64,000 bases of DNA from the NCBI RefSeq assembly GCF_947494875.1, contig NZ_CANLWM010000011.1:1-64000 (forward strand), given 5' to 3'. This document shows, one piece after another, positions 1 to 64,000 of the stretch. The stretch is from an uncultured Williamsia sp. Lineage in GTDB: Bacteria; Actinomycetota; Actinomycetes; Mycobacteriales; Mycobacteriaceae. Position numbers and translations under genes: made by a program. The notes under the pieces are model-generated. The model was not told where the DNA came from. It saw only the letters and a list, made by a program, of their open reading frames with translations, and did not search any database. The stretch's first letter is position 1. Each line of letters opens with the position of its first letter.

Positions 1-1677
1 GGTGCGCAGGTATTCGCGGTAGCGCACGACGATGTCGGGACGGGCCTGGGCGATGGCGCCTTCGAGCAGGCGCGCGGTGGCGGTCTTGGTGACCCCGACA
101 GTTTCGCGAAGCCAGTTGAGCAGGTTGGTTTTTCCGGTGCGCATCGCCCGGAAGCCGAGGTTGACCGTGACCCACACCGCGCCGACCGCGGCGCCGACGC
201 CGAGCACACTGGACAGTCCGATCACGCCGGCCAGCGAGGTCGAGCCCATGACACCCATGCTGACGATGGTGGGGTCGAAGATGCCGTGGCGTTTGGAGGC
301 GATCTGGGGTCCTTCGATGGTCTGACCGCCCAGGGCCTGGGCGAGCTGAGCGCAGATGTTCTCCCACACCGTGGGGTCGTCGAAACGGGGCTCGACGATC
401 TGCACGTAGAGCTCGTTGAGGAAGCCGGTGAGGGTGGTCATCATCGCCTGCTGCAGTTCGGTCTGCATGTCGGCGGTGAACTTCTGCGGGGAGCGCCGCA
501 GCACTTCCATACCGTTTTTGTTGATGCGTTCGGTCCAGCGGCTGCGGATCTCCTCCAGGCGGCGGTCGCTGTCGTCGATGGCGCGTTGCCGCATCGCGGC
601 CAGGTCGCGGGCGAGGTACTGCTCCCACTCACGGCTCTGCTCGCGCAGCGTCTCCAGCCGGGCGAGCTGGTCGGCGAGGTCGGGTAACGCGGCCTCGGCG
701 TCGCGGATGGTGCGCAGTTCGCGGTCAATACGGTCCTGCAACCGCACCAGGCCGCCCCGCACCGTGCGCAGCCCGTCGAGGACGGGCAGTTCTTCGGCGA
801 AGTCGAGGCGCTCGTGGATCGCAGCGCGTAGCGCGGTGATGCCGGAGCGGTCCTCGCGGCGGGAACGCTCCGGTCCCACCGGCAGGTCGGCGGCGGCGAC
901 CGCCCGCAGGCTCGAGACCCCCAACACGGTCACTTCCCGGCCGAGGTGGGTGCGCAGCAGCCGCCGGTTGTCCTCGACGATCGCCTTCCAGCGCCGGAGG
1001 TTCTTGTCGATCTTGGTGACCGCGACGATCAGTCCGTCGACCGAGGCGCCGGCTTGTTCGATGAACGCCATCTCCGGGGCGGTCAGCGGGCTCGATGCGT
1101 CGCAGACCACCACGACGACGCAGGCTTGCTGCGCCGAGGCGGTCACCAGTGAGGCCATCGACGGGTCGAGGCCGCCGACGCCGGGGGTGTCGATGACCGT
1201 GACGTCGCCCAGTGCGGTCGTGGTGACGGGCACGTTGGCGCGGGTGGGCAGTGAGTCCAGGGCGGTGTTGCGGACGTGGCGGCCTTCGGTGGTGACCCAG
1301 TCGTGCAGGGAGGCCAGCGGCACCTGTTCGGTGCGGTCGGGGAACAGCAGGTCGGCGGTCCCATCCAGCGGTGGGTCGGTGGCCGGGCAGATGCTGATGG
1401 GCACCGTGGTGGCGACGTCGACCCCGGTCGGGCACAGCTCCCGGAGGCCGACCAGAGCGTTGACCAGTGAGCTCTTGCCGCGCTCGATCTCGCCGACCAC
1501 CACCACTGAGCGCACCTGACGGTCGCGGTCGGCCTTGGTCTCGGCCAGGTCGGCGATGTCGTCCATGCGGTAGGCCCGCAGCAGCTTGACCCCACCGCCG
1601 ACGGCGGCGCGGGCTGCGGACTGGCCATCGTGACCGGAGGTCGCGCTCGCCGTGGCCGGCGCTTGCGGGGTGTTCAC
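1..1677 (-). CDS. dynamin-like GTPase (3' end outside window)
   Basis: The minus-strand frame from a GTG at 1677 stays open for 559 codons to the window edge. It carries an ordered GTPase core: P-loop GEIERGKSS (residues 62-70), G3 DTPG (163-166) and G4 TKID (221-224). A long helical, charged middle (about 290-390) and a hydrophobic Gly/Ala/Val stretch near residue 475-510 follow, as in bacterial dynamin-like proteins that bind membranes (IniA/IniC-type). AAGGA lies about 8 bases before the GTG; another in-frame GTG at 1755 has a poorer site. Long open frames on both strands over this gene are codon-bias shadows. The family is clear; the membrane-remodelling role is inferred. The C-terminus is missing. 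Confidence 0.85.
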   Translation of the reverse strand, partial: MNTPQAPATASATSGHDGQSAARAAVGGGVKLLRAYRMDDIADLAETKADRDRQVRSVVVVGEIERGKSSLVNALVGLRELCPTGVDVATTVPISICPATDPPLDGTADLLFPDRTEQVPLASLHDWVTTEGRHVRNTALDSLPTRANVPVTTTALGDVTVIDTPGVGGLDPSMASLVTASAQQACVVVVVCDASSPLTAPEMAFIEQAGASVDGLIVAVTKIDKNLRRWKAIVEDNRRLLRTHLGREVTVLGVSSLRAVAAADLPVGPERSRREDRSGITALRAAIHERLDFAEELPVLDGLRTVRGGLVRLQDRIDRELRTIRDAEAALPDLADQLARLETLREQSREWEQYLARDLAAMRQRAIDDSDRRLEEIRSRWTERINKNGMEVLRRSPQKFTADMQTELQQAMMTTLTGFLNELYVQIVEPRFDDPTVWENICAQLAQALGGQTIEGPQIASKRHGIFDPTIVSMGVMGSTSLAGVIGLSSVLGVGAAVGAVWVTVNLGFRAMRTGKTNLLNWLRETVGVTKTATARLLEGAIAQARPDIVVRYREYLRT

Positions 1678-1836
1678 CTGACGCGTCCTTGTCGGTCGGG
1701 GCCGCCGGATGCGGCCGAGGGTTGACGGTAGCGAGGTCGCCCCGGGCGGGCTCACCTGCCACTTATGAGATGCGGCGGGCCTTTCGATAGTTCCCGCCTC
1801 ACCCGAGTCCAGGTTGTCCTCCGCCAGGACGCAACG

Positions 1837-1866
1837 GTGCCCCGAGAACGCTGGTCCTCGGGGCAC
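1837..1866 (-). terminator. hairpin terminator after the calcium-repeat gene
   Basis: Perfect 10-bp inverted repeat GTGCCCCGAG (1837-1846) and CTCGGGGCAC (1857-1866) with a 10-nt loop. It lies 40 bases beyond the stop of the minus-strand gene at 1906. No strong T-run is visible. Confidence 0.6.
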
Positions 1867-1905
1867 CGCCGGCCAGGATGGGGTCGCTGGCCGCCATAGC
1901 GACGA

Positions 1906-2688
1906 TCAGACGCCGGGGTGGTAGTCCATGTCGTTGGTGTCGACGGTCTGATGGTCCAGGGCGTCGGTGTAGTGCTCGGTGACCGCGCCGGTGGTGTCGT
2001 AGGTCCCGTCCCCGTCGGTGTCGGTGTACTGGGTGTCGAACACGCCGTCGCCGTTGGTGTCGTGGGTCTCGATGTTGGCGACCCCGTCACCGTCGGTGTC
2101 GATCAACCGCTCGTCGACGTTGCCGTCGCCGTCGGTGTCGGTCACCTGGATGTCGGCCTTGCCGTCGCCGTTGTCGTCGAACTTCACCGTGTCGATGCGG
2201 CCGTCACCGTTCTGGTCCTCGGCGCGGGCGTCCATGCCGGCGACCGTCCCGGTCCAGTAGCCACCGTCGGAACCCGACCCCGACGAATCGGGGGTGGTGC
2301 TGGGATCGGTGTCGGGGCTGCCGGCGCCCGGGTTGGCGGAGTAGTGATCCGAGGCCTGCGTCGCCGACGAGCCGTAGCCCGACGAGCCGTAGCCCGAGGG
2401 GTCGCTGCTCGAGGAGTCGCTGCCCGCCGAGGAGCCCGCGCTGCCGGTGCCGTTGATCTGGTCGAGGGCGATGTTCTGACCGGAGACGGTGGTGTCGTAG
2501 TAGCCGTCGTGGTCGGTGTCGACCCTCGCGGTGTCGGCGCGGCCGTCGCCGTCGTAGTCGGCGAGCTTCACATCGGCGGTGCCGTCGCCGTCGACGTCGA
2601 CCTCCTCGTAGTCGGTGACTCCGTCGTTGTCGACGTCGGTGAGGTAGACGTTCTGGCCGGCCGCGTTGGTCGTGTACTCGTCGCTCAT
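1906..2688 (-). CDS. acidic calcium-binding repeat protein
   Basis: 260 aa of Asp/Gly-rich repeats such as DVDNDGVTD, DVDGDGTAD and DTDGDGNVD, resembling thrombospondin type 3 or EF-hand-like loops (DxDxDGxxD). Two repeat blocks (about residues 15-80 and 150-245) are separated by a Ser/Gly-rich linker. A strong AGGAGG precedes the ATG. No signal peptide is visible, so export, if any, is non-classical. It is a longer paralogue of the protein encoded at 4172-4483, and the pair flanks a lipoprotein gene. Calcium binding is inferred from the repeats; the role is unknown. Confidence 0.85.
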   Translation of the reverse strand: MSDEYTTNAAGQNVYLTDVDNDGVTDYEEVDVDGDGTADVKLADYDGDGRADTARVDTDHDGYYDTTVSGQNIALDQINGTGSAGSSAGSDSSSSDPSGYGSSGYGSSATQASDHYSANPGAGSPDTDPSTTPDSSGSGSDGGYWTGTVAGMDARAEDQNGDGRIDTVKFDDNGDGKADIQVTDTDGDGNVDERLIDTDGDGVANIETHDTNGDGVFDTQYTDTDGDGTYDTTGAVTEHYTDALDHQTVDTNDMDYHPGV

Positions 2689-2878
2689 GGTGGTCCTCCT
2701 GGTGTTGGGGCCGCTATCGGCCGGTCACACAGTTGGAGGGCCCCCGCCCTACAAAAGTTCCCGACAATCTGGCCCGAGTTTCAAGCGCTGGTAAATGACC
2801 GTAGAACATCCTTACGGATCGCGTCGGGGTACGGCCCTGTATGTTGACCGCGGCTCATCACAGGAAGGGTGTACAGGG

Positions 2879-4114
2879 ATGCGGAGAGCGGTCGTAGCGG
2901 TGTCCGGGGTGGTGGGGGCGGCTGTACTGCTCGCTGGCTGCACCAGCGGTTCGAGCGGTAGCAACAGCCCGCAGTCCTCCGCGGCTGCGTCATCGTCGTC
3001 CAGCCAGCAGCTGGACACCGGCACATTCGCCACCACCGCTCGGGCACCGTTCGGTGTCGCCAAAGCCGGTGAGATCCCGCCGTTGGAGAGCCAGCGGCTG
3101 GCGGAGTTCACGACCCTGCCCCAGGAGATCGACTCCCGGTTCTCCAAGCCCGCCTACCCCATCGGCGCCCTGGTCAACTCCACGTCGGTCAACGACATGT
3201 TCGGCCTGTCGTCTGCCGACACGTCAGTCTCCGGTGTCGCGATCGACAACGGCCTCACCTCCGGCTACTACGGGTCCGCCGGAGATCTCAACAGCACCTC
3301 GGATGCACCTGGCGCCTCGATCACCCACGGGGTCATCCGATTCGCCAGCCCGGATGCCGCGAGCAAGGCTGCGCAGGGCATGTACGACGCGCTCCGGACC
3401 GCCGCGAAGACCAAGACCGGCGACCCCACGAGCTACCAACCGTTCAGCGATCCGGCGTTGCCAAACTCGCTGGTGCTTCAGAGCCCGGCCAGCGCGGGCG
3501 GCGGGAAACTCAAGGGACTCACCGCACTCACCGCGCACCGCAGCTACCTGATCGTTGACCTGTTCGTGGGGCCGCCGACGGAGAACAACGGCGTGCGCGA
3601 TCTGCGCCGCAGCCTCGACCTCCAGATCCCGCTCATCGACCGCTTCCCCGCCACCCCACTCAAGGGCGGACGCATCCAGCAGGACCAGAACAAGATTTTG
3701 ATCTACGCCCTGACGAACCCCAATCCCCGGACTGCCCTCAACGATGGGGTGTACGGCCCTCGCGGCTACGCGTTCACGCGAAACAATCAGGTTCAGGCCA
3801 TGCAGCAGCTCGAGGAAGCAGGCGCCGAGCACACCGCAGTCGCGGGCACCACGGTGTTCCGGGCGTCCACACAGTCGGCGGCGACCACCCTGTTCAACCA
3901 GCTTGTCGCCGCCGACGGGTCTTCACCGGCTGCCTCCCCGTCCGGCCTCACCTCCGCGAAATGCCTCGGCGACGGGGAGGCCAACACCTGCTATGTGCAG
4001 GTTGGCCGCTACATCGGGCAGACAAATATCGGTGGCGATTTGAAGCAGGCGCAGCAACAGATCTCGGCGCAATACAAGATCCTGCTGGGCGCGGACCAGA
4101 GCACTCCCAACTGA
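2879..4114 (+). CDS. large secreted lipoprotein (DUF7373-like)
   Basis: The start is set at the ATG at 2879 (MRRAVVAVSG...), which gives a normal lipoprotein signal peptide ending in LLAGC and has AGGAAGG about 11 bases upstream; the frame is open further upstream but that part looks non-coding. The 411-aa protein continues with a Ser-rich linker and a roughly 350-residue extracytoplasmic domain. Length and overall pattern resemble the lipoprotein family common in Nocardia/Gordonia annotated DUF7373; I cannot confirm this without a search. It stands alone between two calcium-repeat genes. Confidence 0.8.
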   Translation: MRRAVVAVSGVVGAAVLLAGCTSGSSGSNSPQSSAAASSSSSQQLDTGTFATTARAPFGVAKAGEIPPLESQRLAEFTTLPQEIDSRFSKPAYPIGALVNSTSVNDMFGLSSADTSVSGVAIDNGLTSGYYGSAGDLNSTSDAPGASITHGVIRFASPDAASKAAQGMYDALRTAAKTKTGDPTSYQPFSDPALPNSLVLQSPASAGGGKLKGLTALTAHRSYLIVDLFVGPPTENNGVRDLRRSLDLQIPLIDRFPATPLKGGRIQQDQNKILIYALTNPNPRTALNDGVYGPRGYAFTRNNQVQAMQQLEEAGAEHTAVAGTTVFRASTQSAATTLFNQLVAADGSSPAASPSGLTSAKCLGDGEANTCYVQVGRYIGQTNIGGDLKQAQQQISAQYKILLGADQSTPN

Positions 4115-4123
4115 GGCAGTTCG

Positions 4124-4151
4124 CCCGGCCTACCGCCATGGCCAGGCCGGG
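4124..4151. terminator. bidirectional terminator between convergent genes
   Basis: CCCGGCCT (4124-4131) pairs with AGGCCGGG (4144-4151) across a 12-nt loop, between the stop of the lipoprotein gene (4114) and the stop of the convergent calcium-repeat gene (4172). Confidence 0.6.
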
Positions 4152-4171
4152 CCGCGGACTGATCCTTCCAG

Positions 4172-4483
4172 TCAGTCGTGGAACAGCTGGTTGGCCTGGT
4201 GTTCGGCGACCGCCCACGGGTCGTCGGTGTCCATACGGTCCATGCTGATCCCGTCACCGGCGACGTCATCGATGTGGTCGAAGGTTCCGTCGAGGTTGGT
4301 GTCGACGACCGCTCCGTCTGCGTAGCCGTTGCCGTCGGAGTCGGTGTAGATCAGGTCGGGGATGCCGTCACAGTTGCGGTCGATCACCTCGCGGGTCGCG
4401 AAGTCGTCGCCGGGTGTGTCGTCGGCGAGCCACACGTCGGCGCGTCCGTCGTAATTAGTGTCCAGGGTGCGCTGGTCGGACAT
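4172..4483 (-). CDS. small calcium-repeat protein
   Basis: 103 aa with repeats DTNYDGRAD, DRNCDGIPD, DSDGNGYAD and DTNLDGTFD, i.e. four Asp-rich loops spaced by about 20 residues. It begins MSDQ with AAAGGAACCCG before the ATG. It is a short paralogue of the protein at 1906-2688. The C-terminal 25 residues lack repeats. Function unknown; calcium binding is inferred. Confidence 0.8.
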   Translation of the reverse strand: MSDQRTLDTNYDGRADVWLADDTPGDDFATREVIDRNCDGIPDLIYTDSDGNGYADGAVVDTNLDGTFDHIDDVAGDGISMDRMDTDDPWAVAEHQANQLFHD

Positions 4484-4557
4484 CGGGTTCCTTTCAGCGC
4501 CCGCCGCGGTTCAGCGGGCTGCACCGATTCGATGCAGCCGACGAACGTGAAAGTTCC

Positions 4558-4956
4558 TCACCCCTCCGTCGGGTTGGCAGCTCGACGAATCGACTGCCGC
4601 AGCCCTGCCAGCGCCTCGGCCTCCCCCCGACCGGAGTCCACAAACTGTGCGGCGAGGTCAATCCCGTCGTCGATAGCCTCGATGATCGTTGTTGGCTCAG
4701 CCCAAGGCGGCGCCGGTGGCGACCAGCCTGCCGGAATCGCTTCGCGAGCAACATCAGCGAGCAGTTGATGGCTGCGAGCGGTGCCGACATCCAGAGACGC
4801 GTCCGCGGACGACGCCAATTCACTGTGGTGACGCAGGAACTGCTGCAGCACCCGCACCGCGGCTGTCAGGTCGGGGGCGATCTTGTGGTCAGCAGCGTCA
4901 GCGATGTGGTCGCGTCGCCTCCACAGAGGTAACCGGGGGCGACGTGGGCTGCTCAT
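4558..4956 (-). CDS. hypothetical protein
   Basis: 132 aa, basic N-terminus (SPRRPRLPLWRRRD) followed by an Ala-rich, probably all-helical body. No membrane segment, signal or known motif is visible. It lies in the same direction as its neighbours and has typical high-GC third positions. Family not recognised; the start is the first ATG of the frame. Confidence 0.5.
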   Translation of the reverse strand: MSSPRRPRLPLWRRRDHIADAADHKIAPDLTAAVRVLQQFLRHHSELASSADASLDVGTARSHQLLADVAREAIPAGWSPPAPPWAEPTTIIEAIDDGIDLAAQFVDSGRGEAEALAGLRQSIRRAANPTEG

Positions 4957-5078
4957 GACCCAGCAGATTATGCGGAGAAGGTGGACTCGGCTGCAGGCCG
5001 GGCGTTGATCTCAAATTGGCCGTTCGCCCGATTGGCCGTCAACTGGCCTCATGCGGTCGGCAGCTTCGCAGCCTGGAG

Positions 5079-5378
5079 CTATCCGGCGCCCGCGCCGGGG
5101 TCAATTTCGTCAGGGGGACGGTGGTCGAGCCGAACCGGCCTCATCGGCAGGTAGCGCTCATCCGGCTCGAGGTTGTGGATCACGACGTCACAGCGTCGGC
5201 ATGTCCAGGTTCGGTGTGGCGGTTCGATCGTGCTGTTCCAGCCGACCAACATCGCGCGTGGTCGGGTGAGGTCGCAGCCGTTCGGGCAGGCCGTTGGGGC
5301 AGATTCGCGCCACTCCCCTTCCCTGCATCGTGAGATTCGGGCCTGAAAGGTGTGCAGGGGGCCATCGGGAGTCGACAC
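5079..5378 (-). CDS. small zinc-ribbon-like hypothetical protein
   Basis: 99 aa with a CxxxC pair (CPNGC, about residue 31-35) and a CxxC pair (CRRC, about 60-63), a spacing that suggests a zinc ribbon. A conserved-looking core, WNSTIEPPHRTWTCRRCD, links the two pairs. Not recognised further. Confidence 0.55.
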   Translation of the reverse strand: MSTPDGPLHTFQARISRCREGEWRESAPTACPNGCDLTRPRAMLVGWNSTIEPPHRTWTCRRCDVVIHNLEPDERYLPMRPVRLDHRPPDEIDPGAGAG

Positions 5379-5553
5379 CGTGAGGTGTGTCCTGACTTCC
5401 GCGACAGAATTGACCAGGGCGTGACCGACTACCGTCGGGCTGTTGACCTCGGGCGTTGCGGCTTCCCTCCGCGCGGCCCGAGGTCGACCACGAGGTTACC
5501 AGCGCCACGAACAGGTGTTCGAACGAACGGCGCAGGCGTCACCTCTTAGCTTG

Positions 5554-5579
5554 CTAGCTAGCTGTGCTAGCTGTGCTAG
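5554..5579. repeat. CTAG cluster at the distal end of the par operon
   Basis: CTAG occurs at 5554, 5558, 5567 and 5576, with the direct repeat GCTAGCTGT twice; the last CTAG overlaps the stop codon of the small partition gene. CTAG is normally very rare in this kind of genome, so four in 26 bases is not background. See the larger cluster at 6689-6948. Confidence 0.65.
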
Positions 5580-5872
5580 AGACCGTGCCTGGTGAGGTAT
5601 TCGTCGAGGGCGACGTCGGTGACCGAGGCAATGCTGATGCTGCGATCACCGGAGTCGTACCGGAGCTTGTCGACGCCGCGACCCAGGCGGTCTTTCGTAC
5701 TCGGGCGGATACGCACATTGTGCTGAGCCGTCAGTCGCTCCTCCCCCGGCGTCACCGGTGTCGCCGGTTGACTCCCCGGCGTCTGCGCGGCCGGCCGGGA
5801 CTCGTCGCGGGTCGGAAGGTTCTCCGCAGGGTGCGGCGGCCGGGTGATCGCCGGCGCGCGGTTGACGTTCAT
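5576..5872 (-). CDS. ParA partner, small ribbon-helix-helix protein
   Basis: 98 aa: a Pro-rich, disordered N-terminal half (residues 1-48), then a C-terminal part beginning about NVRIRPSTKDRLGRGVDKLR that fits a ribbon-helix-helix DNA-binding fold (beta strand, helix, helix). Its ATG overlaps the stop of parA by 4 bases (ATGA), so the two are translationally coupled. Order parA then small DNA-binding gene is that of type Ib-like partition systems, where the partner binds the centromere. No canonical ParB domain is present. Confidence 0.75.
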   Translation of the reverse strand: MNVNRAPAITRPPHPAENLPTRDESRPAAQTPGSQPATPVTPGEERLTAQHNVRIRPSTKDRLGRGVDKLRYDSGDRSISIASVTDVALDEYLTRHGL

Positions 5873-6654
5873 GCGGGGACTCCGTTCTCAATCAGTGACA
5901 GTTCGGCGAGCAGATCGGTGTAGGCGACCTGCAGTGCGATCGCCTTCCCACCTCGGAAGCTGTGGATGGGTGTCTGCGAGCTGTGGGCGTCCTGTCGGGC
6001 GCCGAGATCCCGGATAACGGTGCGCGCGACGATGTCGCCGTATGCGTCGCGAAGCTCCTGCTCGCGGAACTTGTGTTCGCCGAGGCTGCGCGCTCTGCTG
6101 ATGATGACCTTGTCCAGCACGAGCTTTGGGTTGGGCCGCCGCTGCACGTTTCGGATGGTTTCTTCGAGATTGGACACGCCCCGAACGCTGTCGATCGTGG
6201 GTTCGGTGACCGCAAGGACCCCGTCCGCCGCGCAGAGAACCGCGAACAACAGCTTGCCAAGGCTCGGCGGACAGTCGAAGAAGACGATGGCGTAATCCGA
6301 GAGGTCAATCCCCTCGAACGCGACGTCGAGGCGAAAGATCAGATCATTCGCACCGTCTGCCTCGATGTTGGCTAAGGAGGTGTGCGCCGGGATCAGGTCG
6401 ACGCGGTCCCATTCAGTGGCCATGACCGCGTCCGCCGCCGTCCCCTCCTGGGTCCGTGCCATCAGGTCGTAAGTGGTGGCCGTGTCCTCCTCGAGCTGAA
6501 CACCGAGCCCGGACGTCGCGTTTCCTTGAGGATCCATGTCGACGACAAGTACGTGGTGTCCGGCCTGGGCGGCCGCGGAGGCCAGGCCGAGGACGGTGGC
6601 GGTCTTGCCCACCCCGCCCTTCTGGTTCGCGACGGCGAACTTTCGTGGCTGCAT
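5869..6654 (-). CDS. parA: ParA partition ATPase
   Basis: 261 aa with a deviant Walker A KGGVGKT (residues 12-18), DMDPQGN (39-45) and Walker B-like FFDCPPS (125-131), all diagnostic of ParA/Soj ATPases. It lacks the N-terminal HTH extension of type Ia ParA, consistent with a short, type Ib-like protein. It would move plasmid copies over the nucleoid together with the small partner downstream. The CTAG-rich region directly upstream is the likely centromere and operator. Confidence 0.93.
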   Translation of the reverse strand: MQPRKFAVANQKGGVGKTATVLGLASAAAQAGHHVLVVDMDPQGNATSGLGVQLEEDTATTYDLMARTQEGTAADAVMATEWDRVDLIPAHTSLANIEADGANDLIFRLDVAFEGIDLSDYAIVFFDCPPSLGKLLFAVLCAADGVLAVTEPTIDSVRGVSNLEETIRNVQRRPNPKLVLDKVIISRARSLGEHKFREQELRDAYGDIVARTVIRDLGARQDAHSSQTPIHSFRGGKAIALQVAYTDLLAELSLIENGVPA

Positions 6655-6688
6655 GTTCTACCTGTCCTATCTATCGACGCACGGATAA

Positions 6689-6948
6689 CTAGGTGTGGAC
6701 GCTTTGCACACGGAGCTAGTCACGCTAGGTGTGCGCGCTGTGCACACCTAGCTAGTGGGGCTAGCCCCGCTTGCGAAGCACGGCTGGATAGCGAAGTTCT
6801 GTAAGTACGCCTAGCACGCCTAGCTAGCGCCGCTCACCGAGCTCGCAGCTCAACCGGTTTTACGCTGCAAGTATGCGGTATTAGCCGCTGTCGAACGCGT
6901 CGACACGCCCGGGCAAGCGACGCTAGCGAGCACAGCTCGCATTGCTAG
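6689..6948. repeat. parS: CTAG-rich region, candidate parS/centromere
   Basis: Eleven CTAG tetramers in 260 bases (6689, 6716, 6725, 6748, 6752, 6761, 6811, 6820, 6824, 6923, 6945). The longer motif CTAGGTGTG is at 6689 and 6725, and reversed at 6743-6751. The region starts 35 bases upstream of the parA ATG and contains no convincing gene up to 7127. Position next to parA and the repeated motif support a centromere bound by the ParA partner; the role is inferred. Confidence 0.6.
6724..6752. promoter_or_regulatory. inverted-repeat operator in the par promoter region
   Basis: GCTAGGTGTGC (6724-6734) and its exact reverse complement GCACACCTAGC (6742-6752) flank 7 bases. It sits 70 bases upstream of parA within the CTAG cluster, so it could be the autoregulatory operator. 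Confidence 0.6.
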
Positions 6949-7127
6949 CACCGCTATGCGGCCACGCCTCGCCTACAGCGGTCCTCGCCAGCGCGGTGAC
7001 GTCCGAGTTTGCTGGACTCCCTGGCCGCCTGATCAATTCGTTATTCTGTACGCCTAAGTTTCACGGACCGGTGGCGAATGGCCCCGGCAAGCGAGTACCG
7101 AAATCGCTGCGCGCCTCTCGGCATGAC

Positions 7128-7538
7128 TCAGCCTGGCAAGTACAGAACGACCGTGTCGCCGGACACGTGGTCCCAGCCGGCGAGGATGAAGCCGTCGGCG
7201 ACGCCGAAAGTGACGTCGACGGTGCCATCGCTGCGTACACCGGACACGCCGCTGATTTCGCGCCAGTCGCCGGGGTCTGGCTGGTCGTTAGTGTGCGGGC
7301 TGGATTGCACTTTGTCGCGGGGCCGCAGCAGCGCCGCTGGTTTGGTGGGCCACCACCGTCCGTCTCGGTCCACTCGGCAGTAGGACGCTGCGACGCTGAA
7401 CACCTCGAGGGCTGCGGTCGGTTCGGTGGGTAGGTGCAGTTGTACCGCTGCATCGTGGACGAGGTCCTCGCCTCTGATCCCCGGCGCCAGCAGCACTGTT
7501 CGTGTGATGGCGGCTGCGGCGGGACTGAGCTGCGTCAT
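7128..7538 (-). CDS. hypothetical protein
   Basis: 136 aa from the ATG at 7538 (MTQLSPAAAAIT...). The body looks like a small beta-rich domain: SYCRVDRDGRWW, then TVDVTFGVADGFILAGWDHVSGDTVVLYLPG at the C-terminus. The frame is open further upstream, but that part overlaps the better-supported small gene at 7550-7714, so the short form is chosen. The 11-base gap suggests one transcript. Not recognised. Confidence 0.6.
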   Translation of the reverse strand: MTQLSPAAAAITRTVLLAPGIRGEDLVHDAAVQLHLPTEPTAALEVFSVAASYCRVDRDGRWWPTKPAALLRPRDKVQSSPHTNDQPDPGDWREISGVSGVRSDGTVDVTFGVADGFILAGWDHVSGDTVVLYLPG

Positions 7539-7549
7539 GACGTGATGGG

Positions 7550-7714
7550 CTACTCGTCGGCGTTGTGCATTGGGGGAGGGGGGCAGCCGTGCAATGCCAG
7601 GACCACTGCGTGCGACATCTTCACCGATCCGTCGGGGTAGTAGCCGTCGGCGGTGATCCGGTCGACGACGTCCCGGTGAGCCGACAGTGCGTCCCTGTCT
7701 CCGTGTGTGCTCAT
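7550..7714 (-). CDS. small hypothetical protein (54 aa)
   Basis: ATG at 7714 preceded by GGAAGGTGG, stop at 7550; begins MSTHGDRDALSAHRDVVDR and contains YYPDGSVKMSHAVVLALHG. The good ribosome-binding site, natural composition and tight spacing to the next gene support it. Likely soluble; function unknown. Confidence 0.6.
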   Translation of the reverse strand: MSTHGDRDALSAHRDVVDRITADGYYPDGSVKMSHAVVLALHGCPPPPMHNADE

Positions 7715-7752
7715 GCAATCCACCTTCCCACGATGCGCAGCTGAGCGACGCG

Positions 7753-8850
7753 CTAGGTGAGCGGTGTGATCTTGACCAGCCCCTGGCCGAGATCACCGGG
7801 CAGGGCAGCCCGGACGTTGGCCTGAGTCGGGATCCAGTCGGTATCGGCGAAGCGTACGCGCAGGTCAAAGGTGACCTCGTCGACGGCGCCGGCCGCCAAC
7901 TCGTCGACGTTCTTGTCGAGGACCGACCGATCGTCGGGATGTATCTCAGCGTTCTCGCGCGTCCAGCGGTCCAACGGTGCGGGAGGGGCGTGAAACCACT
8001 CGAGGATGATGCGTGTGGGGAAGTTCAGGTGTCCGATGCCGGCGTCGGTGGGCGCCTCGGTCATTCCGAACGCGGACCGCACCAGCGCGGCATTGAATCC
8101 CGCCGCCGGCATCGGCGGTCGGATGTCGGTGACGTCGTGAACGAGGCCGCGCATGATCGAGCGTTCGCCGGGCGCCGGTCGGACTGCCTTGAACGTCATG
8201 AAGGCGCTGCGCTGTACGCCGTCGACGCCAGTCATCAACAGATCGCTGTAGAAGGTCGAATCGTCCTCGACCTCGTCGGCCAGGACTTCACTGGTCCACG
8301 CACCGAGCTCGTTGATCCGGGGGAACTCGTCGAACAGCGAGAACACCTCGGGGCTGACGCGCTGGGCATGAGGGACGCTCTCGTCGACGCCCATGATCTC
8401 CGATTCCATGGTCGGCCCGTGGTAGGTGACCTGGTCGGTGGGGTCCCATACGAAGGCTCCGCACTTGCGGCGGCCGGCGAGGAAGGCTCCCGGATCGTCG
8501 GTGCCGGTGATGAGCACCTGAACAGCGAATACGACGCTGTCTGGTCCGAGGATCGGCGCTGCGAACAGGCTCAGTGTGTCGTTGGTGTTTGTCGCGAAGC
8601 GGCGGTGCGCTGGTTGGCCGTCACGGCGTACTTCGTCGACGATGCCGACCAATCCGACGGTGATGGTGGAGTCGGTGAAGCGTTGCCGACGGCTGATGGA
8701 TGTGAAGCGTTTGGGCTTGTCCGTGTCGAACACAACCGTGGGTGTTCCGGTGCCCATGGTCTCAATGAGCAGCCAGCTGTCGCCGGCGTCGATCGCCTCG
8801 GGTTGCGTCGCCTCCAGCGCGGTCCGCGACGTGGTCGGTTGCTCCGCCAT
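7753..8850 (-). CDS. Rv3651-like sensor protein (GAF/PAS-type)
   Basis: 365 aa. The N-terminal SWLLIETMG...TPTVVFD resembles the opening of mycobacterial proteins of the Rv3651 type, which have an N-terminal domain, a middle GAF-like domain and a C-terminal PAS-like domain. Here the last third (EWFHAPPAPLDRWTRENAEIHPDDR ... FDLRVRFADTDWIPTQANVRA) reads as a PAS fold. No output domain or membrane segment is visible. The assignment rests on remembered family features and needs a profile search; ligand unknown. Confidence 0.6.
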   Translation of the reverse strand: MAEQPTTSRTALEATQPEAIDAGDSWLLIETMGTGTPTVVFDTDKPKRFTSISRRQRFTDSTITVGLVGIVDEVRRDGQPAHRRFATNTNDTLSLFAAPILGPDSVVFAVQVLITGTDDPGAFLAGRRKCGAFVWDPTDQVTYHGPTMESEIMGVDESVPHAQRVSPEVFSLFDEFPRINELGAWTSEVLADEVEDDSTFYSDLLMTGVDGVQRSAFMTFKAVRPAPGERSIMRGLVHDVTDIRPPMPAAGFNAALVRSAFGMTEAPTDAGIGHLNFPTRIILEWFHAPPAPLDRWTRENAEIHPDDRSVLDKNVDELAAGAVDEVTFDLRVRFADTDWIPTQANVRAALPGDLGQGLVKITPLT

Positions 8851-9013
8851 GGTGTCCTCCTCGGGTCCGGCCCGGCTGTATCCCGAGCTCCACCATCTGA
8901 TGCATCCACACGCCGGGAAGTTCCCCGCCGCGCGGTGCAGGTGGAGGTGGCGGTCTACAGCGTCACCACTGACTAGGTCTGCTGGCGTAGCCCGGTCGAA
9001 TTCTCGGATTCTG

Positions 9014-9841
9014 TCACGGCGGGGACGGTGCGATTAGCGCGGACTCTGCTCTTAGTGTGGCTAGCTGGACCGAGTCGTGGGAGCAGAAGACACGGTGCCC
9101 CTTCGCAGCGAGTTCGGAGAGCAGGTGATGGTTTTCCGCGACCCGACCGGTGTTCATGGCTAGGGCTCGTTCGGCGGCTCGCGCGGGCCAGGGCGCTGCG
9201 GGGCCGGGGGTGATCGAATTGCGGTGCATGGCTGCGTCACCGGCGGCGATGAGCCATCCGCGAGCCGGATCCTGGATCACGACCGCGGCGTGGCCGTGGG
9301 TGTGTCCGGGCATGGGGACCAGATAGACCTGCTCACGTGTGTCGATGCAGTGTCCGGCAAGGCCCAGCACCTGGGTATCGGTCTCGCCGTAGGCGGTGGT
9401 CTCTCCCAGTGCGTCGAGGTGAACCCGGCGGTATCGGATGCGGGCCCGCGGCCCGACGCGGGTGAAGGCTGCCTCGAGTTCAGGCGCACTGACGTGTACA
9501 CGAGCGGTGGGGAAATCGCTGGCACCGCCGATGTGGTCGTAGTCGAGGTGGGTGGCGACGATGTCGGTGACGTCCTCCGCGCGAAACCCGAGGGCTTCGA
9601 GTTGTCGCAGGACAGTGCGGGACTCGTCGAGCACGGGTGCCAGCGGATACACGAATGGCCCGAGACGCCTGGTCGTGTGGCGCATGTCAGCGACGCCCAG
9701 GCCGGTGTCGACCAGCACGATCCCCTGGTCGCATTCCATCACGACGACATGGGTGGGGAGCCGGACGAACGGCGCCGGCCGAAAGGTGGCGCCGTCGAGA
9801 TGGTGGATGTGAAGAATGCGACCAAAATCCGCAATCGCCAT
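9014..9841 (-). CDS. metallo-beta-lactamase-fold hydrolase
   Basis: 275 aa from the ATG at 9841, which has GGCGGG upstream; an in-frame GTG at 9868 lacks a binding site. The metal motif is THLDYDHIGG (H98, D100, D102, H103), followed by PMPGHTHGH and AAGDAAMH, the third and fourth ligand blocks of lactonase-like hydrolases of the AiiA/AttM group. The usual HxHxDH is HxDxDH here, a variant seen in some actinobacterial members. A lactone or ester substrate is plausible but unproven. It is monocistronic, with an AT-rich upstream region. Confidence 0.8.
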   Translation of the reverse strand: MAIADFGRILHIHHLDGATFRPAPFVRLPTHVVVMECDQGIVLVDTGLGVADMRHTTRRLGPFVYPLAPVLDESRTVLRQLEALGFRAEDVTDIVATHLDYDHIGGASDFPTARVHVSAPELEAAFTRVGPRARIRYRRVHLDALGETTAYGETDTQVLGLAGHCIDTREQVYLVPMPGHTHGHAAVVIQDPARGWLIAAGDAAMHRNSITPGPAAPWPARAAERALAMNTGRVAENHHLLSELAAKGHRVFCSHDSVQLATLRAESALIAPSPP

Positions 9842-10057
9842 TGATAAATACCCGCCTAAAGAAGACACAAGAGGACAGCCGGAAACCTCGATGCGTCCGC
9901 AGGCGCGTGATCAGCCAGCGGGATTGTGCGCGGTCACATGCAGAAAGGCGCACGCGCGTGGAAAAGATAGCAAATATTCTCCTTAGCCGTGGAAACGCCT
10001 TAGGCTGTATCTCATGACCGCCGCGTCGGGGAGCTGGCGGGATCGCTAGGGGGAGCT

Positions 10058-10255
10058 ATGTCCGCGCTGCAGTGCGCTGCTGCGATCACTGTTTCTTTGA
10101 CCTGGGCAATCTTCATCGGCCTCGCTGCGGGGCTCTTCTTGTCGCTGCCGCGATGGTCTGAGGAGAGCCGTCAGCTCATCCCGGGGGATTGGATGGGTAC
10201 GGCGGTGGCAGGAGCCATGCCTGTCGGCGTCGCCCCTGTCGACCTGCGTTCGTAG
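10058..10255 (+). CDS. possible small membrane protein
   Basis: 65 aa from an ATG preceded by AGGGGGAGCT. Residues about 7-30 (AAAITVSLTWAIFIGLAAGLF) form one clear membrane helix. The last 80 bases overlap the 3' end of the convergent replication gene, which weakens the case. Unknown function. Confidence 0.4.
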   Translation: MSALQCAAAITVSLTWAIFIGLAAGLFLSLPRWSEESRQLIPGDWMGTAVAGAMPVGVAPVDLRS

Positions 10256-12107
10256 ACCCACCTTTGGGGTGGGACCACCCACCACCCGAGATCAGCGCCA
10301 GTTGCGTCCCAGATTTCGTGCGCCGCGCCGCGAGCCGTCGGCGCAACCGCTCGACCGCCTGGCGAGACAGCCGGTGCCAGGCCTCCCGCTCCAGGTTGAT
10401 GCGTGTCAGCAGAGCCGACCGCAACGCGGGAACGCCCAGTGTCGCAGCGGCCTCGTCGAGTGCAGTTCCCGTGCGGGACCAGCGGGTCCCGCGCCCGCTG
10501 CCGTGCCGTTGGACCAGACCTGCCGCCTCGAGTTTCGCCAGCAGTAGCCGCACCCCGTGGGTGAGGGTTCCAGGCGCCAGCCCGCACGCGCCGGCGACGT
10601 CGGGGAGTCGGGTTGGGGTGGTGGGGGTGTGGTGGAGGACCTGGCGGGCAGCGTGGCCTAGGAGGGACCACAGCGGGTGCAGGATCCGCTCAGGGTCTGT
10701 GACTTCATGTACCGATTCCGTGCGGTAAGTGGTCGATGGGACCGCCAGGGTGTAGCGGTTGGCCTCGCCGGGTGCGGTGTGACGGTCGTGGGCGATGGTG
10801 AGGACCAGGAGTCCTCGCCGCACCAGGCTGTGCAGAAGTGCGTTCACGCCGCCGAGCGACGCCGAGGACAGCCAGGCGCTCAGGTCACGGACAGCGATCG
10901 GACGACTCGTGATCCCGTATCCGTCGCTGAACCGGCGGTGGATGACTGCCACGGCGGCCGCGACGAGCGTCGGATCATCCCAGCAGGCGACCTCGGCGAG
11001 AGCGGCCGCGATCACGCCGGCATCACCGGGGTCGACCTCTTTTGGGCGAAGTGCGCGGGCACGGGTGACGATGGACTCCCAGTGCCGTTGGCAGTTCGAG
11101 CGGTATCCGGGTGCAATGTCACGGCCGTGCTGGTGGTCCTCGTCATCGCGTTCAACGAACTTCACGAAGGCGGGCCACCGCCGGTAGGACGCGGACGCCG
11201 CCGACCAGGAGCGGATGCCTCGGGCCCACAGGACCCAGGCGGCGGCGGTGGCGGCGTCAGATCGCTGGCCGGCTTTCGGCTCGGTGGTCAGGATCTTGAA
11301 CTGGCGCGGTGTCATCGCCGGGATGCGGCGCCATGCTCTCGGTGTGTCGGCATTGATGACGACGTCATCGCCTCGCCGCACCACCCCGCCCCTGCGGGTG
11401 GTCGCGGCTCGGTCGGCGGCAAGCTCGGCGCTGGCCGTCAGAGGGGAGCCGGCGAGCGCTGTCGAGGTGAGTGCTTGTTGTAGCCGACGGACTGCGGCTA
11501 CGCCCGAGGTCGGGCGACCGTCCTCGTCGATGGGCGTGCAGGGGTGGCCACCCTTGAGCGAGGCCGATCCCGGTAGGCGAATGGAGCCGCCGGCCTCGAT
11601 GACAGCCAGAGCGGTGCGCTCGAGGTCGTGGTGTCGGCGGATCGACTCGACGCTGGTCGACAGGGCCACGCGGCTGGCGATGGTGGGGCAGGCGAACGCA
11701 AGGTGTTGGGAATCCGGTGACCCTGACGCGGCCCCGTAGGCGAAGTGAGCGGCGGCCTCGTCAGCGGCGGCGAGAACGTGTTCGCGCACCTGGTCTGCAC
11801 ATCGGTCGACGTCGACGAAAAGCAAGTCCGGGCGGACAGGGGCAACAACTGCCCAGGCCGGGTGACGCGGGTCTCGATGAGCAGACTCCGCGATGAGCTG
11901 AGCCGGATCGCCGGTCGCGACACGGCGAGCCTTGTTGGGCGTGCCGGTCGGCTCCAGCGCATACGCCAGCGCGCCGTCGGCGGCGAGGAGCCTGCACAGC
12001 TCCGCGTACGGCGATACCGCATCCGTGTCGGATTTGTGATGCGACACGATTGTTCCGAGGATTGCAGCGCCTTTGGAGTGCGCTGTACCCTGGGCTCTGT
12101 CCACCAA
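10176..12107 (-). CDS. replication initiator / primase-like protein
   Basis: 643 aa beginning at TTG 12107 (GTG 12104 is an alternative), with GAAAGGGA 5-7 bases upstream. The N-terminal third has spaced motifs like an archaeo-eukaryotic-type primase: FVDVD (DxD), then SPDSQHLAFAC, then GGSIRLPGSASLKGGHPC. The C-terminal half has winged-helix-like segments (RLPDVAGACGLAPGTLTHGVRLLLAKLEAAGLVQR). This layout fits actinobacterial plasmid Rep proteins. It is the only replication candidate in the window; sequence motifs are suggestive, not diagnostic. Confidence 0.6.
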   Translation of the reverse strand: MVDRAQGTAHSKGAAILGTIVSHHKSDTDAVSPYAELCRLLAADGALAYALEPTGTPNKARRVATGDPAQLIAESAHRDPRHPAWAVVAPVRPDLLFVDVDRCADQVREHVLAAADEAAAHFAYGAASGSPDSQHLAFACPTIASRVALSTSVESIRRHHDLERTALAVIEAGGSIRLPGSASLKGGHPCTPIDEDGRPTSGVAAVRRLQQALTSTALAGSPLTASAELAADRAATTRRGGVVRRGDDVVINADTPRAWRRIPAMTPRQFKILTTEPKAGQRSDAATAAAWVLWARGIRSWSAASASYRRWPAFVKFVERDDEDHQHGRDIAPGYRSNCQRHWESIVTRARALRPKEVDPGDAGVIAAALAEVACWDDPTLVAAAVAVIHRRFSDGYGITSRPIAVRDLSAWLSSASLGGVNALLHSLVRRGLLVLTIAHDRHTAPGEANRYTLAVPSTTYRTESVHEVTDPERILHPLWSLLGHAARQVLHHTPTTPTRLPDVAGACGLAPGTLTHGVRLLLAKLEAAGLVQRHGSGRGTRWSRTGTALDEAAATLGVPALRSALLTRINLEREAWHRLSRQAVERLRRRLAARRTKSGTQLALISGGGWSHPKGGSTNAGRQGRRRQAWLLPPPYPSNPPG

Positions 12108-12161
12108 GACAGTCCCTTTCGAGGGTGGCGGGGGAAGCGAGCTGCAACTCGCTCCTCATAC

Positions 12162-12189
12162 GGCTCTTCTGGCGTCAGCCAGAGGGGCC
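12162..12189 (-). terminator. hairpin between the repeat-domain gene and the rep candidate
   Basis: GGCTCTTCTGGC (12162-12173) and GCCAGAGGGGCC (12178-12189) fold around a GTCA loop with wobble pairs. It could end or attenuate transcription into the replication gene whose start is 55 bases further on. Confidence 0.5.
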
Positions 12190-12207
12190 GTTCGTCATTT
12201 CTGAGGT

Positions 12208-12744
12208 CTATGCGCTGATCGGCAGCATGTCCTCCTCCTGGATCAGATCGGCGCCGAGCACCAGGTCCGGGCGACCGGCCGCGATGGCGAACAAGTCCGC
12301 TCCGTACCGGCTGACGTTCGAGTAGCCCGCCGCGGTAGCCAGACCCTTGGTGTTGACTTCGGCTGCCACGCGGACCATGTAGCGCTCGCACTCTCCGCGT
12401 TGGACCTGCGGAGGTCCGTCGAATCCGTCAAGTGACGGCAGCGTCCGCCACGCTGTCCGCGGCCCCACCAACAGGTCCAGGCGGTCGGCGATGCTGGCGA
12501 ACATATCTGCCCCGTACCGGCTGACGTTGGAGTAACCAGCCTGCGCAGCAAGCTCTTTGACGTTGATCTCCTTCGCGGCCCGGATCATGTACGTGTCGCG
12601 GTCGCCAAGATTGTGTTGTGGCACGACCAGTCCTCCTCCGACTTTTCGACAACGATCCAGGGACGCCGAGTGCCATCTTGCGTGAAACTGCAACTCCAGC
12701 GGGGACGACACGCCGGTCGGCGTTTCAGTTTCAGTGATCGGCAT
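12208..12744 (-). CDS. protein with two tandem HTH-like repeats
   Basis: 178 aa. Two copies of a roughly 45-residue unit are obvious: RDTYMIRAAKEINVKELAAQ with AGYSNVSRYGADMF (about 48-95), and ERYMVRVAAEVNTKGLATA with AGYSNVSRYGADLF (about 121-168). The shared AGYSNVSRYGAD following a short helix suggests a helix-turn-helix. It lies just upstream of the rep candidate, so copy-number control is a reasonable guess. Not a family I recognise. Confidence 0.65.
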   Translation of the reverse strand: MPITETETPTGVSSPLELQFHARWHSASLDRCRKVGGGLVVPQHNLGDRDTYMIRAAKEINVKELAAQAGYSNVSRYGADMFASIADRLDLLVGPRTAWRTLPSLDGFDGPPQVQRGECERYMVRVAAEVNTKGLATAAGYSNVSRYGADLFAIAAGRPDLVLGADLIQEEDMLPISA

Positions 12745-12940
12745 GTCCTCTCGCTTCGACGGTTGATGCCGTCGTCGGCCATGTGGTCTACTGAGGTCAC
12801 CGAGCGATCTCGATCAGCTCGGTTCACGCCCGCAGAGCTGTCGATTCGCTCTCGGATGGCGAAGGTCCGGCAGTGGCTGTATCCCAGCTGCTGCTACCCG
12901 TCTCCGAGAGGACAGTGCGATGCAGCTCCCGACGTGTTCT

Positions 12941-13387
12941 TCAGGCACTCGTGCCCGGTGGGCGCGCCTTGGCGCGCGCATGAGCGGCTGCGAGCTCGGC
13001 TGTGGTGACTCCGAGTTCGCGCGCAATTGCCTGAGCGACAGCATCGGTCGGGTCGACCTCGCCGCGCTCGATGGCGCCGACCATCGCCGTACTGACACCG
13101 GCCGCTTTGCCAAGCTGCGGCTGGGTCATCCCACGCAGCACTCGCAGATCACCCGGGAAGCGTTCGTCGACGGGCACCCGCACAATGTCTGCGATCGAGA
13201 TCCCGAGCCGAGCAACCACTTTCACCAGGACGTCGACCTGCGGGGTCGCCTTACCCGCCTCCCAGTGATACAGGGTCGCGCGACCCACCCCAGCCAACCG
13301 CGCCAGGTCGGCCTGCGAAATGTTTGCGGCCTCGCGAGCCTCGCGCAGCGCCGCGGGGGAGAAGCCGCGCATCACACGGCGACTCAC
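12941..13387 (-). CDS. double XRE-type HTH regulator
   Basis: 148 aa from GTG 13387, which has GGAG 5 bases upstream; the frame is open to 13423 but without a better site. Two HTH domains are fused: residues about 12-60 (REAREAANISQADLARLAGVGRATLYHWEAGK) and about 80-130 (LRGMTQPQLGKAAGVSTAMVGAIERGEV). Two XRE domains in one short chain suggest binding to a composite operator, possibly the repeats at 13459-13479 just upstream. Confidence 0.85.
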   Translation of the reverse strand: MSRRVMRGFSPAALREAREAANISQADLARLAGVGRATLYHWEAGKATPQVDVLVKVVARLGISIADIVRVPVDERFPGDLRVLRGMTQPQLGKAAGVSTAMVGAIERGEVDPTDAVAQAIARELGVTTAELAAAHARAKARPPGTSA

Positions 13388-13458
13388 GCCGGCTCCGCGC
13401 CGATACCCCTCATGTCTGCACACCTTGCCTTCACCGCTCCTAAGTCTTACTGCCGAAA

Positions 13459-13479
13459 GTTATAGCGCAGTGTTATAGT
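13459..13479. promoter_or_regulatory. direct-repeat operator / -10 region
   Basis: GTTATAG occurs at 13459-13465 and 13472-13478, 13 bases apart; the second copy contains TATAGT (13474-13479), a good -10 box for rightward transcription. It is upstream of the double-XRE gene, in a GC-rich setting where such AT patches stand out. Confidence 0.5.
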
Positions 13480-13496
13480 ACAGACCTCGACGTGGC

Positions 13497-13574
13497 GTGA
13501 GTGACGGCAGCGGAAGTGCCGCGAAGTTGCTAGTGGTCACGAAGAGGGTGAAAGAGACCGATCCGGGCGCCTGA
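13497..13574 (+). CDS. possible 25-aa leader peptide
   Basis: GTG at 13497, stop TGA at 13572: VSDGSGSAAKLLVVTKRVKE then TDPGA. It starts 17 bases after the TATAGT box and ends inside the left arm of a strong hairpin, an arrangement like a leader peptide with an attenuator. No ribosome-binding site is visible. Confidence 0.3.
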   Translation: MSDGSGSAAKLLVVTKRVKETDPGA

Positions 13575-13605
13575 GTGATTGGCGTCCCTGGGGCACCCGG
13601 ATCGG
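13558..13605 (+). terminator. strong hairpin, terminator or small-RNA end
   Basis: CCGATCCGGGCGCC (13558-13571) pairs with GGCACCCGGATCGG (13592-13605) with one mismatch across a 20-nt loop. No gene starts until 14044 apart from a weak ORF, so the 13480-13605 transcript would be a short leader or small RNA. Confidence 0.5.
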
Positions 13606-13678
13606 CGAAGCCAGCCGCGAGCGGCTGACCGTCTCAGCGTAGGCGGCTCAGCCGGTCGATGACCCGCATGGAGCCTCT

Positions 13679-13933
13679 ATGTCTCTCATCGCGCGATCCG
13701 CGTACCCGAGTGAGCGGTGCCCTGCGACTCCACCCGGCTTTCGCTGTTCTGCTGGCCACGACGGCCAGCGCGAGACCTGCCCGCTGGGCCATCACATCGT
13801 GCCCGCGCACGCGGGCAACTCGTCCGTCCCCTGGGTGACCGGTTGCGGCCACCCAGGGGCCGGCGCAGTCGTCGGCGTAGCGGATGGCCGTCCGCGTTCG
13901 CCTCGTGCTGCAACTCCCGGTCGGGCGGTCTGA
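13679..13933 (+). CDS. possible small Cys/His-rich protein
   Basis: 84 aa from an ATG with GGAG 5 bases upstream. The middle is rich in Cys and His (CPATPPGFRCSAGHDGQ, ETCPLGHH, GCGHPGA), which could bind zinc. Competing open frames cover the same DNA on both strands, so support is weak. Confidence 0.35.
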   Translation: MSLIARSAYPSERCPATPPGFRCSAGHDGQRETCPLGHHIVPAHAGNSSVPWVTGCGHPGAGAVVGVADGRPRSPRAATPGRAV

Positions 13934-14043
13934 TTTGCCGTCTCTCGCCCGACCGGTGGGTGTCCAGGAGTCCGTTTCGACTGCCCTGAACAGCTGCAAA
14001 TGTAGCTGCGCGGGGCGGTCATCAGCAGAAGGAAGTCGCTGAC

Positions 14044-15678
14044 ATGGCCAGTTTGCGGGTGCGGTTGTCGACCGCGTTCGTCGCCGTCACGGTCCCGGCG
14101 GTAGTCGCCGCGGGGACTGTGGTGGCGCCGGGGAACGCCTCGGCGGCCCCGGCCGCGGGGTGCGCCCCGCTGTATGTGGTGGGGGTGCCGGGCACGGGGG
14201 AGACGTCGGATACCGGTTCAACGGATCTGTCGTCGGGGATGCTCGGCTCCATCGTGCGACCGCTCGCATCGCTGGCCGGGTCGTTGACCAAAGACGTTGC
14301 GGTGCCCTACGACGCCGGGTTCGGCGGCGCGGTCAAGGGCGGCGACATGCCCTATGCGCAGTCGGTCACCCAGGGCGAGACCCGCCTCAAGACCGCGCTC
14401 ACGCAGATCGCGAACCGTTGCGACAACACACAGTTCACCCTCGCCGGTTACAGCCAGGGCGCGCAGATCGTCAACAAGATCGCCAAGCAGATCGGTCAGG
14501 GCTCGGGCCCGATCAGCGCCGACAAGGTCGCCGGTGTCGCACTGCTGGGTAACCCGGCACGCCAAGCCGGGTCACCGACGTTCCCCGGCTCGGGCACCCG
14601 CCCGCAGGCACTCGCCGATTCCGGGTCGAGCGCGGTGAACAACATCCCGCCGTATCAGGCCCCGACCCCGACGGGCGGCGGGATCGGCCCGACCGCCGAC
14701 AGCGCCGGGGACTACGGGCAGCTCGAGGGACGGGTCGGCGACTTTTGCGCCCCCGGCGATCTCGCGTGCGACGCCCCGTCGAACTCGCCGATCGTGCACG
14801 TGGTCACCAACCTCGCCGGCCAGAGCAAGCTCGACCAGCAGGACCCGGTCGGCACGCTGGCCTCGGTCGCCACCGCACTGGGGTCCACGGCGATCAAGGC
14901 CGGTGTCGACGTCGTCAACCAGGACGTCTCCGGCGACACCCTGGACTCGCTGTCCTACACCCCGTCCGAGCCGCTGTCGCAGCGCCTGGCGACCGCATCG
15001 GATCCGCGGACCCCGATGCCGGGGATCAACGACACCGTCAACGCGCTGATCAAGGTCGGCACGATCGGGTTCAACGCCGTGAAGACGGTCGTGCAGACCG
15101 TGTTCACCCCCGACACCATCGCCCAGGTCGCAGCGGTCGGGCTGGCGAACCCGATCGCCGCGCTCGGTGTTCTCGGGGCGAAGATCCCCGGCGCCCTGGT
15201 GCAGCTCGTACCGCCGTCGACGGTGTCGCGGTGGGCCGACGAGGCATTCCAGGCCGTGCAGACCGAGGTGACCACCAACTCCGATCTGCTGAACCTGACC
15301 AACCTCGTCTCCTACTGGAACGCCGGGCAGACCCACACCTCCTACGGCAAAGCCTCGGCGTCGCCGTCGACGCCGTCCCCGGCGCTCTACATCGCGCAGT
15401 GGTTCGCCGCCCTGGCCCACGACGCGGCGGGGCAGCACTCGTTCACCCCGTACCGCTCCGACGGTGTCCTCAACTACGACACCAGCTCCGACGCGTCGGC
15501 GTCGTCGGTGTTCACCCCGTCACTGCCGCCGCTGTCCACGGCGTCGACGACCACCTCGACCCCGGACCTGGGGTCGGTCGGTGACGGCTCCACCTGGATG
15601 CCCGAGGGCGGCTACTCCGCCGGGACCACCAGCACACCCACCACCACCGCACCGGCGTCGTCGGCTGCGTCCAACTGA
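14044..15678 (+). CDS. secreted cutinase-family hydrolase, first gene of the conjugation cluster
   Basis: 544 aa. Sec signal peptide (residues 1-36, ending ASAAPA), then an alpha/beta-hydrolase cutinase domain: nucleophile GYSQG (about 134-138), CAPGDLACD with the catalytic Asp (about 237-245) and IVHV with the His. Cutinases are usually about 200-250 aa; here a further 280 residues follow, ending in a Ser/Thr/Pro tail. In mycolate bacteria such enzymes cleave lipid esters. Being the first gene of the transfer operon, it may act on the outer envelope of donor or recipient; that is inference. Confidence 0.85.
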   Translation: MASLRVRLSTAFVAVTVPAVVAAGTVVAPGNASAAPAAGCAPLYVVGVPGTGETSDTGSTDLSSGMLGSIVRPLASLAGSLTKDVAVPYDAGFGGAVKGGDMPYAQSVTQGETRLKTALTQIANRCDNTQFTLAGYSQGAQIVNKIAKQIGQGSGPISADKVAGVALLGNPARQAGSPTFPGSGTRPQALADSGSSAVNNIPPYQAPTPTGGGIGPTADSAGDYGQLEGRVGDFCAPGDLACDAPSNSPIVHVVTNLAGQSKLDQQDPVGTLASVATALGSTAIKAGVDVVNQDVSGDTLDSLSYTPSEPLSQRLATASDPRTPMPGINDTVNALIKVGTIGFNAVKTVVQTVFTPDTIAQVAAVGLANPIAALGVLGAKIPGALVQLVPPSTVSRWADEAFQAVQTEVTTNSDLLNLTNLVSYWNAGQTHTSYGKASASPSTPSPALYIAQWFAALAHDAAGQHSFTPYRSDGVLNYDTSSDASASSVFTPSLPPLSTASTTTSTPDLGSVGDGSTWMPEGGYSAGTTSTPTTTAPASSAASN

Positions 15679-15692
15679 AAGAGGAAACCCCT

Positions 15693-16937
15693 GTGTCTCT
15701 GCACCACAGCACCACTCACCGGGTGAGCACGACCGCGGTCGCCGCCCTGGCCGTGGCCGCGATCGCCACCGGCGCCGCCGGACAGGCACTCGCCGCACCG
15801 CCCGGGTCGGCGCCGCCGTCGACCGACGTCGCCCCCGGCACCGCCCCCTCCACCCCGGCACCGGTGCCGCCGCAGGCGACCGGACCGTCGATCATCCCGG
15901 CTCCGACCTACGACGCCCCGCCGGTCTACGAGGGCACCAGCGACTACACACCGCCGGTGTACTCCGGTGTCTACAACCCCGCCCCGCCGCGGCTGACCGC
16001 GCCGCGACCGGTGAAGCCGGTGAACCCGATCCTCCCGCGGCCGGGGACGTTGAAGTTCGGCAACATCCATGTCGCGCAACCGGCCTGGCTGTCGGATGCT
16101 GATGCCCGCAACCTCAACGGGCAGGCCGCGACGATCGAGGCGCGCACCGCCACCTACTACGAGTCGATCGGCTTCCCGAAGGACCAGGCCGCCCGCAACG
16201 CCGCCTCGACCACCGTCGGCATCCTCGTCGGCGGCGCCGCCGGTGCCGTGGCGCTCGGCATCCCGGCCGCCATCGCCGGCGGCATCATCGGCCTACCGGT
16301 CGGTGCGGGGGTCGGCGCGGCGACCGGCGCGATCATCGGCGGGATCGGCGGTACGCCGCTGGCCCCCGGACCCGGTACCGCCGCAGGTGCCGCCGCACTC
16401 GCCGGCCCGGGTGCGTTGATCGGTCTGGCCGCGGGCCCGGTCGTCGGCGCGCTCGCCGGCGGTGCCGGGGGAGCAGCCCTCGGCGCGCTCGGTGGCGCCG
16501 CCCTCGGTGGCGTCATCGGATACGCCGTCGGCGCAGGCGATCCCGGCGGCAACCCCAACGCCCCGCTCGGCGGCGCGACGAACGAGGACCCGTCGAAGTC
16601 CCGGCCCGCACCGCCGCACCCCGAGGCCAACCAGTACGAGCTGCACCTGGACCGCACGAACCTGCCCGGCAACGGGAAGGTCGACTACGTCGTCAACAAG
16701 ACCGGCGACGTCAGCGGCTCGGTCCAGCTCGGCCCCGTGAAGGCGCCGATCGCGATCTCCCACGCCCAGGCCGACGCCCCGTTCCAGGCGGCCGGAGCGT
16801 TCGCCCAGACCGCCCGCAACACCATCGACGACGCGGTCAGGAACCTCTCCGATCAGGCCCGCAAGGCCATCCCCGGCCTGCGCATCGATTTCCCCCAGCT
16901 GGCCGCCACTCCGGCGGCCGGGACACCGAGAAAGTGA
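15693..16937 (+). CDS. secreted/membrane Gly-Ala-rich conjugation protein
   Basis: 414 aa from GTG 15693 (GAGGAAACCCCT upstream). Signal peptide at 1-31 (ending ALA), a Pro-rich spacer, then about 150 residues of repetitive Gly/Ala/Ile/Val (150-290) forming several hydrophobic GxxxG-type helices, and a polar C-terminal domain. The hydrophobic block resembles glycine-zipper pore or channel segments. Located between the cutinase and small secreted proteins, it may form an envelope-spanning part. Family not recognised. Confidence 0.65.
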   Translation: MSLHHSTTHRVSTTAVAALAVAAIATGAAGQALAAPPGSAPPSTDVAPGTAPSTPAPVPPQATGPSIIPAPTYDAPPVYEGTSDYTPPVYSGVYNPAPPRLTAPRPVKPVNPILPRPGTLKFGNIHVAQPAWLSDADARNLNGQAATIEARTATYYESIGFPKDQAARNAASTTVGILVGGAAGAVALGIPAAIAGGIIGLPVGAGVGAATGAIIGGIGGTPLAPGPGTAAGAAALAGPGALIGLAAGPVVGALAGGAGGAALGALGGAALGGVIGYAVGAGDPGGNPNAPLGGATNEDPSKSRPAPPHPEANQYELHLDRTNLPGNGKVDYVVNKTGDVSGSVQLGPVKAPIAISHAQADAPFQAAGAFAQTARNTIDDAVRNLSDQARKAIPGLRIDFPQLAATPAAGTPRK

Positions 16938-16948
16938 GGAAACCACCG

Positions 16949-17152
16949 ATGGCACAACGCAACACCCGACAGAGGAAGGTCGTGGCCTCGGCGCTCGTCG
17001 CGGGCGCCCTGTCACTGGGCACCGCCGGTCTGCTCGGCGCGGGCGCCGGTACCGCCAGCGCCGGTGCCTGCCCCGGCTGCGCCCCGCCGCTGCCCGGCCC
17101 GATCATCCTCGGCCCATACCTGCCGGGCGAGCACCCCTTCTACTGGAAGTGA
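16949..17152 (+). CDS. small secreted protein
   Basis: 67 aa from ATG 16949 (GAGGAAA upstream). A signal peptide (residues 1-about 36, ending GTASAG) leaves a mature peptide of about 30 residues with a CPGC motif and many Pro. An upstream GTG (16934) would overlap the preceding stop. Unknown function; part of the transfer operon. Confidence 0.65.
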   Translation: MAQRNTRQRKVVASALVAGALSLGTAGLLGAGAGTASAGACPGCAPPLPGPIILGPYLPGEHPFYWK

Positions 17153-17163
17153 GGCAGTAACCC

Positions 17164-17730
17164 GTGTCTGAGACGCACACCGCCAGCACCTGCACCCGCC
17201 GCCCGGCGCGACGCCGGGTGCTGGTGGTGTGCGCTGGCACCCTCGCCGTCGCAACGGCATTCATCGCCGGCTGCTCAGATCAGCCCGCCCCCTCGATCGA
17301 CCAATTCGCTCCCGAACCGTCGCCCTCCGCGGCGCTGCCTGCGCTCCCGGCGCTGACCCCGATCGCCTGCCACACCTCCTCGGCCGCACCGGGAGAGACC
17401 GTCACCCGCGGCCCCGGTAGCCAGGACTCACCGATCGCCGCGGTCGCGGCGTATCACTACGCGGTCATCACCGATCGCGACGCCTCCCAGGTCGCGGCGA
17501 CTGTCGCCCCGAAACAGGACATGGGCAAACCACAGCTCATCCAGGCCGCGCTCGACGGCTTCCCGCCCGGCACCACGTACTGCCTGCGGATGCGCCAGAC
17601 CGACCCCACCACAGTCCTGGCCACCCTCGACTACCAGCCACCGGGTGCCCCGGCCGCGCAATACAAGCTGCGCGCCACCACGACAGGCCCTCCCGGTCAG
17701 ATCCGCATCGCGGGGGAGATCGACCAGTGA
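17164..17730 (+). CDS. lipoprotein of the conjugation cluster
   Basis: 188 aa from GTG 17164. N-terminus basic, then a hydrophobic stretch and lipobox FIAGC (about residue 34-38). The mature domain has NTF2/VirB8-like features: IAAVAAYHYAVITDRDASQVAATV and a strand-rich end. Overlaps the next gene by 4 bases (GTGA). Probably an outer-face component of the transfer channel. Confidence 0.7.
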   Translation: MSETHTASTCTRRPARRRVLVVCAGTLAVATAFIAGCSDQPAPSIDQFAPEPSPSAALPALPALTPIACHTSSAAPGETVTRGPGSQDSPIAAVAAYHYAVITDRDASQVAATVAPKQDMGKPQLIQAALDGFPPGTTYCLRMRQTDPTTVLATLDYQPPGAPAAQYKLRATTTGPPGQIRIAGEIDQ

Positions 17731-18683
17731 CCGACGACCGATGGGGCTGGGTCACCGATACCGGCCCCGATCCCACTGCACCGCAGGGCGATGCGCCCGC
17801 CGTTATCGACCCCGACACTGCGCACCAGCAGAAGCAACACATCAACAGCGACGCCGCGCACGTCGCCCTCGAACTCTGGGCACCGGTCGACGACCCGCCC
17901 CTTCCGGTCGACGCCGACGTCGCCATGGCCACGTCGGCGCCTGCGCCGACAGCCCCGGTCGCGGACCCGGTGCGCGGCGGCGCGGATGCCCCCACTGAAC
18001 AGTTCACCGCGCTCGGCTATAGCCGGGGCGCCCAAGGCACCGACCCGCCGCTGGCGGATCTCGGCCAGGCGTGGGCCGAGACCCCCGACCCTGCCGGGGA
18101 CGGTCTCGATGAGCTCGTCACCACCGGGCGGGCACGTCAAGCACGCCGCCGCACGCTGCACCGAGCCGGCATCGCCGCGGGGTTCCTCGCCGCGGCAGTC
18201 GCGGTTGTGGCCACGGTGGTCGTCCTGGTGCTGCCCGACCAGCACAGCGGACCGGCACCGCACGCCGTGGCGGCGCCTGCTCCGGTGACGTCGTGGTGTC
18301 CGGTCGGCACCGCCGGCGACACCACGACGGTCGCGGCCGGCGGCGACGGCCGCTCACCGCAAGCAGCGGTGGCGGCCTTCGTCTCGGCCCTGTTCGACCA
18401 GCGCTCGCCGGCCGCTGCGCGCGCAGTGGTCGCCGAGGCGGCCACCACACCGAGCGTTGACGAGCTGCGCGGCTGGATCGCCCGTCTCCCGGAGGGGCAG
18501 ATCCAGTGGTGCGCCCGGATCACCGCCACGGACTCCCCGGTCCGCTGGCAGGTCTCGGTGTCCGGGCGTGCTGGTGACGCACGTCCACAACCGGTGTCGA
18601 CCGACACCGTCTATGTCTCCGCGACGAGTCCCACGAGCTGGGTCATCGACGCGATCGTCGCCCAGGAAGGAACGCAGCCGTGA
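17727..18683 (+). CDS. bitopic membrane protein with VirB8/NTF2-like domain
   Basis: 318 aa. Acidic cytosolic N-terminus of about 150 residues, one membrane helix at about 152-172 (AGIAAGFLAAAVAVVATVVV), then a periplasm-side domain with SPQAAVAAFVSALFDQRSPAAARA and SPTSWVIDAIVA, reminiscent of TcpC/VirB8 NTF2-like folds. Its start overlaps the previous stop. Similar topology to the protein at 20813-21655. Assignment by architecture. Confidence 0.65.
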   Translation: MTDDRWGWVTDTGPDPTAPQGDAPAVIDPDTAHQQKQHINSDAAHVALELWAPVDDPPLPVDADVAMATSAPAPTAPVADPVRGGADAPTEQFTALGYSRGAQGTDPPLADLGQAWAETPDPAGDGLDELVTTGRARQARRRTLHRAGIAAGFLAAAVAVVATVVVLVLPDQHSGPAPHAVAAPAPVTSWCPVGTAGDTTTVAAGGDGRSPQAAVAAFVSALFDQRSPAAARAVVAEAATTPSVDELRGWIARLPEGQIQWCARITATDSPVRWQVSVSGRAGDARPQPVSTDTVYVSATSPTSWVIDAIVAQEGTQP

Positions 18684-19276
18684 TGACCGATCACGACGAG
18701 ACCGTCGCCGCCGAGGTGCATCCCGACGCGCAGGGGTGGCGGCCGCCGCACTACTGGCGTCTGGACACCGTGACCTCCGGTCACTCCAAGCCGCCGCTGT
18801 TCGCGCTCGTCGGCGCGAGCGGGGGAGTGGGCACCACAACCCTGGCCCAGATGTGGGGACCCGCAGCCGATTCCGACACCTGCTGGCCCGCGCACCCCGA
18901 GACCACCCAGTGGTGCGTACTGGTGGCGCGGATGTCGATGGCCGGTATCGACGACGCCGCAGCCCGGCTACGTGACGACGAGATCCCCGACGGTGTCGAC
19001 GTGTTCGGGATCGTCTGGACCCTGCCTCGGCCCGGCCGGATCCCCAAGGAAGTCAACCGCTACGCCCAGACGGTCGGCGAGCTCGTCGACCACACCTGGA
19101 CGGTGCCCTGGATCGAGGAACTGATGCTCGCCCGCCGCGGCGGCATCGCCGCGTGGCTGCCCAGTACCCCGCTGCCGGACAAGAAGCACAACGACCTCGC
19201 TGTCGGACCGCCGCTGTCGATCTGCACCACCGGCGCGGACATCGTCACCACTGTCGTCACGAGGTACCGCCGATGA
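18683..19276 (+). CDS. P-loop-like conjugation accessory protein (DUF6668-like)
   Basis: 197 aa from ATG 18683 (GTG 18680 possible). LFALVGASGGVGTTTLAQMW (about 35-54) has the look of a ParA/MinD-type nucleotide-binding loop (GASGGVGTTTL). The rest (WCVLVARMSMAGIDDAA, GIVWTLPRPGRIPKEVNRYAQ) resembles the family annotated DUF6668 in actinobacterial transfer loci, from memory. It may be a modified ATPase helping assembly. Confidence 0.65.
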   Translation: MTDHDETVAAEVHPDAQGWRPPHYWRLDTVTSGHSKPPLFALVGASGGVGTTTLAQMWGPAADSDTCWPAHPETTQWCVLVARMSMAGIDDAAARLRDDEIPDGVDVFGIVWTLPRPGRIPKEVNRYAQTVGELVDHTWTVPWIEELMLARRGGIAAWLPSTPLPDKKHNDLAVGPPLSICTTGADIVTTVVTRYRR

Positions 19277-19587
19277 CCGCCCGCACCACCGCCCGCACCC
19301 GCCTGCGCGCGGTGATCTCCGACTACCACCGCGCCGCCGAGTTCGACGGCGAGCACTTCGAGGCCGCGGCCGCCGCACTGGCCCCGGCCCTGCAGGCGGG
19401 ATCGACCGCGGCGCTGATCGCGGCGATCGACACCGTCATCGCCGACTGCCGCTACCCCGACGTGGCCGAGCTGCTGCGCAACGCCCGTCGCCGCACCTGT
19501 GGCGACATCGTCGGCCTCGCCCGCGTCGCCAACGACGCCATCAACGCCCGCATCGCCCGCCCGACCCAGCTCCGTGAAGCCACTTGA
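19273..19587 (+). CDS. small helical conjugation-cluster protein
   Basis: 104 aa; its ATG overlaps the previous stop (ATGA). All-helical, Ala/Arg-rich, no membrane segment (DYHRAAEFDGEHFEAAAAAL). Function unknown; translational coupling ties it to the transfer operon. Confidence 0.65.
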   Translation: MTARTTARTRLRAVISDYHRAAEFDGEHFEAAAAALAPALQAGSTAALIAAIDTVIADCRYPDVAELLRNARRRTCGDIVGLARVANDAINARIARPTQLREAT

Positions 19588-19632
19588 ACGGCACCTGCCG
19601 CTCACATCTCCCCACCGAGAAAAGGAAACCCC

Positions 19633-19908
19633 ATGATCACCAGCACCATCACCGTCCTCGCCGACGCCGGCATCAACGTCAACCCGACCGCCCCTCCCGG
19701 GTCGGACAAGCTGCTCACCGTTCTGTCCTGGGGCGGCTGGATCGCCATGATCCTCGCCGTCGGAGCACTCATCGCCGCGGGCGCGAAGTTCGGCTGGGAC
19801 CGCAACCACGGCGGCACCACACCGGAATCGGCCACCAAGGTCGGCTACACCCTCATCGGCTGCGTCATCATCGCCACCGCCGGCGGCCTAGTCGGCGCAC
19901 TCGTCTGA
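19633..19908 (+). CDS. small two-helix membrane protein, pilin-like
   Basis: 91 aa, preceded by AAAGGAAACCCC. Two hydrophobic helices (about 29-47 and 68-90) with a short polar loop, the size and topology of VirB2/TrbC-type pilins, though no processing site is obvious. Together with the next gene it precedes the VirB8/VirB6-like genes. Confidence 0.65.
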   Translation: MITSTITVLADAGINVNPTAPPGSDKLLTVLSWGGWIAMILAVGALIAAGAKFGWDRNHGGTTPESATKVGYTLIGCVIIATAGGLVGALV

Positions 19909-19974
19909 CCCCCACACCCCCAGAACACCACTCTCCCCAGAAGGCAATACCCATGACACGGAACGGAACTGACA

Positions 19975-20202
19975 ATGCAGGGAGCGGACTACGCCTACGC
20001 CCGGCTCGAGCAAGTGCTGGGGTGGGTGGCCTGGATCGCGTGTCTGATCGCCGTAGGCCGACTGATCTGGCTCGGCGGACTGTTCTGGCAGGCCAAGCGC
20101 GGCGAGCACGGCGACATGGGAATCGAGACACTCGTGGCGCAGCTGGCAGGCACCGTCCTGGTCGGCTCGGCCGGTGCGATCGCCGGGGCGCTGCTGTCCT
20201 GA
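19975..20202 (+). CDS. small two-helix membrane protein
   Basis: 75 aa with helices at about 14-37 and 53-73. Similar topology to the protein at 19633. The end of the gene overlaps the probable start of the lipoprotein gene that follows. Confidence 0.6.
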   Translation: MQGADYAYARLEQVLGWVAWIACLIAVGRLIWLGGLFWQAKRGEHGDMGIETLVAQLAGTVLVGSAGAIAGALLS

Positions 20203-20813
20203 CCGGCTTGCTCGCGGCCACCGCGCTCCTGGCCGGGTGCGGCTCGGACAACACCCCCACCGGCGATACCGCCTCGTCAGTCACCCAGGTCGCACCGACC
20301 GCCCCGCCGAGCGGTGTCGCGTGGACCTCGTTCCAGGGCATGAAGATCCCCACCGCCGATCAGGGACCACACATCACCACCCCGGTTGCGGCCCCGCACG
20401 GCTTCGACCACAACGGGCCCGGTGCGGCCCTGGCCGCGATCAACGCCACCGTGCGGATGAGCGTGGCCGCCGACGACCAGTGGGCCACCGTCGGTGACCA
20501 ACTCCTCGCGCCCGGCCCGGCCCGCGACAACTGGACGATCACCCGGGTTCGGCTGTCGATCACCACCCCGATCGCCACCGACGCACCCAAGGTGTGCGGC
20601 TACCAGATGGACGACTACACCCCGCAGAAGGCGCGGGTGTCGATCATCAGCCGCCAGGCCGACAACTCACTGACCGCGAACGCCGCGACCGTCGTGTGGT
20701 CGGCCGAGGGGGACTGGCAACTGCAACTGCCCGACGCCTCTTCCACCGCATCCCCGGTCACCGCCATCGGAGCCCTGCCTGCGTCGATGATCGCGCTGAA
20801 AGGCCAGTGCTGA
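20199..20813 (+). CDS. lipoprotein of the conjugation cluster, unusual start
   Basis: The coding frame is clear from LLAATALLAGCGSDN (lipobox LLAGC) to the stop at 20813, but no ATG or GTG lies between the upstream non-coding-looking part and the lipobox. Candidates are CTG 20199, overlapping the previous stop (TGA 20200-20202), or TTG 20208. Either gives a very short, uncharged signal peptide. The mature domain (about 185 aa) is strand-rich, with one Cys (KVCGYQMDDYT). Reinitiation after the upstream gene seems likely. Start uncertain. Confidence 0.65.
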   Translation: MTGLLAATALLAGCGSDNTPTGDTASSVTQVAPTAPPSGVAWTSFQGMKIPTADQGPHITTPVAAPHGFDHNGPGAALAAINATVRMSVAADDQWATVGDQLLAPGPARDNWTITRVRLSITTPIATDAPKVCGYQMDDYTPQKARVSIISRQADNSLTANAATVVWSAEGDWQLQLPDASSTASPVTAIGALPASMIALKGQC

Positions 20814-21655
20814 TGAGCCAGAAGACCGTCTTCCCCACGACGCCTCCGAAGCCGACGTCGCGGCGCACCCTGTGGATCGTCGTCGCGGTGGTCGTCGTGA
20901 TCGTGGTGGTCGCCACTGTCCTGGTGATCGGCCTCAACCACAGCGGCACGACGACGAACCGGCCGATCGCCACCACTCCCACCACGTCTGCGCCACCGAC
21001 CTCGGCTTCGACCGGCGGGTCCGGGTTCACCGGCACGACCGTCGACAAGTTCAACAAGCCCGTCCAGCTGCCCGCAAACCCTGCCGGGCAACTGCTCCCG
21101 CAAACAGCGAAAACCCCTCAGGGGCAGAACGATGCGCCAGCCGGTCTGACATGGGAGAAGCTCTACGATCTCCCGATCGTCCCGTTCTCCACCAGCGACG
21201 GACCTACCACCATCAAGGACGGCATCGCCCAGGGCTGGTCGCGAACGCCGCAGGGTGCCGCCCTCGCCGGGGTATCGATCCTCTCGATGTGGCTCGGCGG
21301 CCCCGACACCGAATCGGCCACGGTCCAACGCACCCTGCTCTCCGGTGACTCGACAGTGATCGCGCAGCGCACGGCGCAGAACCGCCCCGCCCGGCAATCA
21401 ATGCTCGCAGAACCGCAGCTCGCACCCGGTGCGGTAGCCGGGGTGCAGGTTCGGTCCTTCAACGGGAACTTCGCGACCATCGATTACGGATCGGGCCCTG
21501 TCACTGATGATTCCGACCCGAGCGGCTACTACATCGTGCAGACCCTGTCGCTGAGCTGGTCCGACGGAACCTGGAAGCTGATCGTCACCCCGACCACTCC
21601 CGACCGAGGGCAGCATCAGACCGCGATCGCTGGGATGACGTCGTGGACCGAGTAG
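20813..21655 (+). CDS. bitopic VirB8/TcpC-like conjugation protein
   Basis: 280 aa; its ATG shares one base with the previous stop (TGATG). Short cytosolic tail, one strong helix of Val/Ile (residues about 21-40), a Thr/Ser/Pro linker, then an extracytoplasmic domain of about 190 residues (AQGWSRTPQGAALAGVSILSMWL...) that fits an NTF2-like VirB8/TcpC domain. Overlaps the next gene by 13 bases. Confidence 0.7.
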   Translation: MSQKTVFPTTPPKPTSRRTLWIVVAVVVVIVVVATVLVIGLNHSGTTTNRPIATTPTTSAPPTSASTGGSGFTGTTVDKFNKPVQLPANPAGQLLPQTAKTPQGQNDAPAGLTWEKLYDLPIVPFSTSDGPTTIKDGIAQGWSRTPQGAALAGVSILSMWLGGPDTESATVQRTLLSGDSTVIAQRTAQNRPARQSMLAEPQLAPGAVAGVQVRSFNGNFATIDYGSGPVTDDSDPSGYYIVQTLSLSWSDGTWKLIVTPTTPDRGQHQTAIAGMTSWTE

Positions 21656-23151
21656 CTCGAGCTCTGCGTCGGGCCTTGGTCGTGGTGCTCACCGCTGGTG
21701 TCCTGGCGGTCGGCGGCGGCGGGCTGATTACTCCGACAGCCACTCCGGTGGCAGCGGCCAACCCACTCACCGACGTCGCCTGCGCAGCTGCCAATGCCGC
21801 GCTGCCTGGCGCAGGGTGCAGTGTCGCCCAGGCGGCCGGTGGAGCAGTGAAGGACAGCATCAAAGACGCCGCCAGCGACGGGTTCAAGGGGATCGTGAAG
21901 TCGATCCTGCAAGGCACGGGGTCGGCGATGACGCTGGTGCTGACCTGGTTTGTGCGGATCCCGACACCGGAAGCGGCGCAGTGGAACGCGATCCAGAAGG
22001 TGAAGGATCTGACGCTGCGGTTGCAGCTGATTTTCATGGCCCTGTCGATAGTGGTCGGCGGTATCCGGCTGATGATGGCCAAACGGCACGCCGTGTACGC
22101 CGCCGGCGAGGAACAGTTCCACGCCCTGTCGCGGGCGGTGATCGGGGCGTGGGTGTTCGGCGGGTTCCTCACCGCGTTGTCGCAGGCCACCGACGCCCTG
22201 TCGGTGGCGTGGCTCGACAGCGTCACCAAGGGCGATGCGAGCAAGGTCGTCGAACGGATCGTCAACGTCGAGGTGTTGATGGGCGGCAACGGCATGTCCG
22301 CAGGGTTCCTGCTGATCGTCGGCGTCCTGGGCGCGCTCGGCGCGGTGTTCCAGGCCGTTGTCCTGGTGGTGCGACAAGCGATGCTGATCCTCGTCGTGGC
22401 CTACATCCCGATCATCGGCGCCGCATCGGGAACGGAACTCGGCAAGGCCGCCTACTCCAAGACGGTGCGGTGGGTGATCGCACTGCTGCTGTGGAAGCTG
22501 GTGGCTGCGGGCTGCTTTGTGGTGGCGTTCACTCTCGCCGGCGACTCGGACAAGCCCTCGACCGAGCAGGTGTTTTACGGGTTCATCCTGCTATTCCTCT
22601 CGGCGCTGATGCTGCCGATGCTGATGAAGCTCGTCTCCGGTGGCCTGTCGATGTCGGGCGGATCGGGATTGCAGGCCGGGATGATGGCCGCCGGCGTCGT
22701 GGCCGCCGGCGGTGCTCTGGCCGCGGGCGGGGCCGGGGCAGGCGGAGCGGCATCAACCGCGGGTACGTCCGGGGCCGCGACAACCGGTCTTAGTTCGTCG
22801 GGCGGCGGCATGTCCGGCGGCGACAGCGGCGGCGGGGGCGTATCGCGCATGTCGGCAGCCTCCTCCGGCGGTGGGGACAGTGGCGGCGGCGGAGGCGGAG
22901 GCGGAGGCGGCGGAGGCGGTTCCTCGAGCGGCGGTGGTCGCTCGGGTGGTGGCTCGATGGCCGCGACGTCGACGGTTCCGTCGACGTCGTCGATGCCCGA
23001 CTCCGGCGGGTCGTCGTCGGGTGGTGGGGGATCGAACCGCTTCTCGTCCGCTATGGATGCGATGGGTGCCACAAACGTCATGAGTCAGGCGGCGGAGAAC
23101 TTCTTCGACGGCGGCGATGACGGGATGGCCACCGACGGGGGTATGCGATGA
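21643..23151 (+). CDS. VirB6/TrbL-like polytopic channel protein
   Basis: 502 aa from GTG 21643. Signal-like first helix (about 10-40), then five or six membrane helices between about 85 and 350 (LRLQLIFMALSIVVGGIRLMM, AGFLLIVGVLGALGAVFQAVVLVV, MLILVVAYIPIIGAA) and a long Gly/Ser-rich C-terminal tail of about 140 residues. This is the typical layout of VirB6/TrbL-type inner-membrane channel parts of Gram-positive type IV systems. Confidence 0.8.
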   Translation: MDRVARALRRALVVVLTAGVLAVGGGGLITPTATPVAAANPLTDVACAAANAALPGAGCSVAQAAGGAVKDSIKDAASDGFKGIVKSILQGTGSAMTLVLTWFVRIPTPEAAQWNAIQKVKDLTLRLQLIFMALSIVVGGIRLMMAKRHAVYAAGEEQFHALSRAVIGAWVFGGFLTALSQATDALSVAWLDSVTKGDASKVVERIVNVEVLMGGNGMSAGFLLIVGVLGALGAVFQAVVLVVRQAMLILVVAYIPIIGAASGTELGKAAYSKTVRWVIALLLWKLVAAGCFVVAFTLAGDSDKPSTEQVFYGFILLFLSALMLPMLMKLVSGGLSMSGGSGLQAGMMAAGVVAAGGALAAGGAGAGGAASTAGTSGAATTGLSSSGGGMSGGDSGGGGVSRMSAASSGGGDSGGGGGGGGGGGGGSSSGGGRSGGGSMAATSTVPSTSSMPDSGGSSSGGGGSNRFSSAMDAMGATNVMSQAAENFFDGGDDGMATDGGMR

Positions 23152-24641
23152 GCGCGCCTGCCGAGCGCAACGCGCTGCTGCTGTATGGCCGGTGGGAGCG
23201 CCCGCGCTCCACGGGCCTGTTCGGGATGACCTGGGGCGTCACGATTCTGGCTGGCGTCTTGGTCATCGCAACGATTTTCAGTTACGTGTTCACCCAATCC
23301 CTGGCTGTGGTGGGTGTTTTTCTCGCGGTCTCCACGATCGGGATGGCCCCATTGGTCTACTCCCGGGACGGCCGCACCGGATGGGAGATGACGGTCTTGC
23401 GAGTGCAATTCAACTGGGCGCGGCTGCGTAAGCAGACGGTGTACCGCGGCGGGGTGTTCGGTCAGGTCCCGGGCAACGCTCGGCTGCCGGGGATCGCCGC
23501 CAGTTCACACCTGTATGGCTACGAGCTGCGCGACGGACAGCGCTTCGGGTTGATCCACTACCCGAACAAGAACCACTTCACCGTCAGCCTCGCGGTGCAG
23601 CCCCAGGGCCAGGAGCGGGTCGATCAGTGGCAGATCAACGACTGGGTCGCGGGCCAGGGTGATTTCCTCGCCCGCCTGGGCTCCTCGCGCGGTGCGGTCG
23701 GCGCGGAGGTCGTCGTCGAGTCCGTTCCCGACGCGGGCGCCCGGATCGGTGCGGAGGTCCGGCGGATCACCGAGCCCAATGCCCCGGAGTTCGCCCGTCA
23801 GGTGATGGCCGAGACCGTGCTGACCCGCGGGTCGGCGCGGGTGCGCTCCGATGTGCGCCTGACACTGACGTTCTCGCCATTGCGGGAGGCATCGTCTCGT
23901 GAGGTGGCCGATCAGGCCGCCGAGATCGGGCGGCGCCTGTCGACGCTGATCGTGGCCGCCGCGCAGGCGGGGATCGCCGCGACCCCGTTGTCGCCGGGCG
24001 AGTTGGCGATCTACCCGACGCGGGCCTACAACCCGGAGCTGACCGCCGACCTCGAGCGGATCTCGGGCACCGAGGCCGCCGACGATCTGCGCTGGACCGG
24101 CGCCGGTCCGATCAGCGCGCAGGAGGACTGGGACTGCTACCGGCACAACGGGTTCGTGTCAGTGTCGTGGGAGATGGGTGCCCCGCCTGCGGGCCAGGTG
24201 CCCTCGGACACGCTGCTGCCGCTGCTCGCACCGCGCGCGGACCTCACCCGTAAGCGGGTGACGATCGTCTACCGCGTCCACTCGACCGCCGATGCGGTCA
24301 AGCTCGTCGACAACGACTTCCGTGAGGCGCTGGCCGCGGAGCAGTCCAAGAAGGGTGTGGTGTCGGCGGCGGCGTCGCTGCGGGTGCAGAACACCAACAA
24401 CGCCCGCTCCGAGCAGGCCCGCGGTGCGGGGCTGACCCGGTTCGCGATGCTGGTCACCGCGACCGTTCCCGCCGGCTCGGACATCCCCACGGTGCGCTCG
24501 GAGATCGAGGCGATGGGCGACTCCGCGCGCATCGGGTTGCGCCGCTGCTGGGGCTATCAGGCCGCCGCGTTCGCCGGGTCTCTGGGCATGGGCACGATCC
24601 TGCCGGAGTACGCCTCGATCAGCGGAAAGCTCGGCGGATGA
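23148..24641 (+). CDS. SCO6880-family conjugation protein
   Basis: 497 aa, overlapping its neighbours by 4 bases on each side. Two membrane helices at about 22-65 (FGMTWGVTILAGVLVIATIF, AVVGVFLAVSTIG), then a large cytosolic part (residues 70-497). It matches my memory of the actinobacterial family annotated SCO6880, which sits directly before the VirB4-like ATPase and behaves like a PrgI plus VirB4-N-terminal fusion. Here the ATPase domain is encoded by the next gene, so the two probably act as one machine. Confidence 0.8.
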   Translation: MSAPAERNALLLYGRWERPRSTGLFGMTWGVTILAGVLVIATIFSYVFTQSLAVVGVFLAVSTIGMAPLVYSRDGRTGWEMTVLRVQFNWARLRKQTVYRGGVFGQVPGNARLPGIAASSHLYGYELRDGQRFGLIHYPNKNHFTVSLAVQPQGQERVDQWQINDWVAGQGDFLARLGSSRGAVGAEVVVESVPDAGARIGAEVRRITEPNAPEFARQVMAETVLTRGSARVRSDVRLTLTFSPLREASSREVADQAAEIGRRLSTLIVAAAQAGIAATPLSPGELAIYPTRAYNPELTADLERISGTEAADDLRWTGAGPISAQEDWDCYRHNGFVSVSWEMGAPPAGQVPSDTLLPLLAPRADLTRKRVTIVYRVHSTADAVKLVDNDFREALAAEQSKKGVVSAAASLRVQNTNNARSEQARGAGLTRFAMLVTATVPAGSDIPTVRSEIEAMGDSARIGLRRCWGYQAAAFAGSLGMGTILPEYASISGKLGG

Positions 24642-26404
24642 CCGCCCCGCTGGGGGCGCGGCACCGCGCCACGAAAGACGTCGAGGACCTCACCGTCGAC
24701 GAGGCCGTCACCGAACGGTTCGTCCGCGTCGCCGGCATCCGTATCCGTTCGGTCGCTGGGATGGAGCAGCTGCGCGAGCAGATGGCCATCCCCGGCCGCA
24801 AGGGCAAGAAGGCCCATCGGGAGATGCGCCGCGAGGAGAACCGGCGTCGTAACGCGATCGACCGACTCATCGAGTCTGAGGGCTGGGACAAGCCGATGCC
24901 GCTGCGCACCATGCGCGGGTTCAGCGGCGCCGGCGGCGGTCGCATGGCCTCCGTTGCCCGCCTGCCCGAGTGGCGGGCCACCACCACCCAGACCGCGGGG
25001 TTGAGCCCGTACTGCATCGGGGCCGCGGCGCCGATGCTGGGCACCCCGGTCGGGGCGCACCTGTTCACCGGCGAGGACGTCGGGTTCGACCCGCTGTCCT
25101 GGATGAACGCGGGCATGATCACCGCCCCGATCCTGTTCGTGCTCGCGCTCAACGGGTTCGGCAAGTCGTCGCTGGTGCGCCGGATCGCGACCGGCACGAT
25201 GGCCCAGGGCCACACGGTGCTGTTCATGGGTGATGTGAAACCCGACTACGTCGGTCTCACCCGCGCCGTGGACGGCCAGGTCATCGACGCCGGACCGGGT
25301 GCGGCAAAGATCAACCCACTCGCCGTCGGCGCGCTGGGTTCGATCATCCCGACCCTGGTCGACGCCGGTCGCGAGGACCTCGCCCGCTACGTACGCGACC
25401 AGGTCCACTCCCGGCAGGTGCAGGCGGTGACCGCGCTGATCCAGCTCGGCCGCGGGTCGGTGGTCGACGACTACGAGGAGACGCTGATCTCGGCGATCCT
25501 CACCCACCTCTACCGCCCGTCGCTCGAGGGCGGAGGAGGGTTCACCCACACCAAACCGCCGCTGCTCACCGACATGTACGCCGCGCTCGACCACTCCCCG
25601 GAAGAGTTGTGGGCAGCCGCCGGTGCCGATGACCGGGTCCAGTTCCGCGACATCACCCGCCGCCTGCGGCAGGCGTTGAAAGCGATCGTCGACGGCCCCC
25701 TTGGCGAGGTGTTCAACCACCAGTCGACCGTGCCCATCAACGTCGACGCCCCCGCGGTGTGCATCGACGTCTCCAAGATCCCCGACGGTCAGTCCAAGTT
25801 GAAAGCGGCGATCCTGCTGACCTGCTGGTCGGACGGGTTCGGAGCGGTCGAGGCCGCCCACACCCTCGCCGACGCCGGCCACGGCCAGCCGCGGCAGTTC
25901 CTGGTGGTGATGGACGAGCTGTGGCAGGTGCTCTCGGAGCCGGGCATGGTCGACAAGGTCAACGCGCTCACCCGGTTGAACCGGCAGATCGGCACGGCGC
26001 TGATCCTGATCACCCACACGATCAAGGACCTCGCGAGCTTCGAGTCCCAAGCCGATGTGAACAAGGCGCTGGGGTTCATCGAGCGCGCCAGGGCGAAGAT
26101 CATCGGCCCGGTCGGGCCCGACGAGCTCGAACGCCTCGGTGGGGTCATGTCGTTCACCAACACCGAGAAACGTCTCATCACCTCCTGGTCGACCACCCCG
26201 CCACCGACTGCGGCGACGATCAAAAAGATCACCGCCGGTCAGCGACAGTCGCCGCCGGGCACGGGCTGTTTCATGCTCAAGGTCGGTGAGGACGACCGGC
26301 CCGGTATCCCGTTCCGGTTGAACTTCACCCCGTCGGAGGCCACCTCCGGTGTCCACGACACCAACCAGCGGTTCTCGCTGCGCAAGCAGAGCGGAGACCG
26401 CTGA
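24638..26404 (+). CDS. VirB4-like conjugation ATPase
   Basis: 588 aa. Walker A NGFGKSS (about 170-176) and Walker B FLVVMDELW (about 421-429), followed by RQIGTALILITHTIKDL, the typical motif C region of VirB4/TraC/ConE ATPases. It powers channel assembly and substrate transfer at the inner membrane. Slightly shorter than classic VirB4 because the N-terminal domain seems to be supplied by the preceding SCO6880-like protein. Confidence 0.9.
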   Translation: MTAPLGARHRATKDVEDLTVDEAVTERFVRVAGIRIRSVAGMEQLREQMAIPGRKGKKAHREMRREENRRRNAIDRLIESEGWDKPMPLRTMRGFSGAGGGRMASVARLPEWRATTTQTAGLSPYCIGAAAPMLGTPVGAHLFTGEDVGFDPLSWMNAGMITAPILFVLALNGFGKSSLVRRIATGTMAQGHTVLFMGDVKPDYVGLTRAVDGQVIDAGPGAAKINPLAVGALGSIIPTLVDAGREDLARYVRDQVHSRQVQAVTALIQLGRGSVVDDYEETLISAILTHLYRPSLEGGGGFTHTKPPLLTDMYAALDHSPEELWAAAGADDRVQFRDITRRLRQALKAIVDGPLGEVFNHQSTVPINVDAPAVCIDVSKIPDGQSKLKAAILLTCWSDGFGAVEAAHTLADAGHGQPRQFLVVMDELWQVLSEPGMVDKVNALTRLNRQIGTALILITHTIKDLASFESQADVNKALGFIERARAKIIGPVGPDELERLGGVMSFTNTEKRLITSWSTTPPPTAATIKKITAGQRQSPPGTGCFMLKVGEDDRPGIPFRLNFTPSEATSGVHDTNQRFSLRKQSGDR

Positions 26405-26700
26405 TGCGCAAGGGCGAGGCCGCCGACGACGCGGTCAAGGAGCTCGCCGTCGACACCGCCGATGAGCTGATCGGTAAGGGCATCACCCGCCACCAAGCGT
26501 TCGAGACCGTGGCCGCGAACTTCGGCGTGCATCCGCACACCATCCGCAACTGGTGGCGTGCAGCGCATCCCGAGCTGACCCTGACCGACGCCGACCGGGT
26601 CACGCTGGCCGAACTACAGATCAAGCTCGCCCGGGTCACCGCACTCAACCAAGAACTGACCGCCCGGTTGCTGCGGCGCAGCCAACCCTCGGGGTCCTGA
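26404..26700 (+). CDS. small HTH protein in the transfer operon
   Basis: 98 aa; its ATG overlaps the VirB4 stop. Residues about 28-55 (GITRHQAFETVAANFGVHPHTIRNWWRAA) form a clear helix-turn-helix like those of transposase OrfA, followed by a coiled-coil-like helix. No second transposase ORF or inverted repeats are present, so it is more likely a regulator or structural DNA-binding protein than an IS remnant. Confidence 0.7.
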   Translation: MRKGEAADDAVKELAVDTADELIGKGITRHQAFETVAANFGVHPHTIRNWWRAAHPELTLTDADRVTLAELQIKLARVTALNQELTARLLRRSQPSGS

Positions 26701-26703
26701 TCT

Positions 26704-27906
26704 GTGGACGAGTCAACAGGGGCGGCCGGCAAGACCATCGCGATCGCGGTGGGCTCGGTCATCGTTGCCCTGCTCGCCCTGGTGGCTGTCATCTCCGGGT
26801 CCGGGGTCACCGACTGCGGCACCGGCACCACCACCAACCCGTACGGGATGGGCGTGGCCGGCGCCAACGGCGCCACCCTGGCCGGGCTCAACGACAAGCA
26901 GCTCGCGCTCGCCGCGAACGGTGTCGCGATCGGCAAGCAGCGCGGGGAACCGGATTCGGCGATCCTGGCCGAGTCGATGGCCATGGCGACGGAGTCGACC
27001 TACCGCAACCTGTCCAACGCCACGAATGTGCCGGAGTCGGTGAAGTTTCCGCACGACGGCGACGGCTCCGATCACGACTCGGTCGGCCCGCATCAGGTGC
27101 GGGTGTCGATGCACGGTGGCGGGGATCTGACCAAGCTGATGGACCCGGTGTGGCAGATCAACTGGTTTTACGACACCGCCCGGAAGGTGCCGGGCTATCA
27201 GACGATGGACGCCGCCGCCCTGGCCCAGGCCGTCGAGAAGTCCGGCCCGAACGCCTACGCCTCGACCCGCTCGCTGGCGGAAAAGGTCGTGGCCACCGTC
27301 ACCCCACGGCTCGGCGAGCTCGCCACCGCGGGGTCGTCGACGTCCTCCGACGGTGGGGGACAGGCATGTCAGACCCCGGGCGGTGGGAACACTGGCCCGC
27401 TCGACGGGTCGTTCGGGCAGCGGGTGATTCAGGCCGCGATGCGCTGGATCGGCACCCCGTACGCCTGGGGCGGCGGGGACAAGAACGGACCCACAAAGGG
27501 CATCACTGACGGAGGAACTGCCGACAGCTTCGGCGACTACAACAAGGTCGGGTTCGACTGCTCCGGGCTCACGCTCTACGCCGTCTACCAGGCATCGGGC
27601 GGGAAGATCGCGCTCGGTCACTACACCGGCAACCAGGCCAGTGACCCACGCGGCCAGGTCATCCCGCTCGATCAGAAGCAGCCCGGCGACCTCATCTACT
27701 TCGGCTCATCCGCCGAGGGCAGCCATCACGTCGGCATCTACTACGGCAAACAGAACGGCCAGGACATGCTCCTCAACGCCCCCGAGTCCGGGAAAACCGT
27801 GTCGATCATGCCGCTGTCGGGGTGGAACGGCGAAGGCATGTACGTCCGCCGATTCGGCGCCGGAATCGACACCGCCGCCCCGGCACCCGCCCCGACCAAC
27901 CAATAG
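26704..27906 (+). CDS. membrane-anchored NlpC/P60 peptidoglycan hydrolase
   Basis: 400 aa from GTG 26704. N-terminal membrane helix (about 10-36), then a lysozyme-like segment (AMATESTYRNLSNATNVPES... SVGPHQVR, about 90-130) and a C-terminal NlpC/P60 domain with the catalytic Cys in GFDCSGL (C286) and His in SHHVGIYY (H341/H342). Two-domain hydrolases of this kind open the cell wall for Gram-positive conjugation channels. The first domain is inferred from its pattern. Confidence 0.88.
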   Translation: MDESTGAAGKTIAIAVGSVIVALLALVAVISGSGVTDCGTGTTTNPYGMGVAGANGATLAGLNDKQLALAANGVAIGKQRGEPDSAILAESMAMATESTYRNLSNATNVPESVKFPHDGDGSDHDSVGPHQVRVSMHGGGDLTKLMDPVWQINWFYDTARKVPGYQTMDAAALAQAVEKSGPNAYASTRSLAEKVVATVTPRLGELATAGSSTSSDGGGQACQTPGGGNTGPLDGSFGQRVIQAAMRWIGTPYAWGGGDKNGPTKGITDGGTADSFGDYNKVGFDCSGLTLYAVYQASGGKIALGHYTGNQASDPRGQVIPLDQKQPGDLIYFGSSAEGSHHVGIYYGKQNGQDMLLNAPESGKTVSIMPLSGWNGEGMYVRRFGAGIDTAAPAPAPTNQ

Positions 27907-27912
27907 GGCAGC

Positions 27913-27931
27913 GGCGCAGACCGTCTGCGCC
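27913..27931. repeat. compact 9-bp inverted repeat between transfer genes
   Basis: GGCGCAGAC (27913-27921) and GTCTGCGCC (27923-27931) are exact complements separated by one base. It may be an operator, or an mRNA hairpin marking the boundary after the NlpC/P60 gene. Confidence 0.45.
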
Positions 27932-27950
27932 CGACAGGAAGGAACCCACC

Positions 27951-28604
27951 ATGAGCACATCGCAGGATTGGGACCGCGCCGCCGAGGTCGTCGCCGCCGG
28001 CGCCGACGAGCTGCGCGGCGCCCCGACGCATCGGGAGATCCGGGCGTGGGCCAAGCGGGAGAACGTTCAGACCAAGGCCATGTGGCCGAAGGTGAAGACC
28101 GAGATGCGCAAGCAGCTCGACCTCGACTACGACGAGCTCGCGGCCGCGACCGTCGCGGCTGAGGCCGCCCGCCTCGACGCGGCCGCCGCGGACGCGCCGC
28201 TGGTGCGGTTGTGTGTCGCCGGGGACGCCGAGGTGTCGACCTACGCGATCTGCGCCGCGGCTGATGACCGGCAGTCCTGGTACGGGACGTTCTTCGACGA
28301 CGACCGGATCTTCGACGGCTCCGATGAGTCCGCGGAGCGCTCGGCCGCGGACAAGGCGGTGTTCCTCGCCGGCAAGGTCCGCGAGCACCTCGGGGTCCCG
28401 GCGCTACGGCTGGTGATCGAGTCCAGCCACCCCGACATCAGCGCCGACATGTTCACCCTCTCGGGCAACCGCCACCAGGTGCAGGTCCGCGTCGAGCACG
28501 TCGAGACCAACCCGGCGGTGGCGCTGTGCCGGGCGCCGGGATACCGGACCTGGCGCGAGATCCCGCTGCAGAAGCTGGTCGAGCCCGCCGAGGTGGCCTC
28601 GTGA
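27951..28604 (+). CDS. hypothetical cytosolic conjugation-cluster protein
   Basis: 217 aa from ATG 27951 with AAGGAACCC upstream; the open frame before it is a shadow of the previous gene. Helical N-terminal third (HREIRAWAKRENVQTKAMWPK, possibly a DNA- or protein-binding helix pair), then an alpha/beta domain (VFLAGKVREHLGVPALRLVIE). Not recognised. Overlaps the lipoprotein gene that follows. Confidence 0.65.
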   Translation: MSTSQDWDRAAEVVAAGADELRGAPTHREIRAWAKRENVQTKAMWPKVKTEMRKQLDLDYDELAAATVAAEAARLDAAAADAPLVRLCVAGDAEVSTYAICAAADDRQSWYGTFFDDDRIFDGSDESAERSAADKAVFLAGKVREHLGVPALRLVIESSHPDISADMFTLSGNRHQVQVRVEHVETNPAVALCRAPGYRTWREIPLQKLVEPAEVAS

Positions 28605-29191
28605 CGCCCACCCGGATCGCGACCGCGGTCGCCGCCCTCGCCGCGGTGGCGGTGGTCGCCGGGTGCTCGTCGAGCTCGTCGGAGACCACCAGCTCGAGCA
28701 CCGCGCCGACCGGGTCGACGATGGTGCCGTCGTCTCCGACCGGGATGCAGCCGGGCCCGACCGCGCAGCCGCGGCCGTGCCGGGATGGTCGCATCTGTAC
28801 CCCGGATCAGGTCATGGTCGCCGCCCTCGATGAGGTGTTCACCTACCGCGGCGCCGACACCGACCCCGCCCAGGCCGCCGCCGACCGGGCCGCGGATCTG
28901 CTCACCCCGACCTACCGCGCGTCGGCAGCGGGATCATTCTCGATGCTCGCCCCGGTCACGGGAAACCAGTGGGCTCAGTGGAAAGCGACCGGCTCCACCG
29001 TGGTCGCCTCCGCCCGGGTGCTCTCCGATGAGCACCCCCCCGACACCGCGACCAGCGCCGCCCGGGTCGCGCGCATCAGCCAGACCGTCACCCCCGGCGG
29101 TCAGAAGCTCGACCCGCTCACCGTGTGGGTCGTCGCCAAGGCCGGCGGGCCCGCCGGCTGGCAACTCGACACCATCACCACCCAGCAGTAG
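28601..29191 (+). CDS. lipoprotein of the conjugation cluster
   Basis: 196 aa from GTG 28601 (GTGA overlap with the previous stop). Signal peptide with lipobox VVAGC (about 19-23), Ser/Thr-rich linker, then a domain of about 120 residues (MVAALDEVFTYRGADTDPAQAAADRAADLL) resembling the NTF2-like lipoproteins elsewhere in this cluster. Confidence 0.7.
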   Translation: MTPTRIATAVAALAAVAVVAGCSSSSSETTSSSTAPTGSTMVPSSPTGMQPGPTAQPRPCRDGRICTPDQVMVAALDEVFTYRGADTDPAQAAADRAADLLTPTYRASAAGSFSMLAPVTGNQWAQWKATGSTVVASARVLSDEHPPDTATSAARVARISQTVTPGGQKLDPLTVWVVAKAGGPAGWQLDTITTQQ

Positions 29192-29200
29192 GAGCACCCG

Positions 29201-30940
29201 ATGAGCAATCCCGGACGTACCCGCGAACCCGGAACCGGTGACGCGCGACTGATCTTCGGCGGTCTCGGCGTCGTGATCGCGGCCGTGCTCGCCATCTGGG
29301 GGGCGTTGCAGCTCGCCGGCGGACAACCCGTCCCCGGCAACCCGTTCGCCGCTGTGCTCGAGCTCGGCGCGGGAAAACTGACCTGGTCCGGCGGAGCGAC
29401 CGCCTGGGCGATCGTGTTCGGCGGCCTGGTCATCATCGCCGGCTGCACCGCGCTGATGTGGGCGCTGCGCCGATCGGCCGGGAGGTTGCGCGTCGACGAC
29501 GCCCAACGTCACCTCGGACACGGCAAGGACATCGCCTCGATCACCGAACCGCAGATCAAGGCCAAGGCCAAGAGCCTCGGGGTGGTGTTCCCCACCGACC
29601 AGCCGCACGCGAGTCCTGGTGTGCCGATCGGGGAGACGTTCACCGGCACCAAGCTCTACGGCTCGTTCGAGGACATGCACCTCGACATCCACGGCCCCCG
29701 CATGGGCAAGTCGACCTCGCGGATCATCCCCGCCATCTGCGAGGCCCCCGGCGCGGTGCTGGCCACGGAGAACAAGCGCGGCAACCTCGACCACACCCGT
29801 GGTGTGCGCGAGTCGCTCGGCCGCCGGGTGTGGGTGTTCGACCCCCAAGGCGTTGCGAACGAGACCGCGTCGTTCTACTGGAACCCGCTGTCCTACGTCG
29901 TCGACGAGGACACCGCCGAATCGCTGGCCGAGCAGTTCGCCGCCGGAGACGACGGCCAGGCCGCCAAGAAGGACCCCTACTTCGACCCCGAGGGCCAGGA
30001 CCTCGTCGCCAACCTGCTCCTGGCATCCGCGCTCGCCCGCGAGCCGATCACGACTGTCTACGAACGGCTCTCCCGCCGCGACCTGTGCCGCGAGGCCGTG
30101 ACGATCCTGCACGACCACGGCTACCGACTCATCGCCGACGCGCTCACCACCCGCCTCGGCCTGGCCGACAAGCAGCAGGACGGCATCTTCGGCACCGCGT
30201 TGAAGCAGGTGCACTGCCTGCGGTCCCGGCGGATCCAGGACTGGATCACCACCAGCTTCGGCGACACCCGCCCGCATCTCGATCTGCACCAGCTCGTCGC
30301 CGGCGGAGAAACCCTGTACTGCCTCTCCCGCGAAGGCGTCGGGTCCGCGGGCCCAATCATCGCCGCACTCACCGTCGCCACCTGCGAGGCCGCAGAGAAG
30401 ATCGCCACCGCATCACCCGGCGGACGGCTACCGACCCCGATGCTGTGCGCGCTCGACGAGGCCGCCAACGTCGTGCGGTGGCGCCGCCTGCCAGACCTGT
30501 ACTCCCACTACGGCTCCCGCGGGATCAACATCATGACCGTCTTGCAGTCCTGGTCCCAGGGCGTACGGGTCTGGGGCGCTGACGGCATGAAGCAGCTCAT
30601 GGGCGCAGCGAACGTGTTCGTCTACGGCGGCAACGTGAAAGAGGACGACTTCCTCGAACTGCTGTCGAAACTGGTAGGCGACTACGAACGCCGCGCCATC
30701 AACGTCTCCCGCAGCGGCGACCGCCGCGCCTCCACCAGCGAGTCCACGGTGCTGCAACGCACCCTGAGCGTCGCCGACCTCCAAGCCTGGCCCCGCGGCC
30801 GCCTCCTGGTGCTCTCCGCCGGCAACCGGCCCACCATCGCCCGCTCGGTGCCATGGATGAACAAGCGCTACGCCGCCGCCGTCCGGGACTCACTCGCCCG
30901 GTACTCACCGACACCCGACAATCCCGGAAAGGCGGCCTGA
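29201..30940 (+). CDS. VirD4/TraG-type coupling protein
   Basis: 579 aa. Two N-terminal membrane helices (about 17-40 and 67-90), then a P-loop ATPase domain with GPRMGKST (about 166-173) and Walker B LCALDEAANV (about 415-424). The segment ENKRGNLDHTRG...VWVFDPQG is typical of the VirD4/TraG/TraD family. It recruits the relaxase-DNA complex to the channel. Preceded by AGGAGCACCCG. Confidence 0.92.
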   Translation: MSNPGRTREPGTGDARLIFGGLGVVIAAVLAIWGALQLAGGQPVPGNPFAAVLELGAGKLTWSGGATAWAIVFGGLVIIAGCTALMWALRRSAGRLRVDDAQRHLGHGKDIASITEPQIKAKAKSLGVVFPTDQPHASPGVPIGETFTGTKLYGSFEDMHLDIHGPRMGKSTSRIIPAICEAPGAVLATENKRGNLDHTRGVRESLGRRVWVFDPQGVANETASFYWNPLSYVVDEDTAESLAEQFAAGDDGQAAKKDPYFDPEGQDLVANLLLASALAREPITTVYERLSRRDLCREAVTILHDHGYRLIADALTTRLGLADKQQDGIFGTALKQVHCLRSRRIQDWITTSFGDTRPHLDLHQLVAGGETLYCLSREGVGSAGPIIAALTVATCEAAEKIATASPGGRLPTPMLCALDEAANVVRWRRLPDLYSHYGSRGINIMTVLQSWSQGVRVWGADGMKQLMGAANVFVYGGNVKEDDFLELLSKLVGDYERRAINVSRSGDRRASTSESTVLQRTLSVADLQAWPRGRLLVLSAGNRPTIARSVPWMNKRYAAAVRDSLARYSPTPDNPGKAA

Positions 30941-30945
30941 CCCCG

Positions 30946-31440
30946 ATGCTCGACGACGACCTCGACCCCGATTTCGACGACGACGACCAGCCGCCCGCGA
31001 TCGCTGACGCCAACACCGGCGGCGCCGACACTCCGGCGCCCACCCCGCTGCCCGCCGAGCCCAAATTCGCCTCGGTGTACCGATTCGTCAACGACCACCT
31101 GGTCGACCAGTACCGCCGCGACGTGACCGGGCAGCGGCTGATCTGGTGTCCGCGCTGGTGGGCCCACGGCGAAGCGGTCTCCCGGCTCGAGGCGCTGTGG
31201 CGGGCGTGGGAGCACCTGCGCCTCGACGGCGGCACCGGGATGGCCGTGTGGTGGAAGGACTACGCCGACCCCACGATGGCGGTCCTGTTCGACCCGCAGG
31301 GTCCGTTCGCCGGCTGCAGCGCAGACCGCGGACACAAACCGCGACTTGCGCCACTACCGGTCGAACCGATGCCCGACTACGTCGTCGAGTGGCTGATGAG
31401 CGACCCCAGCCGCCGCCCCGAACCCGCCGCCGCCCACTGA
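30946..31440 (+). CDS. DUF4913 family protein
   Basis: 164 aa from ATG 30946, 5 bases after the coupling-protein stop. Very acidic N-terminus (LDDDLDPDFDDDD), then the DUF4913 signature: FVNDHLVDQYRRDVTG, WCPRWWAHGEAVSRLEALWR and WWKDYADPTMAVLFDPQGPF. The family is widespread next to VirD4 genes in actinobacterial transfer loci; function unknown. The acidic tail could contact the coupling protein. Confidence 0.88.
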   Translation: MLDDDLDPDFDDDDQPPAIADANTGGADTPAPTPLPAEPKFASVYRFVNDHLVDQYRRDVTGQRLIWCPRWWAHGEAVSRLEALWRAWEHLRLDGGTGMAVWWKDYADPTMAVLFDPQGPFAGCSADRGHKPRLAPLPVEPMPDYVVEWLMSDPSRRPEPAAAH

Positions 31441-31467
31441 TCCCGATCGAATCGAAAGGCACCCACG

Positions 31468-32379
31468 ATGAGCAGTCCCCACGAGCACGACGACCGCGAG
31501 CTGGTCTCCCACATGGAACGCGCCCTCGCCAGCGCCGTGGCCACCGGCACCGCGCTGATCGAGGCGTTCATGCGCCGCCAGCAACGCGACGCCGACCGCC
31601 GCGCACGCGAGGCCGCAACACGGCCAGCTGCCGACGACGCCAACGCCGCCGCCGAGTCACACGGCATCGCCGCGAACCGCGCCGCCATCGTCAACGCCGA
31701 GGCACGACATGCTCTCGGTGTCGGCGCGAGTGACCCATCGTTCTGGCACACCGCCTCGGAGACAGCGATCGCGGAGAAAATCCGCACCGACTACGGCGCC
31801 GACCCGTCGAGGATCGGCGACCGCGACCACGACCGGCACTGGGCCACCCGCGCCGACGCCGGCGAGGTCCTCGACGTCTACGGCAGCGCCCGCCGCTGGC
31901 AGCATTCCTCGCTCGCCACGGAGATGATGGCCGACAACATCAGCGAGCTACTCGGGGAGTACGGCGTCGACGTCGACCACGTCGCATCACTGCCCCGCGA
32001 GGAAGGCGCCGAACTGCTCGCCACAGCCCGCGCCGGCCACCACGCCCGCCCCGACGCCGAAGACGAACGCGACGCCGACACCATCGCCCACCTCGTCGCC
32101 GACCGCGACACCGCGCTCGACATCGCCGCCCGCGACAGCGCCCAAGCCGACCACCTCGACGAGCTCAGCGACGCGATGACCCGCGACACCGAACTCGTCG
32201 ACGTCGCCCGCGAGATCCCCCAGTCCGAGGCACTGCACGCCGCCGCGGTCGCCATCAACGACCACCCCACCCGACCGTCAGCCGCGGTGTCCAACGCACC
32301 GAAGAACGGAGCCGTGAAGGCCCGTCCGGCGCGTGGCCGTGGCCGCGGTACCGGGCCGCAGCGCGGCCACGGGATGTAG
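31468..32379 (+). CDS. helical coiled-coil protein, last gene of the transfer operon
   Basis: 303 aa, strongly Ala/Asp/Arg-rich and helical throughout, with coiled-coil-like stretches (MRRQQRDADRRAREAATRPA) and a basic Gly/Arg tail (ARGRGRGTGPQRGHG). AAAGGCACCCACG precedes the ATG. No known domain; the basic end suggests nucleic-acid contact. Confidence 0.65.
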   Translation: MSSPHEHDDRELVSHMERALASAVATGTALIEAFMRRQQRDADRRAREAATRPAADDANAAAESHGIAANRAAIVNAEARHALGVGASDPSFWHTASETAIAEKIRTDYGADPSRIGDRDHDRHWATRADAGEVLDVYGSARRWQHSSLATEMMADNISELLGEYGVDVDHVASLPREEGAELLATARAGHHARPDAEDERDADTIAHLVADRDTALDIAARDSAQADHLDELSDAMTRDTELVDVAREIPQSEALHAAAVAINDHPTRPSAAVSNAPKNGAVKARPARGRGRGTGPQRGHGM

Positions 32380-32718
32380 CCCTTCCCCTGGCATGCCCAG
32401 GAGGCGGTTGCTTTATCGACGGCCTCAAGAAGCGACGTTCGGATTCAAACACGAGTTATGAGATGGCTTCGGCCTGTCGCGATGCCTCAGCCGATGTGGT
32501 TCTCAAAACCGTTCGGTTATGGGCCGCTCCGCCCAGACAGAGCGAACGCTTGCCTAGAGGAGAAGGGGCTGTCGTGAGTCCGACCGTTTATGGGTCGTGT
32601 TAGGTGGCTCTGGGAGGGGGCCTCCGTGGGACAACTCTTTTGCGAACACCTTCAGGAACCGACGAAGGCGCCATACCCCACGCGGGGCGGCGCCTCGGCC
32701 GTTCGAGCAAAACCGGCC
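32380..32718. other. non-coding junction after the transfer operon
   Basis: I see no supported gene here. Base composition falls from very GC-rich to mixed, marking the edge of the AT-richer insert that carries the LGFP protein. A plus-strand open frame at 32590-32922 overlaps the next gene and has no ribosome site. Confidence 0.5.
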
Positions 32719-33390
32719 TTAGGGAGTCTGGGGCCAGCGATAAACGTGGGCGTGGTCAAGTATAAGTCGTTCGATGCGCGGTCGTTCAGGCCGATCTGTG
32801 GCCCAGAGCTGCGCGGCACGCCCTACCTCCCGCATTATTTCGACTTCAGGACCGCCGGGCAGTGGGCCGGTTTGGATTGCAAGATATTTCCCCCACATGT
32901 GCCCGCCTACAGCCGGATGTAGTAGTCCATCGCTGAGTCGCGCCGCCATCATCCGGCTGAACGTTCGCTGCCCGGCCAGTGCCCGGCGGTCGTCGCCGCC
33001 ACCAAGGGCGAAAAGGAGACCCTCGAAAAGGGAAGACGACGCGTCCGCGTGTTTATACGGAAATTTACTCCCAGGACCGTACTCGTTCAAATACCTTATA
33101 ATTCGAAGAAATACCCACTCGGGGATGAGAGGGGGGCTATTGTCAGCCTTTTCAAACGCGGCGCGGAAGGAAGCGTACGACGTCGTAGCGTTACGAAAAT
33201 TATCCGCGTCCCCTTCGTCGAAACAGAAGCGCGTCGATAAAAGTAGGAATTCGTCAAACGAATCGCGACTGAAAGACGCTCCTCGCCGCAGCGAATCTGC
33301 TTCGAGGGGACTCAGTCCACCCTCCCGCACTAGCCCCTCTATAACTCGGTCCTGCATCTCTGTTATCAGCACGTCTTCCAATATACCCAA
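32719..33390 (-). CDS. hypothetical protein, possible immunity partner
   Basis: About 223 aa if begun at TTG 33390; GTG 33372 and ATG 33357 are also possible. Charged, cytosolic, no signal or membrane helix (SRDSFDEFLLLSTRFCFDEGDADNF...). Codon use and GC are lower than in the conjugation genes. It follows the secreted LGFP protein in the same direction, the order of a toxin then immunity gene, but a strong hairpin lies between them. Immunity function is a guess from context. Confidence 0.6.
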   Translation of the reverse strand: MGILEDVLITEMQDRVIEGLVREGGLSPLEADSLRRGASFSRDSFDEFLLLSTRFCFDEGDADNFRNATTSYASFRAAFEKADNSPPLIPEWVFLRIIRYLNEYGPGSKFPYKHADASSSLFEGLLFALGGGDDRRALAGQRTFSRMMAARLSDGLLHPAVGGHMWGKYLAIQTGPLPGGPEVEIMREVGRAAQLWATDRPERPRIERLILDHAHVYRWPQTP

Positions 33391-33393
33391 AGA

Positions 33394-33435
33394 CAGGCCG
33401 GGATTGAGAGGTTTAAGCTCGTCAATCCCGGCCTG
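33394..33435 (-). terminator. perfect 14-bp hairpin between the LGFP gene and its neighbour
   Basis: CAGGCCGGGATTGA (33394-33407) and TCAATCCCGGCCTG (33422-33435) pair exactly around a 14-nt loop; on the minus strand the stem is followed by TCTTT. It sits 27 bases after the LGFP stop and almost on top of the next start, so it may both end the first transcript and affect the second. Confidence 0.7.
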
Positions 33436-33461
33436 CCTGAGGGGCGGGCGGCCCCGCGGAA

Positions 33462-34853
33462 CTAATTCATATAGCCGGACACGCAGCCTCCCCAGTCGCG
33501 TCCTTCTCCTGTGCCGGCGTAAGCGGTGATCATGACGTCGGGCTTGCCGTATGTGTTCGTGGCGGTGGGATCGTAAATTATCGTGCTGCGAAGCATGTTG
33601 CGGTTCGGGTTGAAGTAGTCAATTCCCCTATACTGAGGTGTCGAGATTTCCTCCTGCCGCTTCTTCACGCCCTTTGCATACGTCATGAGAATGCACTGCA
33701 GTCCCCGCTCCCGGTCGAGCTCGATCTTGTGGTCATCGTTGATATGGCGGTACTGGCCACACGGAACCTTCAGCGGGCTGGGCCACTTCGAACTTCCGGT
33801 CAGAACAAAGACGACTGTGTTAGGGCTCATGGTGCTCCCTACAGCGACGCAGCGACTAATCGTCTCGCGGATTTTGTCCTGTTGGTTTTCAGGGTGGCAG
33901 TCCGGATCTTCTGTGACAATGTCACAGTCGCCATCGCCATTGCTGCCGGCTTCATGCCGATAGCTTTTCAGTGCATTGAATACTTCGTATCCGGCCGAAG
34001 GTGACCAGTAGATAGTTCCGCCTTGGAAGGTGTTGTAGTACTTGTCTCCGATCTGCTGCTCGTCGGAGGTGGGGAAACCCAGGTCGCTTGTTTCAGCACC
34101 TAGTCCCCGCCAGTACTCACGAATGTTCCCTTGGATTATATGCGCGCCCGTCGAAAAGTTAAAGTAAATCGACGCACCCTGGTATTCCTGTCGGCGACTA
34201 AGTCCATCGCCGAGAACAATCTCATCTGTGGTCGGGTACTTCATGTACCCCGACTCGTATCCTTTCTCGCCCCACTTGGTGAGGAATTCGTGGGCGACGG
34301 GGTGGGCGTCGGTGGCGGTGGACCAGTAGATGTTGCCGCCGAGGAACTCCGAGCGCTTGCCGGTGTTGTTGGGGTTAGTGAGCTCGTTGGACTTGGGGAA
34401 CAGTAGGAACCCGTTGGGTCCACCGGTCTGGTTGTACTTGTCTCGGATGCGCCCGCAGACCTGGTAGCTGGTGGGTGGGTAGGTCTGGCAGCCCGCGGCG
34501 ACCGCGGCCCGCACCTGGGGCTTGGGTGCGGCCGTTGTAGATTTCGGGGCGTCCGTGCTCGGGGTGGCCGAGGTTGACGGCGCGGAGTTCGAGGGCTCGC
34601 TGGTGGTCGGCGCGGTAGGGGGGCTCGACGGCGCATCCGATGTGGGTGCGGAGCTCTCACCGGTAGAGGGGTCTGCGGCGGTCGGTGCGGGTTGGGTTGT
34701 TTCGGGGGCGGGCTGGGCCGATGTCGTTGGGGTCGATGGGTCGGGCTCAGTGGGTGCCGCGCCGGCGTTGGGGGTCGCCAGCGTCAAGCTAAGCACCGCG
34801 GCCATCGACGCCACCGACAACGTCAGCGCGTGGGCACGATTGCGGGTTCGCAT
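33462..34853 (-). CDS. secreted LGFP-repeat protein with unknown C-terminal domain
   Basis: 463 aa from ATG 34853 (AGGAAATCC upstream); the frame extends to 34898 without a better start. Signal peptide (1-about 32, ANAGAAPT region), a Ser/Thr/Pro linker of about 90 residues, then three LGFP-type repeats (about 125-290; FLLFPKSNEL, YMKYPTTDEI, DLGFPTSDEQ) that bind cell-wall polymers, then about 165 residues with six Cys and no recognised fold (DCDIVTEDPDCHPE ... GGCVSGYMN). GC drops sharply near 34250, inside the repeat region. A secreted polymorphic toxin is possible; not shown. Confidence 0.8.
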   Translation of the reverse strand: MRTRNRAHALTLSVASMAAVLSLTLATPNAGAAPTEPDPSTPTTSAQPAPETTQPAPTAADPSTGESSAPTSDAPSSPPTAPTTSEPSNSAPSTSATPSTDAPKSTTAAPKPQVRAAVAAGCQTYPPTSYQVCGRIRDKYNQTGGPNGFLLFPKSNELTNPNNTGKRSEFLGGNIYWSTATDAHPVAHEFLTKWGEKGYESGYMKYPTTDEIVLGDGLSRRQEYQGASIYFNFSTGAHIIQGNIREYWRGLGAETSDLGFPTSDEQQIGDKYYNTFQGGTIYWSPSAGYEVFNALKSYRHEAGSNGDGDCDIVTEDPDCHPENQQDKIRETISRCVAVGSTMSPNTVVFVLTGSSKWPSPLKVPCGQYRHINDDHKIELDRERGLQCILMTYAKGVKKRQEEISTPQYRGIDYFNPNRNMLRSTIIYDPTATNTYGKPDVMITAYAGTGEGRDWGGCVSGYMN

Positions 34854-35034
34854 GGATTTCCTGCCTCGGAATCGAAAGGGATGAGGAGTCGAACTCACTC
34901 ATTGTTCGAGCCAAGGAAAGAAATATGCAATAGATTCGAAAATGTAAATAAAAAAACATTCTAGATTCCTAGAATGCTGAATTGTTAACATTTGCACGGT
35001 TGGTACTTACGGATGTAAGCACCACCGAGCTGAG

Positions 35035-35199
35035 TTAGCTCGGGCGTCCTGACGCTGCCGCGATCCATGCGCGGAATGCCTCGGCACTGCAGTCCTGCAG
35101 CGTCTTTCGACGTTGCACCGCTAGCAGCTTTATCTGATCTATCAGATCCTGATCGAGTCGAGTTCCGAACGGCTTCAAACGCGGATCGTCGTTATCCAT
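35035..35199 (-). CDS. small ribbon-helix-helix protein (54 aa)
   Basis: ATG 35199 with GGGAGG 11 bases upstream, stop TAA at 35035. MDNDDPRLKPFGTRLDQDLI followed by a long helix (DQIKLLAVQRRKTLQDCSAE) fits a ribbon-helix-helix regulator; FGTRLDQDLI would be the DNA-binding strand. It lies upstream of the LGFP gene in the same direction, so it may regulate that locus. Confidence 0.7.
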   Translation of the reverse strand: MDNDDPRLKPFGTRLDQDLIDQIKLLAVQRRKTLQDCSAEAFRAWIAAASGRPS

Positions 35200-35351
35200 G
35201 CGATCGACCACCTCCCTATACGTGAACTTGCCAGCACGTTGACAGGTTCACAATTAGCACGGGAAACGGGACCAAACCAGGCAGATCCGCTCATTCATAC
35301 GAAACCGACATCACCGCTGGTGTCGTTGCGCCAAAACCACCCTGATGTAAT

Positions 35352-35888
35352 TCACTGGTCAGGCTCGCGCCAGGGTGCGGTGTCGCCGATGTGGACCAGG
35401 GCCACTGCGCTGCTGTCTTCGGTGGGGGTGCGTACGAACAACGACCAGCGCTCGTAGGGATCTGTATGTGAGTGGTCCTGGCCGCCGTCGTGGTTCTGGA
35501 GTGCGTGCTGGACAGCAGCGTGTTCAGCGGCGCGGTCGGCCCACACGGTGGCGCAAAGGGGGCAGTCGCGGTGGGCGAGGTGTGCGATCGAGACCCATTG
35601 CGCGGCACCGATCGGCTCCTCGCCGTCGATGATGATCGACACCATGAGCAGCTGGTCGGGGTTTGATGGGTGCGGCGAGACGCCGGCGGCGGTGTCGGTT
35701 CGGATGACCGCCCGGGGTGATGCACCAGGGTTGTCAGCGGGAAACAGATCGATCCACCCGTAAGGCAAAAATACTGGGCCCGCAGCGGGGTCGCAGACGT
35801 GGCGAAGTCGTTCGGCGGTTCTCGTACCGAATCGCTCCTCAAGATCGACACCGGCAGCGGTCAACAGATCGACCAGCGACACCGACAT
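35352..35888 (-). CDS. hypothetical protein
   Basis: 178 aa from ATG 35888; a GGAGGAG touches that ATG, so GTG 35882 two codons on is an equally good start. Contains CPLCATVW (about residue 103-110) and several His/Asp, and regular alpha/beta-looking segments (VALVHIGDTAPW at the end). The open frame continues upstream but looks non-coding. Not recognised. Confidence 0.6.
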   Translation of the reverse strand: MSVSLVDLLTAAGVDLEERFGTRTAERLRHVCDPAAGPVFLPYGWIDLFPADNPGASPRAVIRTDTAAGVSPHPSNPDQLLMVSIIIDGEEPIGAAQWVSIAHLAHRDCPLCATVWADRAAEHAAVQHALQNHDGGQDHSHTDPYERWSLFVRTPTEDSSAVALVHIGDTAPWREPDQ

Positions 35889-36026
35889 CTCCTCCGACAC
35901 ACCGCCCACAGTGACACATTCACGGAGGCGCCCACCGGCAGTCGTCCGGCACCGTACGCACGTATGCGCTGACACTGGTCCGCAAGAATTCCGTGTCGTG
36001 TCGGGGGGTGTCACTACCATTGCTCT

Positions 36027-36266
36027 ATGTCGCGATGCACCGCACCTGTACGAGGTCACATCAGGGGCGGCGGTGCTGACTGCCCGGTCCACGGGCGCGG
36101 TAGTGGGTACGGATCCGCGCCGTCACGGCCCTATCCGTCGTACACGGCACCGACTGCGCCGGCCCGTCGTGAGAGCGAAGGTCGGACAAGCGGCGGTGGG
36201 GGCAGCGCTTCCTACCTCCTACCAATCCCCGCGAACACGATGGGTAGCCAGTCCTCGCACCCATAA
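36027..36266 (+). CDS. small CxAPVRGH-type protein
   Basis: 79 aa from ATG 36027. It begins MSRCTAPVRGHIRGGGADCP VHG-like, a Cys-containing opening (C4 ... C19) that I have met at the N-terminus of other actinobacterial plasmid proteins, followed by a Ser/Pro/Gly-rich tail. No ribosome-binding site is visible; transcription may be leaderless. Function unknown. Confidence 0.5.
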   Translation: MSRCTAPVRGHIRGGGADCPVHGRGSGYGSAPSRPYPSYTAPTAPARRESEGRTSGGGGSASYLLPIPANTMGSQSSHP

Positions 36267-36291
36267 CTGACGACAGTTGCGCCAGTTTGGC

Positions 36292-38241
36292 TTACCGCTC
36301 GTAGTCGGTGCGGCGGTCTGGACGTGTGCGGACCGGTTGCGCGGTCACCGTCGCATCGGCGCCGCGTTGTGTGGTCTGTGTGGTCGCTGGCGGTGCGTAG
36401 CGTGCTTGTGCGGCGTCGAGGGCGACGCGAATCTCGACTGCGCGGGCGGCGTTGCCTCGGGCTTCGGCGGCGTCGGCGATCGCGCGGGCGGTCGCGGCGA
36501 TTTGGGCGAACATCACCATGTAGGCCTGCGTGGGATCGTCCTGGCTGGCGGCCAGGATCATCGCGGCGGCGCGGCGTGCCGCTGACCCGCTGCGGCGGGC
36601 GGCCTGGGCCGGGCTGCGTTGTTGTCCGGCGGTGGCCGCGAGCGCGTCGGCGAGACGTGACAGTTCTGCCGGGCGGCCACGCTCGGTGCGTAGCGCCCAC
36701 GCGCTTACCGTCGCTGCGGTGTCGCCGCCGACCACCGACCATGTCGTGGTGTTCGACGGTGGTGACTTCTCGATTCGTTCGCGCCATCGCTGGGCGTCAC
36801 CGGCGGCGTAGCGCCATGTGTCGATGCGCGGCTCGCCGCGACCAGCTGCACGCGCCCACTCCTGGCGAATGAAGAGCGGCTCGGTCGGTTCCCACTGTTC
36901 GCGCAGGCTCGGCAATGTGAGCGCGTTGTCGAGCTTCCCGGCGCCGTGCCACTGCGGTGCACCGTCGACGCGGGCGTAGATGTGCGGCCGCAGCGCGACC
37001 GAGTAGCCGGTCACCTCGGTTGTGGACCCCTGGGCGAAGCGCGGCCGGATCAACAGGTCGGGGTGGCTGAACACGTCGCCGACGAACGCCGCCTCGGTGC
37101 GCGCGGTGCTCGCGATTCGCGTGAGGGTGTCGCGCAGTCGGTCGCGGGCCTGCTCGAACGTCATCGACTGAGGGATCTGCGCGCGCCGCGGCGTCGGCGC
37201 GGGCTGACTGGGGTCGATCCGTTCGCTATGGTTGTGCGCCCATGCGCTCATCGCATCGGCGTCGGCAGCGTCACCGGCGATCCATGTCTCCCGCAGTCGG
37301 GGGAGGGTCAGGTCGTTACCGAGTTTCCCACCGCCGTGCCACACCGGTGCACCGTTCTTCGTGGCGTACCGGTCGGTCGGGAGCGCGACGGAGTAGCCAG
37401 TGACGACCTTGCGGGAACCGGTGGCGTAGCGCGGCCGGATAAGCAGACCGTGCGCGCGGGCCAGCCGAACGAACTCCGCTTCGGACTCGGCGGCGCCGGC
37501 GGTGGCGCGCACCGTGCGCGCGAGCTCGTCGCGGACTGGTTCGGCGCGGCCGACACGTGCACGACGCTGTTCTTGTGCGGGCGCGGTGCCCTTGGTGGTG
37601 TGGCGTTCGGCGCGGCCGGTGGTGATCCGCAACTCGAACTCACGCTCGATGGTCATCGCCGCGGACTGCGCCCGCGGGTAGTCCCGGTGGGTGTCCAGGC
37701 GTGAACCGTCGGCGCGCACCGTCGATGCCGCGATGTGGATGTGGTCGTTGCGGGTGGGTGCGTCCGCGGCGCCGGACAGTCCGTGGCGCACCGCGAGCCA
37801 CCGCGTCTCGGGCTGCTCGCCGGCGGGGGAGTGGTAGTCCATCAGCTCCATGAAGCGGTGGCTGATCGCGGCCCACTTCTCATCCGACAGCGGCGCTTCG
37901 TCGGGGTGCAGCGACAGCGAGCAGTGCCACACGTTGTGCTCCACGGTGGCGGTGTCGACCGCGGCGGTCGCGGTGGCCACCGACCCGGACCGCAGCGACT
38001 CACGGGCCTTGTTGTGCCGCACCACGGTGGTGTCGACATCGTGCGCGCGACGGGCACGGTCCAGCTCGCGGCCGAGCATCTTGGCCTGCTCGGGATCGGC
38101 GACACCTTCGGGGGCGAACAGCATCATGGACGGGCTACCGGCGATGGCGTGCTGGTTGGTGTGCTCGTTGTTGCGGCCCGGTCCGAACAGGTACGCCATG
38201 AGACCAACGGGCTTGGCGCCCTTGGTCACGTTCGGCATCAT
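36292..38241 (-). CDS. MOB-type relaxase
   Basis: 649 aa from ATG 38241, overlapping the MobC stop (ATGA). The opening PNVTKGAKPVGLMAYLFGPG is typical of actinobacterial relaxases; the three-His metal site appears as VRHG (H153) and NDHIHI (H167, H169). It nicks oriT and leads the strand into the recipient. Two homologous modules of about 70 residues occur at about 265-335 and 415-485 (LLIRPRYA...VTGYSVAL...GAPVWHGGGKL). The Ala-rich C-terminal third is helical. The open frame upstream of 38241 is a shadow of mobC. Confidence 0.9.
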   Translation of the reverse strand: MMPNVTKGAKPVGLMAYLFGPGRNNEHTNQHAIAGSPSMMLFAPEGVADPEQAKMLGRELDRARRAHDVDTTVVRHNKARESLRSGSVATATAAVDTATVEHNVWHCSLSLHPDEAPLSDEKWAAISHRFMELMDYHSPAGEQPETRWLAVRHGLSGAADAPTRNDHIHIAASTVRADGSRLDTHRDYPRAQSAAMTIEREFELRITTGRAERHTTKGTAPAQEQRRARVGRAEPVRDELARTVRATAGAAESEAEFVRLARAHGLLIRPRYATGSRKVVTGYSVALPTDRYATKNGAPVWHGGGKLGNDLTLPRLRETWIAGDAADADAMSAWAHNHSERIDPSQPAPTPRRAQIPQSMTFEQARDRLRDTLTRIASTARTEAAFVGDVFSHPDLLIRPRFAQGSTTEVTGYSVALRPHIYARVDGAPQWHGAGKLDNALTLPSLREQWEPTEPLFIRQEWARAAGRGEPRIDTWRYAAGDAQRWRERIEKSPPSNTTTWSVVGGDTAATVSAWALRTERGRPAELSRLADALAATAGQQRSPAQAARRSGSAARRAAAMILAASQDDPTQAYMVMFAQIAATARAIADAAEARGNAARAVEIRVALDAAQARYAPPATTQTTQRGADATVTAQPVRTRPDRRTDYER

Positions 38242-38609
38242 GCCGACCCCTCCAACCGGTCGAGCGCGAGCTGCAACCGGCCCGCGACCTCGCGCACTCG
38301 GGCGAGTGTCTGCGCGGTTTCCGCCGGCAACTCGTTGGTGGCGTTCGCGACCTTCGCGAGCTGGTTGACGTTGTTGCTGATCGCGCCGAGGTAAGTCATC
38401 ACGCCAAGCAGATCGGTCACGTCGTCGCGCCGCAGACCCGACATGACTGACGGCCGCAGTGTCGACGACACCAAGAGGCGCGGCACCGTCATTCCGCGCT
38501 CGGCAGCCAACGCCATGAGCGCCGCTGTCTGCTCCGGGGAGGTCTTCACGTTGAAGCGTCCGGTGCGGCCGCCAACGACGTTCGTCTGCCGTTCGCGACG
38601 AAACGCCAT
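38238..38609 (-). CDS. mobC: MobC-like relaxosome protein
   Basis: 123 aa from ATG 38609 (AAGGGAG upstream; GTG 38615 possible). RFNVKTSPEQTAALMALAAE with RGMTVPRLLVSS is a ribbon-helix-helix-like start, and LLGVMTYLGAISNNVNQLAKVANAT is the classic MobC (PF05713-type) motif. It binds oriT and helps melt it for the relaxase; the operon starts right next to the oriT candidate. Confidence 0.88.
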   Translation of the reverse strand: MAFRRERQTNVVGGRTGRFNVKTSPEQTAALMALAAERGMTVPRLLVSSTLRPSVMSGLRRDDVTDLLGVMTYLGAISNNVNQLAKVANATNELPAETAQTLARVREVAGRLQLALDRLEGSA

Positions 38610-38686
38610 CACCACCCGCTCCCTTCTCGTGGCCCCGCCGCACGGCGGGTATCGGCTCAGCGCAGCGAACCCACCCCGTGGGGACA

Positions 38687-38923
38687 CCCCGAATCTTCGG
38701 GGACCCGGCGCACGCCAGTCAAGCCGAAACGCCGCATTAGGCGTCCTAAGCCTTAGCTTGCTCCGCCGGTGCTCGTCTGACCTGCTGCGCAGCGCCTGCG
38801 TCGTGCAGCCACATCCGCGCCCTTCGGGCGCGGGTCAAACAGCATCGCCGGCACGGCGATTCTGGTCGCGCTGCCACTGCGGCGCGCGAACCGCACTGGC
38901 CGAGAAACGACAGGGCTTAGGAC
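38687..38923. other. oriT: candidate oriT
   Basis: Intergenic region upstream of mobC. It holds CCCCGAA/TTCGGGG (38687-38693, 38696-38702), TTAGG/CCTAA (38737-38741, 38745-38749) and a distant inverted pair GTCCTAAGCC (38743-38752) and GGCTTAGGAC (38914-38923). Such hairpins beside mobC-relaxase are usual for oriT; the AT-containing CCTAAGCCTTAG stretch is the best nick-region candidate. The exact nick cannot be told from sequence. Confidence 0.6.
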
Positions 38924-39006
38924 AACGGAGCGGCTTCGCAGTGGGGCCGGGTCCCGTTGCCGGGTGGACGCGCCGCCGTGTCGGGGTGCGGTGATTGACT
39001 TGCCGC

Positions 39007-40914
39007 GTGGACGATCGCTCGCTTGATGACGCTCTGCTGCCGCTCGCGCTAGCGGTGCACGCAAGTCCAGGCGGGTACGCGGTACTGGCGGGCGCCGGGG
39101 TGTCGGTGGGCGCCGGCCTGCCGTCGGCGTGGGGAGTCCTCACCGCACTCGCCGATCAGGTCCGGGTTGTTGAGGACCCGGACGCGCCCCCGCTCGCCGG
39201 CGACACCGTCGAGGCGTGGTGGCGCGAGCGGTTCTGCGATGACGTGTCCTACAGCGGGGTGTTCGCGCGGCTGAGCAACACGAAGGTCGAACGCGAGGCG
39301 CTGCTGCGCGAGCACATCGAAACCGGGGACGGGCCGGGGCAGGCGCATCGGGCTATCGCGCGCCTGGTGCAGCTCGGGGTCATCCAGATCATCGTCACTC
39401 TCAACTTCGACCGGCTGTTCGAGACGGCGCTGCGCGAGCTCGGGATCGAGCCGCGCGTGATCTCAACTGTCGCCGCCGCCGACTCCGCGCGGCCACTCCA
39501 CGACGGGGGAGCGGTGGTTGTGCATCTCCACGGCGACTACCTCGACGCGGACTCCATGCTCAACACTGAACAAGAACTCGGCAGCTACGCCGATGCGATG
39601 CACCGACTTATCTCCCGCATCGTCGCCGACCACGGTTTGCTCATCGCCGGATGGTCGGCCGACCACGACACGGCGCTGCGCGACATCGTCACGCGCGAGC
39701 ACCGCGGCTACTACCGCGCCGCGTGGATCACACCGCACAAACCATCAGATACCGGCCGCGACGTCATCAACCAGCTCGACGCGCACCATTTCGCCGCGAC
39801 CGCCGACGAATTGTTCGGCAGGCTTGCCGACGCAGTGACCACACTCCGTCGACGTCACGGAACACGCCACCCGCTGACTGCCGCTGTGGCCGTTGATCGG
39901 ATCAAACGGGACCTCACCGGCGAGCACCCCGCCATCACCGCACACGACACCGCGACCGCGGCACTAGCCCGGCTCGACGATCTCCCAGTCATGTCACTCG
40001 CGGTCGCGAGTAAAGCGACGACCGAGCAGTACCCAGACCATGTCGCCGACATCGCGGCGGCGTGTGAGGTACCCGCCGCCGCCATAGCCGCACTCGCCTA
40101 CTGGGGCAACCCCGTCACCGACGACTGGTGGCTACCCACAATCGAGCACTGGGCCAGAACACTCAACATGAGTGGATTGACCGCCTACGTCGAACTCCCC
40201 CTTACCGTCGCTACGCGGCTGTACTACGCCGCCGGAGTCGCAGCTACCGCGGCCCATCGTTACGACCTCCTCGCGAAGCTGCTCTCCGTGCGCACGGTCC
40301 AACACCGACGCCGGTCCACCCCGGCCTGTCGGCTGCTGAACTGGTGCCGAATGGACTACCCCTCAGTACACGCACCAACGCGGCTAGACCTCGAAACCAC
40401 CATCCGGGAGGCGCTGACGCTGAGCGCCGATCGGGTGTCCGCGGCCTGGCAAGAGTTCGAACTGCTCCAAATGACCGCAGCGATCTGCACCGGGCCGGAG
40501 TTCACTGACACCAACATCCAGGACTATCAGGACGCCGCCCAACACCTTTCATCGTTTCCCGACGAAGCATCGCCAGAGCGGGCACAAGCGTGGCGAGACG
40601 TCGACAGCAAACGGGGCAGCTTCGCCCGCACGGCCACCAACTATCACCCCCGGGTGGAGATGGTCGACAGCTGGGAGCGCCTCGGTAGCGAACGATGGGT
40701 AAGCCCGGCCGCTCTGCGACTCAATACCCAGACCTCCGCGCTCGCTCCGTTCCGCAGCTTGTGCCCACAGATCAGCGAGCAATCACGTCAGTACGCGGTC
40801 GAAGTCGCCGTCGAAGCGAGCCACGCATTCGTCCAGATGGAAACCAACCGCCGCTTTTTCATGACCAACGCCGACGCCGTCTGGCTCGACGACAAGACAG
40901 ACACCAACGGCTAA
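39007..40914 (+). CDS. large SIR2-like protein, candidate NAD-depleting defence protein
   Basis: 635 aa from GTG 39007. SIR2 hallmarks: GAGVSVGAGLP (29-39), TLNFD (131-135) and HLHGD (173-177). The remaining about 400 residues are helical without a recognised domain. SIR2 domains joined to long C-terminal regions act in abortive phage defence by destroying NAD (ThsA, DSR types); deacetylase activity is less likely. The gene is transcribed away from oriT and would enter a recipient first. No ribosome site is evident. Defence role inferred. Confidence 0.75.
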   Translation: MDDRSLDDALLPLALAVHASPGGYAVLAGAGVSVGAGLPSAWGVLTALADQVRVVEDPDAPPLAGDTVEAWWRERFCDDVSYSGVFARLSNTKVEREALLREHIETGDGPGQAHRAIARLVQLGVIQIIVTLNFDRLFETALRELGIEPRVISTVAAADSARPLHDGGAVVVHLHGDYLDADSMLNTEQELGSYADAMHRLISRIVADHGLLIAGWSADHDTALRDIVTREHRGYYRAAWITPHKPSDTGRDVINQLDAHHFAATADELFGRLADAVTTLRRRHGTRHPLTAAVAVDRIKRDLTGEHPAITAHDTATAALARLDDLPVMSLAVASKATTEQYPDHVADIAAACEVPAAAIAALAYWGNPVTDDWWLPTIEHWARTLNMSGLTAYVELPLTVATRLYYAAGVAATAAHRYDLLAKLLSVRTVQHRRRSTPACRLLNWCRMDYPSVHAPTRLDLETTIREALTLSADRVSAAWQEFELLQMTAAICTGPEFTDTNIQDYQDAAQHLSSFPDEASPERAQAWRDVDSKRGSFARTATNYHPRVEMVDSWERLGSERWVSPAALRLNTQTSALAPFRSLCPQISEQSRQYAVEVAVEASHAFVQMETNRRFFMTNADAVWLDDKTDTNG

Positions 40915-40931
40915 CCTTGCACCCACCAGAC

Positions 40932-40955
40932 CGTGTGCGGTGGCCGCCGCACACG
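40932..40955 (+). terminator. terminator after the SIR2-like gene
   Basis: CGTGTGCGG (40932-40940) and CCGCACACG (40947-40955) pair around 6 bases, 18 bases beyond the stop at 40914. A similar second palindrome follows near 40978-41000. Confidence 0.55.
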
Positions 40956-41055
40956 CAACGGTTCTCACCCTCTACCGCGCACGGTGGCCGCCGCGCACCA
41001 CCGAGGGTGGGGAGTTTGTTTCGTGCTTGCCGTCTCCGAAACGAGGTACCTAGTT

Positions 41056-41427
41056 ATGCCCGAACTCGACATCGAGTCCATCGCGCAGGCCGTGCGTGAG
41101 GAAGCAGAACGCAAGATCGGTGTGCTGCACCAGATAGTTGACCGCCACCAGGTGGTAACCGAGCGGCGCGAGGAATTTCTCGCCGCTGACGCTGCCGACG
41201 CGTCCGCCCTGGCGGATCTCATCGGTGAGGCGCAACGTGCTGGCGTCGACGCCAAAACGCTGCGCCAGTTCGAAGTCGAACCGCTCACCGGGACGGCGCG
41301 TAAGCGTGGTCCTGGGCGCCCGCGGCGGCCGCGCGCAGCATCGGCGCCGACACCGGCCGCGACGCCGGCGAGCGTCGAGGATCCGAACACGAGTGGTTCG
41401 TCGGAGGCGTTGGCCCCCACCGGATAG
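41056..41427 (+). CDS. small helical protein with AT-hook-like tail
   Basis: 123 aa from ATG 41056. Helical first 80 residues (EEAERKIGVLHQIVDRHQVV...), then KRGPGRPRRPRA, which matches an AT-hook (GRPR) and suggests DNA binding, and an Ala/Pro/Thr tail. It lies downstream of the SIR2-like gene and converges with the Mrr-like gene. Not otherwise recognised. Confidence 0.6.
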   Translation: MPELDIESIAQAVREEAERKIGVLHQIVDRHQVVTERREEFLAADAADASALADLIGEAQRAGVDAKTLRQFEVEPLTGTARKRGPGRPRRPRAASAPTPAATPASVEDPNTSGSSEALAPTG

Positions 41428-41491
41428 CCACCGCCGCCACGCACTGCGCGACCGCGAGGCCGCCGCCACCGTGAGGTGCCGGCGGCCTCGT

Positions 41492-42319
41492 CTATCCGCT
41501 GCCGTTCTGGTGTGAGTTCTGACGCCGTGTCTTGCGAACCAGGAACACGAGCGGGAGAAAGCACGCGCTCGCGACCACCATCCCGACGCCCGCGCTACCG
41601 ATTCGATCAACGATCGGTTCGTCGTCGAACAGGATGCTGATAGCGACCGCCGCGAAAAGGAGTCCGGCGAGGGAACCCACGACGGCCAGCAGAGTGAGGC
41701 CACACCCGACGCTGCGGACGGTTGGTCGCGCGGATGGGGGCCGGCGCTTGGTGGGGTCCTGTGGTGGCGGGGTCCAGTGTGGCGACGCTTGGGCTTGCCG
41801 GTGTTGCCACATGAGTTGCTCGCCCGGCGACAGCCAGGGCGGTGGAGCCGCCGCGGGTTGCGCGCGAGCGGCACGGTCGCGGGCTTCACGGTCGCGCGCT
41901 TCGCGCATCTGGCGCTGGCGCTCCCGCTCGGCTTGTTCATGTCTGCGCCGCTGCGCCTCGAGTGCTTGCACGTGGTGATGCGCGGCGTGCCCTCGTGGCG
42001 TGATGGAGCCGTCGGGGTCGTACTCGAAAAGCATGACCCCGAGGTCGTTCGCGCACTCGACGGCCGCCTTGCTGTAGCCGCTGGCGGAGAAGAACAACAG
42101 GGCGAGGCGTGTGCGGGTTCCTCGCGCGCCGAAGAGACGTTGGATGTCAGACCGCGGCACTTGGGCGCCGCGCCACTTGACCTGAGCCAGCGCGGACCGG
42201 GAGACGACGTCGATGCCGTTGTCGGCGCCTGGCGGGGTTGTGCGGGCGTCGGTGAAGCCGAGATCGCGCATTCGTGCCGCGGCGTTCTGCTCGGCGGTGG
42301 CGGCGTCTCGGATGTACAC
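41492..42319 (-). CDS. Mrr-like restriction endonuclease with C-terminal membrane helices
   Basis: 275 aa from GTG 42319, 10 bases after the fic stop; the frame is open further but overlaps fic. N-terminal Mrr_cat-type nuclease: GADNGIDVV ... ALAQVKWRG, i.e. the D-x(n)-QxK PD-(D/E)XK core (about residues 25-47), then a charged helix, WLSPGEQLMWQHRQAQ, and two membrane helices at about 205-225 and 245-262. Membrane-tethered Mrr proteins are unusual; cleavage of incoming DNA at the membrane is a possible role. Confidence 0.75.
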   Translation of the reverse strand: MYIRDAATAEQNAAARMRDLGFTDARTTPPGADNGIDVVSRSALAQVKWRGAQVPRSDIQRLFGARGTRTRLALLFFSASGYSKAAVECANDLGVMLFEYDPDGSITPRGHAAHHHVQALEAQRRRHEQAERERQRQMREARDREARDRAARAQPAAAPPPWLSPGEQLMWQHRQAQASPHWTPPPQDPTKRRPPSARPTVRSVGCGLTLLAVVGSLAGLLFAAVAISILFDDEPIVDRIGSAGVGMVVASACFLPLVFLVRKTRRQNSHQNGSG

Positions 42320-42329
42320 GGGTGTGTTT

Positions 42330-43133
42330 CTACCGGCCGTAGTCGCTGCCGCGGTACCGGTTCGGTGGCGTCCGCGTCGTCGACGTGCTCGGCGCGGGGG
42401 ATTGGTATGCGGCGCCGCGGTAACCGGCGGCGGTGGGGTGGTCGATGCCGGCGGCGCGGGCAGCGGCTTTCGCTTGCTCGAACAGGTCATCAGACGGCGC
42501 GGCCGCGGCCGGGATGCCGCGCACGATGGATGCGAATACCGGTCGCAGCGCTTCGGGGCGGGGGCTGTGGTCGCCAGGTGCAGGCATGGCGTCCTGGGAC
42601 CGGTCGTCCCACACTCGGCTGCTGACGAGGTGGAAGTCGAACGTGTAGCCGGCCTGGGCGGCGGCGTGGTTGACGAACACTTTCATCGCCCGACCGTTGC
42701 CTTCACGGAACGGGTGCGCGGTGTTGGTCAAAGAGTAGATGCGGGCGGCGGTGTCGACGACGGCCTCGGCGTCGAGTTGCCGCCAGGGGGTGTCACGGAT
42801 GACGCGGGCGGCGTCGTCGAGGTAGGCGTGGATGCGGGTGGGGTCGGCGAATTGCACGCGGTCACCGTTGTCAAGGGTGACGCCCATTCCGTAGGTGCGG
42901 ATCTCGCCGGCCCAGTCGTAGACCTCGCCCAGGAGTGCGCGGTGGATCGCTTGTAGGTGCGCGGCATCGTAGGTGCGGTCGATCTGGATGGAGCCGAGCT
43001 CAATCGCGACTTCGTTGCGGATCGCGGTCTGATATTCGACCGCGGCGAGCTGGTTGCGGTCGTGGATGCCGTGCTTGTTACGCAGCACCGTCTCGCCGGG
43101 CCAGAACGTGGCCTCCCACTCCGCTTGCGCCAC
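42330..43133 (-). CDS. Fic toxin (VbhT-like)
   Basis: 267 aa from GTG 43133 (AGGA 9 bases upstream). The Fic active site HPFREGNGRA is complete (140-149), and an earlier stretch HIHDRNQLAAVEYQ-like/ LGSIQIDRTYDAAHLQAIHRALLG is typical for Fic folds. Fic enzymes AMPylate target proteins. The frame continues upstream through the antitoxin gene but that is a shadow. It is paired with the VbhA-like gene 13 bases upstream, as in conjugative plasmids carrying VbhTA. Confidence 0.88.
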   Translation of the reverse strand: MAQAEWEATFWPGETVLRNKHGIHDRNQLAAVEYQTAIRNEVAIELGSIQIDRTYDAAHLQAIHRALLGEVYDWAGEIRTYGMGVTLDNGDRVQFADPTRIHAYLDDAARVIRDTPWRQLDAEAVVDTAARIYSLTNTAHPFREGNGRAMKVFVNHAAAQAGYTFDFHLVSSRVWDDRSQDAMPAPGDHSPRPEALRPVFASIVRGIPAAAAPSDDLFEQAKAAARAAGIDHPTAAGYRGAAYQSPAPSTSTTRTPPNRYRGSDYGR

Positions 43134-43146
43134 CGAGAACGTCCTG

Positions 43147-43395
43147 TCAGCTGTTGTCGGTCGGGGTACGGGCCAGGGTGCGCGCGATGAGTTCGTCGTG
43201 GGTGATGCGGCCGAGGATGACGTCGACCTGGTCAGCGACGTCGGCGCGGGTCGGCCGGTATCCCTCGAGGACGTTGTTGGCGATCGCGGTGTGCAGCGCA
43301 CGAGCCTGCCGGTCGTCGAGTTCGCCGAACAGGTCGGGGAACTCGCGTACCCAACCAAGGACAGCGACGTCGGGCGAGAGGGTCATGGCGGTCAT
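43147..43395 (-). CDS. VbhA-like Fic antitoxin
   Basis: 82 aa from ATG 43395 (GAGGAG upstream). The helix ALHTAIANNVLEGYRPTRADV corresponds to the inhibitory helix of VbhA-type antitoxins, whose motif is S/T-xxx-E-G/N; here Asn replaces the usual Ser (N-NVL-EG). It directly precedes the Fic gene. Classified by motif and context. Confidence 0.8.
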   Translation of the reverse strand: MTAMTLSPDVAVLGWVREFPDLFGELDDRQARALHTAIANNVLEGYRPTRADVADQVDVILGRITHDELIARTLARTPTDNS

Positions 43396-43441
43396 CGTAG
43401 AAGTCTCCTCGGGTATATGACGGCGGCGCCGGGCTTGTCTG

Positions 43442-43741
43442 TCAGTCGACGCGCGCAGCGACGTCGAAGGATTCGAGTTGCTGCCCGATCCCACCGCTAG
43501 GGGAGGGCCGCGCGGTGGCTGCTTGGGACAGCCTGTAGGTCCAGATGCATCCTTCGTGGGTGACGTCGGCGAACCGCTGGTCGCCGGCACCGCGGACACT
43601 CACCTGCGGGTGTCCACTCCAACGCGGAAGCGCGAACAGGGCCGGCGGCGGCCCGGCCGGGATCTGCACGGGTAGTTCGGTGAACGGGCCGCGGGCGCAC
43701 CGGTAATCGCGAGTGTGGGGGTCAACGATCGTGACGTTCAT
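43442..43741 (-). CDS. hypothetical protein
   Basis: 99 aa starting MNVTIVDPHTRDYRCARG. Looks strand-rich (RFADVTHEGCIWTYRLSQA). First gene of a short minus-strand group leading to the Fic pair. No known motif. Confidence 0.55.
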   Translation of the reverse strand: MNVTIVDPHTRDYRCARGPFTELPVQIPAGPPPALFALPRWSGHPQVSVRGAGDQRFADVTHEGCIWTYRLSQAATARPSPSGGIGQQLESFDVAARVD

Positions 43742-43760
43742 GGCTCACCTGCTCCCAATG

Positions 43761-43967
43761 TCAGAACAATTCCATCTGGTCGCGGTGAGCGAGTTCGTGG
43801 ATGTGGGCGAGGTAGGCGGTGTGCGCCCGCTGGACGTAGACCGTGGTCTCGGCGAGTTTGTCGGCGATCGCCGGCCAGGACAGGCCGGTCACGCGGAGCT
43901 CCTCGGCGGCCCGGCCGAGGTCGAGGTCCTCAGCGTCGACGTCGGCGGGGTGGGTGTCGGTACTCAT
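43761..43967 (-). CDS. small HTH-like protein coupled to WhiB
   Basis: 68 aa from ATG 43967, overlapping the WhiB stop by 4 bases (ATGA). AAEELRVTGLSWPAIADKLAETTVYVQRAH is a probable helix-turn-helix. The longer frame upstream overlaps whiB and is a shadow. Likely a partner regulator. Confidence 0.65.
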   Translation of the reverse strand: MSTDTHPADVDAEDLDLGRAAEELRVTGLSWPAIADKLAETTVYVQRAHTAYLAHIHELAHRDQMELF

Positions 43968-44209
43968 GCCGACCGCCGGCGGCGGGCAAGCCGGTCGCGT
44001 TGGCGGGTGTTCAGGCCTCCCCAGATCCCGAACCGTTCGTCGCGTTCGAGGGCGGCGTCGAGGCACTCACCCTGCACCGGGCACTGCCCACAGAGCCGTG
44101 CCGCGGCCTTGGAGTGCTCACCTCGGTCGGGGAACCACAGCTCGGGGTCGACCTCACCGCAGATGGCGTCGGCTTCCCAGTCGGCGGGTTCGTTGATCGG
44201 CATGAACAT
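43964..44209 (-). CDS. WhiB-family iron-sulfur regulator
   Basis: 81 aa with the four cluster cysteines C17, C40, C43 and C49 (CxxC as CGQC) and the GIWGGL turn (61-66) followed by the basic RQRDRLARRRRS tail, all diagnostic. WhiB proteins bind a 4Fe-4S cluster and steer sigma factor SigA at chosen promoters. Plasmid-borne copies are common in mycolate actinobacteria and phages. Confidence 0.93.
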   Translation of the reverse strand: MFMPINEPADWEADAICGEVDPELWFPDRGEHSKAAARLCGQCPVQGECLDAALERDERFGIWGGLNTRQRDRLARRRRSA

Positions 44210-44244
44210 GGCGGGTCCTTTCCCGGTTTGCGCCGGTGCGGTGG

Positions 44245-44832
44245 CTAGTGGAGTTCGTGACGGGCGAGGCGTCGCGCGCGAGCGGACTGGTAGGCGGCGG
44301 TGACGGCGTCGGCCGGCAGGTCGAGGGTGTGCGCGAATTTCGTCAGCCTCGTGCGGAGCTCACGGTTGGACGGCGTCTCGGGCTGTCCAGGTTCGGTGGG
44401 CGGGTAGAACCAGTCACCGGTGAGCACGAGCGCGGAGATCGTCACCGGGCCGGGGACGCCGTACAGCTTCGACGTCACCCGGTCGCGCAGGGTGGCGGGT
44501 ACCGCTGCCGCGAGCGTGCTGGGGCGGTCGATGTGACTGGGTAGCGGGAGTTCTTGTGTCCACACGTGGGTGAACAGGTCAGCAACGACGTTCGACTTGT
44601 AGAGCGCGTCACGGTGATCTCCGCGGGGTGTGGTGACGATGTCGTCGGCCTCGCGCAGCACCACTCGGGCCGCGGCCTCGGGGCTACCCAGGCCACCCCA
44701 GTCGTCGTCCGCGGGAAGCTCGCCGGCCGCGATCGCCGCCCGGCGGCGGTGACGGTCCAGCAGGTATTGCCCCACTCCTACCGCGACAGCGAACGCGACG
44801 CACGCGATCAAGATCCACGTCGAATCAGACAC
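44245..44832 (-). CDS. bitopic membrane protein, paralogue of the one at 55362
   Basis: 195 aa from GTG 44832 (AAGGG upstream). One membrane helix (about 5-22), linker, then a domain with FTHVWTQELPLPSHIDRPSTL, LTGDWFYPP and LPADAVTAAYQSARARR. The same order (FTNTWNDELIIP, LGDWQYPA, SPDTVEDVYQLARRR) is present in the protein at 55362-55928. Together they define an unrecognised family of plasmid membrane proteins. Confidence 0.7.
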   Translation of the reverse strand: MSDSTWILIACVAFAVAVGVGQYLLDRHRRRAAIAAGELPADDDWGGLGSPEAAARVVLREADDIVTTPRGDHRDALYKSNVVADLFTHVWTQELPLPSHIDRPSTLAAAVPATLRDRVTSKLYGVPGPVTISALVLTGDWFYPPTEPGQPETPSNRELRTRLTKFAHTLDLPADAVTAAYQSARARRLARHELH

Positions 44833-44834
44833 CT

Positions 44835-44999
44835 TCAGCCCTTCTCGTTGTCGTCGGTCTCGACGACCCGCGCGGTCGCGTTGGGCGGCAACGATCGCGC
44901 ACCGACCACGATCGCGCCTGCGCTGATCCCGATGATCATGACGGTGGTGGTGATCCACCAGACCCATTGCCAGAAGGTGTCGTTGATGGCGATCGTCAT
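44835..44999 (-). CDS. small membrane protein (54 aa)
   Basis: ATG 44999, stop TGA 44835; MTIAINDTFWQWVWWITTTV then MIIGISAGAIVVGARSLPPN. One helix (about 11-35) with a Trp-rich start. Its ATG overlaps the stop of the DnaB-N-like gene and its stop lies 3 bases before the next GTG, so it is part of the operon. Confidence 0.7.
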   Translation of the reverse strand: MTIAINDTFWQWVWWITTTVMIIGISAGAIVVGARSLPPNATARVVETDDNEKG

Positions 45000-45646
45000 T
45001 CGTCGTGTCCTTTCGTGAGGGTTTGCCGGCGGGCCATCCAGTCGGCTTCGGCGCGTTGCTGGAAGCGGGTGAGTTGGGCCCAGCAGTCGCCGAGTTCCTC
45101 GACGCTCGCCTCGAGGCGGTGTTGTTCCATGCGGCGCAGCAGTGCGGTGTAGCCGCGGCGGTACCAGGCGTCGAGTAGGGCAACGGCGAGCGGGGTGATC
45201 GCGTGCTCGTGGGTGACGGGCCGGTTGGTGGGTGCGGCCAGCGACACCATCAACGACCGGAGTTGCTGTGCCATCGGACCGCGGTAGGCGCCGGTGTCCA
45301 TGAGGCGGACGTTGACCAATGCTGGGGACGGGGCAGTGGTGGCGGCGACGTCGGCGATCGCGGTTGCGATGAGCGCGTGCACGGGTCGCCAGAAATGCTT
45401 CGCCTCGATCGCGGACAGGATCCGGCCGGCGGTCTCAGAGCTGGTCCACATCAACGCGGTCAGCAGGGTTTCCTCGACGTCGGTGGCCACGGAGATCTCG
45501 GTGTCGAGGTCATCTCCCAGGGCGCCGGCCTCGGTGGGGTCGGTGACGCGGGTGTCGTCGAGCCCGGTGGGTTCTTCGAGCAGGGCGGCGGTCATGTCGT
45601 CGTCACCTCCTTCGAGCTCTGGCTGGTTGGTGTCGTTGTCGGGCAT
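44996..45646 (-). CDS. DnaB N-terminal-domain-like protein without helicase domain
   Basis: 216 aa. After an acidic leader of about 55 residues, EETLLTALMWTSSETAGRILSAIEAKHFWRPVHALIATAIADV is the typical first helices of the DnaB N-terminal domain. The P-loop ATPase domain of DnaB (another 300 residues) is absent. Such stand-alone domains could interact with primase or host DnaB. Start at ATG 45646 (CGGGAGGGCCG upstream). Confidence 0.7.
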   Translation of the reverse strand: MPDNDTNQPELEGGDDDMTAALLEEPTGLDDTRVTDPTEAGALGDDLDTEISVATDVEETLLTALMWTSSETAGRILSAIEAKHFWRPVHALIATAIADVAATTAPSPALVNVRLMDTGAYRGPMAQQLRSLMVSLAAPTNRPVTHEHAITPLAVALLDAWYRRGYTALLRRMEQHRLEASVEELGDCWAQLTRFQQRAEADWMARRQTLTKGHDE

Positions 45647-45665
45647 CGGCCCTCCCGGGTGCTGG

Positions 45666-45899
45666 TCATGCGGCGGCGCTCGTGAGTGCCTTGATGCGGT
45701 CGGGCCGGAAGCCGGACCAGTGGTCGGCGCCGGCCACCACGACCGGGGCGGACAGGTAGCCCAGGGCCATCACGTACTCCCGTGCGTCGGTGTTCTCGCT
45801 GACATCGACGGTGTCGTAGGCGATTCCCTGCTTGTCGAGTGCCTTCTTCGTCGCGTTGCACTGCACGCAGGCCGGCTTGGTGTAAACGGTGACAGTCAT
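45666..45899 (-). CDS. nrdH: NrdH-type glutaredoxin
   Basis: 77 aa from ATG 45899 (AAAGGACCC upstream). YTKPACVQCNATKKALD (CxxC, C11/C14), YLSAPVVV with the cis-Pro, and DHWSGFRPDRIKAL at the end are the NrdH signature. NrdH reduces class Ib ribonucleotide reductase, raising dNTP supply; no nrdE/F is in the window. Possibly aids DNA synthesis during establishment. Confidence 0.92.
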   Translation of the reverse strand: MTVTVYTKPACVQCNATKKALDKQGIAYDTVDVSENTDAREYVMALGYLSAPVVVAGADHWSGFRPDRIKALTSAAA

Positions 45900-46257
45900 G
45901 GTGTCGGGTCCTTTGTTCGTTGGGTTCGACTGCATTTCCTCTTGCCTTCTATTGTCGCATGTAAAGCGTTGCGCCGCAATACTTCTAGCCTATTTACCGC
46001 ATTGTTACGGACAGCTCTCGGAGCATTGTTGGCAGGCATTCTTTGCCTCATTTCCTGATATTCGGCGATGCACGTGCGGGCGCGGGGAGGGGTCCAGTTG
46101 CGCGGGTGCGAGAAATGGCCGCGAAATGAGGGAGCGGATGCGACCGCGTGGGCATTTGTCGTGCCGCGTCTGCTTGACGCCGGACCGTGGCCGTGGGTGA
46201 TGATCGGCCGATCAGGGATGAGACCGATTGTCGGTGGGGGTCGCTAGCCTGTCTCGC
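45900..46257. other. AT-richer intergenic region between divergent genes
   Basis: No gene seen. The left part (45930-46060) is unusually AT-rich for the window and probably holds the promoter of the minus-strand nrdH operon. Confidence 0.4.
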
Positions 46258-46491
46258 ATGCTGATTGACAGTGAAGGCCGGCTGAAGCACCCGGACATCG
46301 TCGGGACGGTGGGGGGCTTATTGGTGGTCGCCCTGTTGTGTGTCGCGACGGGGGTGGTCGGTGTCGGTGAGCCGTGGCGTGTGGTCGCGATCGTTGCGCT
46401 CGTTGTCCTCGCGCTCGCCGGGGCGATTTTCATGGCCTACATCGGACGGGATATGTGGAAGATGTGGCGACACCCCCCCGGCAATGACTGA
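46258..46491 (+). CDS. small two-helix membrane protein
   Basis: 77 aa from ATG 46258 (TTG 46228 is an alternative). Two hydrophobic helices (about 17-34 and 41-62) and a polar end KMWRHPPGND. It is followed 13 bases later by another small membrane protein gene. Confidence 0.6.
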   Translation: MLIDSEGRLKHPDIVGTVGGLLVVALLCVATGVVGVGEPWRVVAIVALVVLALAGAIFMAYIGRDMWKMWRHPPGND

Positions 46492-46504
46492 AAGGATCGT
46501 GGGA

Positions 46505-46693
46505 ATGAATCGACGTGATGCATTGCGGGCGCTGCCGGTCGGCATTGTGCTCGCGTTCTTGCTGGCTCTGGCGTTCGGCGACGGGTTCGGCGGTGCCGCG
46601 CAGCTCTACGCGCGGATCGCGCTCGCAGTGATCGTGGCCGCGGTTCTCGCCTGGCTCGGTTACGTCTACTGGGCACTGCACCGCGGCAGGTAG
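46505..46693 (+). CDS. small two-helix membrane protein
   Basis: 62 aa, ATG 46505 with AAAGGA upstream. Helices at about 9-26 and 38-58. Probably co-expressed with the preceding gene and ended by the hairpin at 46731. Confidence 0.6.
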   Translation: MNRRDALRALPVGIVLAFLLALAFGDGFGGAAQLYARIALAVIVAAVLAWLGYVYWALHRGR

Positions 46694-46730
46694 ATCCTCG
46701 ATCTGCGCGTGAGTTTCACATGCCGGTAGC

Positions 46731-46758
46731 GGCCCCACCCGAGTCTCGGGGTGGGGCC
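46731..46758. terminator. bidirectional terminator
   Basis: GGCCCCACCC (46731-46740) and GGGTGGGGCC (46749-46758) pair exactly across 8 bases, between convergent genes ending at 46693 and 46767. Confidence 0.7.
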
Positions 46759-46766
46759 GCTGGCGT

Positions 46767-46937
46767 TCACCGGCTGTGAGGGTTGAGGGGATCGAAGTCG
46801 TTCGGTCCGGCCCAGACGTCCGTCGTGACGTAGGCGTCCGGTGCCTGGACTCCGACCTCGACGGTGAAGGTGCCGTCGTAGGGGACCTTGTAGCGGTAGA
46901 TCGAGTAGGTGCCGGAGTGGAATCGGTTGCTAGGCAT
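46767..46937 (-). CDS. small hypothetical protein (56 aa)
   Basis: ATG 46937 with AAGGAGCACC upstream, stop TGA at 46767. Aromatic-rich: MPSNRFHSGTYSIYRYKVPY then DGTFTVEVGVQAPD. Looks like a small beta-sheet domain. It begins 41 bases from foldback element 1, like the other element-linked genes. Confidence 0.7.
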   Translation of the reverse strand: MPSNRFHSGTYSIYRYKVPYDGTFTVEVGVQAPDAYVTTDVWAGPNDFDPLNPHSR

Positions 46938-46978
46938 GAGGTGCTCCTTGTTCGGTGGGCGTTGACGCCGCCGAGTGG

Positions 46979-47150
46979 GGCTGGCCGGGGTGGCCGGTCA
47001 ACCCCGTAGAGCGCAGGGACCGGAACCGACTTCGGCTGCGAGCGTAGCGAGTGCGGGTGGCCGTGGTCGGTGGAGCGCGTGGGCGCAGCGCAGCGGAGAA
47101 CACGCGAGTGTCCCGGAGTGTGGGTTGACCGGTCGGGGCCCCGGCCAGCC
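46979..47150. repeat. foldback element 1 (diverged copy)
   Basis: Outer arms GGCTGGCCGGGG (46979-46990) and CCCCGGCCAGCC (47139-47150), then CCGGTCAACCC (46994-47004) and GGGTTGACCGG (47122-47132), are exact complements; an inner stem ACCGACTTCGGC/GCCGTGGTCGGT follows. The central GCGAGCGTAGCGAGTGCGGG matches the centre of element 4 (GCGAGCGCAGCGAGTGGGGG), although the arms differ. Located just upstream of the minus-strand gene starting at 46937. Confidence 0.75.
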
Positions 47151-47196
47151 ACGATGAGAAGGCGCGCGCCCCCGTGGTGACCACAGGAGCGACAGC

Positions 47197-47233
47197 TGCC
47201 GGCGGGGGAGGCTCGATGCCTTCCCCGCCGGCA
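47197..47233 (-). terminator. terminator of the ArdC-like operon
   Basis: TGCCGGCGGGG (47197-47207) and CCCCGCCGGCA (47223-47233), exact 11-bp stem, 8 bases beyond the stop at 47241. Confidence 0.7.
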
Positions 47234-47240
47234 CCCCGCT

Positions 47241-47456
47241 CTAGGTGAGCCGGGCGACGGCGCGGGTTATCCGCTGGGCCAGGGCGGCGAGCTCGTCGGG
47301 GGTTCCTTCCAGGACGACGCCGTCGCCGTTCTCAGTGGAGATCATCAGGGCGTGCCCGGCGTCGATGCGTTCGTCGTAGTCCTCCCACATCTGACGGCGG
47401 GCCACGGCCGCGACGCCGGCGGTGGTGGCGGAGCCCCATTCGTTGTGCGTTCTCAT
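47241..47456 (-). CDS. small hypothetical protein
   Basis: 71 aa from ATG 47456, overlapping the preceding stop (ATGA). RRQMWEDYDERIDAGHALMIST and VLEGTPDELAALAQRITRAVA suggest a strand followed by a helix. Last gene of the ArdC-like operon. The long frame above it on the same strand is a shadow. Confidence 0.65.
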   Translation of the reverse strand: MRTHNEWGSATTAGVAAVARRQMWEDYDERIDAGHALMISTENGDGVVLEGTPDELAALAQRITRAVARLT

Positions 47457-47947
47457 CGGTCGTTCCTTCCGGGGGTGAGGTCGGACATCCGTAGCGCGGA
47501 CTCGACGATGCGGCCGACGGTGGTCTGGCTGCCGGTGGTGACGAGGTGGTCGTCGAGGTGCACGTTGTGGTCGGGGTCGGCGGGGGTGTGCAGGCGGCCG
47601 TAGTGGATGTCGGTTGCGGTGATCTCGACGGGGTCGAGGTCGGCGAGCTGCGGGTGGCCGGGGTTGCGGTGCTGTAGGCGGCGGATCATGGCGGTGACGG
47701 CGGCGTCGCTGTAGCGGCGGTCGGGTAGGACGTTGGCGCACAGGTAGTTCCGGCGCGCGCCGTTGTCGGGGGAGTGGGTGTAGGGGCGTAGCCGGTCGTA
47801 CACCTGGGGGACGGTGGGTCCGTCGATCCAGGCGACGGCGGCGTAGGTGCTCGCGCCGCGGCCGGCGCGGATGGAGAACCGGACGTCGGGCCAGGTGGCG
47901 CGGACAGTTCCGCGCATGAGGCGGGTGGAGTCGGTGACGGTGATCAA
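47453..47947 (-). CDS. LPD29-like domain protein
   Basis: 164 aa from TTG 47947 (AAAGGGGGCC upstream). The opening RGTVRATWPDVRFSIRAGRG...TYAAVAWIDGPT resembles the 'large polyvalent protein-associated domain 29' found in plasmid and phage polyvalent proteins. A central part contains NYLCANVLPDRRYSDAAV. Function unknown. Coupled to the genes on both sides. Confidence 0.65.
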   Translation of the reverse strand: MITVTDSTRLMRGTVRATWPDVRFSIRAGRGASTYAAVAWIDGPTVPQVYDRLRPYTHSPDNGARRNYLCANVLPDRRYSDAAVTAMIRRLQHRNPGHPQLADLDPVEITATDIHYGRLHTPADPDHNVHLDDHLVTTGSQTTVGRIVESALRMSDLTPGRNDR

Positions 47948-47983
47948 GGGTGGGCCCCCTTTCTGGGGTGTGGTGGTGGGTGG

Positions 47984-48928
47984 TCAGGCGGCGTCGGCGG
48001 CCGCGGTGCTGTCGTCCTCGTCCTGGGGGTGCAGGGCGTCGGCGATGGTGTGCACGCAGGTCAGGACGCGGGTTGCGGTGGCGGTGACGATTTCGGGGTC
48101 GCCGTCGGCCCATCCGGTGATGTAGCCGACGCTGTAGGCGCTGGTGTCCAGGCCGCAGAGGGCGGCGACGACGTAGGCGACGGATTCGGCTTCGACCTCG
48201 CGGATGCCTCGGTGCTGCTCGACGTCGGGGGCGTCGATGCGCTGGCCGTCGGGGTCGGCGTGCAGCAGGGCGTGGGCGGTCTCGTGGATCATCGTCTTGG
48301 CCGCCTGGGCGGGCGCGAGGTCGGCGTCGACGACGATGCGCTTGGTGCCGTCGACGCGGGTGTAGCCGTTCGTCGTGCCGGGGATCTGCTCGCGGGTGAT
48401 GGTCCATCCCTGGGCGGTGATGTAGGCGGCGACCCGGTCGTAGATGCAGGTCTCGTCCTCGCCCTCGACGTGGGCGACGATGTCGCCGGGCTCAGTGATG
48501 GTGCGGTCCTCGGTTCCGTCGATGGGGTCGGTCTGGGCGATGTCGAACACGCTCAGGACTGGGAACCGGGGGATACGGGTCTCCGATTCCTCGCCGGTGG
48601 CGGGGTCGGTCTCGGTGACCTTCTTCGAGGAGAACCCGAAGATGCGGATCGCCCCCTCGCCCTTGCGGACCTGCCGCCCGAGTTCCTGCCACTTCCGGAA
48701 CCCGGCGACCTGGGTCGCGTCGGGGCGCTGGGCGGCGATCAGCAGGATGTTGCGCAGGCTGTAGCTGTGGAAGTTTGCGAGGTAGTCGAGCCATTCACGC
48801 CACCCGGTCGACTCGGCCATCGCCTCGACCTGCTCGGCGATCTGGGCCTGCATCGCCTCGGCCCGCTCACGGCGCGCGGCGGCTGCCTGCTCGGCGGTCT
48901 TGCCTGTGCGTGCTCGACGTGTACCCAT
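47984..48928 (-). CDS. ArdC-like antirestriction protein with metallopeptidase domain
   Basis: 314 aa from ATG 48928 (GGGAGG 11 bases upstream). N-terminal ArdC-type single-stranded-DNA-binding domain (about 28-95; FHSYSLRNILLIAAQ, VAGFRKWQELGRQVRKGEGAIRI), then a zincin domain with HETAHALLH (215-223) and EVEAESVAYVV. Conjugative plasmids use ArdC to shield entering single-stranded DNA from restriction. It starts 31 bases from foldback element 2, the first gene behind it. Confidence 0.85.
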   Translation of the reverse strand: MGTRRARTGKTAEQAAAARRERAEAMQAQIAEQVEAMAESTGWREWLDYLANFHSYSLRNILLIAAQRPDATQVAGFRKWQELGRQVRKGEGAIRIFGFSSKKVTETDPATGEESETRIPRFPVLSVFDIAQTDPIDGTEDRTITEPGDIVAHVEGEDETCIYDRVAAYITAQGWTITREQIPGTTNGYTRVDGTKRIVVDADLAPAQAAKTMIHETAHALLHADPDGQRIDAPDVEQHRGIREVEAESVAYVVAALCGLDTSAYSVGYITGWADGDPEIVTATATRVLTCVHTIADALHPQDEDDSTAAADAA

Positions 48929-48959
48929 AACCGGTGCGACCTCCCATGTCCGCCAATTC

Positions 48960-49154
48960 TTTTGCCCTTCTGGCAAGGGAGATAAAGACCGGCAGAGGAG
49001 GACAGAGCGCAAGAACTGAGCGGGACAGTTTTCCCGCGAGGCGCAGCCGAGTGTGGGTGGGAAAAGTGGTCCGACCCCGCAGGGGCCCGACCGAGGGTCA
49101 GGCTCTTGTGCGGCGGACGACGCCGGTCATGATCGGACGGCCAGAAGGGCAATA
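48960..49154. repeat. foldback element 2
   Basis: TTGCCCTTCTGGC (48962-48974) pairs exactly with GCCAGAAGGGCAA (49140-49152); GACCGGC (48987-48993) with GCCGGTC (49122-49128); an inner AGTTTTCCC/GGGAAAAGT stem follows. The right flank CGGACGACGCCGGTC is shared with elements 3, 4 and 5. Further small hairpins and a shared TGTGCGGGAGCGGCG block continue to about 49380. It precedes the ArdC-like gene. Confidence 0.85.
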
Positions 49155-49410
49155 CCGACCCCTCAGGGGATCAGCTTGTGCGGCCGGAGGCCGCTCCACG
49201 CGTGCGCAGCACGCCCGCACTCCCCAACCACCAGCGACACCGCCGGCCTCACGGATCAGGGGAGTGGCTCCACCGCATCACAAGACCAGGCCAACTGTGC
49301 GGGAGCGGCGTTTGCCCGGTAGCCCACCGGAGCCGCGGCAGCTCTGCGTGTTGTGGTCCGCTTTCCCACGTCACTGGCGGCCACAACCGTCGTCGTTAGA
49401 GAATCATCCG

Positions 49411-49944
49411 ATGACCGACCCGACGTCTCCACCTTCCCACAAGATTGACCGCGGTATGCAATTTCGTGTCGCGCTGATTGGAGTTATAGCCGCTCTTGCC
49501 GGCGCCGCGGTGGGCGGATTTTCGTCTTACAAAGTTGCCGATGTAAACGCGGAGAATAATCGGGTGCTCGATCGACTGGATGCTCGCCAGACGGCGTATG
49601 TCGACATGATTACTGCAGCAAACCGCTGCCAGCAGTCGATAATTTCCCTGTCGCACACCAAAAACTACCCGGGCCTAACCACATCCAGTGTGGACGTGCT
49701 GGATTCTGCGATCACAGATGTCGGACAGCGACTTGCCGCAATTCAACTAATAGGAAGCCGCTCCGCGTTTCTGGCCGCGATAGAGCTGTCGAACGCAATA
49801 AATAAGAACGCTGGAATGGCTCGGCAAATTGCGCAAGGCTCCGCCCCTGCCCTTCCCGAATCGGAGACCGGCATTGATGACGACCTGGCCAAGGCGGACA
49901 ACAAGTTTGCAGCGGAAGCGAAGGCTGACTTGGATTCAGAGTGA
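49411..49944 (+). CDS. bitopic membrane protein, AT-richer gene
   Basis: 177 aa from ATG 49411. One helix at about 19-38 (RVALIGVIAALAGAAVGGFS), then a coiled-coil-like extracytoplasmic helix bundle (NNRVLDRLDARQTAYVDMI; AANRCQQSIISL). GC at third positions is clearly lower than in neighbouring genes, suggesting separate acquisition. Not recognised. Confidence 0.7.
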   Translation: MTDPTSPPSHKIDRGMQFRVALIGVIAALAGAAVGGFSSYKVADVNAENNRVLDRLDARQTAYVDMITAANRCQQSIISLSHTKNYPGLTTSSVDVLDSAITDVGQRLAAIQLIGSRSAFLAAIELSNAINKNAGMARQIAQGSAPALPESETGIDDDLAKADNKFAAEAKADLDSE

Positions 49945-49945
49945 T

Positions 49946-50242
49946 CTAGGCCTGCCCGGCGGCGCCAACGTTGCGCTGGAGTAGTTGGATCTCGTCCGTC
50001 AGCCGGTCGACGCCGGCCGTGGAGCCGTCGGCGATGACGCCGCCCGCTAGGGCGGTGTGGTCGTCGATGGTGATCGACAGGAACAGTGCGCCGCTGGTGT
50101 TGGCGGCGAAGTAGGTGAGGGTGGCGATGGCGGCATCGCCGGCGGCGAGGCGGGCTTCGGTGAGGCTGGGGACGGCGTTGGCGTCGATGATCGGGTGGGT
50201 GTCGGGGTCGTCGGTGAAGACGGTCACGGTCCAGCAGATCAT
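49946..50242 (-). CDS. small hypothetical protein
   Basis: 98 aa from ATG 50242 (GAGGAGCCC upstream). MICWTVTVFTDDPDTHPIID and TYFAANTSGALFLSITIDDH suggest a small alpha/beta fold. Ends 1 base from the convergent membrane-protein gene. The frame upstream is a shadow. Confidence 0.6.
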   Translation of the reverse strand: MICWTVTVFTDDPDTHPIIDANAVPSLTEARLAAGDAAIATLTYFAANTSGALFLSITIDDHTALAGGVIADGSTAGVDRLTDEIQLLQRNVGAAGQA

Positions 50243-50375
50243 GGTGGGCTCCTCGAGGTGGTGGTCCTGGTGTCCAGGATGGCGGATGGGGTGGGGGCCT
50301 GTCGTTCTTCGCTGTGGGCGGACGCGGGTCGCGGGTTTCGACCACGTGGCCGCCGGCGGTTCTAGCGTGGTGGGC

Positions 50376-50531
50376 ATGTGGTCTCGGATTGAGCGTGAGT
50401 TGCGGGCAGTGCTGCCGGTGTCGGCGGACGATGTGGAGCGGGTCGTGAATGGTCCGACCGCCGTCGGTCCGCGCAGCGGGCCGGCGGCCGATATGGGGTG
50501 GCCGCCGGAAGGCGTCGATTCGGGGTGGTGA
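50376..50531 (+). CDS. possible small protein (51 aa)
   Basis: ATG 50376 in a short clean frame: MWSRIERELRAVLPVSADDV then ERVVNGPTAVG. No strong ribosome site, but the hairpin just after its stop and natural sequence support it. Confidence 0.45.
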   Translation: MWSRIERELRAVLPVSADDVERVVNGPTAVGPRSGPAADMGWPPEGVDSGW

Positions 50532-50553
50532 CCCGCACCGCGAGGGGTGCGGG
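50532..50553. terminator. bidirectional terminator
   Basis: CCCGCACC (50532-50539) and GGTGCGGG (50546-50553) around GCGAGG, between convergent genes. Confidence 0.6.
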
Positions 50554-50567
50554 CCTGCCCGGTGGGG

Positions 50568-51530
50568 CTAGCTCGGTGGGGTCCAGCCGTGCAGGGCGTT
50601 GCGGATGTAGTCGGTGTCGACCTTGGCGAGCGTCCCGAGGAACAGCGTCATCGGGCTCATCCCGTTCTGGATCGCGACGTCGAGTAGCTCGGCGAGCGGG
50701 GTGGTGAGCTTCTCTCGCTGCATCGCTTCGAGGGTCTGCCCGGCCAGTGAGTCGCCGTCGTAGGCGTAGCAGGCGGCGGCCAGGGTGAGCAGCTGGGCGC
50801 GGTGGTCCCCGCGTAGGTGCCCGGCGAGGATGCGGAACGTGTCGGCCGCGCGGCCGAAGTCCTTGCGCACGATCCACATCAGCGCGTCGCGGGCGCGGGA
50901 CTCCTTGCTGGTGAGGACACCGATGCGGGCGGCGAGCAGCGGCGTCGGGGCGGTGGCGCCGGTGATGACGTCGAGCAGGTCGGCGGCGACCGCCCCGGCG
51001 AACCGGTTGCCCTCGGTGAGGTAGTGCTCCTGGGTGAAGTCGGTGGCCACCGGGGTGGTCATCGCGAACATGTCCTCGCGGGCCTCGCGGGACTCGGCGA
51101 TTGGTGCGGCCCCGTGGACCGCCTGGGCGACGGCGACGGCGGTGTTGCGCACGTCGGTGACTGTGCCGACCTGCCCGGTGATGCTGTCGTGGAAGCTGGT
51201 CCCGGTGTCGAACGAGGTGAGGTGGATCAGCGCGGCCACCTCGACGGCGCGGGCGAGGTCCTCGGTGACAGCCCGGGTGACGGCGGGGTTGTTCTCGGCG
51301 GCGACGACCACAATCGCGACCCTGGTGATGCCGTGCTTGCCGACCAGGGCGATGAGTTCGTCGGTGATGAACCGTCGCCCGACGCGGAGATCTACTCGCG
51401 CGGTGCAGAACATCCGGTCATCGTCGAACAGCACGGCCACGACGGACTCTCGCGGGATGAATCCCACGAGCGCCGGGATCGCCGACACGAGGTCGGTGAG
51501 GGTGCGGAAAGTGATGCGCGGGATGCTCAC
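50568..51530 (-). CDS. DUF4192 family protein
   Basis: 320 aa from GTG 51530 (GGAGGCACCC upstream). FRTLTDLVSAIPALVGFIPRES and VVAVLFDDD are the DUF4192 opening; the rest (DALMWIVRKDFGRAADTFRIL, LLTLAAACYAYDGDSLA) fits the family's helical end. DUF4192 is widespread in actinobacteria and their plasmids, without a known function. First gene behind foldback element 3 (45 bases). Confidence 0.85.
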   Translation of the reverse strand: MSIPRITFRTLTDLVSAIPALVGFIPRESVVAVLFDDDRMFCTARVDLRVGRRFITDELIALVGKHGITRVAIVVVAAENNPAVTRAVTEDLARAVEVAALIHLTSFDTGTSFHDSITGQVGTVTDVRNTAVAVAQAVHGAAPIAESREAREDMFAMTTPVATDFTQEHYLTEGNRFAGAVAADLLDVITGATAPTPLLAARIGVLTSKESRARDALMWIVRKDFGRAADTFRILAGHLRGDHRAQLLTLAAACYAYDGDSLAGQTLEAMQREKLTTPLAELLDVAIQNGMSPMTLFLGTLAKVDTDYIRNALHGWTPPS

Positions 51531-51575
51531 GGGTGCCTCCAAACAGTCAGGGTGCCGACCGGAGCGGTCCGGCAA

Positions 51576-51757
51576 TTTTTTGCCCTGCTGGCAGGGAGAT
51601 TCGAGACCGGCATAGGAGGACAGAGCGCCACCCCGCGAGCGGAAAGTTCTCAGGCGCAGCCGGGTTGAGAAGTTTCCGACCCGCCAGGGCACGTCAGTGT
51701 CGCGGGGTTGCGTGGCGGACGACGCCGGTCACAATCGGATGGCCAGCCAGGGCAAAA
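51576..51757. repeat. foldback element 3
   Basis: TTTTGCCCTGCTGGC on the left (51576-51592 region) pairs with GCCAGCCAGGGCAAAA (51742-51757) with one bulge; GACCGGC/GCCGGTC is conserved; CCCCGCGA and TCGCGGGG pair in the middle; GGAAAGTTCTCA and TGAGAAGTTTCC form the inner stem. The pairs differ in sequence from those in elements 2 and 4 at the same places. A CGGCCCGCTAGGGCCG hairpin and a GTGCGGCCCGCAGGGCCGC hairpin follow to about 51820, as after element 4. Confidence 0.85.
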
Positions 51758-51952
51758 CAGCTCACGTCCCGGCCCGCTAGGGCCGGGGCCTACAGTGCGG
51801 CCCGCAGGGCCGCTCCGATTCCGGGGGTGCCTGGCACCCCCGCCACGGCACCGCCGGCCGCCGACGCGGGCAGCCCACCGACACGATCGGGCGGTGGGGT
51901 GGCCCCGGTCGATCCTGGGGCCACCCCGGTCGCGGCCGCCAGGCCGCACCGC

Positions 51953-52306
51953 TCAGACGACGGTGGCGCAGTCGCGGCACTCCCACCGACCGTCGACGCG
52001 GGTGCAGCGGCGGCGCTGATCGCACAGCCAGCACAGCTGGTTCGACCGGGTGACGCCCTCGTCGGCGTCGTCGCCCGTCTGGTCGACGGCGGCGGCGATG
52101 ATCGCGGTGTGGCCGCTGTAAGCGGCCAACGTCTCGGCGTCCCGGGCGGCCTGGTCGGCCGCGGTGAGCGGGGCACCGCCGGGGGTGTGGGCGATCATCT
52201 CGCCGAACGCTTTCCGGCAGTCGTCGCACGGCTGGCCCTGGACGTCGGTGAATCTCGAGCAGCCCGGTAGCGGGCAGCGGGCGAACAGCTCGGGTTCGGG
52301 GAGCAT
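51953..52306 (-). CDS. double zinc-finger protein
   Basis: 117 aa from ATG 52306 (AGGAGGACC upstream). Two zinc-ribbon-like pairs at each end: CPLPGC...CDDC (about 10-28) and CWLC...CRDC (about 91-112), separated by a helix. Possibly nucleic-acid or protein binding. The preceding frame is non-coding. Confidence 0.65.
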   Translation of the reverse strand: MLPEPELFARCPLPGCSRFTDVQGQPCDDCRKAFGEMIAHTPGGAPLTAADQAARDAETLAAYSGHTAIIAAAVDQTGDDADEGVTRSNQLCWLCDQRRRCTRVDGRWECRDCATVV

Positions 52307-52343
52307 GGGTGGTCCTCCTGGGCAGAGCGAGGGCACCGGTGGC

Positions 52344-52367
52344 GGCGGGACCGGGGTCGGTCCCGCC
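52344..52367 (-). terminator. terminator after the ParB-domain gene
   Basis: GGCGGGACC (52344-52352) and GGTCCCGCC (52359-52367), 16 bases beyond the stop at 52383. Confidence 0.6.
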
Positions 52368-52382
52368 GTCACCGGGCGGGGG

Positions 52383-54032
52383 TCAGGCCGTGAGGTCGAC
52401 CTGGTCGGCGGTCAGGTCACCGGTGACGACGCGTTCGACGTCGGCGAGGGTGTAGCCGAACACCTCGACCAGCCATGCGAGGTAGAGCGCGCGGGCGTCC
52501 TTGGCGATGCTGTAGTCGCTGCCTCGCCAGGCGTCCTTGGGCAGGTCGGCCTCGTGTGCAGCGCACACGATCGCGGCGGTGATGACCTGGGCGCGTTCGG
52601 CGCTGGCCTCGGCGAGCAGCTCGACCGGGTTGCCACCGAGCAACTCGGCCGCGATGACGCGGGTGTCGCTGTCGGCGCGATTCAATCCGAACAGGCCGTG
52701 CCGCGACCACATCGTGGACGCCACGAACCGGGCCACGACCGCTCCGCTGCCCTTCGGCAACGTCTTGCGGGCCAGGACGGTCCGCAGATGGTCGCGGCGG
52801 ACCTCCTGCGCGGCGACCGCGAGCTTGTTCAGCGCCTTCACCTGACGCCGCTCGGCGGACTCCTTGGCCTTCTGCGCGGCCGCGAGCGCGGCGTGGTCGA
52901 CCTCGCCGGTCTCGGTGACCGCCCCGGCCTCGGTTGCGGCGGCGAGGACCGAGTCGGCGTCGCGTTCGCGCTGCGCCCGCTGGCGGGTCGTTTCCAGGCC
53001 GTCGTCGGCGGGGGAGGAGTGGAACCACTCAACGCTGGTGGTGATGGTCTCGCTCTCGACCAGGACTCGCGGGTCGAGCAGACCGTCCTCGGGCGCGGTG
53101 GTCGGGTCGTCGTCCTCGGTGAGTGACCAGTCGATGAGGGTCTCGTCGACCTGCTCACCGGCGGCGTCGTGCCACACCTCTTCGACGTCGACGCCGACGT
53201 AGGCGGCGAGGTGCTCGCTCGTCAGCTCTGCGCGAGCGGTGTCGGTGTCCTCGACCGGCTCGCCGGTCTCGATGTGCACCAGCTCCGAGATCGGGGCGTA
53301 GCCCTGCCCGTACCAGGGGCGGCGGTCCAGGACCGTCACCCCGGCCTCGATGAGCGGGGCAGCGGCTTGGCGGTAGGCGGCGCGCTCGGCGGCGGTGTCG
53401 GCGAGCTGCTTGGCCTTGTGGTCGAACCGGCCCTCACTCGCGGCTGCGGTCAGCGCCTCGACGGCCTCGGTGTCGCCGGCGTCCTCGAACTGCGCGAGGA
53501 GCGCGGCTTGTTCGATGGTCAGGCCCCACGCCAGACCGTTGATCCCGGCCTCGCTGCCCGCGACGGCGACGGCGGCGTCGACGGCCTTGGTCGACCCCAG
53601 GCGGGTCACCTTGCCGATCTTGGTGCGTGAGACGCCCAGCTCGATGAGCTGCTGCGCTGCTGCCGCCCGCTGGGTGGCGGTGAGGTCGGCGCGGTGCTCG
53701 TTGGCGATTAGCTGGTCGGTGATCCGCTCGACCTCGGCGTCGTCCCCGGCGGCGTCGGTGGCGATCACGTACACCGGGATGCTCACCAGCTCGGCCTCTC
53801 GTGCGGCGAGGGTGCGGCGCTGCCCGTCGCGTACGTGCAGGGTTCCGGCGCTGTCGCGGGTGGCGAGGACCGGCTGGATCACCCCGCGCTCCTTGATCGA
53901 GGTCACGAACGCCCGGTCGACGCTGGCCTCGGTCCGCACGTTCGCGTCGACCACGAGCGTGGCCGGGTCGACGTGCTCGATGACCGCCTCGGTGGTCGCG
54001 GCGGCGGGGGTGGTGTTCTGGTTGTTTCCCAC
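52383..54032 (-). CDS. ParB-domain leading-region-type protein
   Basis: 549 aa from GTG 54032 (GAGGAGACACCA upstream). ParB/sulfiredoxin-fold domain at about 20-110 with VRDGQRRTLAA, followed by an HTH-like region (TATQRAAAAQQLIELGVSRTKIGKVTRLG, about 120-150) and a long acidic/helical C-terminus. It is far from parA and much longer than partition ParB; proteins like it (YubM type) occur in plasmid leading regions. A nuclease or DNA-binding role is inferred. Confidence 0.82.
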   Translation of the reverse strand: MGNNQNTTPAAATTEAVIEHVDPATLVVDANVRTEASVDRAFVTSIKERGVIQPVLATRDSAGTLHVRDGQRRTLAAREAELVSIPVYVIATDAAGDDAEVERITDQLIANEHRADLTATQRAAAAQQLIELGVSRTKIGKVTRLGSTKAVDAAVAVAGSEAGINGLAWGLTIEQAALLAQFEDAGDTEAVEALTAAASEGRFDHKAKQLADTAAERAAYRQAAAPLIEAGVTVLDRRPWYGQGYAPISELVHIETGEPVEDTDTARAELTSEHLAAYVGVDVEEVWHDAAGEQVDETLIDWSLTEDDDPTTAPEDGLLDPRVLVESETITTSVEWFHSSPADDGLETTRQRAQRERDADSVLAAATEAGAVTETGEVDHAALAAAQKAKESAERRQVKALNKLAVAAQEVRRDHLRTVLARKTLPKGSGAVVARFVASTMWSRHGLFGLNRADSDTRVIAAELLGGNPVELLAEASAERAQVITAAIVCAAHEADLPKDAWRGSDYSIAKDARALYLAWLVEVFGYTLADVERVVTGDLTADQVDLTA

Positions 54033-54060
54033 TGGTGTCTCCTCTAATCTGGTGATGAAG

Positions 54061-54089
54061 CAACCAGCCGAGTACCAGTCGGCTGGTTG
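54061..54089. promoter_or_regulatory. 11-bp hairpin upstream of the ParB-domain gene
   Basis: CAACCAGCCGA (54061-54071) and TCGGCTGGTTG (54079-54089) are exact complements; on the plus strand TTTTT follows. For the minus-strand gene it lies 29 bases before the start, so it may be an operator or attenuator rather than its terminator. Confidence 0.55.
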
Positions 54090-54146
54090 TTTTTCGTTGT
54101 GCGGCAACCCGGTCGGGCTGTCCGCGTCCCGCGAGCCCTGGTCGGG

Positions 54147-54515
54147 TCAGCGGTAGTTCTGGTCCCCGAGGTCGGAGTGCTCGCGGTTCATGCGCCGCAT
54201 CGCTGCGCAGTGCTCACGCTGCTCGCGGTAGACCTGCATCACGGCGTGGCATTCCTGGGCGGCGATCACGTCGAGGGCGGCGGTCGCGAGATCCCCGGCG
54301 ATGGTGTTGTCGCGGGCCTTGGCGAGCCAGTCGGTGGCCATCTGCGCCTCGGAGTTGATCCCCGACACCAGCCGCTCGTCCCATTCGGCGAGGAGCTGAT
54401 CACGGGCCTGGTTCTTGCTGATCCCTCGGGTTGCGGCGACCACAGCGACGCCGGTCAGGTTGGGGCCCTCCACGGTCAGGGCGTCGGGGTCGAGATGAAT
54501 GTGGTTGGTGCTCAC
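54147..54515 (-). CDS. hypothetical helical protein
   Basis: 122 aa from GTG 54515. Helical with GISKNQARDQLLAEWDERLV and many His/Cys near the end (ECHAVMQVYREQREHCAAM). No known domain. Second gene behind foldback element 4, likely one operon with the ParB-domain gene. Confidence 0.6.
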   Translation of the reverse strand: MSTNHIHLDPDALTVEGPNLTGVAVVAATRGISKNQARDQLLAEWDERLVSGINSEAQMATDWLAKARDNTIAGDLATAALDVIAAQECHAVMQVYREQREHCAAMRRMNREHSDLGDQNYR

Positions 54516-54527
54516 GTCCTACCCCTC

Positions 54528-54701
54528 TCAGGCGATCTCGACGGTGACGGTTGCGGCCTCGCGGATCGCGGGGTCCTCCAGGCCCAGCTCCATCAGAGCG
54601 GCCTTCGTGGTGTCGTCGAGCTCGTGAAACGGCCCGTCGGTGGTGATTGCGATTCGTCGCCACGCAATACGCGCAGCAAAGACGACGTCGATACCCTGCA
54701 T
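54528..54701 (-). CDS. small hypothetical protein (57 aa)
   Basis: ATG 54701 (GGGAGGCAGTC upstream), stop TGA at 54528. MQGIDVVFAARIAWRRIAIT then TDGPFHELDDTTKAALMELG. It starts 25 bases from foldback element 4 and leads the operon to 52383. Unknown function. Confidence 0.7.
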   Translation of the reverse strand: MQGIDVVFAARIAWRRIAITTDGPFHELDDTTKAALMELGLEDPAIREAATVTVEIA

Positions 54702-54726
54702 GACTGCCTCCCGTTGTCCGCCAATC

Positions 54727-54910
54727 TTTTTGCCCTTCTGGCAAGGGAGATAAAGACCGGCTCAGGAGGACAGAGCACAACCCCTGATCGGGAAAGTTCT
54801 CTGCGAGCGCAGCGAGTGGGGGAGAGAAGTTTCTCGACCCCGCAGGGGCGGAACGTCAGGGGTTGTGCGGCGGACGACGCCGGTCAAAATCGGACGGCCA
54901 GAAGGCAAAA
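54727..54910. repeat. foldback element 4 (best-paired copy)
   Basis: Arms TTTTTGCCCTTCTGGC (54727-54742) and GCCAGAAGGCAAAA (54897-54910) pair with one bulge; GACCGGC with GCCGGTC; CACAACCCCTGA (54776-54787) exactly with TCAGGGGTTGTG (54856-54867); GAAAGTTCTCT with AGAGAAGTTTC; the tip contains CTGCGAGCGCAG. TTTTGACCGG on the minus-strand reading offers a -35-like TTGACC. More hairpins, matching those after elements 2 and 3, run to about 55130. Confidence 0.88.
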
Positions 54911-55128
54911 CAAAAACGCCCCGGCCGCTAGGCCGGGGTCACTGTGCGGCCCGCAGGGTCGCTCCGATTCGGTGCGCAGCACCGCCGCAGTTGCGAAGGA
55001 CCGTCGGCGGGCGTCGGCGAGTGGCGGCGGTGGGTGAGTGGCTCGACCGCACCACCGGCTCGGGGTGATTGTGCGGGAGCGGCGCGGGTCCGGGAGGTTG
55101 CCGGGGCCGCGGTAGCTCTGCTCTGGGG

Positions 55129-55365
55129 TCAGTAGAGCGAGCGTTGTGTGGTGCGTCCGTAGTCGTTGACGACGAGACATTCGTCGTCGGAGAACAGGGG
55201 GAGCACGGTGCAGGTGCGGGGCCGCTCGGCTACGGACTCGAGGTGGTCGGCGACCTGGTCGGCGCGGGTGGAGCCGTAGGGACCGAGGTACCAGGTGTTG
55301 GGTTCGCCGTCGCTGGTGGTGTCGTCGATCTTCACGATGTAGACGTTGCTGTGCGAGTAACTCAT
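55129..55365 (-). CDS. small hypothetical protein
   Basis: 78 aa; its ATG overlaps the stop of the upstream gene (ATGA). NVYIVKIDDTTSDGEPNTWY, then a helix (TRADQVADHLESVAE) and a strand; a compact alpha/beta fold. Unknown. Confidence 0.65.
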   Translation of the reverse strand: MSYSHSNVYIVKIDDTTSDGEPNTWYLGPYGSTRADQVADHLESVAERPRTCTVLPLFSDDECLVVNDYGRTTQRSLY

Positions 55366-55928
55366 TGCGAATTCCTGTCGGTCCGTGAGTGCGTGAGACG
55401 CGGCTGCCGTTGTCGCCGGCGGGCGAGTTGGTAGACATCCTCGACGGTGTCGGGGGAGATGGCGAGTTCGGCGGCGAGCGCAGCGATCACTTCGTGGCGT
55501 CGTTGCTCGCTGGCGCGGTCATCGTCGGGGTTGGCCTGGGCGGGGTACTGCCAGTCGCCGAGGATCACCATCTCGGTCTCGAGGCGGGTGCCTCCGCGCT
55601 CTTCGAGGGCGTTGGCCAGGCCGGTGAGGGTGCGGAGCCGGCGGGGGATGATCAGCTCGTCGTTCCAGGTGTTCGTGAAGGCATCGGCGACTGCGGCCGC
55701 GGCGGATCCGGTTGCGTGCGTGTGCGCCGCTCCTGGCTCGCCGGTGAGCAGCTCGTCCGCGTCTGCGAGTACGTCGCGCCGCTGGGTGGCGTGCTTCACC
55801 CGTGCGACGAGTGCGGTGTCTGCGAGTTCGCGTTCGCGTCGTGTCGGCGTCTGCCGGTTGACGCGGATGAGCAGCGCTATCGCGAAGACCAACGTGATGG
55901 CACTGAGGACGAGTCCGAGTACGGCCAT
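55362..55928 (-). CDS. bitopic membrane protein, paralogue of the one at 44245
   Basis: 188 aa. One membrane helix (3-22), basic linker, then a domain with FTNTWNDELIIPRRLRTLTGL, MVILGDWQYPAQ and SPDTVEDVYQLARRR matching the protein at 44245-44832 block by block. Start ATG 55928 (AGGCAGGAG upstream). Confidence 0.72.
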   Translation of the reverse strand: MAVLGLVLSAITLVFAIALLIRVNRQTPTRRERELADTALVARVKHATQRRDVLADADELLTGEPGAAHTHATGSAAAAVADAFTNTWNDELIIPRRLRTLTGLANALEERGGTRLETEMVILGDWQYPAQANPDDDRASEQRRHEVIAALAAELAISPDTVEDVYQLARRRQRQPRLTHSRTDRNSQ

Positions 55929-55953
55929 GAGCGATTCTCCTGCCTCTTGACGG

Positions 55954-56208
55954 TCAGTGGCCGCGATTGCGGCGCGATAGGCGACGGGCGGTGGCGGACC
56001 AGCGGCGGTTGAACGTCTGGGCGGGCATGCGGTTGATCGCGAAGCCGATAGCGAAGACGGGGACGCCGATGAGCCATGCGGTGGCCCAGTCTTTGGTGAT
56101 GAACCCGTAGACGAGGAGGCCGGCGATGATGAGGCCGGCGACGGCGGTGGCGGCGCCCTGACGCAAGGTGCCGTGGTCCTTCAACTGCATGCCCGGATTG
56201 TCTCTCAT
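55954..56208 (-). CDS. small two-helix membrane protein
   Basis: 84 aa from ATG 56208, overlapping the previous stop by 4 bases. Helices at about 19-35 and 41-60, then a basic tail (RRWSATARRLSRRNRGH). Unknown. Confidence 0.65.
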   Translation of the reverse strand: MRDNPGMQLKDHGTLRQGAATAVAGLIIAGLLVYGFITKDWATAWLIGVPVFAIGFAINRMPAQTFNRRWSATARRLSRRNRGH

Positions 56209-56504
56209 TCGTCCGACACCCCGGTTCCGGTTTGACCCCTCCGGGCAGCCGGACCGACCGCCAGCAGTACCCCCGTCAGGATCGCGCCAGCGAAGCAGAA
56301 GGCTGCTGCGCCGGTCCAGTAGTCGACAAGAAAGTGCGGGTCGCAGGGCCATTTCTCGCCTGGCGGCGGTGTCGCGGGCATCGAGTGGAGCTTCATGGCT
56401 ACGGCGGTTGCGATGACGCCGAGGATGAGGATGGTTTCGAGGAGGATGGCGTCCTGTTGTTGCCGTTGCGACGGGCGGGAGGAGTGCAGATCGCCATTGG
56501 CCAT
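56205..56504 (-). CDS. small two-helix membrane protein
   Basis: 99 aa. Helices at about 20-40 and 67-90; a Pro/Cys loop (PATPPPGEKWPCDPHF) between them. Divergent from the XRE gene, sharing the repeat operator region. Confidence 0.65.
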   Translation of the reverse strand: MANGDLHSSRPSQRQQQDAILLETILILGVIATAVAMKLHSMPATPPPGEKWPCDPHFLVDYWTGAAAFCFAGAILTGVLLAVGPAARRGQTGTGVSDE

Positions 56505-56541
56505 GTGATTGCCCCTTCGTGCTGAGGAACGCGGAGTGAGT

Positions 56542-56583
56542 GTGTTCTATAGTCTACATTGCGGTGTGTTCTATAGTCCACAT
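56542..56583. promoter_or_regulatory. tandem operator and leaderless promoter of the XRE gene
   Basis: GTGTTCTATAGTCTACAT (56542-56559) and GTGTTCTATAGTCCACAT (56566-56583) differ by one base and are 24 bases apart. The second contains TATAGT at 56572-56577; a transcript starting about 7 bases on would begin at the GTG start codon (56585), i.e. leaderless. The XRE protein probably binds here. Confidence 0.65.
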
Positions 56584-56584
56584 C

Positions 56585-56956
56585 GTGAGCGAGGATCGGT
56601 TACGTCGGCTGGGGGAGAAGTTGCGTCAGGCTCGACTTGCTCGGGGTGAGACCCAGCAGCAGACCGCGGCGGCGGTGGGGATCCACCGCACTCACCTGTC
56701 TCGGATCGAGGGCGGTGGGGAGAACATCACGCTGCGCACGCTGTGGGCGTTCGCTGACCATCTGGGTGTCACCACCGACTCCCTTGTCGGTGACCAGGAA
56801 CTGCACGACGTGATCGCCGAGCTGACGGCCCGACGTTCCGCCGCTGCCCAGGCGGGGCAGAGCACGACCGAGATCGAGGCAGAGCTGGACCGGGCCCTCG
56901 ACGCGGTCCTGGGCCTAGGCCAGACGCACGCTGATAGCCGACCGATGTCGGACTGA
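56585..56956 (+). CDS. XRE-family regulator
   Basis: 123 aa from GTG 56585. HTH at about 8-62 (LRQARLARGETQQQTAAAVGIHRTHLSRIEGG), then a helical tail. Divergently placed to four small minus-strand genes; direct repeats lie immediately upstream, so autoregulation is likely. Its last codons lie within the first 23-nt repeat. Confidence 0.85.
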   Translation: MSEDRLRRLGEKLRQARLARGETQQQTAAAVGIHRTHLSRIEGGGENITLRTLWAFADHLGVTTDSLVGDQELHDVIAELTARRSAAAQAGQSTTEIEAELDRALDAVLGLGQTHADSRPMSD

Positions 56957-56969
56957 CCTGACACCATCC
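56947..56969. repeat. 23-nt dispersed repeat, copy A
   Basis: GTCGGACTGACCTGACACCA plus TCC; overlaps the stop of the XRE gene. Copies B (57992) and C (58579) differ at one or two places. Confidence 0.7.
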
Positions 56970-56995
56970 CCGTACGTGAACGATAGGAACACCCG

Positions 56996-57412
56996 ATGAT
57001 CCCTCCCTCGCTGCATTTCCCGCACGTCGATCCGCTGCTCGCAGTGGCGTTCTGGATAGCGGTCGGCGGTGTGATCGGTCTCGGCCTCGCGGCCGCCGGC
57101 GTCGTCGTTGTCCATCGCAGAGCGCTGGCGAGGAGTGAGCGCGACGAGCGTCGAGTCGCACTGCGGGCGGGCGTATACCGCGTTCGCCGACCCGATGGAG
57201 GTTTCGTGGTCAGCGACCCCCGTCCGGGCCACCATCACCGCACACACGGTTTCCTGGGTGCTCGATACAGCGTGTTCACGGACGAGCAGTGGGCGCGCCT
57301 GGCTGCGATCCGCGACAGCGGGACGACTCCGCCGCCCTCCGGCTACCGCATTGAGCGGCTTGATGACCGGGGCAAGTGGGCCGCGATTGTCCGCGTTCCG
57401 GTTGCCGTCTAG
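56996..57412 (+). CDS. membrane protein with cytosolic domain
   Basis: 138 aa from ATG 56996 (ATAGGAACACCCG upstream). One helix at about 13-39, then a basic, mixed domain (AGVYRVRRPDGGFVVSDPRPG ... GARYSVFTDEQWARLAAIRDSG). Unknown. Confidence 0.6.
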   Translation: MIPPSLHFPHVDPLLAVAFWIAVGGVIGLGLAAAGVVVVHRRALARSERDERRVALRAGVYRVRRPDGGFVVSDPRPGHHHRTHGFLGARYSVFTDEQWARLAAIRDSGTTPPPSGYRIERLDDRGKWAAIVRVPVAV

Positions 57413-57451
57413 CTTCGGTTCGAAATCAGAGGGGAGAGGGTCGGAAAGCTG

Positions 57452-57856
57452 ATGAAGTCGACAGACGTAACGAAGGGTCGGGGCCTTGTTGCGGCCTACG
57501 ACGACGCGGCAAAAGCTGCGCTCTATGGGTCGGCTGCTGTTGGGATCGGCAACGTGATCGTTACGGTCCGACCGCCTGCGGTATTCGCATCACTAGGCTG
57601 GGCATTGTTGATCGTGCCGGCGATCACCGCTCTGGTGTTCCTCGTCCCGCTGCTCGCTGCGCGATGCGAGCTTTCGGCCAACAGGCCGGTAGGTCAGCCA
57701 GATATCGAGGACATCGCCGTCCCGCCCGCAGCACCATCACCCAGGGATAGCGCCGCTTTCCAAAAGCGTCTCACGCTAACCGGCCCGCTCGCCGTGTTCC
57801 TCGCCCTGCTCGTATGCGCTCCCGCGTTGCCCAGCATCTGCGCGCTTATGTCGTGA
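57452..57856 (+). CDS. three-helix membrane protein
   Basis: 134 aa from ATG 57452 (GGAAAGCTG upstream). Helices at about 22-40, 46-70 and 112-132. No signature. Confidence 0.6.
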   Translation: MKSTDVTKGRGLVAAYDDAAKAALYGSAAVGIGNVIVTVRPPAVFASLGWALLIVPAITALVFLVPLLAARCELSANRPVGQPDIEDIAVPPAAPSPRDSAAFQKRLTLTGPLAVFLALLVCAPALPSICALMS

Positions 57857-57991
57857 TCGCTCCACAACTCGCAACAGGAACGGTCACGACGTCAACCAAA
57901 GTATTCGGGCCAGGGGAAACGTCAGAGCAGAGTCGACATGCTCTCCCGTATCGCGAGGGCGTAGCTCGCGGAGTCGTTGGCCCGCAACGGT

Positions 57992-58014
57992 GTCGGACCG
58001 ACCTGACACCATCC
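57992..58014. repeat. 23-nt dispersed repeat, copy B
   Basis: GTCGGACCGACCTGACACCA plus TCC, intergenic, 43 bases before the next gene. See copy A. Confidence 0.7.
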
Positions 58015-58057
58015 TCGGGAAGCACTGTTCACGAAATCGAGACGGTTGGGAGTGGTT

Positions 58058-58489
58058 GTGACTCAGGCAGTAGCGGCGGGATTCGTTTGGCAACTCGTGC
58101 TGTTGACTGGCCTCATCTACTGGTCGAGGTTCGGGGTCGCCGCGGTCATTGACGCAGCAACACAACCTGTCCGGGCGGTGCGCTGGCAGCCGCATCCGGA
58201 GCTCGGACCGACACCGGCGCCCGCCCGGTTCAAGTGGTACATCGGTCTCTTCGGTTTGGCCGCCTTGCCCGTCGGCGTGGTTGTCGCCGGTGTCTGCGCG
58301 ACCTGGCGGGTCACCGTCGGCGCGTGGCCTCCGGGGCCCATTGTCGAAACGGGATGGCTAGCAGCGATCCTCGGTTGGGTGGCGTTGTTGTTGGCCGGCG
58401 AACTGTCAATCGCGAAAGAGCTCGGCGCAGAGCACACCGTACGATCCGCACTGCACCGGCACCGTCACCGTCACATCTTCGAGCGGTGA
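58058..58489 (+). CDS. three-helix membrane protein
   Basis: 143 aa from GTG 58058 (GGGAG 5 bases upstream); in-frame TTG and GTG codons a few bases before are possible. Helices at about 4-22, 63-82 and 100-117, and a His-rich end (ALHRHRHRHIFER). Confidence 0.6.
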   Translation: MTQAVAAGFVWQLVLLTGLIYWSRFGVAAVIDAATQPVRAVRWQPHPELGPTPAPARFKWYIGLFGLAALPVGVVVAGVCATWRVTVGAWPPGPIVETGWLAAILGWVALLLAGELSIAKELGAEHTVRSALHRHRHRHIFER

Positions 58490-58578
58490 ACCGGAAACCG
58501 TCTCTCGCTGTTTCGACTCGCCCTGGCCCGCGGGCAGCCTCACCCAACGTCGGCGGGACGCGCCGCCGATCAGCCGGT

Positions 58579-58601
58579 GTCGTACTGACCTGACACCATC
58601 C
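58579..58601. repeat. 23-nt dispersed repeat, copy C
   Basis: GTCGTACTGACCTGACACCA plus TCC, intergenic between convergent genes. See copies A and B. The 58490-58686 stretch otherwise holds no gene. Confidence 0.7.
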
Positions 58602-58686
58602 TCGAGCGCGGCTTCTCTAGCGCGGTTCGCGTAGTTTTCGGACCCGCGAGGTGGGGGCGCGACCAGAGTGACTCACCTAGCGCCGC

Positions 58687-60132
58687 TCACCCGACCAGGT
58701 TGAAGACCCCACGGATGCGTCGGCGTGCGCTCGGGGTGAGTGGTTGGCCTGACTCGACGGCGCGGCGTGCACTTGCCTCCAACTCGTCCAGAACTTCGGC
58801 CCGTATCTCGGTGTATCCCTGCGGCGCCGGCGGGTGTCGATCGACGAGGGCAGTGAGCCGTCGACGCGCCTCCGAGTTCTCGAATATGGCGAACTCGGGC
58901 TCGAAGCATTCAAACCGGACACGATTGATCGTACGGGGATGTTGGCATATGAGGCCTGGCCAGAGCGCATCATGGGGCGGGGCGGCCAAACTAAGACTCG
59001 CGATCATCGTTGCGGTCGTCTTGACGGTCAGCGCGTCGAGTTCTTCATTCGAGAGGTCGTCGATGCGGGTCTTGTGGCCTCGCAGAATTGCGGACGCCAA
59101 AACCGCCCCCTCATAGGCCAGGATGCGATGGCGAGCTTCCCCACTCTGGGGGTGAAGATCATCGAGTTGCCTAAGCAACTTGGATGCGTCTGACTGCTCG
59201 ATGAGGTCCAGGGCCTCAAGGATGACCACAGCGTCCGCTACCTCGGCGGTCGCCAAAACAGCGGAGCCCGTGTTGCCTTCACGCGGTTGCTGCAAAACGT
59301 CGACCAGTTCACCGAGTCGATCCGCGAAGAATGCCCGGAGCTCCAGCTCGTTGTCGACCTCGCGCATCTCAATTCCTGCGGCGATCAGGTCTCTGCATGC
59401 GGCGTCGTAGCGCCAGCCGTAACCGGTCAGCGAGACCTGGTGGTGGCGGATGTACTCGGAACTACTTCGCAGCAAGGCTATTGCCTCCTCGATCGCGCCG
59501 TCATGGATGTCATCGTCGACGGGCGCCATGAGAGCGTTGACTCGGTGGTCGCGCATGATCAGACGCTCTACATGTGGTGCGCCGTGAACTTCTGCGAGCT
59601 CCTCCGCTTCGGCGGTCAGGGTCAGCATCTCGTTCCGGGAGTCGGGCAGCGCGTTTTCGATCGTTTCGGCGATGGCGTAACGGGTGAGGAACCGGACCTC
59701 GGCGCCAAGCCGCTGGCTATCCGCGGTGCGCATCAGTTCGCGGGCCCTGTCGGCGTGTTCACGCATGTACAGAAATGTCAGCTCCGCGCGGAGACTCGCC
59801 TCAGGATCGCCGCTAGCCATCGCCCGCGCCTGCTCCATTCGTGCCAGGGCGAGAAGGTCGTCGTCAGTGGGGGCTCCGGCGGCCTGACGGCGGTCGACTA
59901 GTTGCAACGCGATAGCGCCGACTCCACCGGGGAACTGGTTGTACACCGTAGACGGGGACACCTTTGCCCGCTTCGCGATCTGCTTCACCGTCACGAACGT
60001 CGGGCTGCCGCCAGTCTCGCGTGACTCGACGACCAGGGTCTCCGCTGCCCCGAGGATGGCTTCTCTGGATGCCATCCGGCGGGTGACTCCGGATTTCTTT
60101 CGCGCAAGGCCTCGTCGATCGTCCGCATTCAT
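58687..60132 (-). CDS. double-length TetR-like regulator
   Basis: 481 aa from ATG 60132 (GGAGGGTCG upstream). TetR-type HTH at about 20-75 (SREAILGAAETLVVE ... VTVKQIAKRAKVSPSTVYNQF), then about 400 helical residues, twice the usual TetR ligand domain, possibly two fused effector domains. Divergent from a small membrane protein gene, with an inverted repeat in between. Ligand unknown. Confidence 0.8.
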   Translation of the reverse strand: MNADDRRGLARKKSGVTRRMASREAILGAAETLVVESRETGGSPTFVTVKQIAKRAKVSPSTVYNQFPGGVGAIALQLVDRRQAAGAPTDDDLLALARMEQARAMASGDPEASLRAELTFLYMREHADRARELMRTADSQRLGAEVRFLTRYAIAETIENALPDSRNEMLTLTAEAEELAEVHGAPHVERLIMRDHRVNALMAPVDDDIHDGAIEEAIALLRSSSEYIRHHQVSLTGYGWRYDAACRDLIAAGIEMREVDNELELRAFFADRLGELVDVLQQPREGNTGSAVLATAEVADAVVILEALDLIEQSDASKLLRQLDDLHPQSGEARHRILAYEGAVLASAILRGHKTRIDDLSNEELDALTVKTTATMIASLSLAAPPHDALWPGLICQHPRTINRVRFECFEPEFAIFENSEARRRLTALVDRHPPAPQGYTEIRAEVLDELEASARRAVESGQPLTPSARRRIRGVFNLVG

Positions 60133-60163
60133 CGACCCTCCAGCTTCCAACTTGGTTCACATG

Positions 60164-60193
60164 TTCAGTTTGGCGTGTACAGCCAATTTGAAC
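60164..60193. promoter_or_regulatory. palindromic operator between divergent genes
   Basis: GTTCA (60164-60168) ... TTGGC (60170-60174) - 7 bases - GCCAA (60182-60186) ... TGAAC (60189-60193). A 30-bp near-palindrome of TetR-operator size, 32 bases upstream of the regulator start. Confidence 0.55.
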
Positions 60194-60228
60194 TCTGATT
60201 CCATTATAAGGCGAGAGGAGGTGATCGC

Positions 60229-60525
60229 ATGATCAAGTTTCGAAGCGCAACTTTGCTCTTCATCGCCGTCGTTGTCGGCGTTGCGGCCGGCGGGATGACG
60301 GAGCTGTCGGGTCAATCTCTCGCTGCGGCCGTGCTAGCAGGGGGAGCGGCATTCGGAGTGACCTTGCTCTGGCTGGAGAAAGTGGTCGGCCCCGAGGCCA
60401 CTGCGTCGGAGATTAGGGCCACCAAGAACGGACGGTCCGTGGCCTACGTCCACGCAGGCTGCACGGTGAAACACCGGACGCTGGACACCGCGCAGCGGTG
60501 CCAGCGGCCCCACGCATCAGGGTAA
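60229..60525 (+). CDS. small two-helix membrane protein
   Basis: 98 aa from ATG 60229, preceded by the nearly ideal AGGAGGTGATC. Helices at about 8-26 and 31-50, then a polar part with CTVKHRTLDTAQRCQRP. Likely controlled by the divergent TetR-like protein. Confidence 0.7.
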   Translation: MIKFRSATLLFIAVVVGVAAGGMTELSGQSLAAAVLAGGAAFGVTLLWLEKVVGPEATASEIRATKNGRSVAYVHAGCTVKHRTLDTAQRCQRPHASG

Positions 60526-60644
60526 GACGACGCCGGGGTCGGACACGCCTCTGAAGCGTCGACCCGCCCACGCGCGGTCTCGGGACGCTTCGACACGTGC
60601 GCGCAAGCATGACTGTGCGTTAGTAGCCAAGTGCTACTTGACAT
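60444..60644 (-). CDS. weak ORF next to foldback element 5
   Basis: 66 aa from ATG 60644 (MSSSTWLLTHSHACAHVSKR...), 11 bases from element 5 and pointing toward oriT like the other element-linked genes, but it overlaps the end of the convergent gene and has poor coding character. Confidence 0.2.
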   Translation of the reverse strand: MSSSTWLLTHSHACAHVSKRPETARGRVDASEACPTPASSYPDAWGRWHRCAVSSVRCFTVQPAWT

Positions 60645-60654
60645 AACGCAAATT

Positions 60655-60945
60655 ATCCGCCAAATATGCTGGCAAGCAATGTATTTCATCACCGGTGACG
60701 ATATGTACCATGAATCGTGATGCAAAGCGGCGCGAGAAAGTCTCGAGCGCGGACAGGTTGAGAGTTTCTCGACCCGAAGGGCGCGGCAGTGTCGCAGTAT
60801 TGTGCGGCGGACGACGCCGGTCGCAATCGGACGGCCAGAAGGACGAAGCAACGAACTCACCGCGGCCGCAAGGCCGGGGGCAACTGTGGGACCGCAGGGA
60901 GCTCAGATTCGAAGCGCGCAGCGCGCCGCTTTTCGGGTGAGTTCC
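60655..60945. repeat. foldback element 5 (degenerate left arm)
   Basis: TCCGCCAA and GCTGGCAAG at the left match the start of elements 2 and 4; the right block GTGCGGCGGACGACGCCGGT and CGGACGGCCAGAAGG (60801-60842) is nearly identical to theirs. GAGAAAGTCTC and GAGAGTTTCTC keep the inner stem. Downstream CGGCCGCAAGGCCG and GCGCGCAGCGCGC hairpins run to 60945. Upstream of the lsr2-like gene. Confidence 0.75.
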
Positions 60946-61037
60946 GCAGGTTGTGGCCTCGTCGCGCGTGTGTTCGGTACGGTGTCGGGCTGGGTGGGGG
61001 CCTAACCGATAGACACCAGCTTTGGGGGCGATCACAT

Positions 61038-61403
61038 ATGGCGCAGACCGTGAAGACCATCTACGTCGACGATCTCGATGACACCGAGATCACCGCAGAC
61101 CAGGCCACAACAGTGGCGTGGTCTTGGCGCGGAGTGGACTACGAATTCGACACCAGCGCTGACCGTCTCGCCGGGTTCGAGTCCGCCGACGAAACGACCA
61201 CTGTGGCGCAGCTGCTCGCGGTGTCGCGCCGGGTCAGCGGGCGACGGGCAGCGGTCCGGCCTGTCGGGGCAAGCACGGTCGGTGCGGATGCGGCCGAGAT
61301 CCGCGCATGGGCCCGCGACAACGGCATCCAGGTCCCCGACCGAGGACGCATTCCCGCACCCATCCGCGACAACTACCTGGCCGCGCGGTCCCGCTCGAGA
61401 TGA
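61038..61403 (+). CDS. lsr2: Lsr2-family nucleoid protein
   Basis: 121 aa from ATG 61038. N-terminal dimerisation part (TIYVDDLDDTEITADQATTV, VDYEFDTS) and C-terminal DNA-binding end (EIRAWARDNGIQVPDRGRIPAPIRDNYLAA); the AT-hook-like core is RGR in DRGRIP. Lsr2 silences AT-rich foreign DNA, as H-NS does in enterobacteria; a plasmid copy may keep the plasmid quiet in new hosts. Confidence 0.9.
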   Translation: MAQTVKTIYVDDLDDTEITADQATTVAWSWRGVDYEFDTSADRLAGFESADETTTVAQLLAVSRRVSGRRAAVRPVGASTVGADAAEIRAWARDNGIQVPDRGRIPAPIRDNYLAARSRSR

Positions 61404-61696
61404 GCCGACGGCCCGGCGCGGGCCGGTAGGAGTTGCCACCGTCGCCGTTGCAGGCACCTCGGACTCGATCCAGCGCCTGACTGATATTGGCCAGGTATTC
61501 GCGGACCACGGGTAAAGCGTCGGCGCATCGGACAGCGCCGCGCTCGCTGCTGAAATACGACAATTGAACCGGATCAGCGCGTGTGCGGAGAAGTTACATA
61601 TGTAGTTTCTTGCGGCTATTCGATTCGTTAGGCACACTTTGCGTCGCCAACCGGTGGACGAATTCGCCGGAACAAGGGAACGCCAGGAGACCACTA
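61404..61696. other. non-coding region
   Basis: No supported gene. AT content rises around 61560-61660, probably promoter of the acetyltransferase gene. Confidence 0.4.
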
Positions 61697-62233
61697 GTGC
61701 CGCCACGTAAACACAACGCCCGCGACACATCGTTTGTCGACGGGGAGATAGCTCTGGGGGATTTCGAACTGAGCCCATGGCGCGATTCGGATCGCCATGA
61801 CTTTGCGCGTCTCCTCGAGATCGAATCCGACATCGTCGGCCAGATGGCGCTCGACTACTACGACTCACCAGAGAAGTTGTTGACCGCTTTTTCGCGGTGG
61901 GAGGACAGTTGGACGGCAAACCACTGGGGGCCGTACGCGATACGCCGCGGGGCTGAGCTCGTCGGCTTCGCGGGCCCGCATCCTGTGCCGGGACACCCGT
62001 ATCCGATCTGGTCGGGCGCTCTCGCTGCCAGGTACCGCCGACAAGGACTGGGCTCTGCGGCTGTCGAGGCCATAGGCCGACGGCTGCAGTTGTCCGGATC
62101 GCGAACCTTCGCAAAAGCCAGCAACGCCGCCGTGAACGCGGCACTCATCAAGGCCGGCTGGATTCAGGAAAATCGCGAACGCTACGGAGATGCGGACGTC
62201 ATCTGGTATCGGCGTGACGACTGGCTGAATTAG
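61697..62233 (+). CDS. GNAT-family acetyltransferase
   Basis: 178 aa from GTG 61697 (AGGAGACC upstream). FELSPWRDSDRHDFARLLEIE opens the fold; SGALAARYRRQGLGSAAVEAIGRRL contains the acetyl-CoA loop R-R-Q-G-L-G; ASNAAVNAALIKAGWIQENR is the usual last helix/strand. Substrate unknown. It precedes the KAS III gene in the same direction. Confidence 0.8.
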   Translation: MPPRKHNARDTSFVDGEIALGDFELSPWRDSDRHDFARLLEIESDIVGQMALDYYDSPEKLLTAFSRWEDSWTANHWGPYAIRRGAELVGFAGPHPVPGHPYPIWSGALAARYRRQGLGSAAVEAIGRRLQLSGSRTFAKASNAAVNAALIKAGWIQENRERYGDADVIWYRRDDWLN

Positions 62234-62356
62234 CAACCCCGGCCTAATCCTCAAACGCAATCATCCGACCGGATCACTTTCCGCAACGTGGGACCTCCGC
62301 ATTGCGGTAGTCGTCTGCGTCCATTGTCGACCCATCAGATAGGAACTCGCAGAATC

Positions 62357-63373
62357 ATGCACGCATACATTGGAAGTGCCGCACACCCAGTGATTGTTGG
62401 AACCGGTTCTCATTTCCCGGACGAGCAGGTGCTCAACCATCAGCTCTGCGGTCCCGCCGGCGTCACCGAGGACTGGATCCTCGAGAAGACGGGCATCGTG
62501 TCCCGGCGGCGGGTCGCCAAGGACGAGGCGACGTCAGACGTCGCCTACGCGGCGGCAACGAAGGCCCTCGCCGATGCGGGAGTGTCAGCCTCACAGCTGT
62601 CGCAAGTGGTCGTCTCCACCTCCACCCCAGACATCCTCGGCTTCGCAGTCGCGAGCCAGGTCGCTACCGCTCTCGACTGCCCTCTCGACACCGGCACCTA
62701 TGACGTGAACGCGGCCTGCAGCGGGTTCCTTACGGCCATGGCGATCACGCACCGCGGGATGCGGGACTCCGACGAGTTCGCCTTGGTGATCGGTACCGAC
62801 GTCTACTCGCGCTTCCGCAACGACCGGGACAAGCGGAGCACCGCGCTGTGGGGTGACGGGGCGGGAGCCGTTGTGATCGGACCCAGGTCGACGGCCACCA
62901 GCAAGGCCGAGATCCTTGCGACCTGGTACACCCGATACCCGACCGAGCTCGAGACGGGCGGTATTCCGGCCGGCGGGAGTCGCACCCCCGCAAGCTCGCA
63001 GACAGTGGAGAACGCCCAGCACTTCGTGGCGCTCAACGGCAGAAGGATCGGCGAGATCTTCAAGCAGAACGTGCCCACCCTGCTGGACCGTTTCCTCGAC
63101 AGGGCGGGCTATCACCGCGACCAGATCGACCACGTGATTCCCCACCAGGGCAACCATCGACTGGTGCAGTCCATGGCGGACATGCTCAAGGTCGACCCTG
63201 CGAAGGTTCACGCCACCGCGGACCGCTTCGGGAACACCGGGTCGGCGACCATCCCGACCACTCTCGACATCGCCCGCAGCGAGGACCGCCTCCGCGAGGG
63301 CGACGTGATCCTGATGCTGGCGATCGGGATCGGGATGACGTTCTCGTTCTCCCTCATCCGGTGGATGGGTTGA
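62357..63373 (+). CDS. beta-ketoacyl-ACP synthase III-like enzyme
   Basis: 338 aa from ATG 62357. Catalytic triad C121 (NAACSGFL), H263 (IPHQGNHR) and N293 (FGNTGSATIP), all as in FabH-like KAS III; GDGAGAVVIG also typical. Starter-unit condensation or ester/amide formation is possible. Followed 2 bases later by a flavin monooxygenase gene, so it is probably part of a specialised pathway rather than core fatty-acid synthesis. Confidence 0.9.
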   Translation: MHAYIGSAAHPVIVGTGSHFPDEQVLNHQLCGPAGVTEDWILEKTGIVSRRRVAKDEATSDVAYAAATKALADAGVSASQLSQVVVSTSTPDILGFAVASQVATALDCPLDTGTYDVNAACSGFLTAMAITHRGMRDSDEFALVIGTDVYSRFRNDRDKRSTALWGDGAGAVVIGPRSTATSKAEILATWYTRYPTELETGGIPAGGSRTPASSQTVENAQHFVALNGRRIGEIFKQNVPTLLDRFLDRAGYHRDQIDHVIPHQGNHRLVQSMADMLKVDPAKVHATADRFGNTGSATIPTTLDIARSEDRLREGDVILMLAIGIGMTFSFSLIRWMG

Positions 63374-63375
63374 TC

Positions 63376-64000
63376 GTGAACGCTCTGTCATCCACCAATG
63401 AGGTCCCGGACGCCGCGGCGGTACGCGTCAACGGCCTATTGTCGCCAATCACGTTCGATCACGACCATTCTCGCCCCGACGCACACACCGCTGCTCGTCT
63501 ATGCGAGGAATACAACTACTCCGGGCTATGGGCGACCGAGCAGCGGTACGACCCGACGATTGCGCTCGCCTCGGCTACCGGACACCCGAGTCTTCATCTG
63601 GGGACTGCGGTGACGGTCGCCCTGGCACGAAACCCCATGACGCTCGCGCACGCGGCGTTCGACCTCCACGCCTACAACGGGGGCAACACAACCGTCGGGA
63701 TCGGACCGCAGCTGCCCGTAAACCTTAAGTACCGGTTCTCGATGCCGGCGGACAGCAGGCTTGCCCGCATGCGGGAATTCGTCGCCGCCGTCCGTGAGAT
63801 CTGGTCATCGTGGCAGGAGGAGCGGCCCTATCACTTCGACGGACGGTTCTACAAGCACACCGTGTCGAATGCCTTCTTCACCCCGCCGCCGAACCCCTAC
63901 GGGCTTCCTCGGATCATGATGGCCGCGCACGGCCCGAAGATGGCCCAGCTCGCGGCGGAGGTGAGCGACGGCCTCGTGATACCGCCCTACGCGACCGACG
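63376..64000 (+). CDS. luciferase-like (LLM) monooxygenase, cut by window end
   Basis: GTG 63376, 2 bases after the KAS III stop; frame open to 64000 (208 codons). NYSGLWATEQRYDPTIALAS, LHLGTAVTVALARNPMTLAH, ARMREFVAAVREIWSSWQEE and PRIMMAAHGPKMAQLAAEVS are the ordered signature segments of the LLM class flavin/F420-dependent oxidoreductases. The C-terminus lies outside the window. Confidence 0.88.
   Translation, partial: MNALSSTNEVPDAAAVRVNGLLSPITFDHDHSRPDAHTAARLCEEYNYSGLWATEQRYDPTIALASATGHPSLHLGTAVTVALARNPMTLAHAAFDLHAYNGGNTTVGIGPQLPVNLKYRFSMPADSRLARMREFVAAVREIWSSWQEERPYHFDGRFYKHTVSNAFFTPPPNPYGLPRIMMAAHGPKMAQLAAEVSDGLVIPPYATD

Follow-up and report, generated by a model that had tools for sequence, protein, structure and literature searches.

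Putative single-stranded-DNA promoters of actinomycete conjugative plasmids

Hairpin elements repeated along a 64,000 nt stretch of DNA from an uncultured Williamsia sp. (contig NZ_CANLWM010000011.1, positions 1-64,000 of the forward strand; hereafter the window) are, judging from sequence comparisons, likely to be single-stranded-DNA promoters that serve the leading region of conjugative plasmids. By analogy, they would be best explained as elements that work like Frpo of the F plasmid, with an unrelated sequence. To our knowledge, transcription from a single DNA strand has so far been known mainly from plasmids of gut bacteria, and our literature search found no report of single-stranded-DNA promoters of this kind for actinomycetes. 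We computed the fold of the elements and its covariation, the strand that folds, the spacing to genes, the polarity relative to relaxase genes and to a nic motif, and the conservation of the promoter motif.

A preliminary description of this DNA had placed five foldbacks in one family. Copies 2, 3 and 4 do form one family, here called class A, while copy 1 belongs to another family and copy 5 is a decayed class A copy (Table 1); the class A covariance model, R1, whose 20 model sequences score 137-204 bits, left copy 1 unmatched, copy 5 is without a fold, and the reading as one family of five was rejected. Within copies 2-4 the architecture stood as described: the outer arms are common to them (CCTTCTGGC/GCCAGAAGG in copy 4), the GACCGGC/GCCGGTC helix is present in all three, and the middle and inner stems vary in sequence and keep their pairing. 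The tip GCGAGCGNAGCGAG, reported as kept in copy 1, is common to class A and class B in the alignments. The + strand DNA folds of copies 2, 3 and 4 beat those of shuffled sequences, with 0/200 shuffles as good for each.

Table 1. Features of the window discussed in the text (R1, class A covariance model).
Feature	Position	Strand	Evidence
Type IV coupling protein gene, other side of relaxase	29201..30940	+	PF12696 E 2e-28, PF02534
Relaxase gene, taken as lagging-side marker of the origin of transfer	36292..38643	-	PF03432 E 1.1e-11
Candidate origin of transfer: inverted repeat TTAGGCGTCCTAA, then TTAGCTTG|CTC, nic-like	38737..38763	+	
Start codon beside copy 1	46937	-	
Copy 1, class B hairpin, ends approximate (previously 46979-47150)	46955..47182	+	
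-35 TTGACC of copy 1	47125-47130	+	sequence
-10 CACGAT of copy 1, spacer 19	47150-47155	+	sequence
ArdC-like anti-restriction gene, start codon 30 nt left of copy 2	47984..48928	-	Pfam: PF08401 E 6.8e-13, PF06114 E 2.8e-7
Copy 2, class A hairpin, before ardC-like gene	48959..49153	+	R1 150.2 bits; DNA fold z -3.6
-35-like TTGTGC, 3' arm of copy 2	49106..49111	+	sequence; column statistics
-10-like CATGAT, unpaired bubble of copy 2, spacer 16	49128..49133	+	sequence
DUF4192 gene, start codon 46 nt left of copy 3	50568..51530	-	PF13830 E 1.3e-28
Copy 3, class A hairpin, before DUF4192 gene	51577..51756	+	R1 136.6 bits; DNA fold z -6.0
-35-like TTGCGT of copy 3	51708..51713	+	sequence
-10-like CACAAT of copy 3	51730..51735	+	sequence
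ParB_N-domain gene downstream of copy 4	52383..54032	-	PF02195 E 6.9e-6, 26.5 bits (cut-off 26.3)
Small gene, 57 aa, start 25 nt left of copy 4	54528..54701	-	no Pfam match
Copy 4, class A hairpin	54727..54910	+	R1 170.1 bits; DNA fold z -4.1
-35-like TTGTGC of copy 4	54863..54868	+	sequence
-10-like CAAAAT of copy 4	54885..54890	+	sequence
Copy 5, decayed class A (previously 60655-60945)	60655..60850	+	R1 30.8 bits; fold z -1.0

Searches with E up to 1e-5, after removal of opposite-strand echoes and duplicate loci, gave 139 distinct class A cores (99 strong), copy 5 not being among them. The strong cores minus two with broken right ends (L086 and L087) left 97, which were thinned to 57 sequences at <90% identity. 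In this larger alignment the covariation holds: 20 of 27 pairs have changed on both sides, 0/500 shuffles are as high on any of five measures, and 94.9% of cells are paired, compared with 34-46% when the alignment is slid. Arm lengths are also kept, the 3' arm measuring 36 nt in 49/57 sequences and the 5' arm 40 or 41 nt in 48/57. The consensus energy is -32.5 on the + strand and -5.5 on the - strand, and the cells read on the + strand comprise 1689 Watson-Crick pairs, 160 G.T, 27 A.C and 89 others; G.T thus stands far above A.C mismatches, which identifies the + strand as the folded strand. The same bias (G.T 53, A.C 4) appears in a divergent class A subclass of 16 sequences, thinned at <92% identity from 29 copies picked by eye. 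Together, covariation and mismatch counts strongly support the proposal that a folded strand is under selection.

The 3' arm of class A carries TTG-N16-xANNNT, with a paired -35 of consensus TTGYGC and a -10 of consensus CANAAT. The motif was chosen after inspection of the alignment, and the divergent classes provide only partial replication of its counts: A-11 and T-7 are unpaired and invariant in 57/57 sequences, the spacer is exactly 16 in 52/57, and TTG and xANNNT occur together at a spacing of 15-18 in 51/57. The TTG of the -35 is absent from 6/57, and T-12 of the -10 consensus is missing throughout, this position being C or G in 57/57. A duplex promoter facing the gene (TTGNNN-N15-19-TANNNT) was found in 0/57 sequences compared with 7% of shuffles, and was rejected at full consensus; a loose consensus, found in 38/57 compared with 59% of shuffles, is uninformative. 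We also looked for a conserved terminator that might halt duplex transcription heading outward, by folding 70 nt to the right of the elements, and it is not general (median z -0.3, 8/57 below -2).

The elements are closely tied to genes on the opposite strand. A Shine-Dalgarno-like site and a start codon opening a reading frame of at least 50 codons lie 20-130 nt away in 124/139 copies (median 47, quartiles 44-51); the corresponding counts are 53/137 on the right side of the copies and 544/2626 and 583/2622 at random positions. The types of gene downstream include ArdC-like, DUF4192, ParB-like, DUF932 and unknown ones; copy 4 precedes the small gene, an uncharacterised gene and the ParB_N gene. 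Among 131 downstream proteins, the largest cluster has 23 members and a representative without Pfam match, and the clusters with ArdC-like and DUF4192 representatives have 21 and 20. Copies lie between gene groups at a spacing of 1.2-146 kb (median 3.15 kb). The suggestion that they might be transposons inserted at random sites fails on their position directly before start codons and on the single strand that the listed copies occupy in 35/35 contigs with at least two of them.

The orientation of the elements also follows that of conjugation genes. We searched 56 of the 57 genomes (G089 being left out) for relaxases of TrwC or MobA/VirD2 type, counting 150 places among the matches listed and excluding second fragments of split relaxases and one match below cut-off. 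Among these, 106/106 copies on 52 contigs are opposite in strand to the nearest relaxase gene, and 89/106 lie on the predicted side of it in linear coordinates; 43/52 contigs are wholly as predicted by side, and on 43/52 the nearest copy is 3-16 kb from the relaxase. Several of the 17/106 copies off the predicted side would fit circular contigs. A divergent copy on one Nocardia plasmid (L008, 15926-16063) has the opposite orientation. The contigs in this count and in the one-strand count above are partly related by descent, and one plasmid can be represented by more than one locus (L006 and L146 are on same-length records, and L156 and L164 share one repeat), so that chance probabilities from such counts would come out too small.

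Furthermore, an inverted repeat followed by A(T/G)CTTG|CTC occurs on the strand of the element in 18/22 loci, some of them near-identical, and on the other strand in none; the window, L147, L148 and L155 gave no match. The candidate origin of the window went unscored because its stem has 5 bp and the search required 6. A first nic form, ATCCTG, was absent from both loci searched, and the CTTG|CTC form was spotted by eye in those two loci before being searched in the 22. We take the motif to resemble known nic sites. From its placement the + strand would be the nicked strand, and relaxase polarity together with the nic-like motif indicates that the folded strand is probably both the transferred strand and the template of the downstream genes.

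The covariance model finds the main family in 57/301 genomes and 11/31 genera of the family to which the window belongs, and blastn finds it on 106 plasmid records (Rhodococcus 73, Prescottella 26, Gordonia 4, Nocardia 3), at 175 places in all. Scanned against Rfam, the window gives 0 matches at the gathering score and the stretch 46900-61100 gives 0 even at E up to 1, and a known RNA family was rejected on this basis; a phage origin was likewise discarded, as 54700-55130 has no blastn match in 50,697 phage records.

Copies 5 and 1 depart from this picture in different ways. Copy 5 does not bear out its description as a folding member: its left arm is unpaired and the right arm kept, 36/200 shuffles fold as well, and G replaces A-11 of the -10 element. 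The fold of copy 1 is weakly above chance (z -2.0, 4/200 shuffles as good), and by alignment the copy belongs to a second conserved hairpin family, class B. The class B alignment excluded matches <110 nt or with short flanks and was reduced from 12 to 7 at <93% identity. Its spacers, at 19-20 nt, exceed what is usual with a primary sigma factor, and the - strand of this class folds well too (-75.0 compared with -96.6 on +). Strand contrast is also weak in f18 (-73.1 versus -92.8) and in f51 (-31.3 versus -39.3), the latter having a TANNNT -10 paired apart from one bulge and no evident TTG -35.

We propose the following mechanism. During conjugation the + strand would be the first to reach the recipient; starting at the candidate nic (about 38760) and proceeding rightwards, it would come in with its 5' end ahead. 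Each element, while single-stranded, would fold into a long hairpin in which the 3' arm acts as the non-template and the 5' arm as the template strand. Along the hairpin the order would be a paired -35, 16 nt, a -10 open in an internal loop, and a short duplex at the transcription start. The RNA polymerase of the recipient would start near the base of the hairpin and read the transferred strand into the gene about 47 nt away. In copy 4 the predicted +1 lies opposite 54897 in the hairpin, so that the template of the RNA 5' end would be the left arm at about 54741-54743, with the transcript extending leftwards. Second-strand synthesis would then remove the hairpin and leave the same -35 and -10 pointing away from the gene, so that expression would stop. 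Polymerase use, start site, timing and duplex shut-off of the elements are all what we infer from this model.

Covariation and G.T bias fit single-stranded DNA and + strand RNA alike, and a structured non-coding + strand RNA, running divergently from the flanking genes or antisense to them, would look the same in both respects. Such an RNA would need a promoter on the left, where the start codon of the opposite gene is only about 47 nt away, and it leaves unexplained the relaxase polarity (106/106 among the matches listed), the link to varied downstream genes and the -35/-10 spacing; with no Rfam match either, we consider this improbable. An mRNA leader of the downstream genes (riboswitch or attenuator), or an establishment region like EGeRS1 of pLS20, would agree with the neighbourhood of establishment-type genes including ardC. 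The leader, however, would be the - strand, where each G.T of the + strand would appear as A.C, and the counts on + (160 versus 27 in class A, 53 versus 4 in the divergent subclass) speak against a coding-strand RNA as the folded molecule. EGeRS1 (PMC8708921) is far longer than single-stranded-DNA promoters and has the transferred strand as non-template, the reverse of the polarity that relaxase and nic motif suggest here, and this whole explanation seems very unlikely.

A different role on the same strand would be that of an sso/ssi-type initiation site, with RNA polymerase or primase brought to the hairpin for no other purpose than to prime synthesis of the complement of the transferred strand. 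Strand, leading region and a foldback with promoter-like motifs all fit this, and the title of the Frpo paper of Masai and Arai (1997) reportedly names primer RNA synthesis as well as transcription. Several copies per plasmid, 124/139 of them before an RBS-like site and start codon, nevertheless exceed what priming needs, which leaves priming as the sole function with a small probability; priming and promoter activity are compatible. Recombination sites or mobile palindromes that collect gene cassettes (attC-like, REP-like or transposon ends) would also show up as foldbacks that recur between groups of genes and share one orientation, and attC sites likewise use single-strand folding, but elements locked to start codons with promoter-like spacing kept make this hardly credible.

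If the promoter reading holds, genes on incoming plasmid DNA are expressed early from the single strand in actinomycetes too, by a different solution, and such expression is no peculiarity of enterobacterial Frpo. We see about an even chance that actinomycetes have their own, independently evolved promoters of this type, with a -10 pre-melted in a conserved bubble and a direction switched by strand state alone, and that known and unknown anti-defence genes form a multi-operon early-entry regulon under the control of two or more families that differ in sequence (A and B among them) and of remote relatives in two other actinomycete families. By a simple sequence search the elements would flag the genes that a plasmid is set to express first on entering a host, and the genes linked to them would be a ready candidate list for anti-defence functions. 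The conserved open -10 would also offer a natural test of the minimal DNA melting needed by a primary sigma factor.

Some related systems act on the same kind of DNA. The sso of Gram-positive elements such as ICEBs1 also acts on conjugative single-stranded DNA and reportedly serves replication (PMC4595007), whereas the elements described here sit at start codons. The EGeRS1 regions of pLS20-family plasmids, which are Gram-positive, resemble our elements in being structured, in recurring and in preceding establishment genes such as ardC; they are longer, and their authors identified no promoter in the fold (PMC8708921). The Frpo/ssi promoters are known in F, ColIb-P9 and relatives (PMC9849209, PMC11541004). 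In the F leading region (L120), two repeats of 89% identity lie at 10071-10622, ahead of ssb, and at 15459-16012; homology was rejected, R1 giving no significant match in 20 kb of this region (best 3.0 bits, E 3.2). The hosts of our putative promoters are actinomycetes, and the class A -10 lies in a conserved open bubble, unlike the canonical box that these sources give for Frpo. The -35/-10 likeness is one of consensus only (motif and spacing in 51/57, -10 without T-12). As these accounts describe for Frpo, the elements occupy the leading region, with the origin between them and the relaxase and transfer genes (89/106 among the matches listed, and the layout of the window); the transferred strand forms a stable hairpin under selection and, with polarity judged from relaxase strand (106/106 opposite among the matches listed) and nic-like motif (18/22), would be the template; the hairpin would rebuild a -35 and a -10; and a plasmid has more than one copy. 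The gene content is also alike: for the F leading region these sources list antirestriction, SSB, ParB-like and DUF932 genes, and here there are ArdC, ParB-like and DUF932 genes.

The window belongs to contig C11 of a 4.77 Mb genome, which its plasmid relatives mark as that of an actinomycete. Right of its transfer region lies a mostly minus-strand gene series, including genes for ArdC-like, DUF4192 and ParB_N proteins, within which the five foldbacks stand. The preliminary description took these for a single family with selection on a folded strand. We found copies 2, 3 and 4 to be mutually related (class A), copy 5 to be a decayed relative that has lost both its left arm and A-11 (a conserved base described below), and copy 1 to belong to a second family (class B). 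Copy 5 may lack a target gene, because the gene that codon pattern indicates on its left runs along the plus strand. The gene group adjoining the candidate origin of transfer is possibly a defence or addiction cluster. The right flanks of many class A copies carry further similar sequence outside the hairpin.

Location of the hairpins and associated features (window positions unless a comparison locus, L, is named)
Feature	Location	Strand	Remarks
Coupling protein gene	29201-30940	+	transfer region
Relaxase gene	36292-38643	-	transfer region
Candidate origin of transfer	38737-38763	+	inverted repeat TTAGGCGTCCTAA, then TTAGCTTG|CTC
SIR2-like, Mrr-type restriction endonuclease and Fic-domain genes	38995-43358		
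Copy 1, class B	46955-47182	+	class B also at L122-L130
Copy 2, class A	48959-49153	+	
Copy 3, class A	51577-51756	+	
Copy 4, class A	54727-54910	+	
Right flank of copy 4	54911-55130		GGAGCGCAGCGGAGCTC...GGTGGACACCGNAGGTGG in class A flanks, or GTGCGGCCCGCAGGGCCGC in the window
31-nt direct repeat	56942-56972, 57987-58017, 58574-58604		with CTGACCTGACACCATCC; between small plus-strand genes
Copy 5, decayed class A	60655-60850	+	
Divergent class A copy, Nocardia plasmid	L008 15926-16063	-	reverse orientation to three others on the same plasmid
Remote relatives f51	L131-L138, L119		
Remote relatives f18	L139-L144, L118		
23-protein cluster	L063, 4870 locus		

Selection on a folded strand was borne out. 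Among 57 class A sequences sharing less than 90% identity, 94.9% of cells were paired, versus 34-46% with the partner slid; in 20 of 27 pairs both partners had changed, and on every covariation measure all 500 shuffles fell short of the observed value. Since strand-neutral mutation would give about equal numbers of G.T and A.C, the G.T excess (160 versus 27 in class A, 53 versus 4 in a divergent subclass, 61 versus 6 in class B, 24 versus 4 in f51, and 73 versus 13 in f18, whose sequences are mostly near-identical) indicates from sequence that the folding under selection is that of the + strand, which is antisense to the genes downstream. Consensus energies showed a clear strand contrast in class A (-32.5 on + versus -5.5 on -) and the divergent subclass (-32.1 versus -9.4), and a weak one in class B, f51 and f18. 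Both measures place the selected fold on the antisense strand and so speak against an mRNA leader. They do not speak against a + strand RNA, as covariation fits RNA and DNA alike and the G.T bias lies on the + strand.

Our best reading is that the elements are single-stranded-DNA promoters. We computed the fold, its strand, the polarity, the spacing and the conservation of the motifs; use by polymerase, start site and timing we infer. The incoming single strand would fold into the hairpin, and the recipient's polymerase would find the -35 in duplex form and the -10 open from the start, bind them, and transcribe the transferred strand into early genes; second-strand synthesis would abolish the hairpin, and the promoter would then face the other way.

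From tip to base, the class A 3' arm carries TTG, usually 16 nt, and then xANNNT, a motif recognised only after the alignment had been seen. TTG is correctly spaced in 51 of 57 sequences, and A-11 and T-7, the -10 bases of greatest weight for primary sigma factors, are present in all 57, inside a large unpaired loop, with the duplex GCCAGAAGG/CCTTCTGGC coming next. Arm length is near-fixed on the 3' side and more variable on the 5' side, the would-be template. As read from the alignment, 16 divergent class A sequences retain xANNNT then CG; class B (7 sequences) has, 19-20 nt apart in its 3' arm, TTGAC(A/C) and xANNNT, and f51 (9 sequences) has TANNNT, paired but with one bulged base. No gene-facing duplex promoter of the form TTGNNN-N15-19-TANNNT was present in the 57 class A sequences.

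For 124 of 139 distinct copies, the opposite strand has a ribosome-binding-like site with a start codon (reading frame of at least 50 codons) 20-130 nt to the left, at a median distance of 47 nt (quartiles 44 and 51); the right side gives 53 of 137, and random positions 21-22%. Class B also adjoins a start codon, as do, by eye and with possible start codons, the 9 copies of f51; in f18, some of the copies seem to stand ahead of DUF4192-like starts. The 131 proteins of at least 45 residues behind the copies group by similarity into 36 clusters, of which some are probably spurious reading frames. The three largest hold 23 (representative without a Pfam match), 21 (ArdC-like representative) and 20 proteins (DUF4192 representative); small or single clusters include ParB_N, DUF932, DUF2786 and LPD29. 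The 23-protein cluster is a candidate early-entry or anti-defence protein. ArdC of R388 is described as required in the recipient, not in the donor (PMC7213743).

Every one of the 35 contigs with at least two listed copies has them all on one strand, and on the 8 contigs compared by eye class A and class B lie on the same strand. Furthermore, on the 52 contigs that carry a relaxase gene, all 106 listed copies are opposite in strand to the nearest such gene, with relaxases of two different families and many of the contigs related to one another. On the expected side of the relaxase are 89 of the 106, and on 43 of 52 contigs the nearest copy is at a distance of 3-16 kb. In linear coordinates the remaining 17 are far off, several of them near contig ends, as circular maps would predict. 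At 18 of 22 relaxase-flanking loci, the strand of the element carries an inverted repeat followed by A(T/G)CTTG|CTC, and at none does the other strand; the window is not among the 18, but its own repeat and |CTC site at 38737-38763 we take to resemble the nic region of RP4-type origins. The relaxase gene typically lies in the lagging region (PMC11541004). Given this, the relaxase polarity and the strand of the nic-like motif, the folded strand is most likely the transferred strand and the template for the adjoining genes.

Copy 4 plus its right flank, searched by blastn against plasmid and phage records, matched 106 plasmid records at 175 places, every one from Rhodococcus, Prescottella, Gordonia or Nocardia, and no phage record; none of the 40 matches listed overlay an annotated feature. 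A class A covariance model built from 20 copies matched 57 of 301 genomes, in 11 of 31 genera, of the window's family, 8 of 397 in an order-level sample (all within that family) and 7 of 394 in a class-level sample, including two from other actinomycete families. When those two families were searched in turn, weak matches turned up in 6 of 199 genomes of one and 7 of 197 of the other; these remote relatives, f51 and f18, form hairpins when aligned among themselves.

Literature searches of open-licence PubMed Central papers showed us no report of single-stranded-DNA promoters in actinomycetes; the main text of PMC11541004 contains neither "Actinobacteria" nor "Actinomycet", and PMC12826799 describes a blastn search of PLSDB for which the queries were Frpo sequences, known and putative. 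In F and ColIb-P9, Frpo is a working single-stranded-DNA promoter (PMC9849209, PMC11541004). The F leading region (L120) has a repeat in two copies, with 89% identity across 559 nt: one before ssb and one at 15459-16012, presumably Frpo2 and Frpo1. The transferred strand before ssb folds (z -6.4). The class A covariance model had no match there, so class A lies outside the Frpo sequence family, although its predicted working is like that of Frpo. The F leading region holds DUF932, SSB, ParB-like and antirestriction genes, and DUF932, ParB_N and ArdC-like genes stand behind the elements described here.
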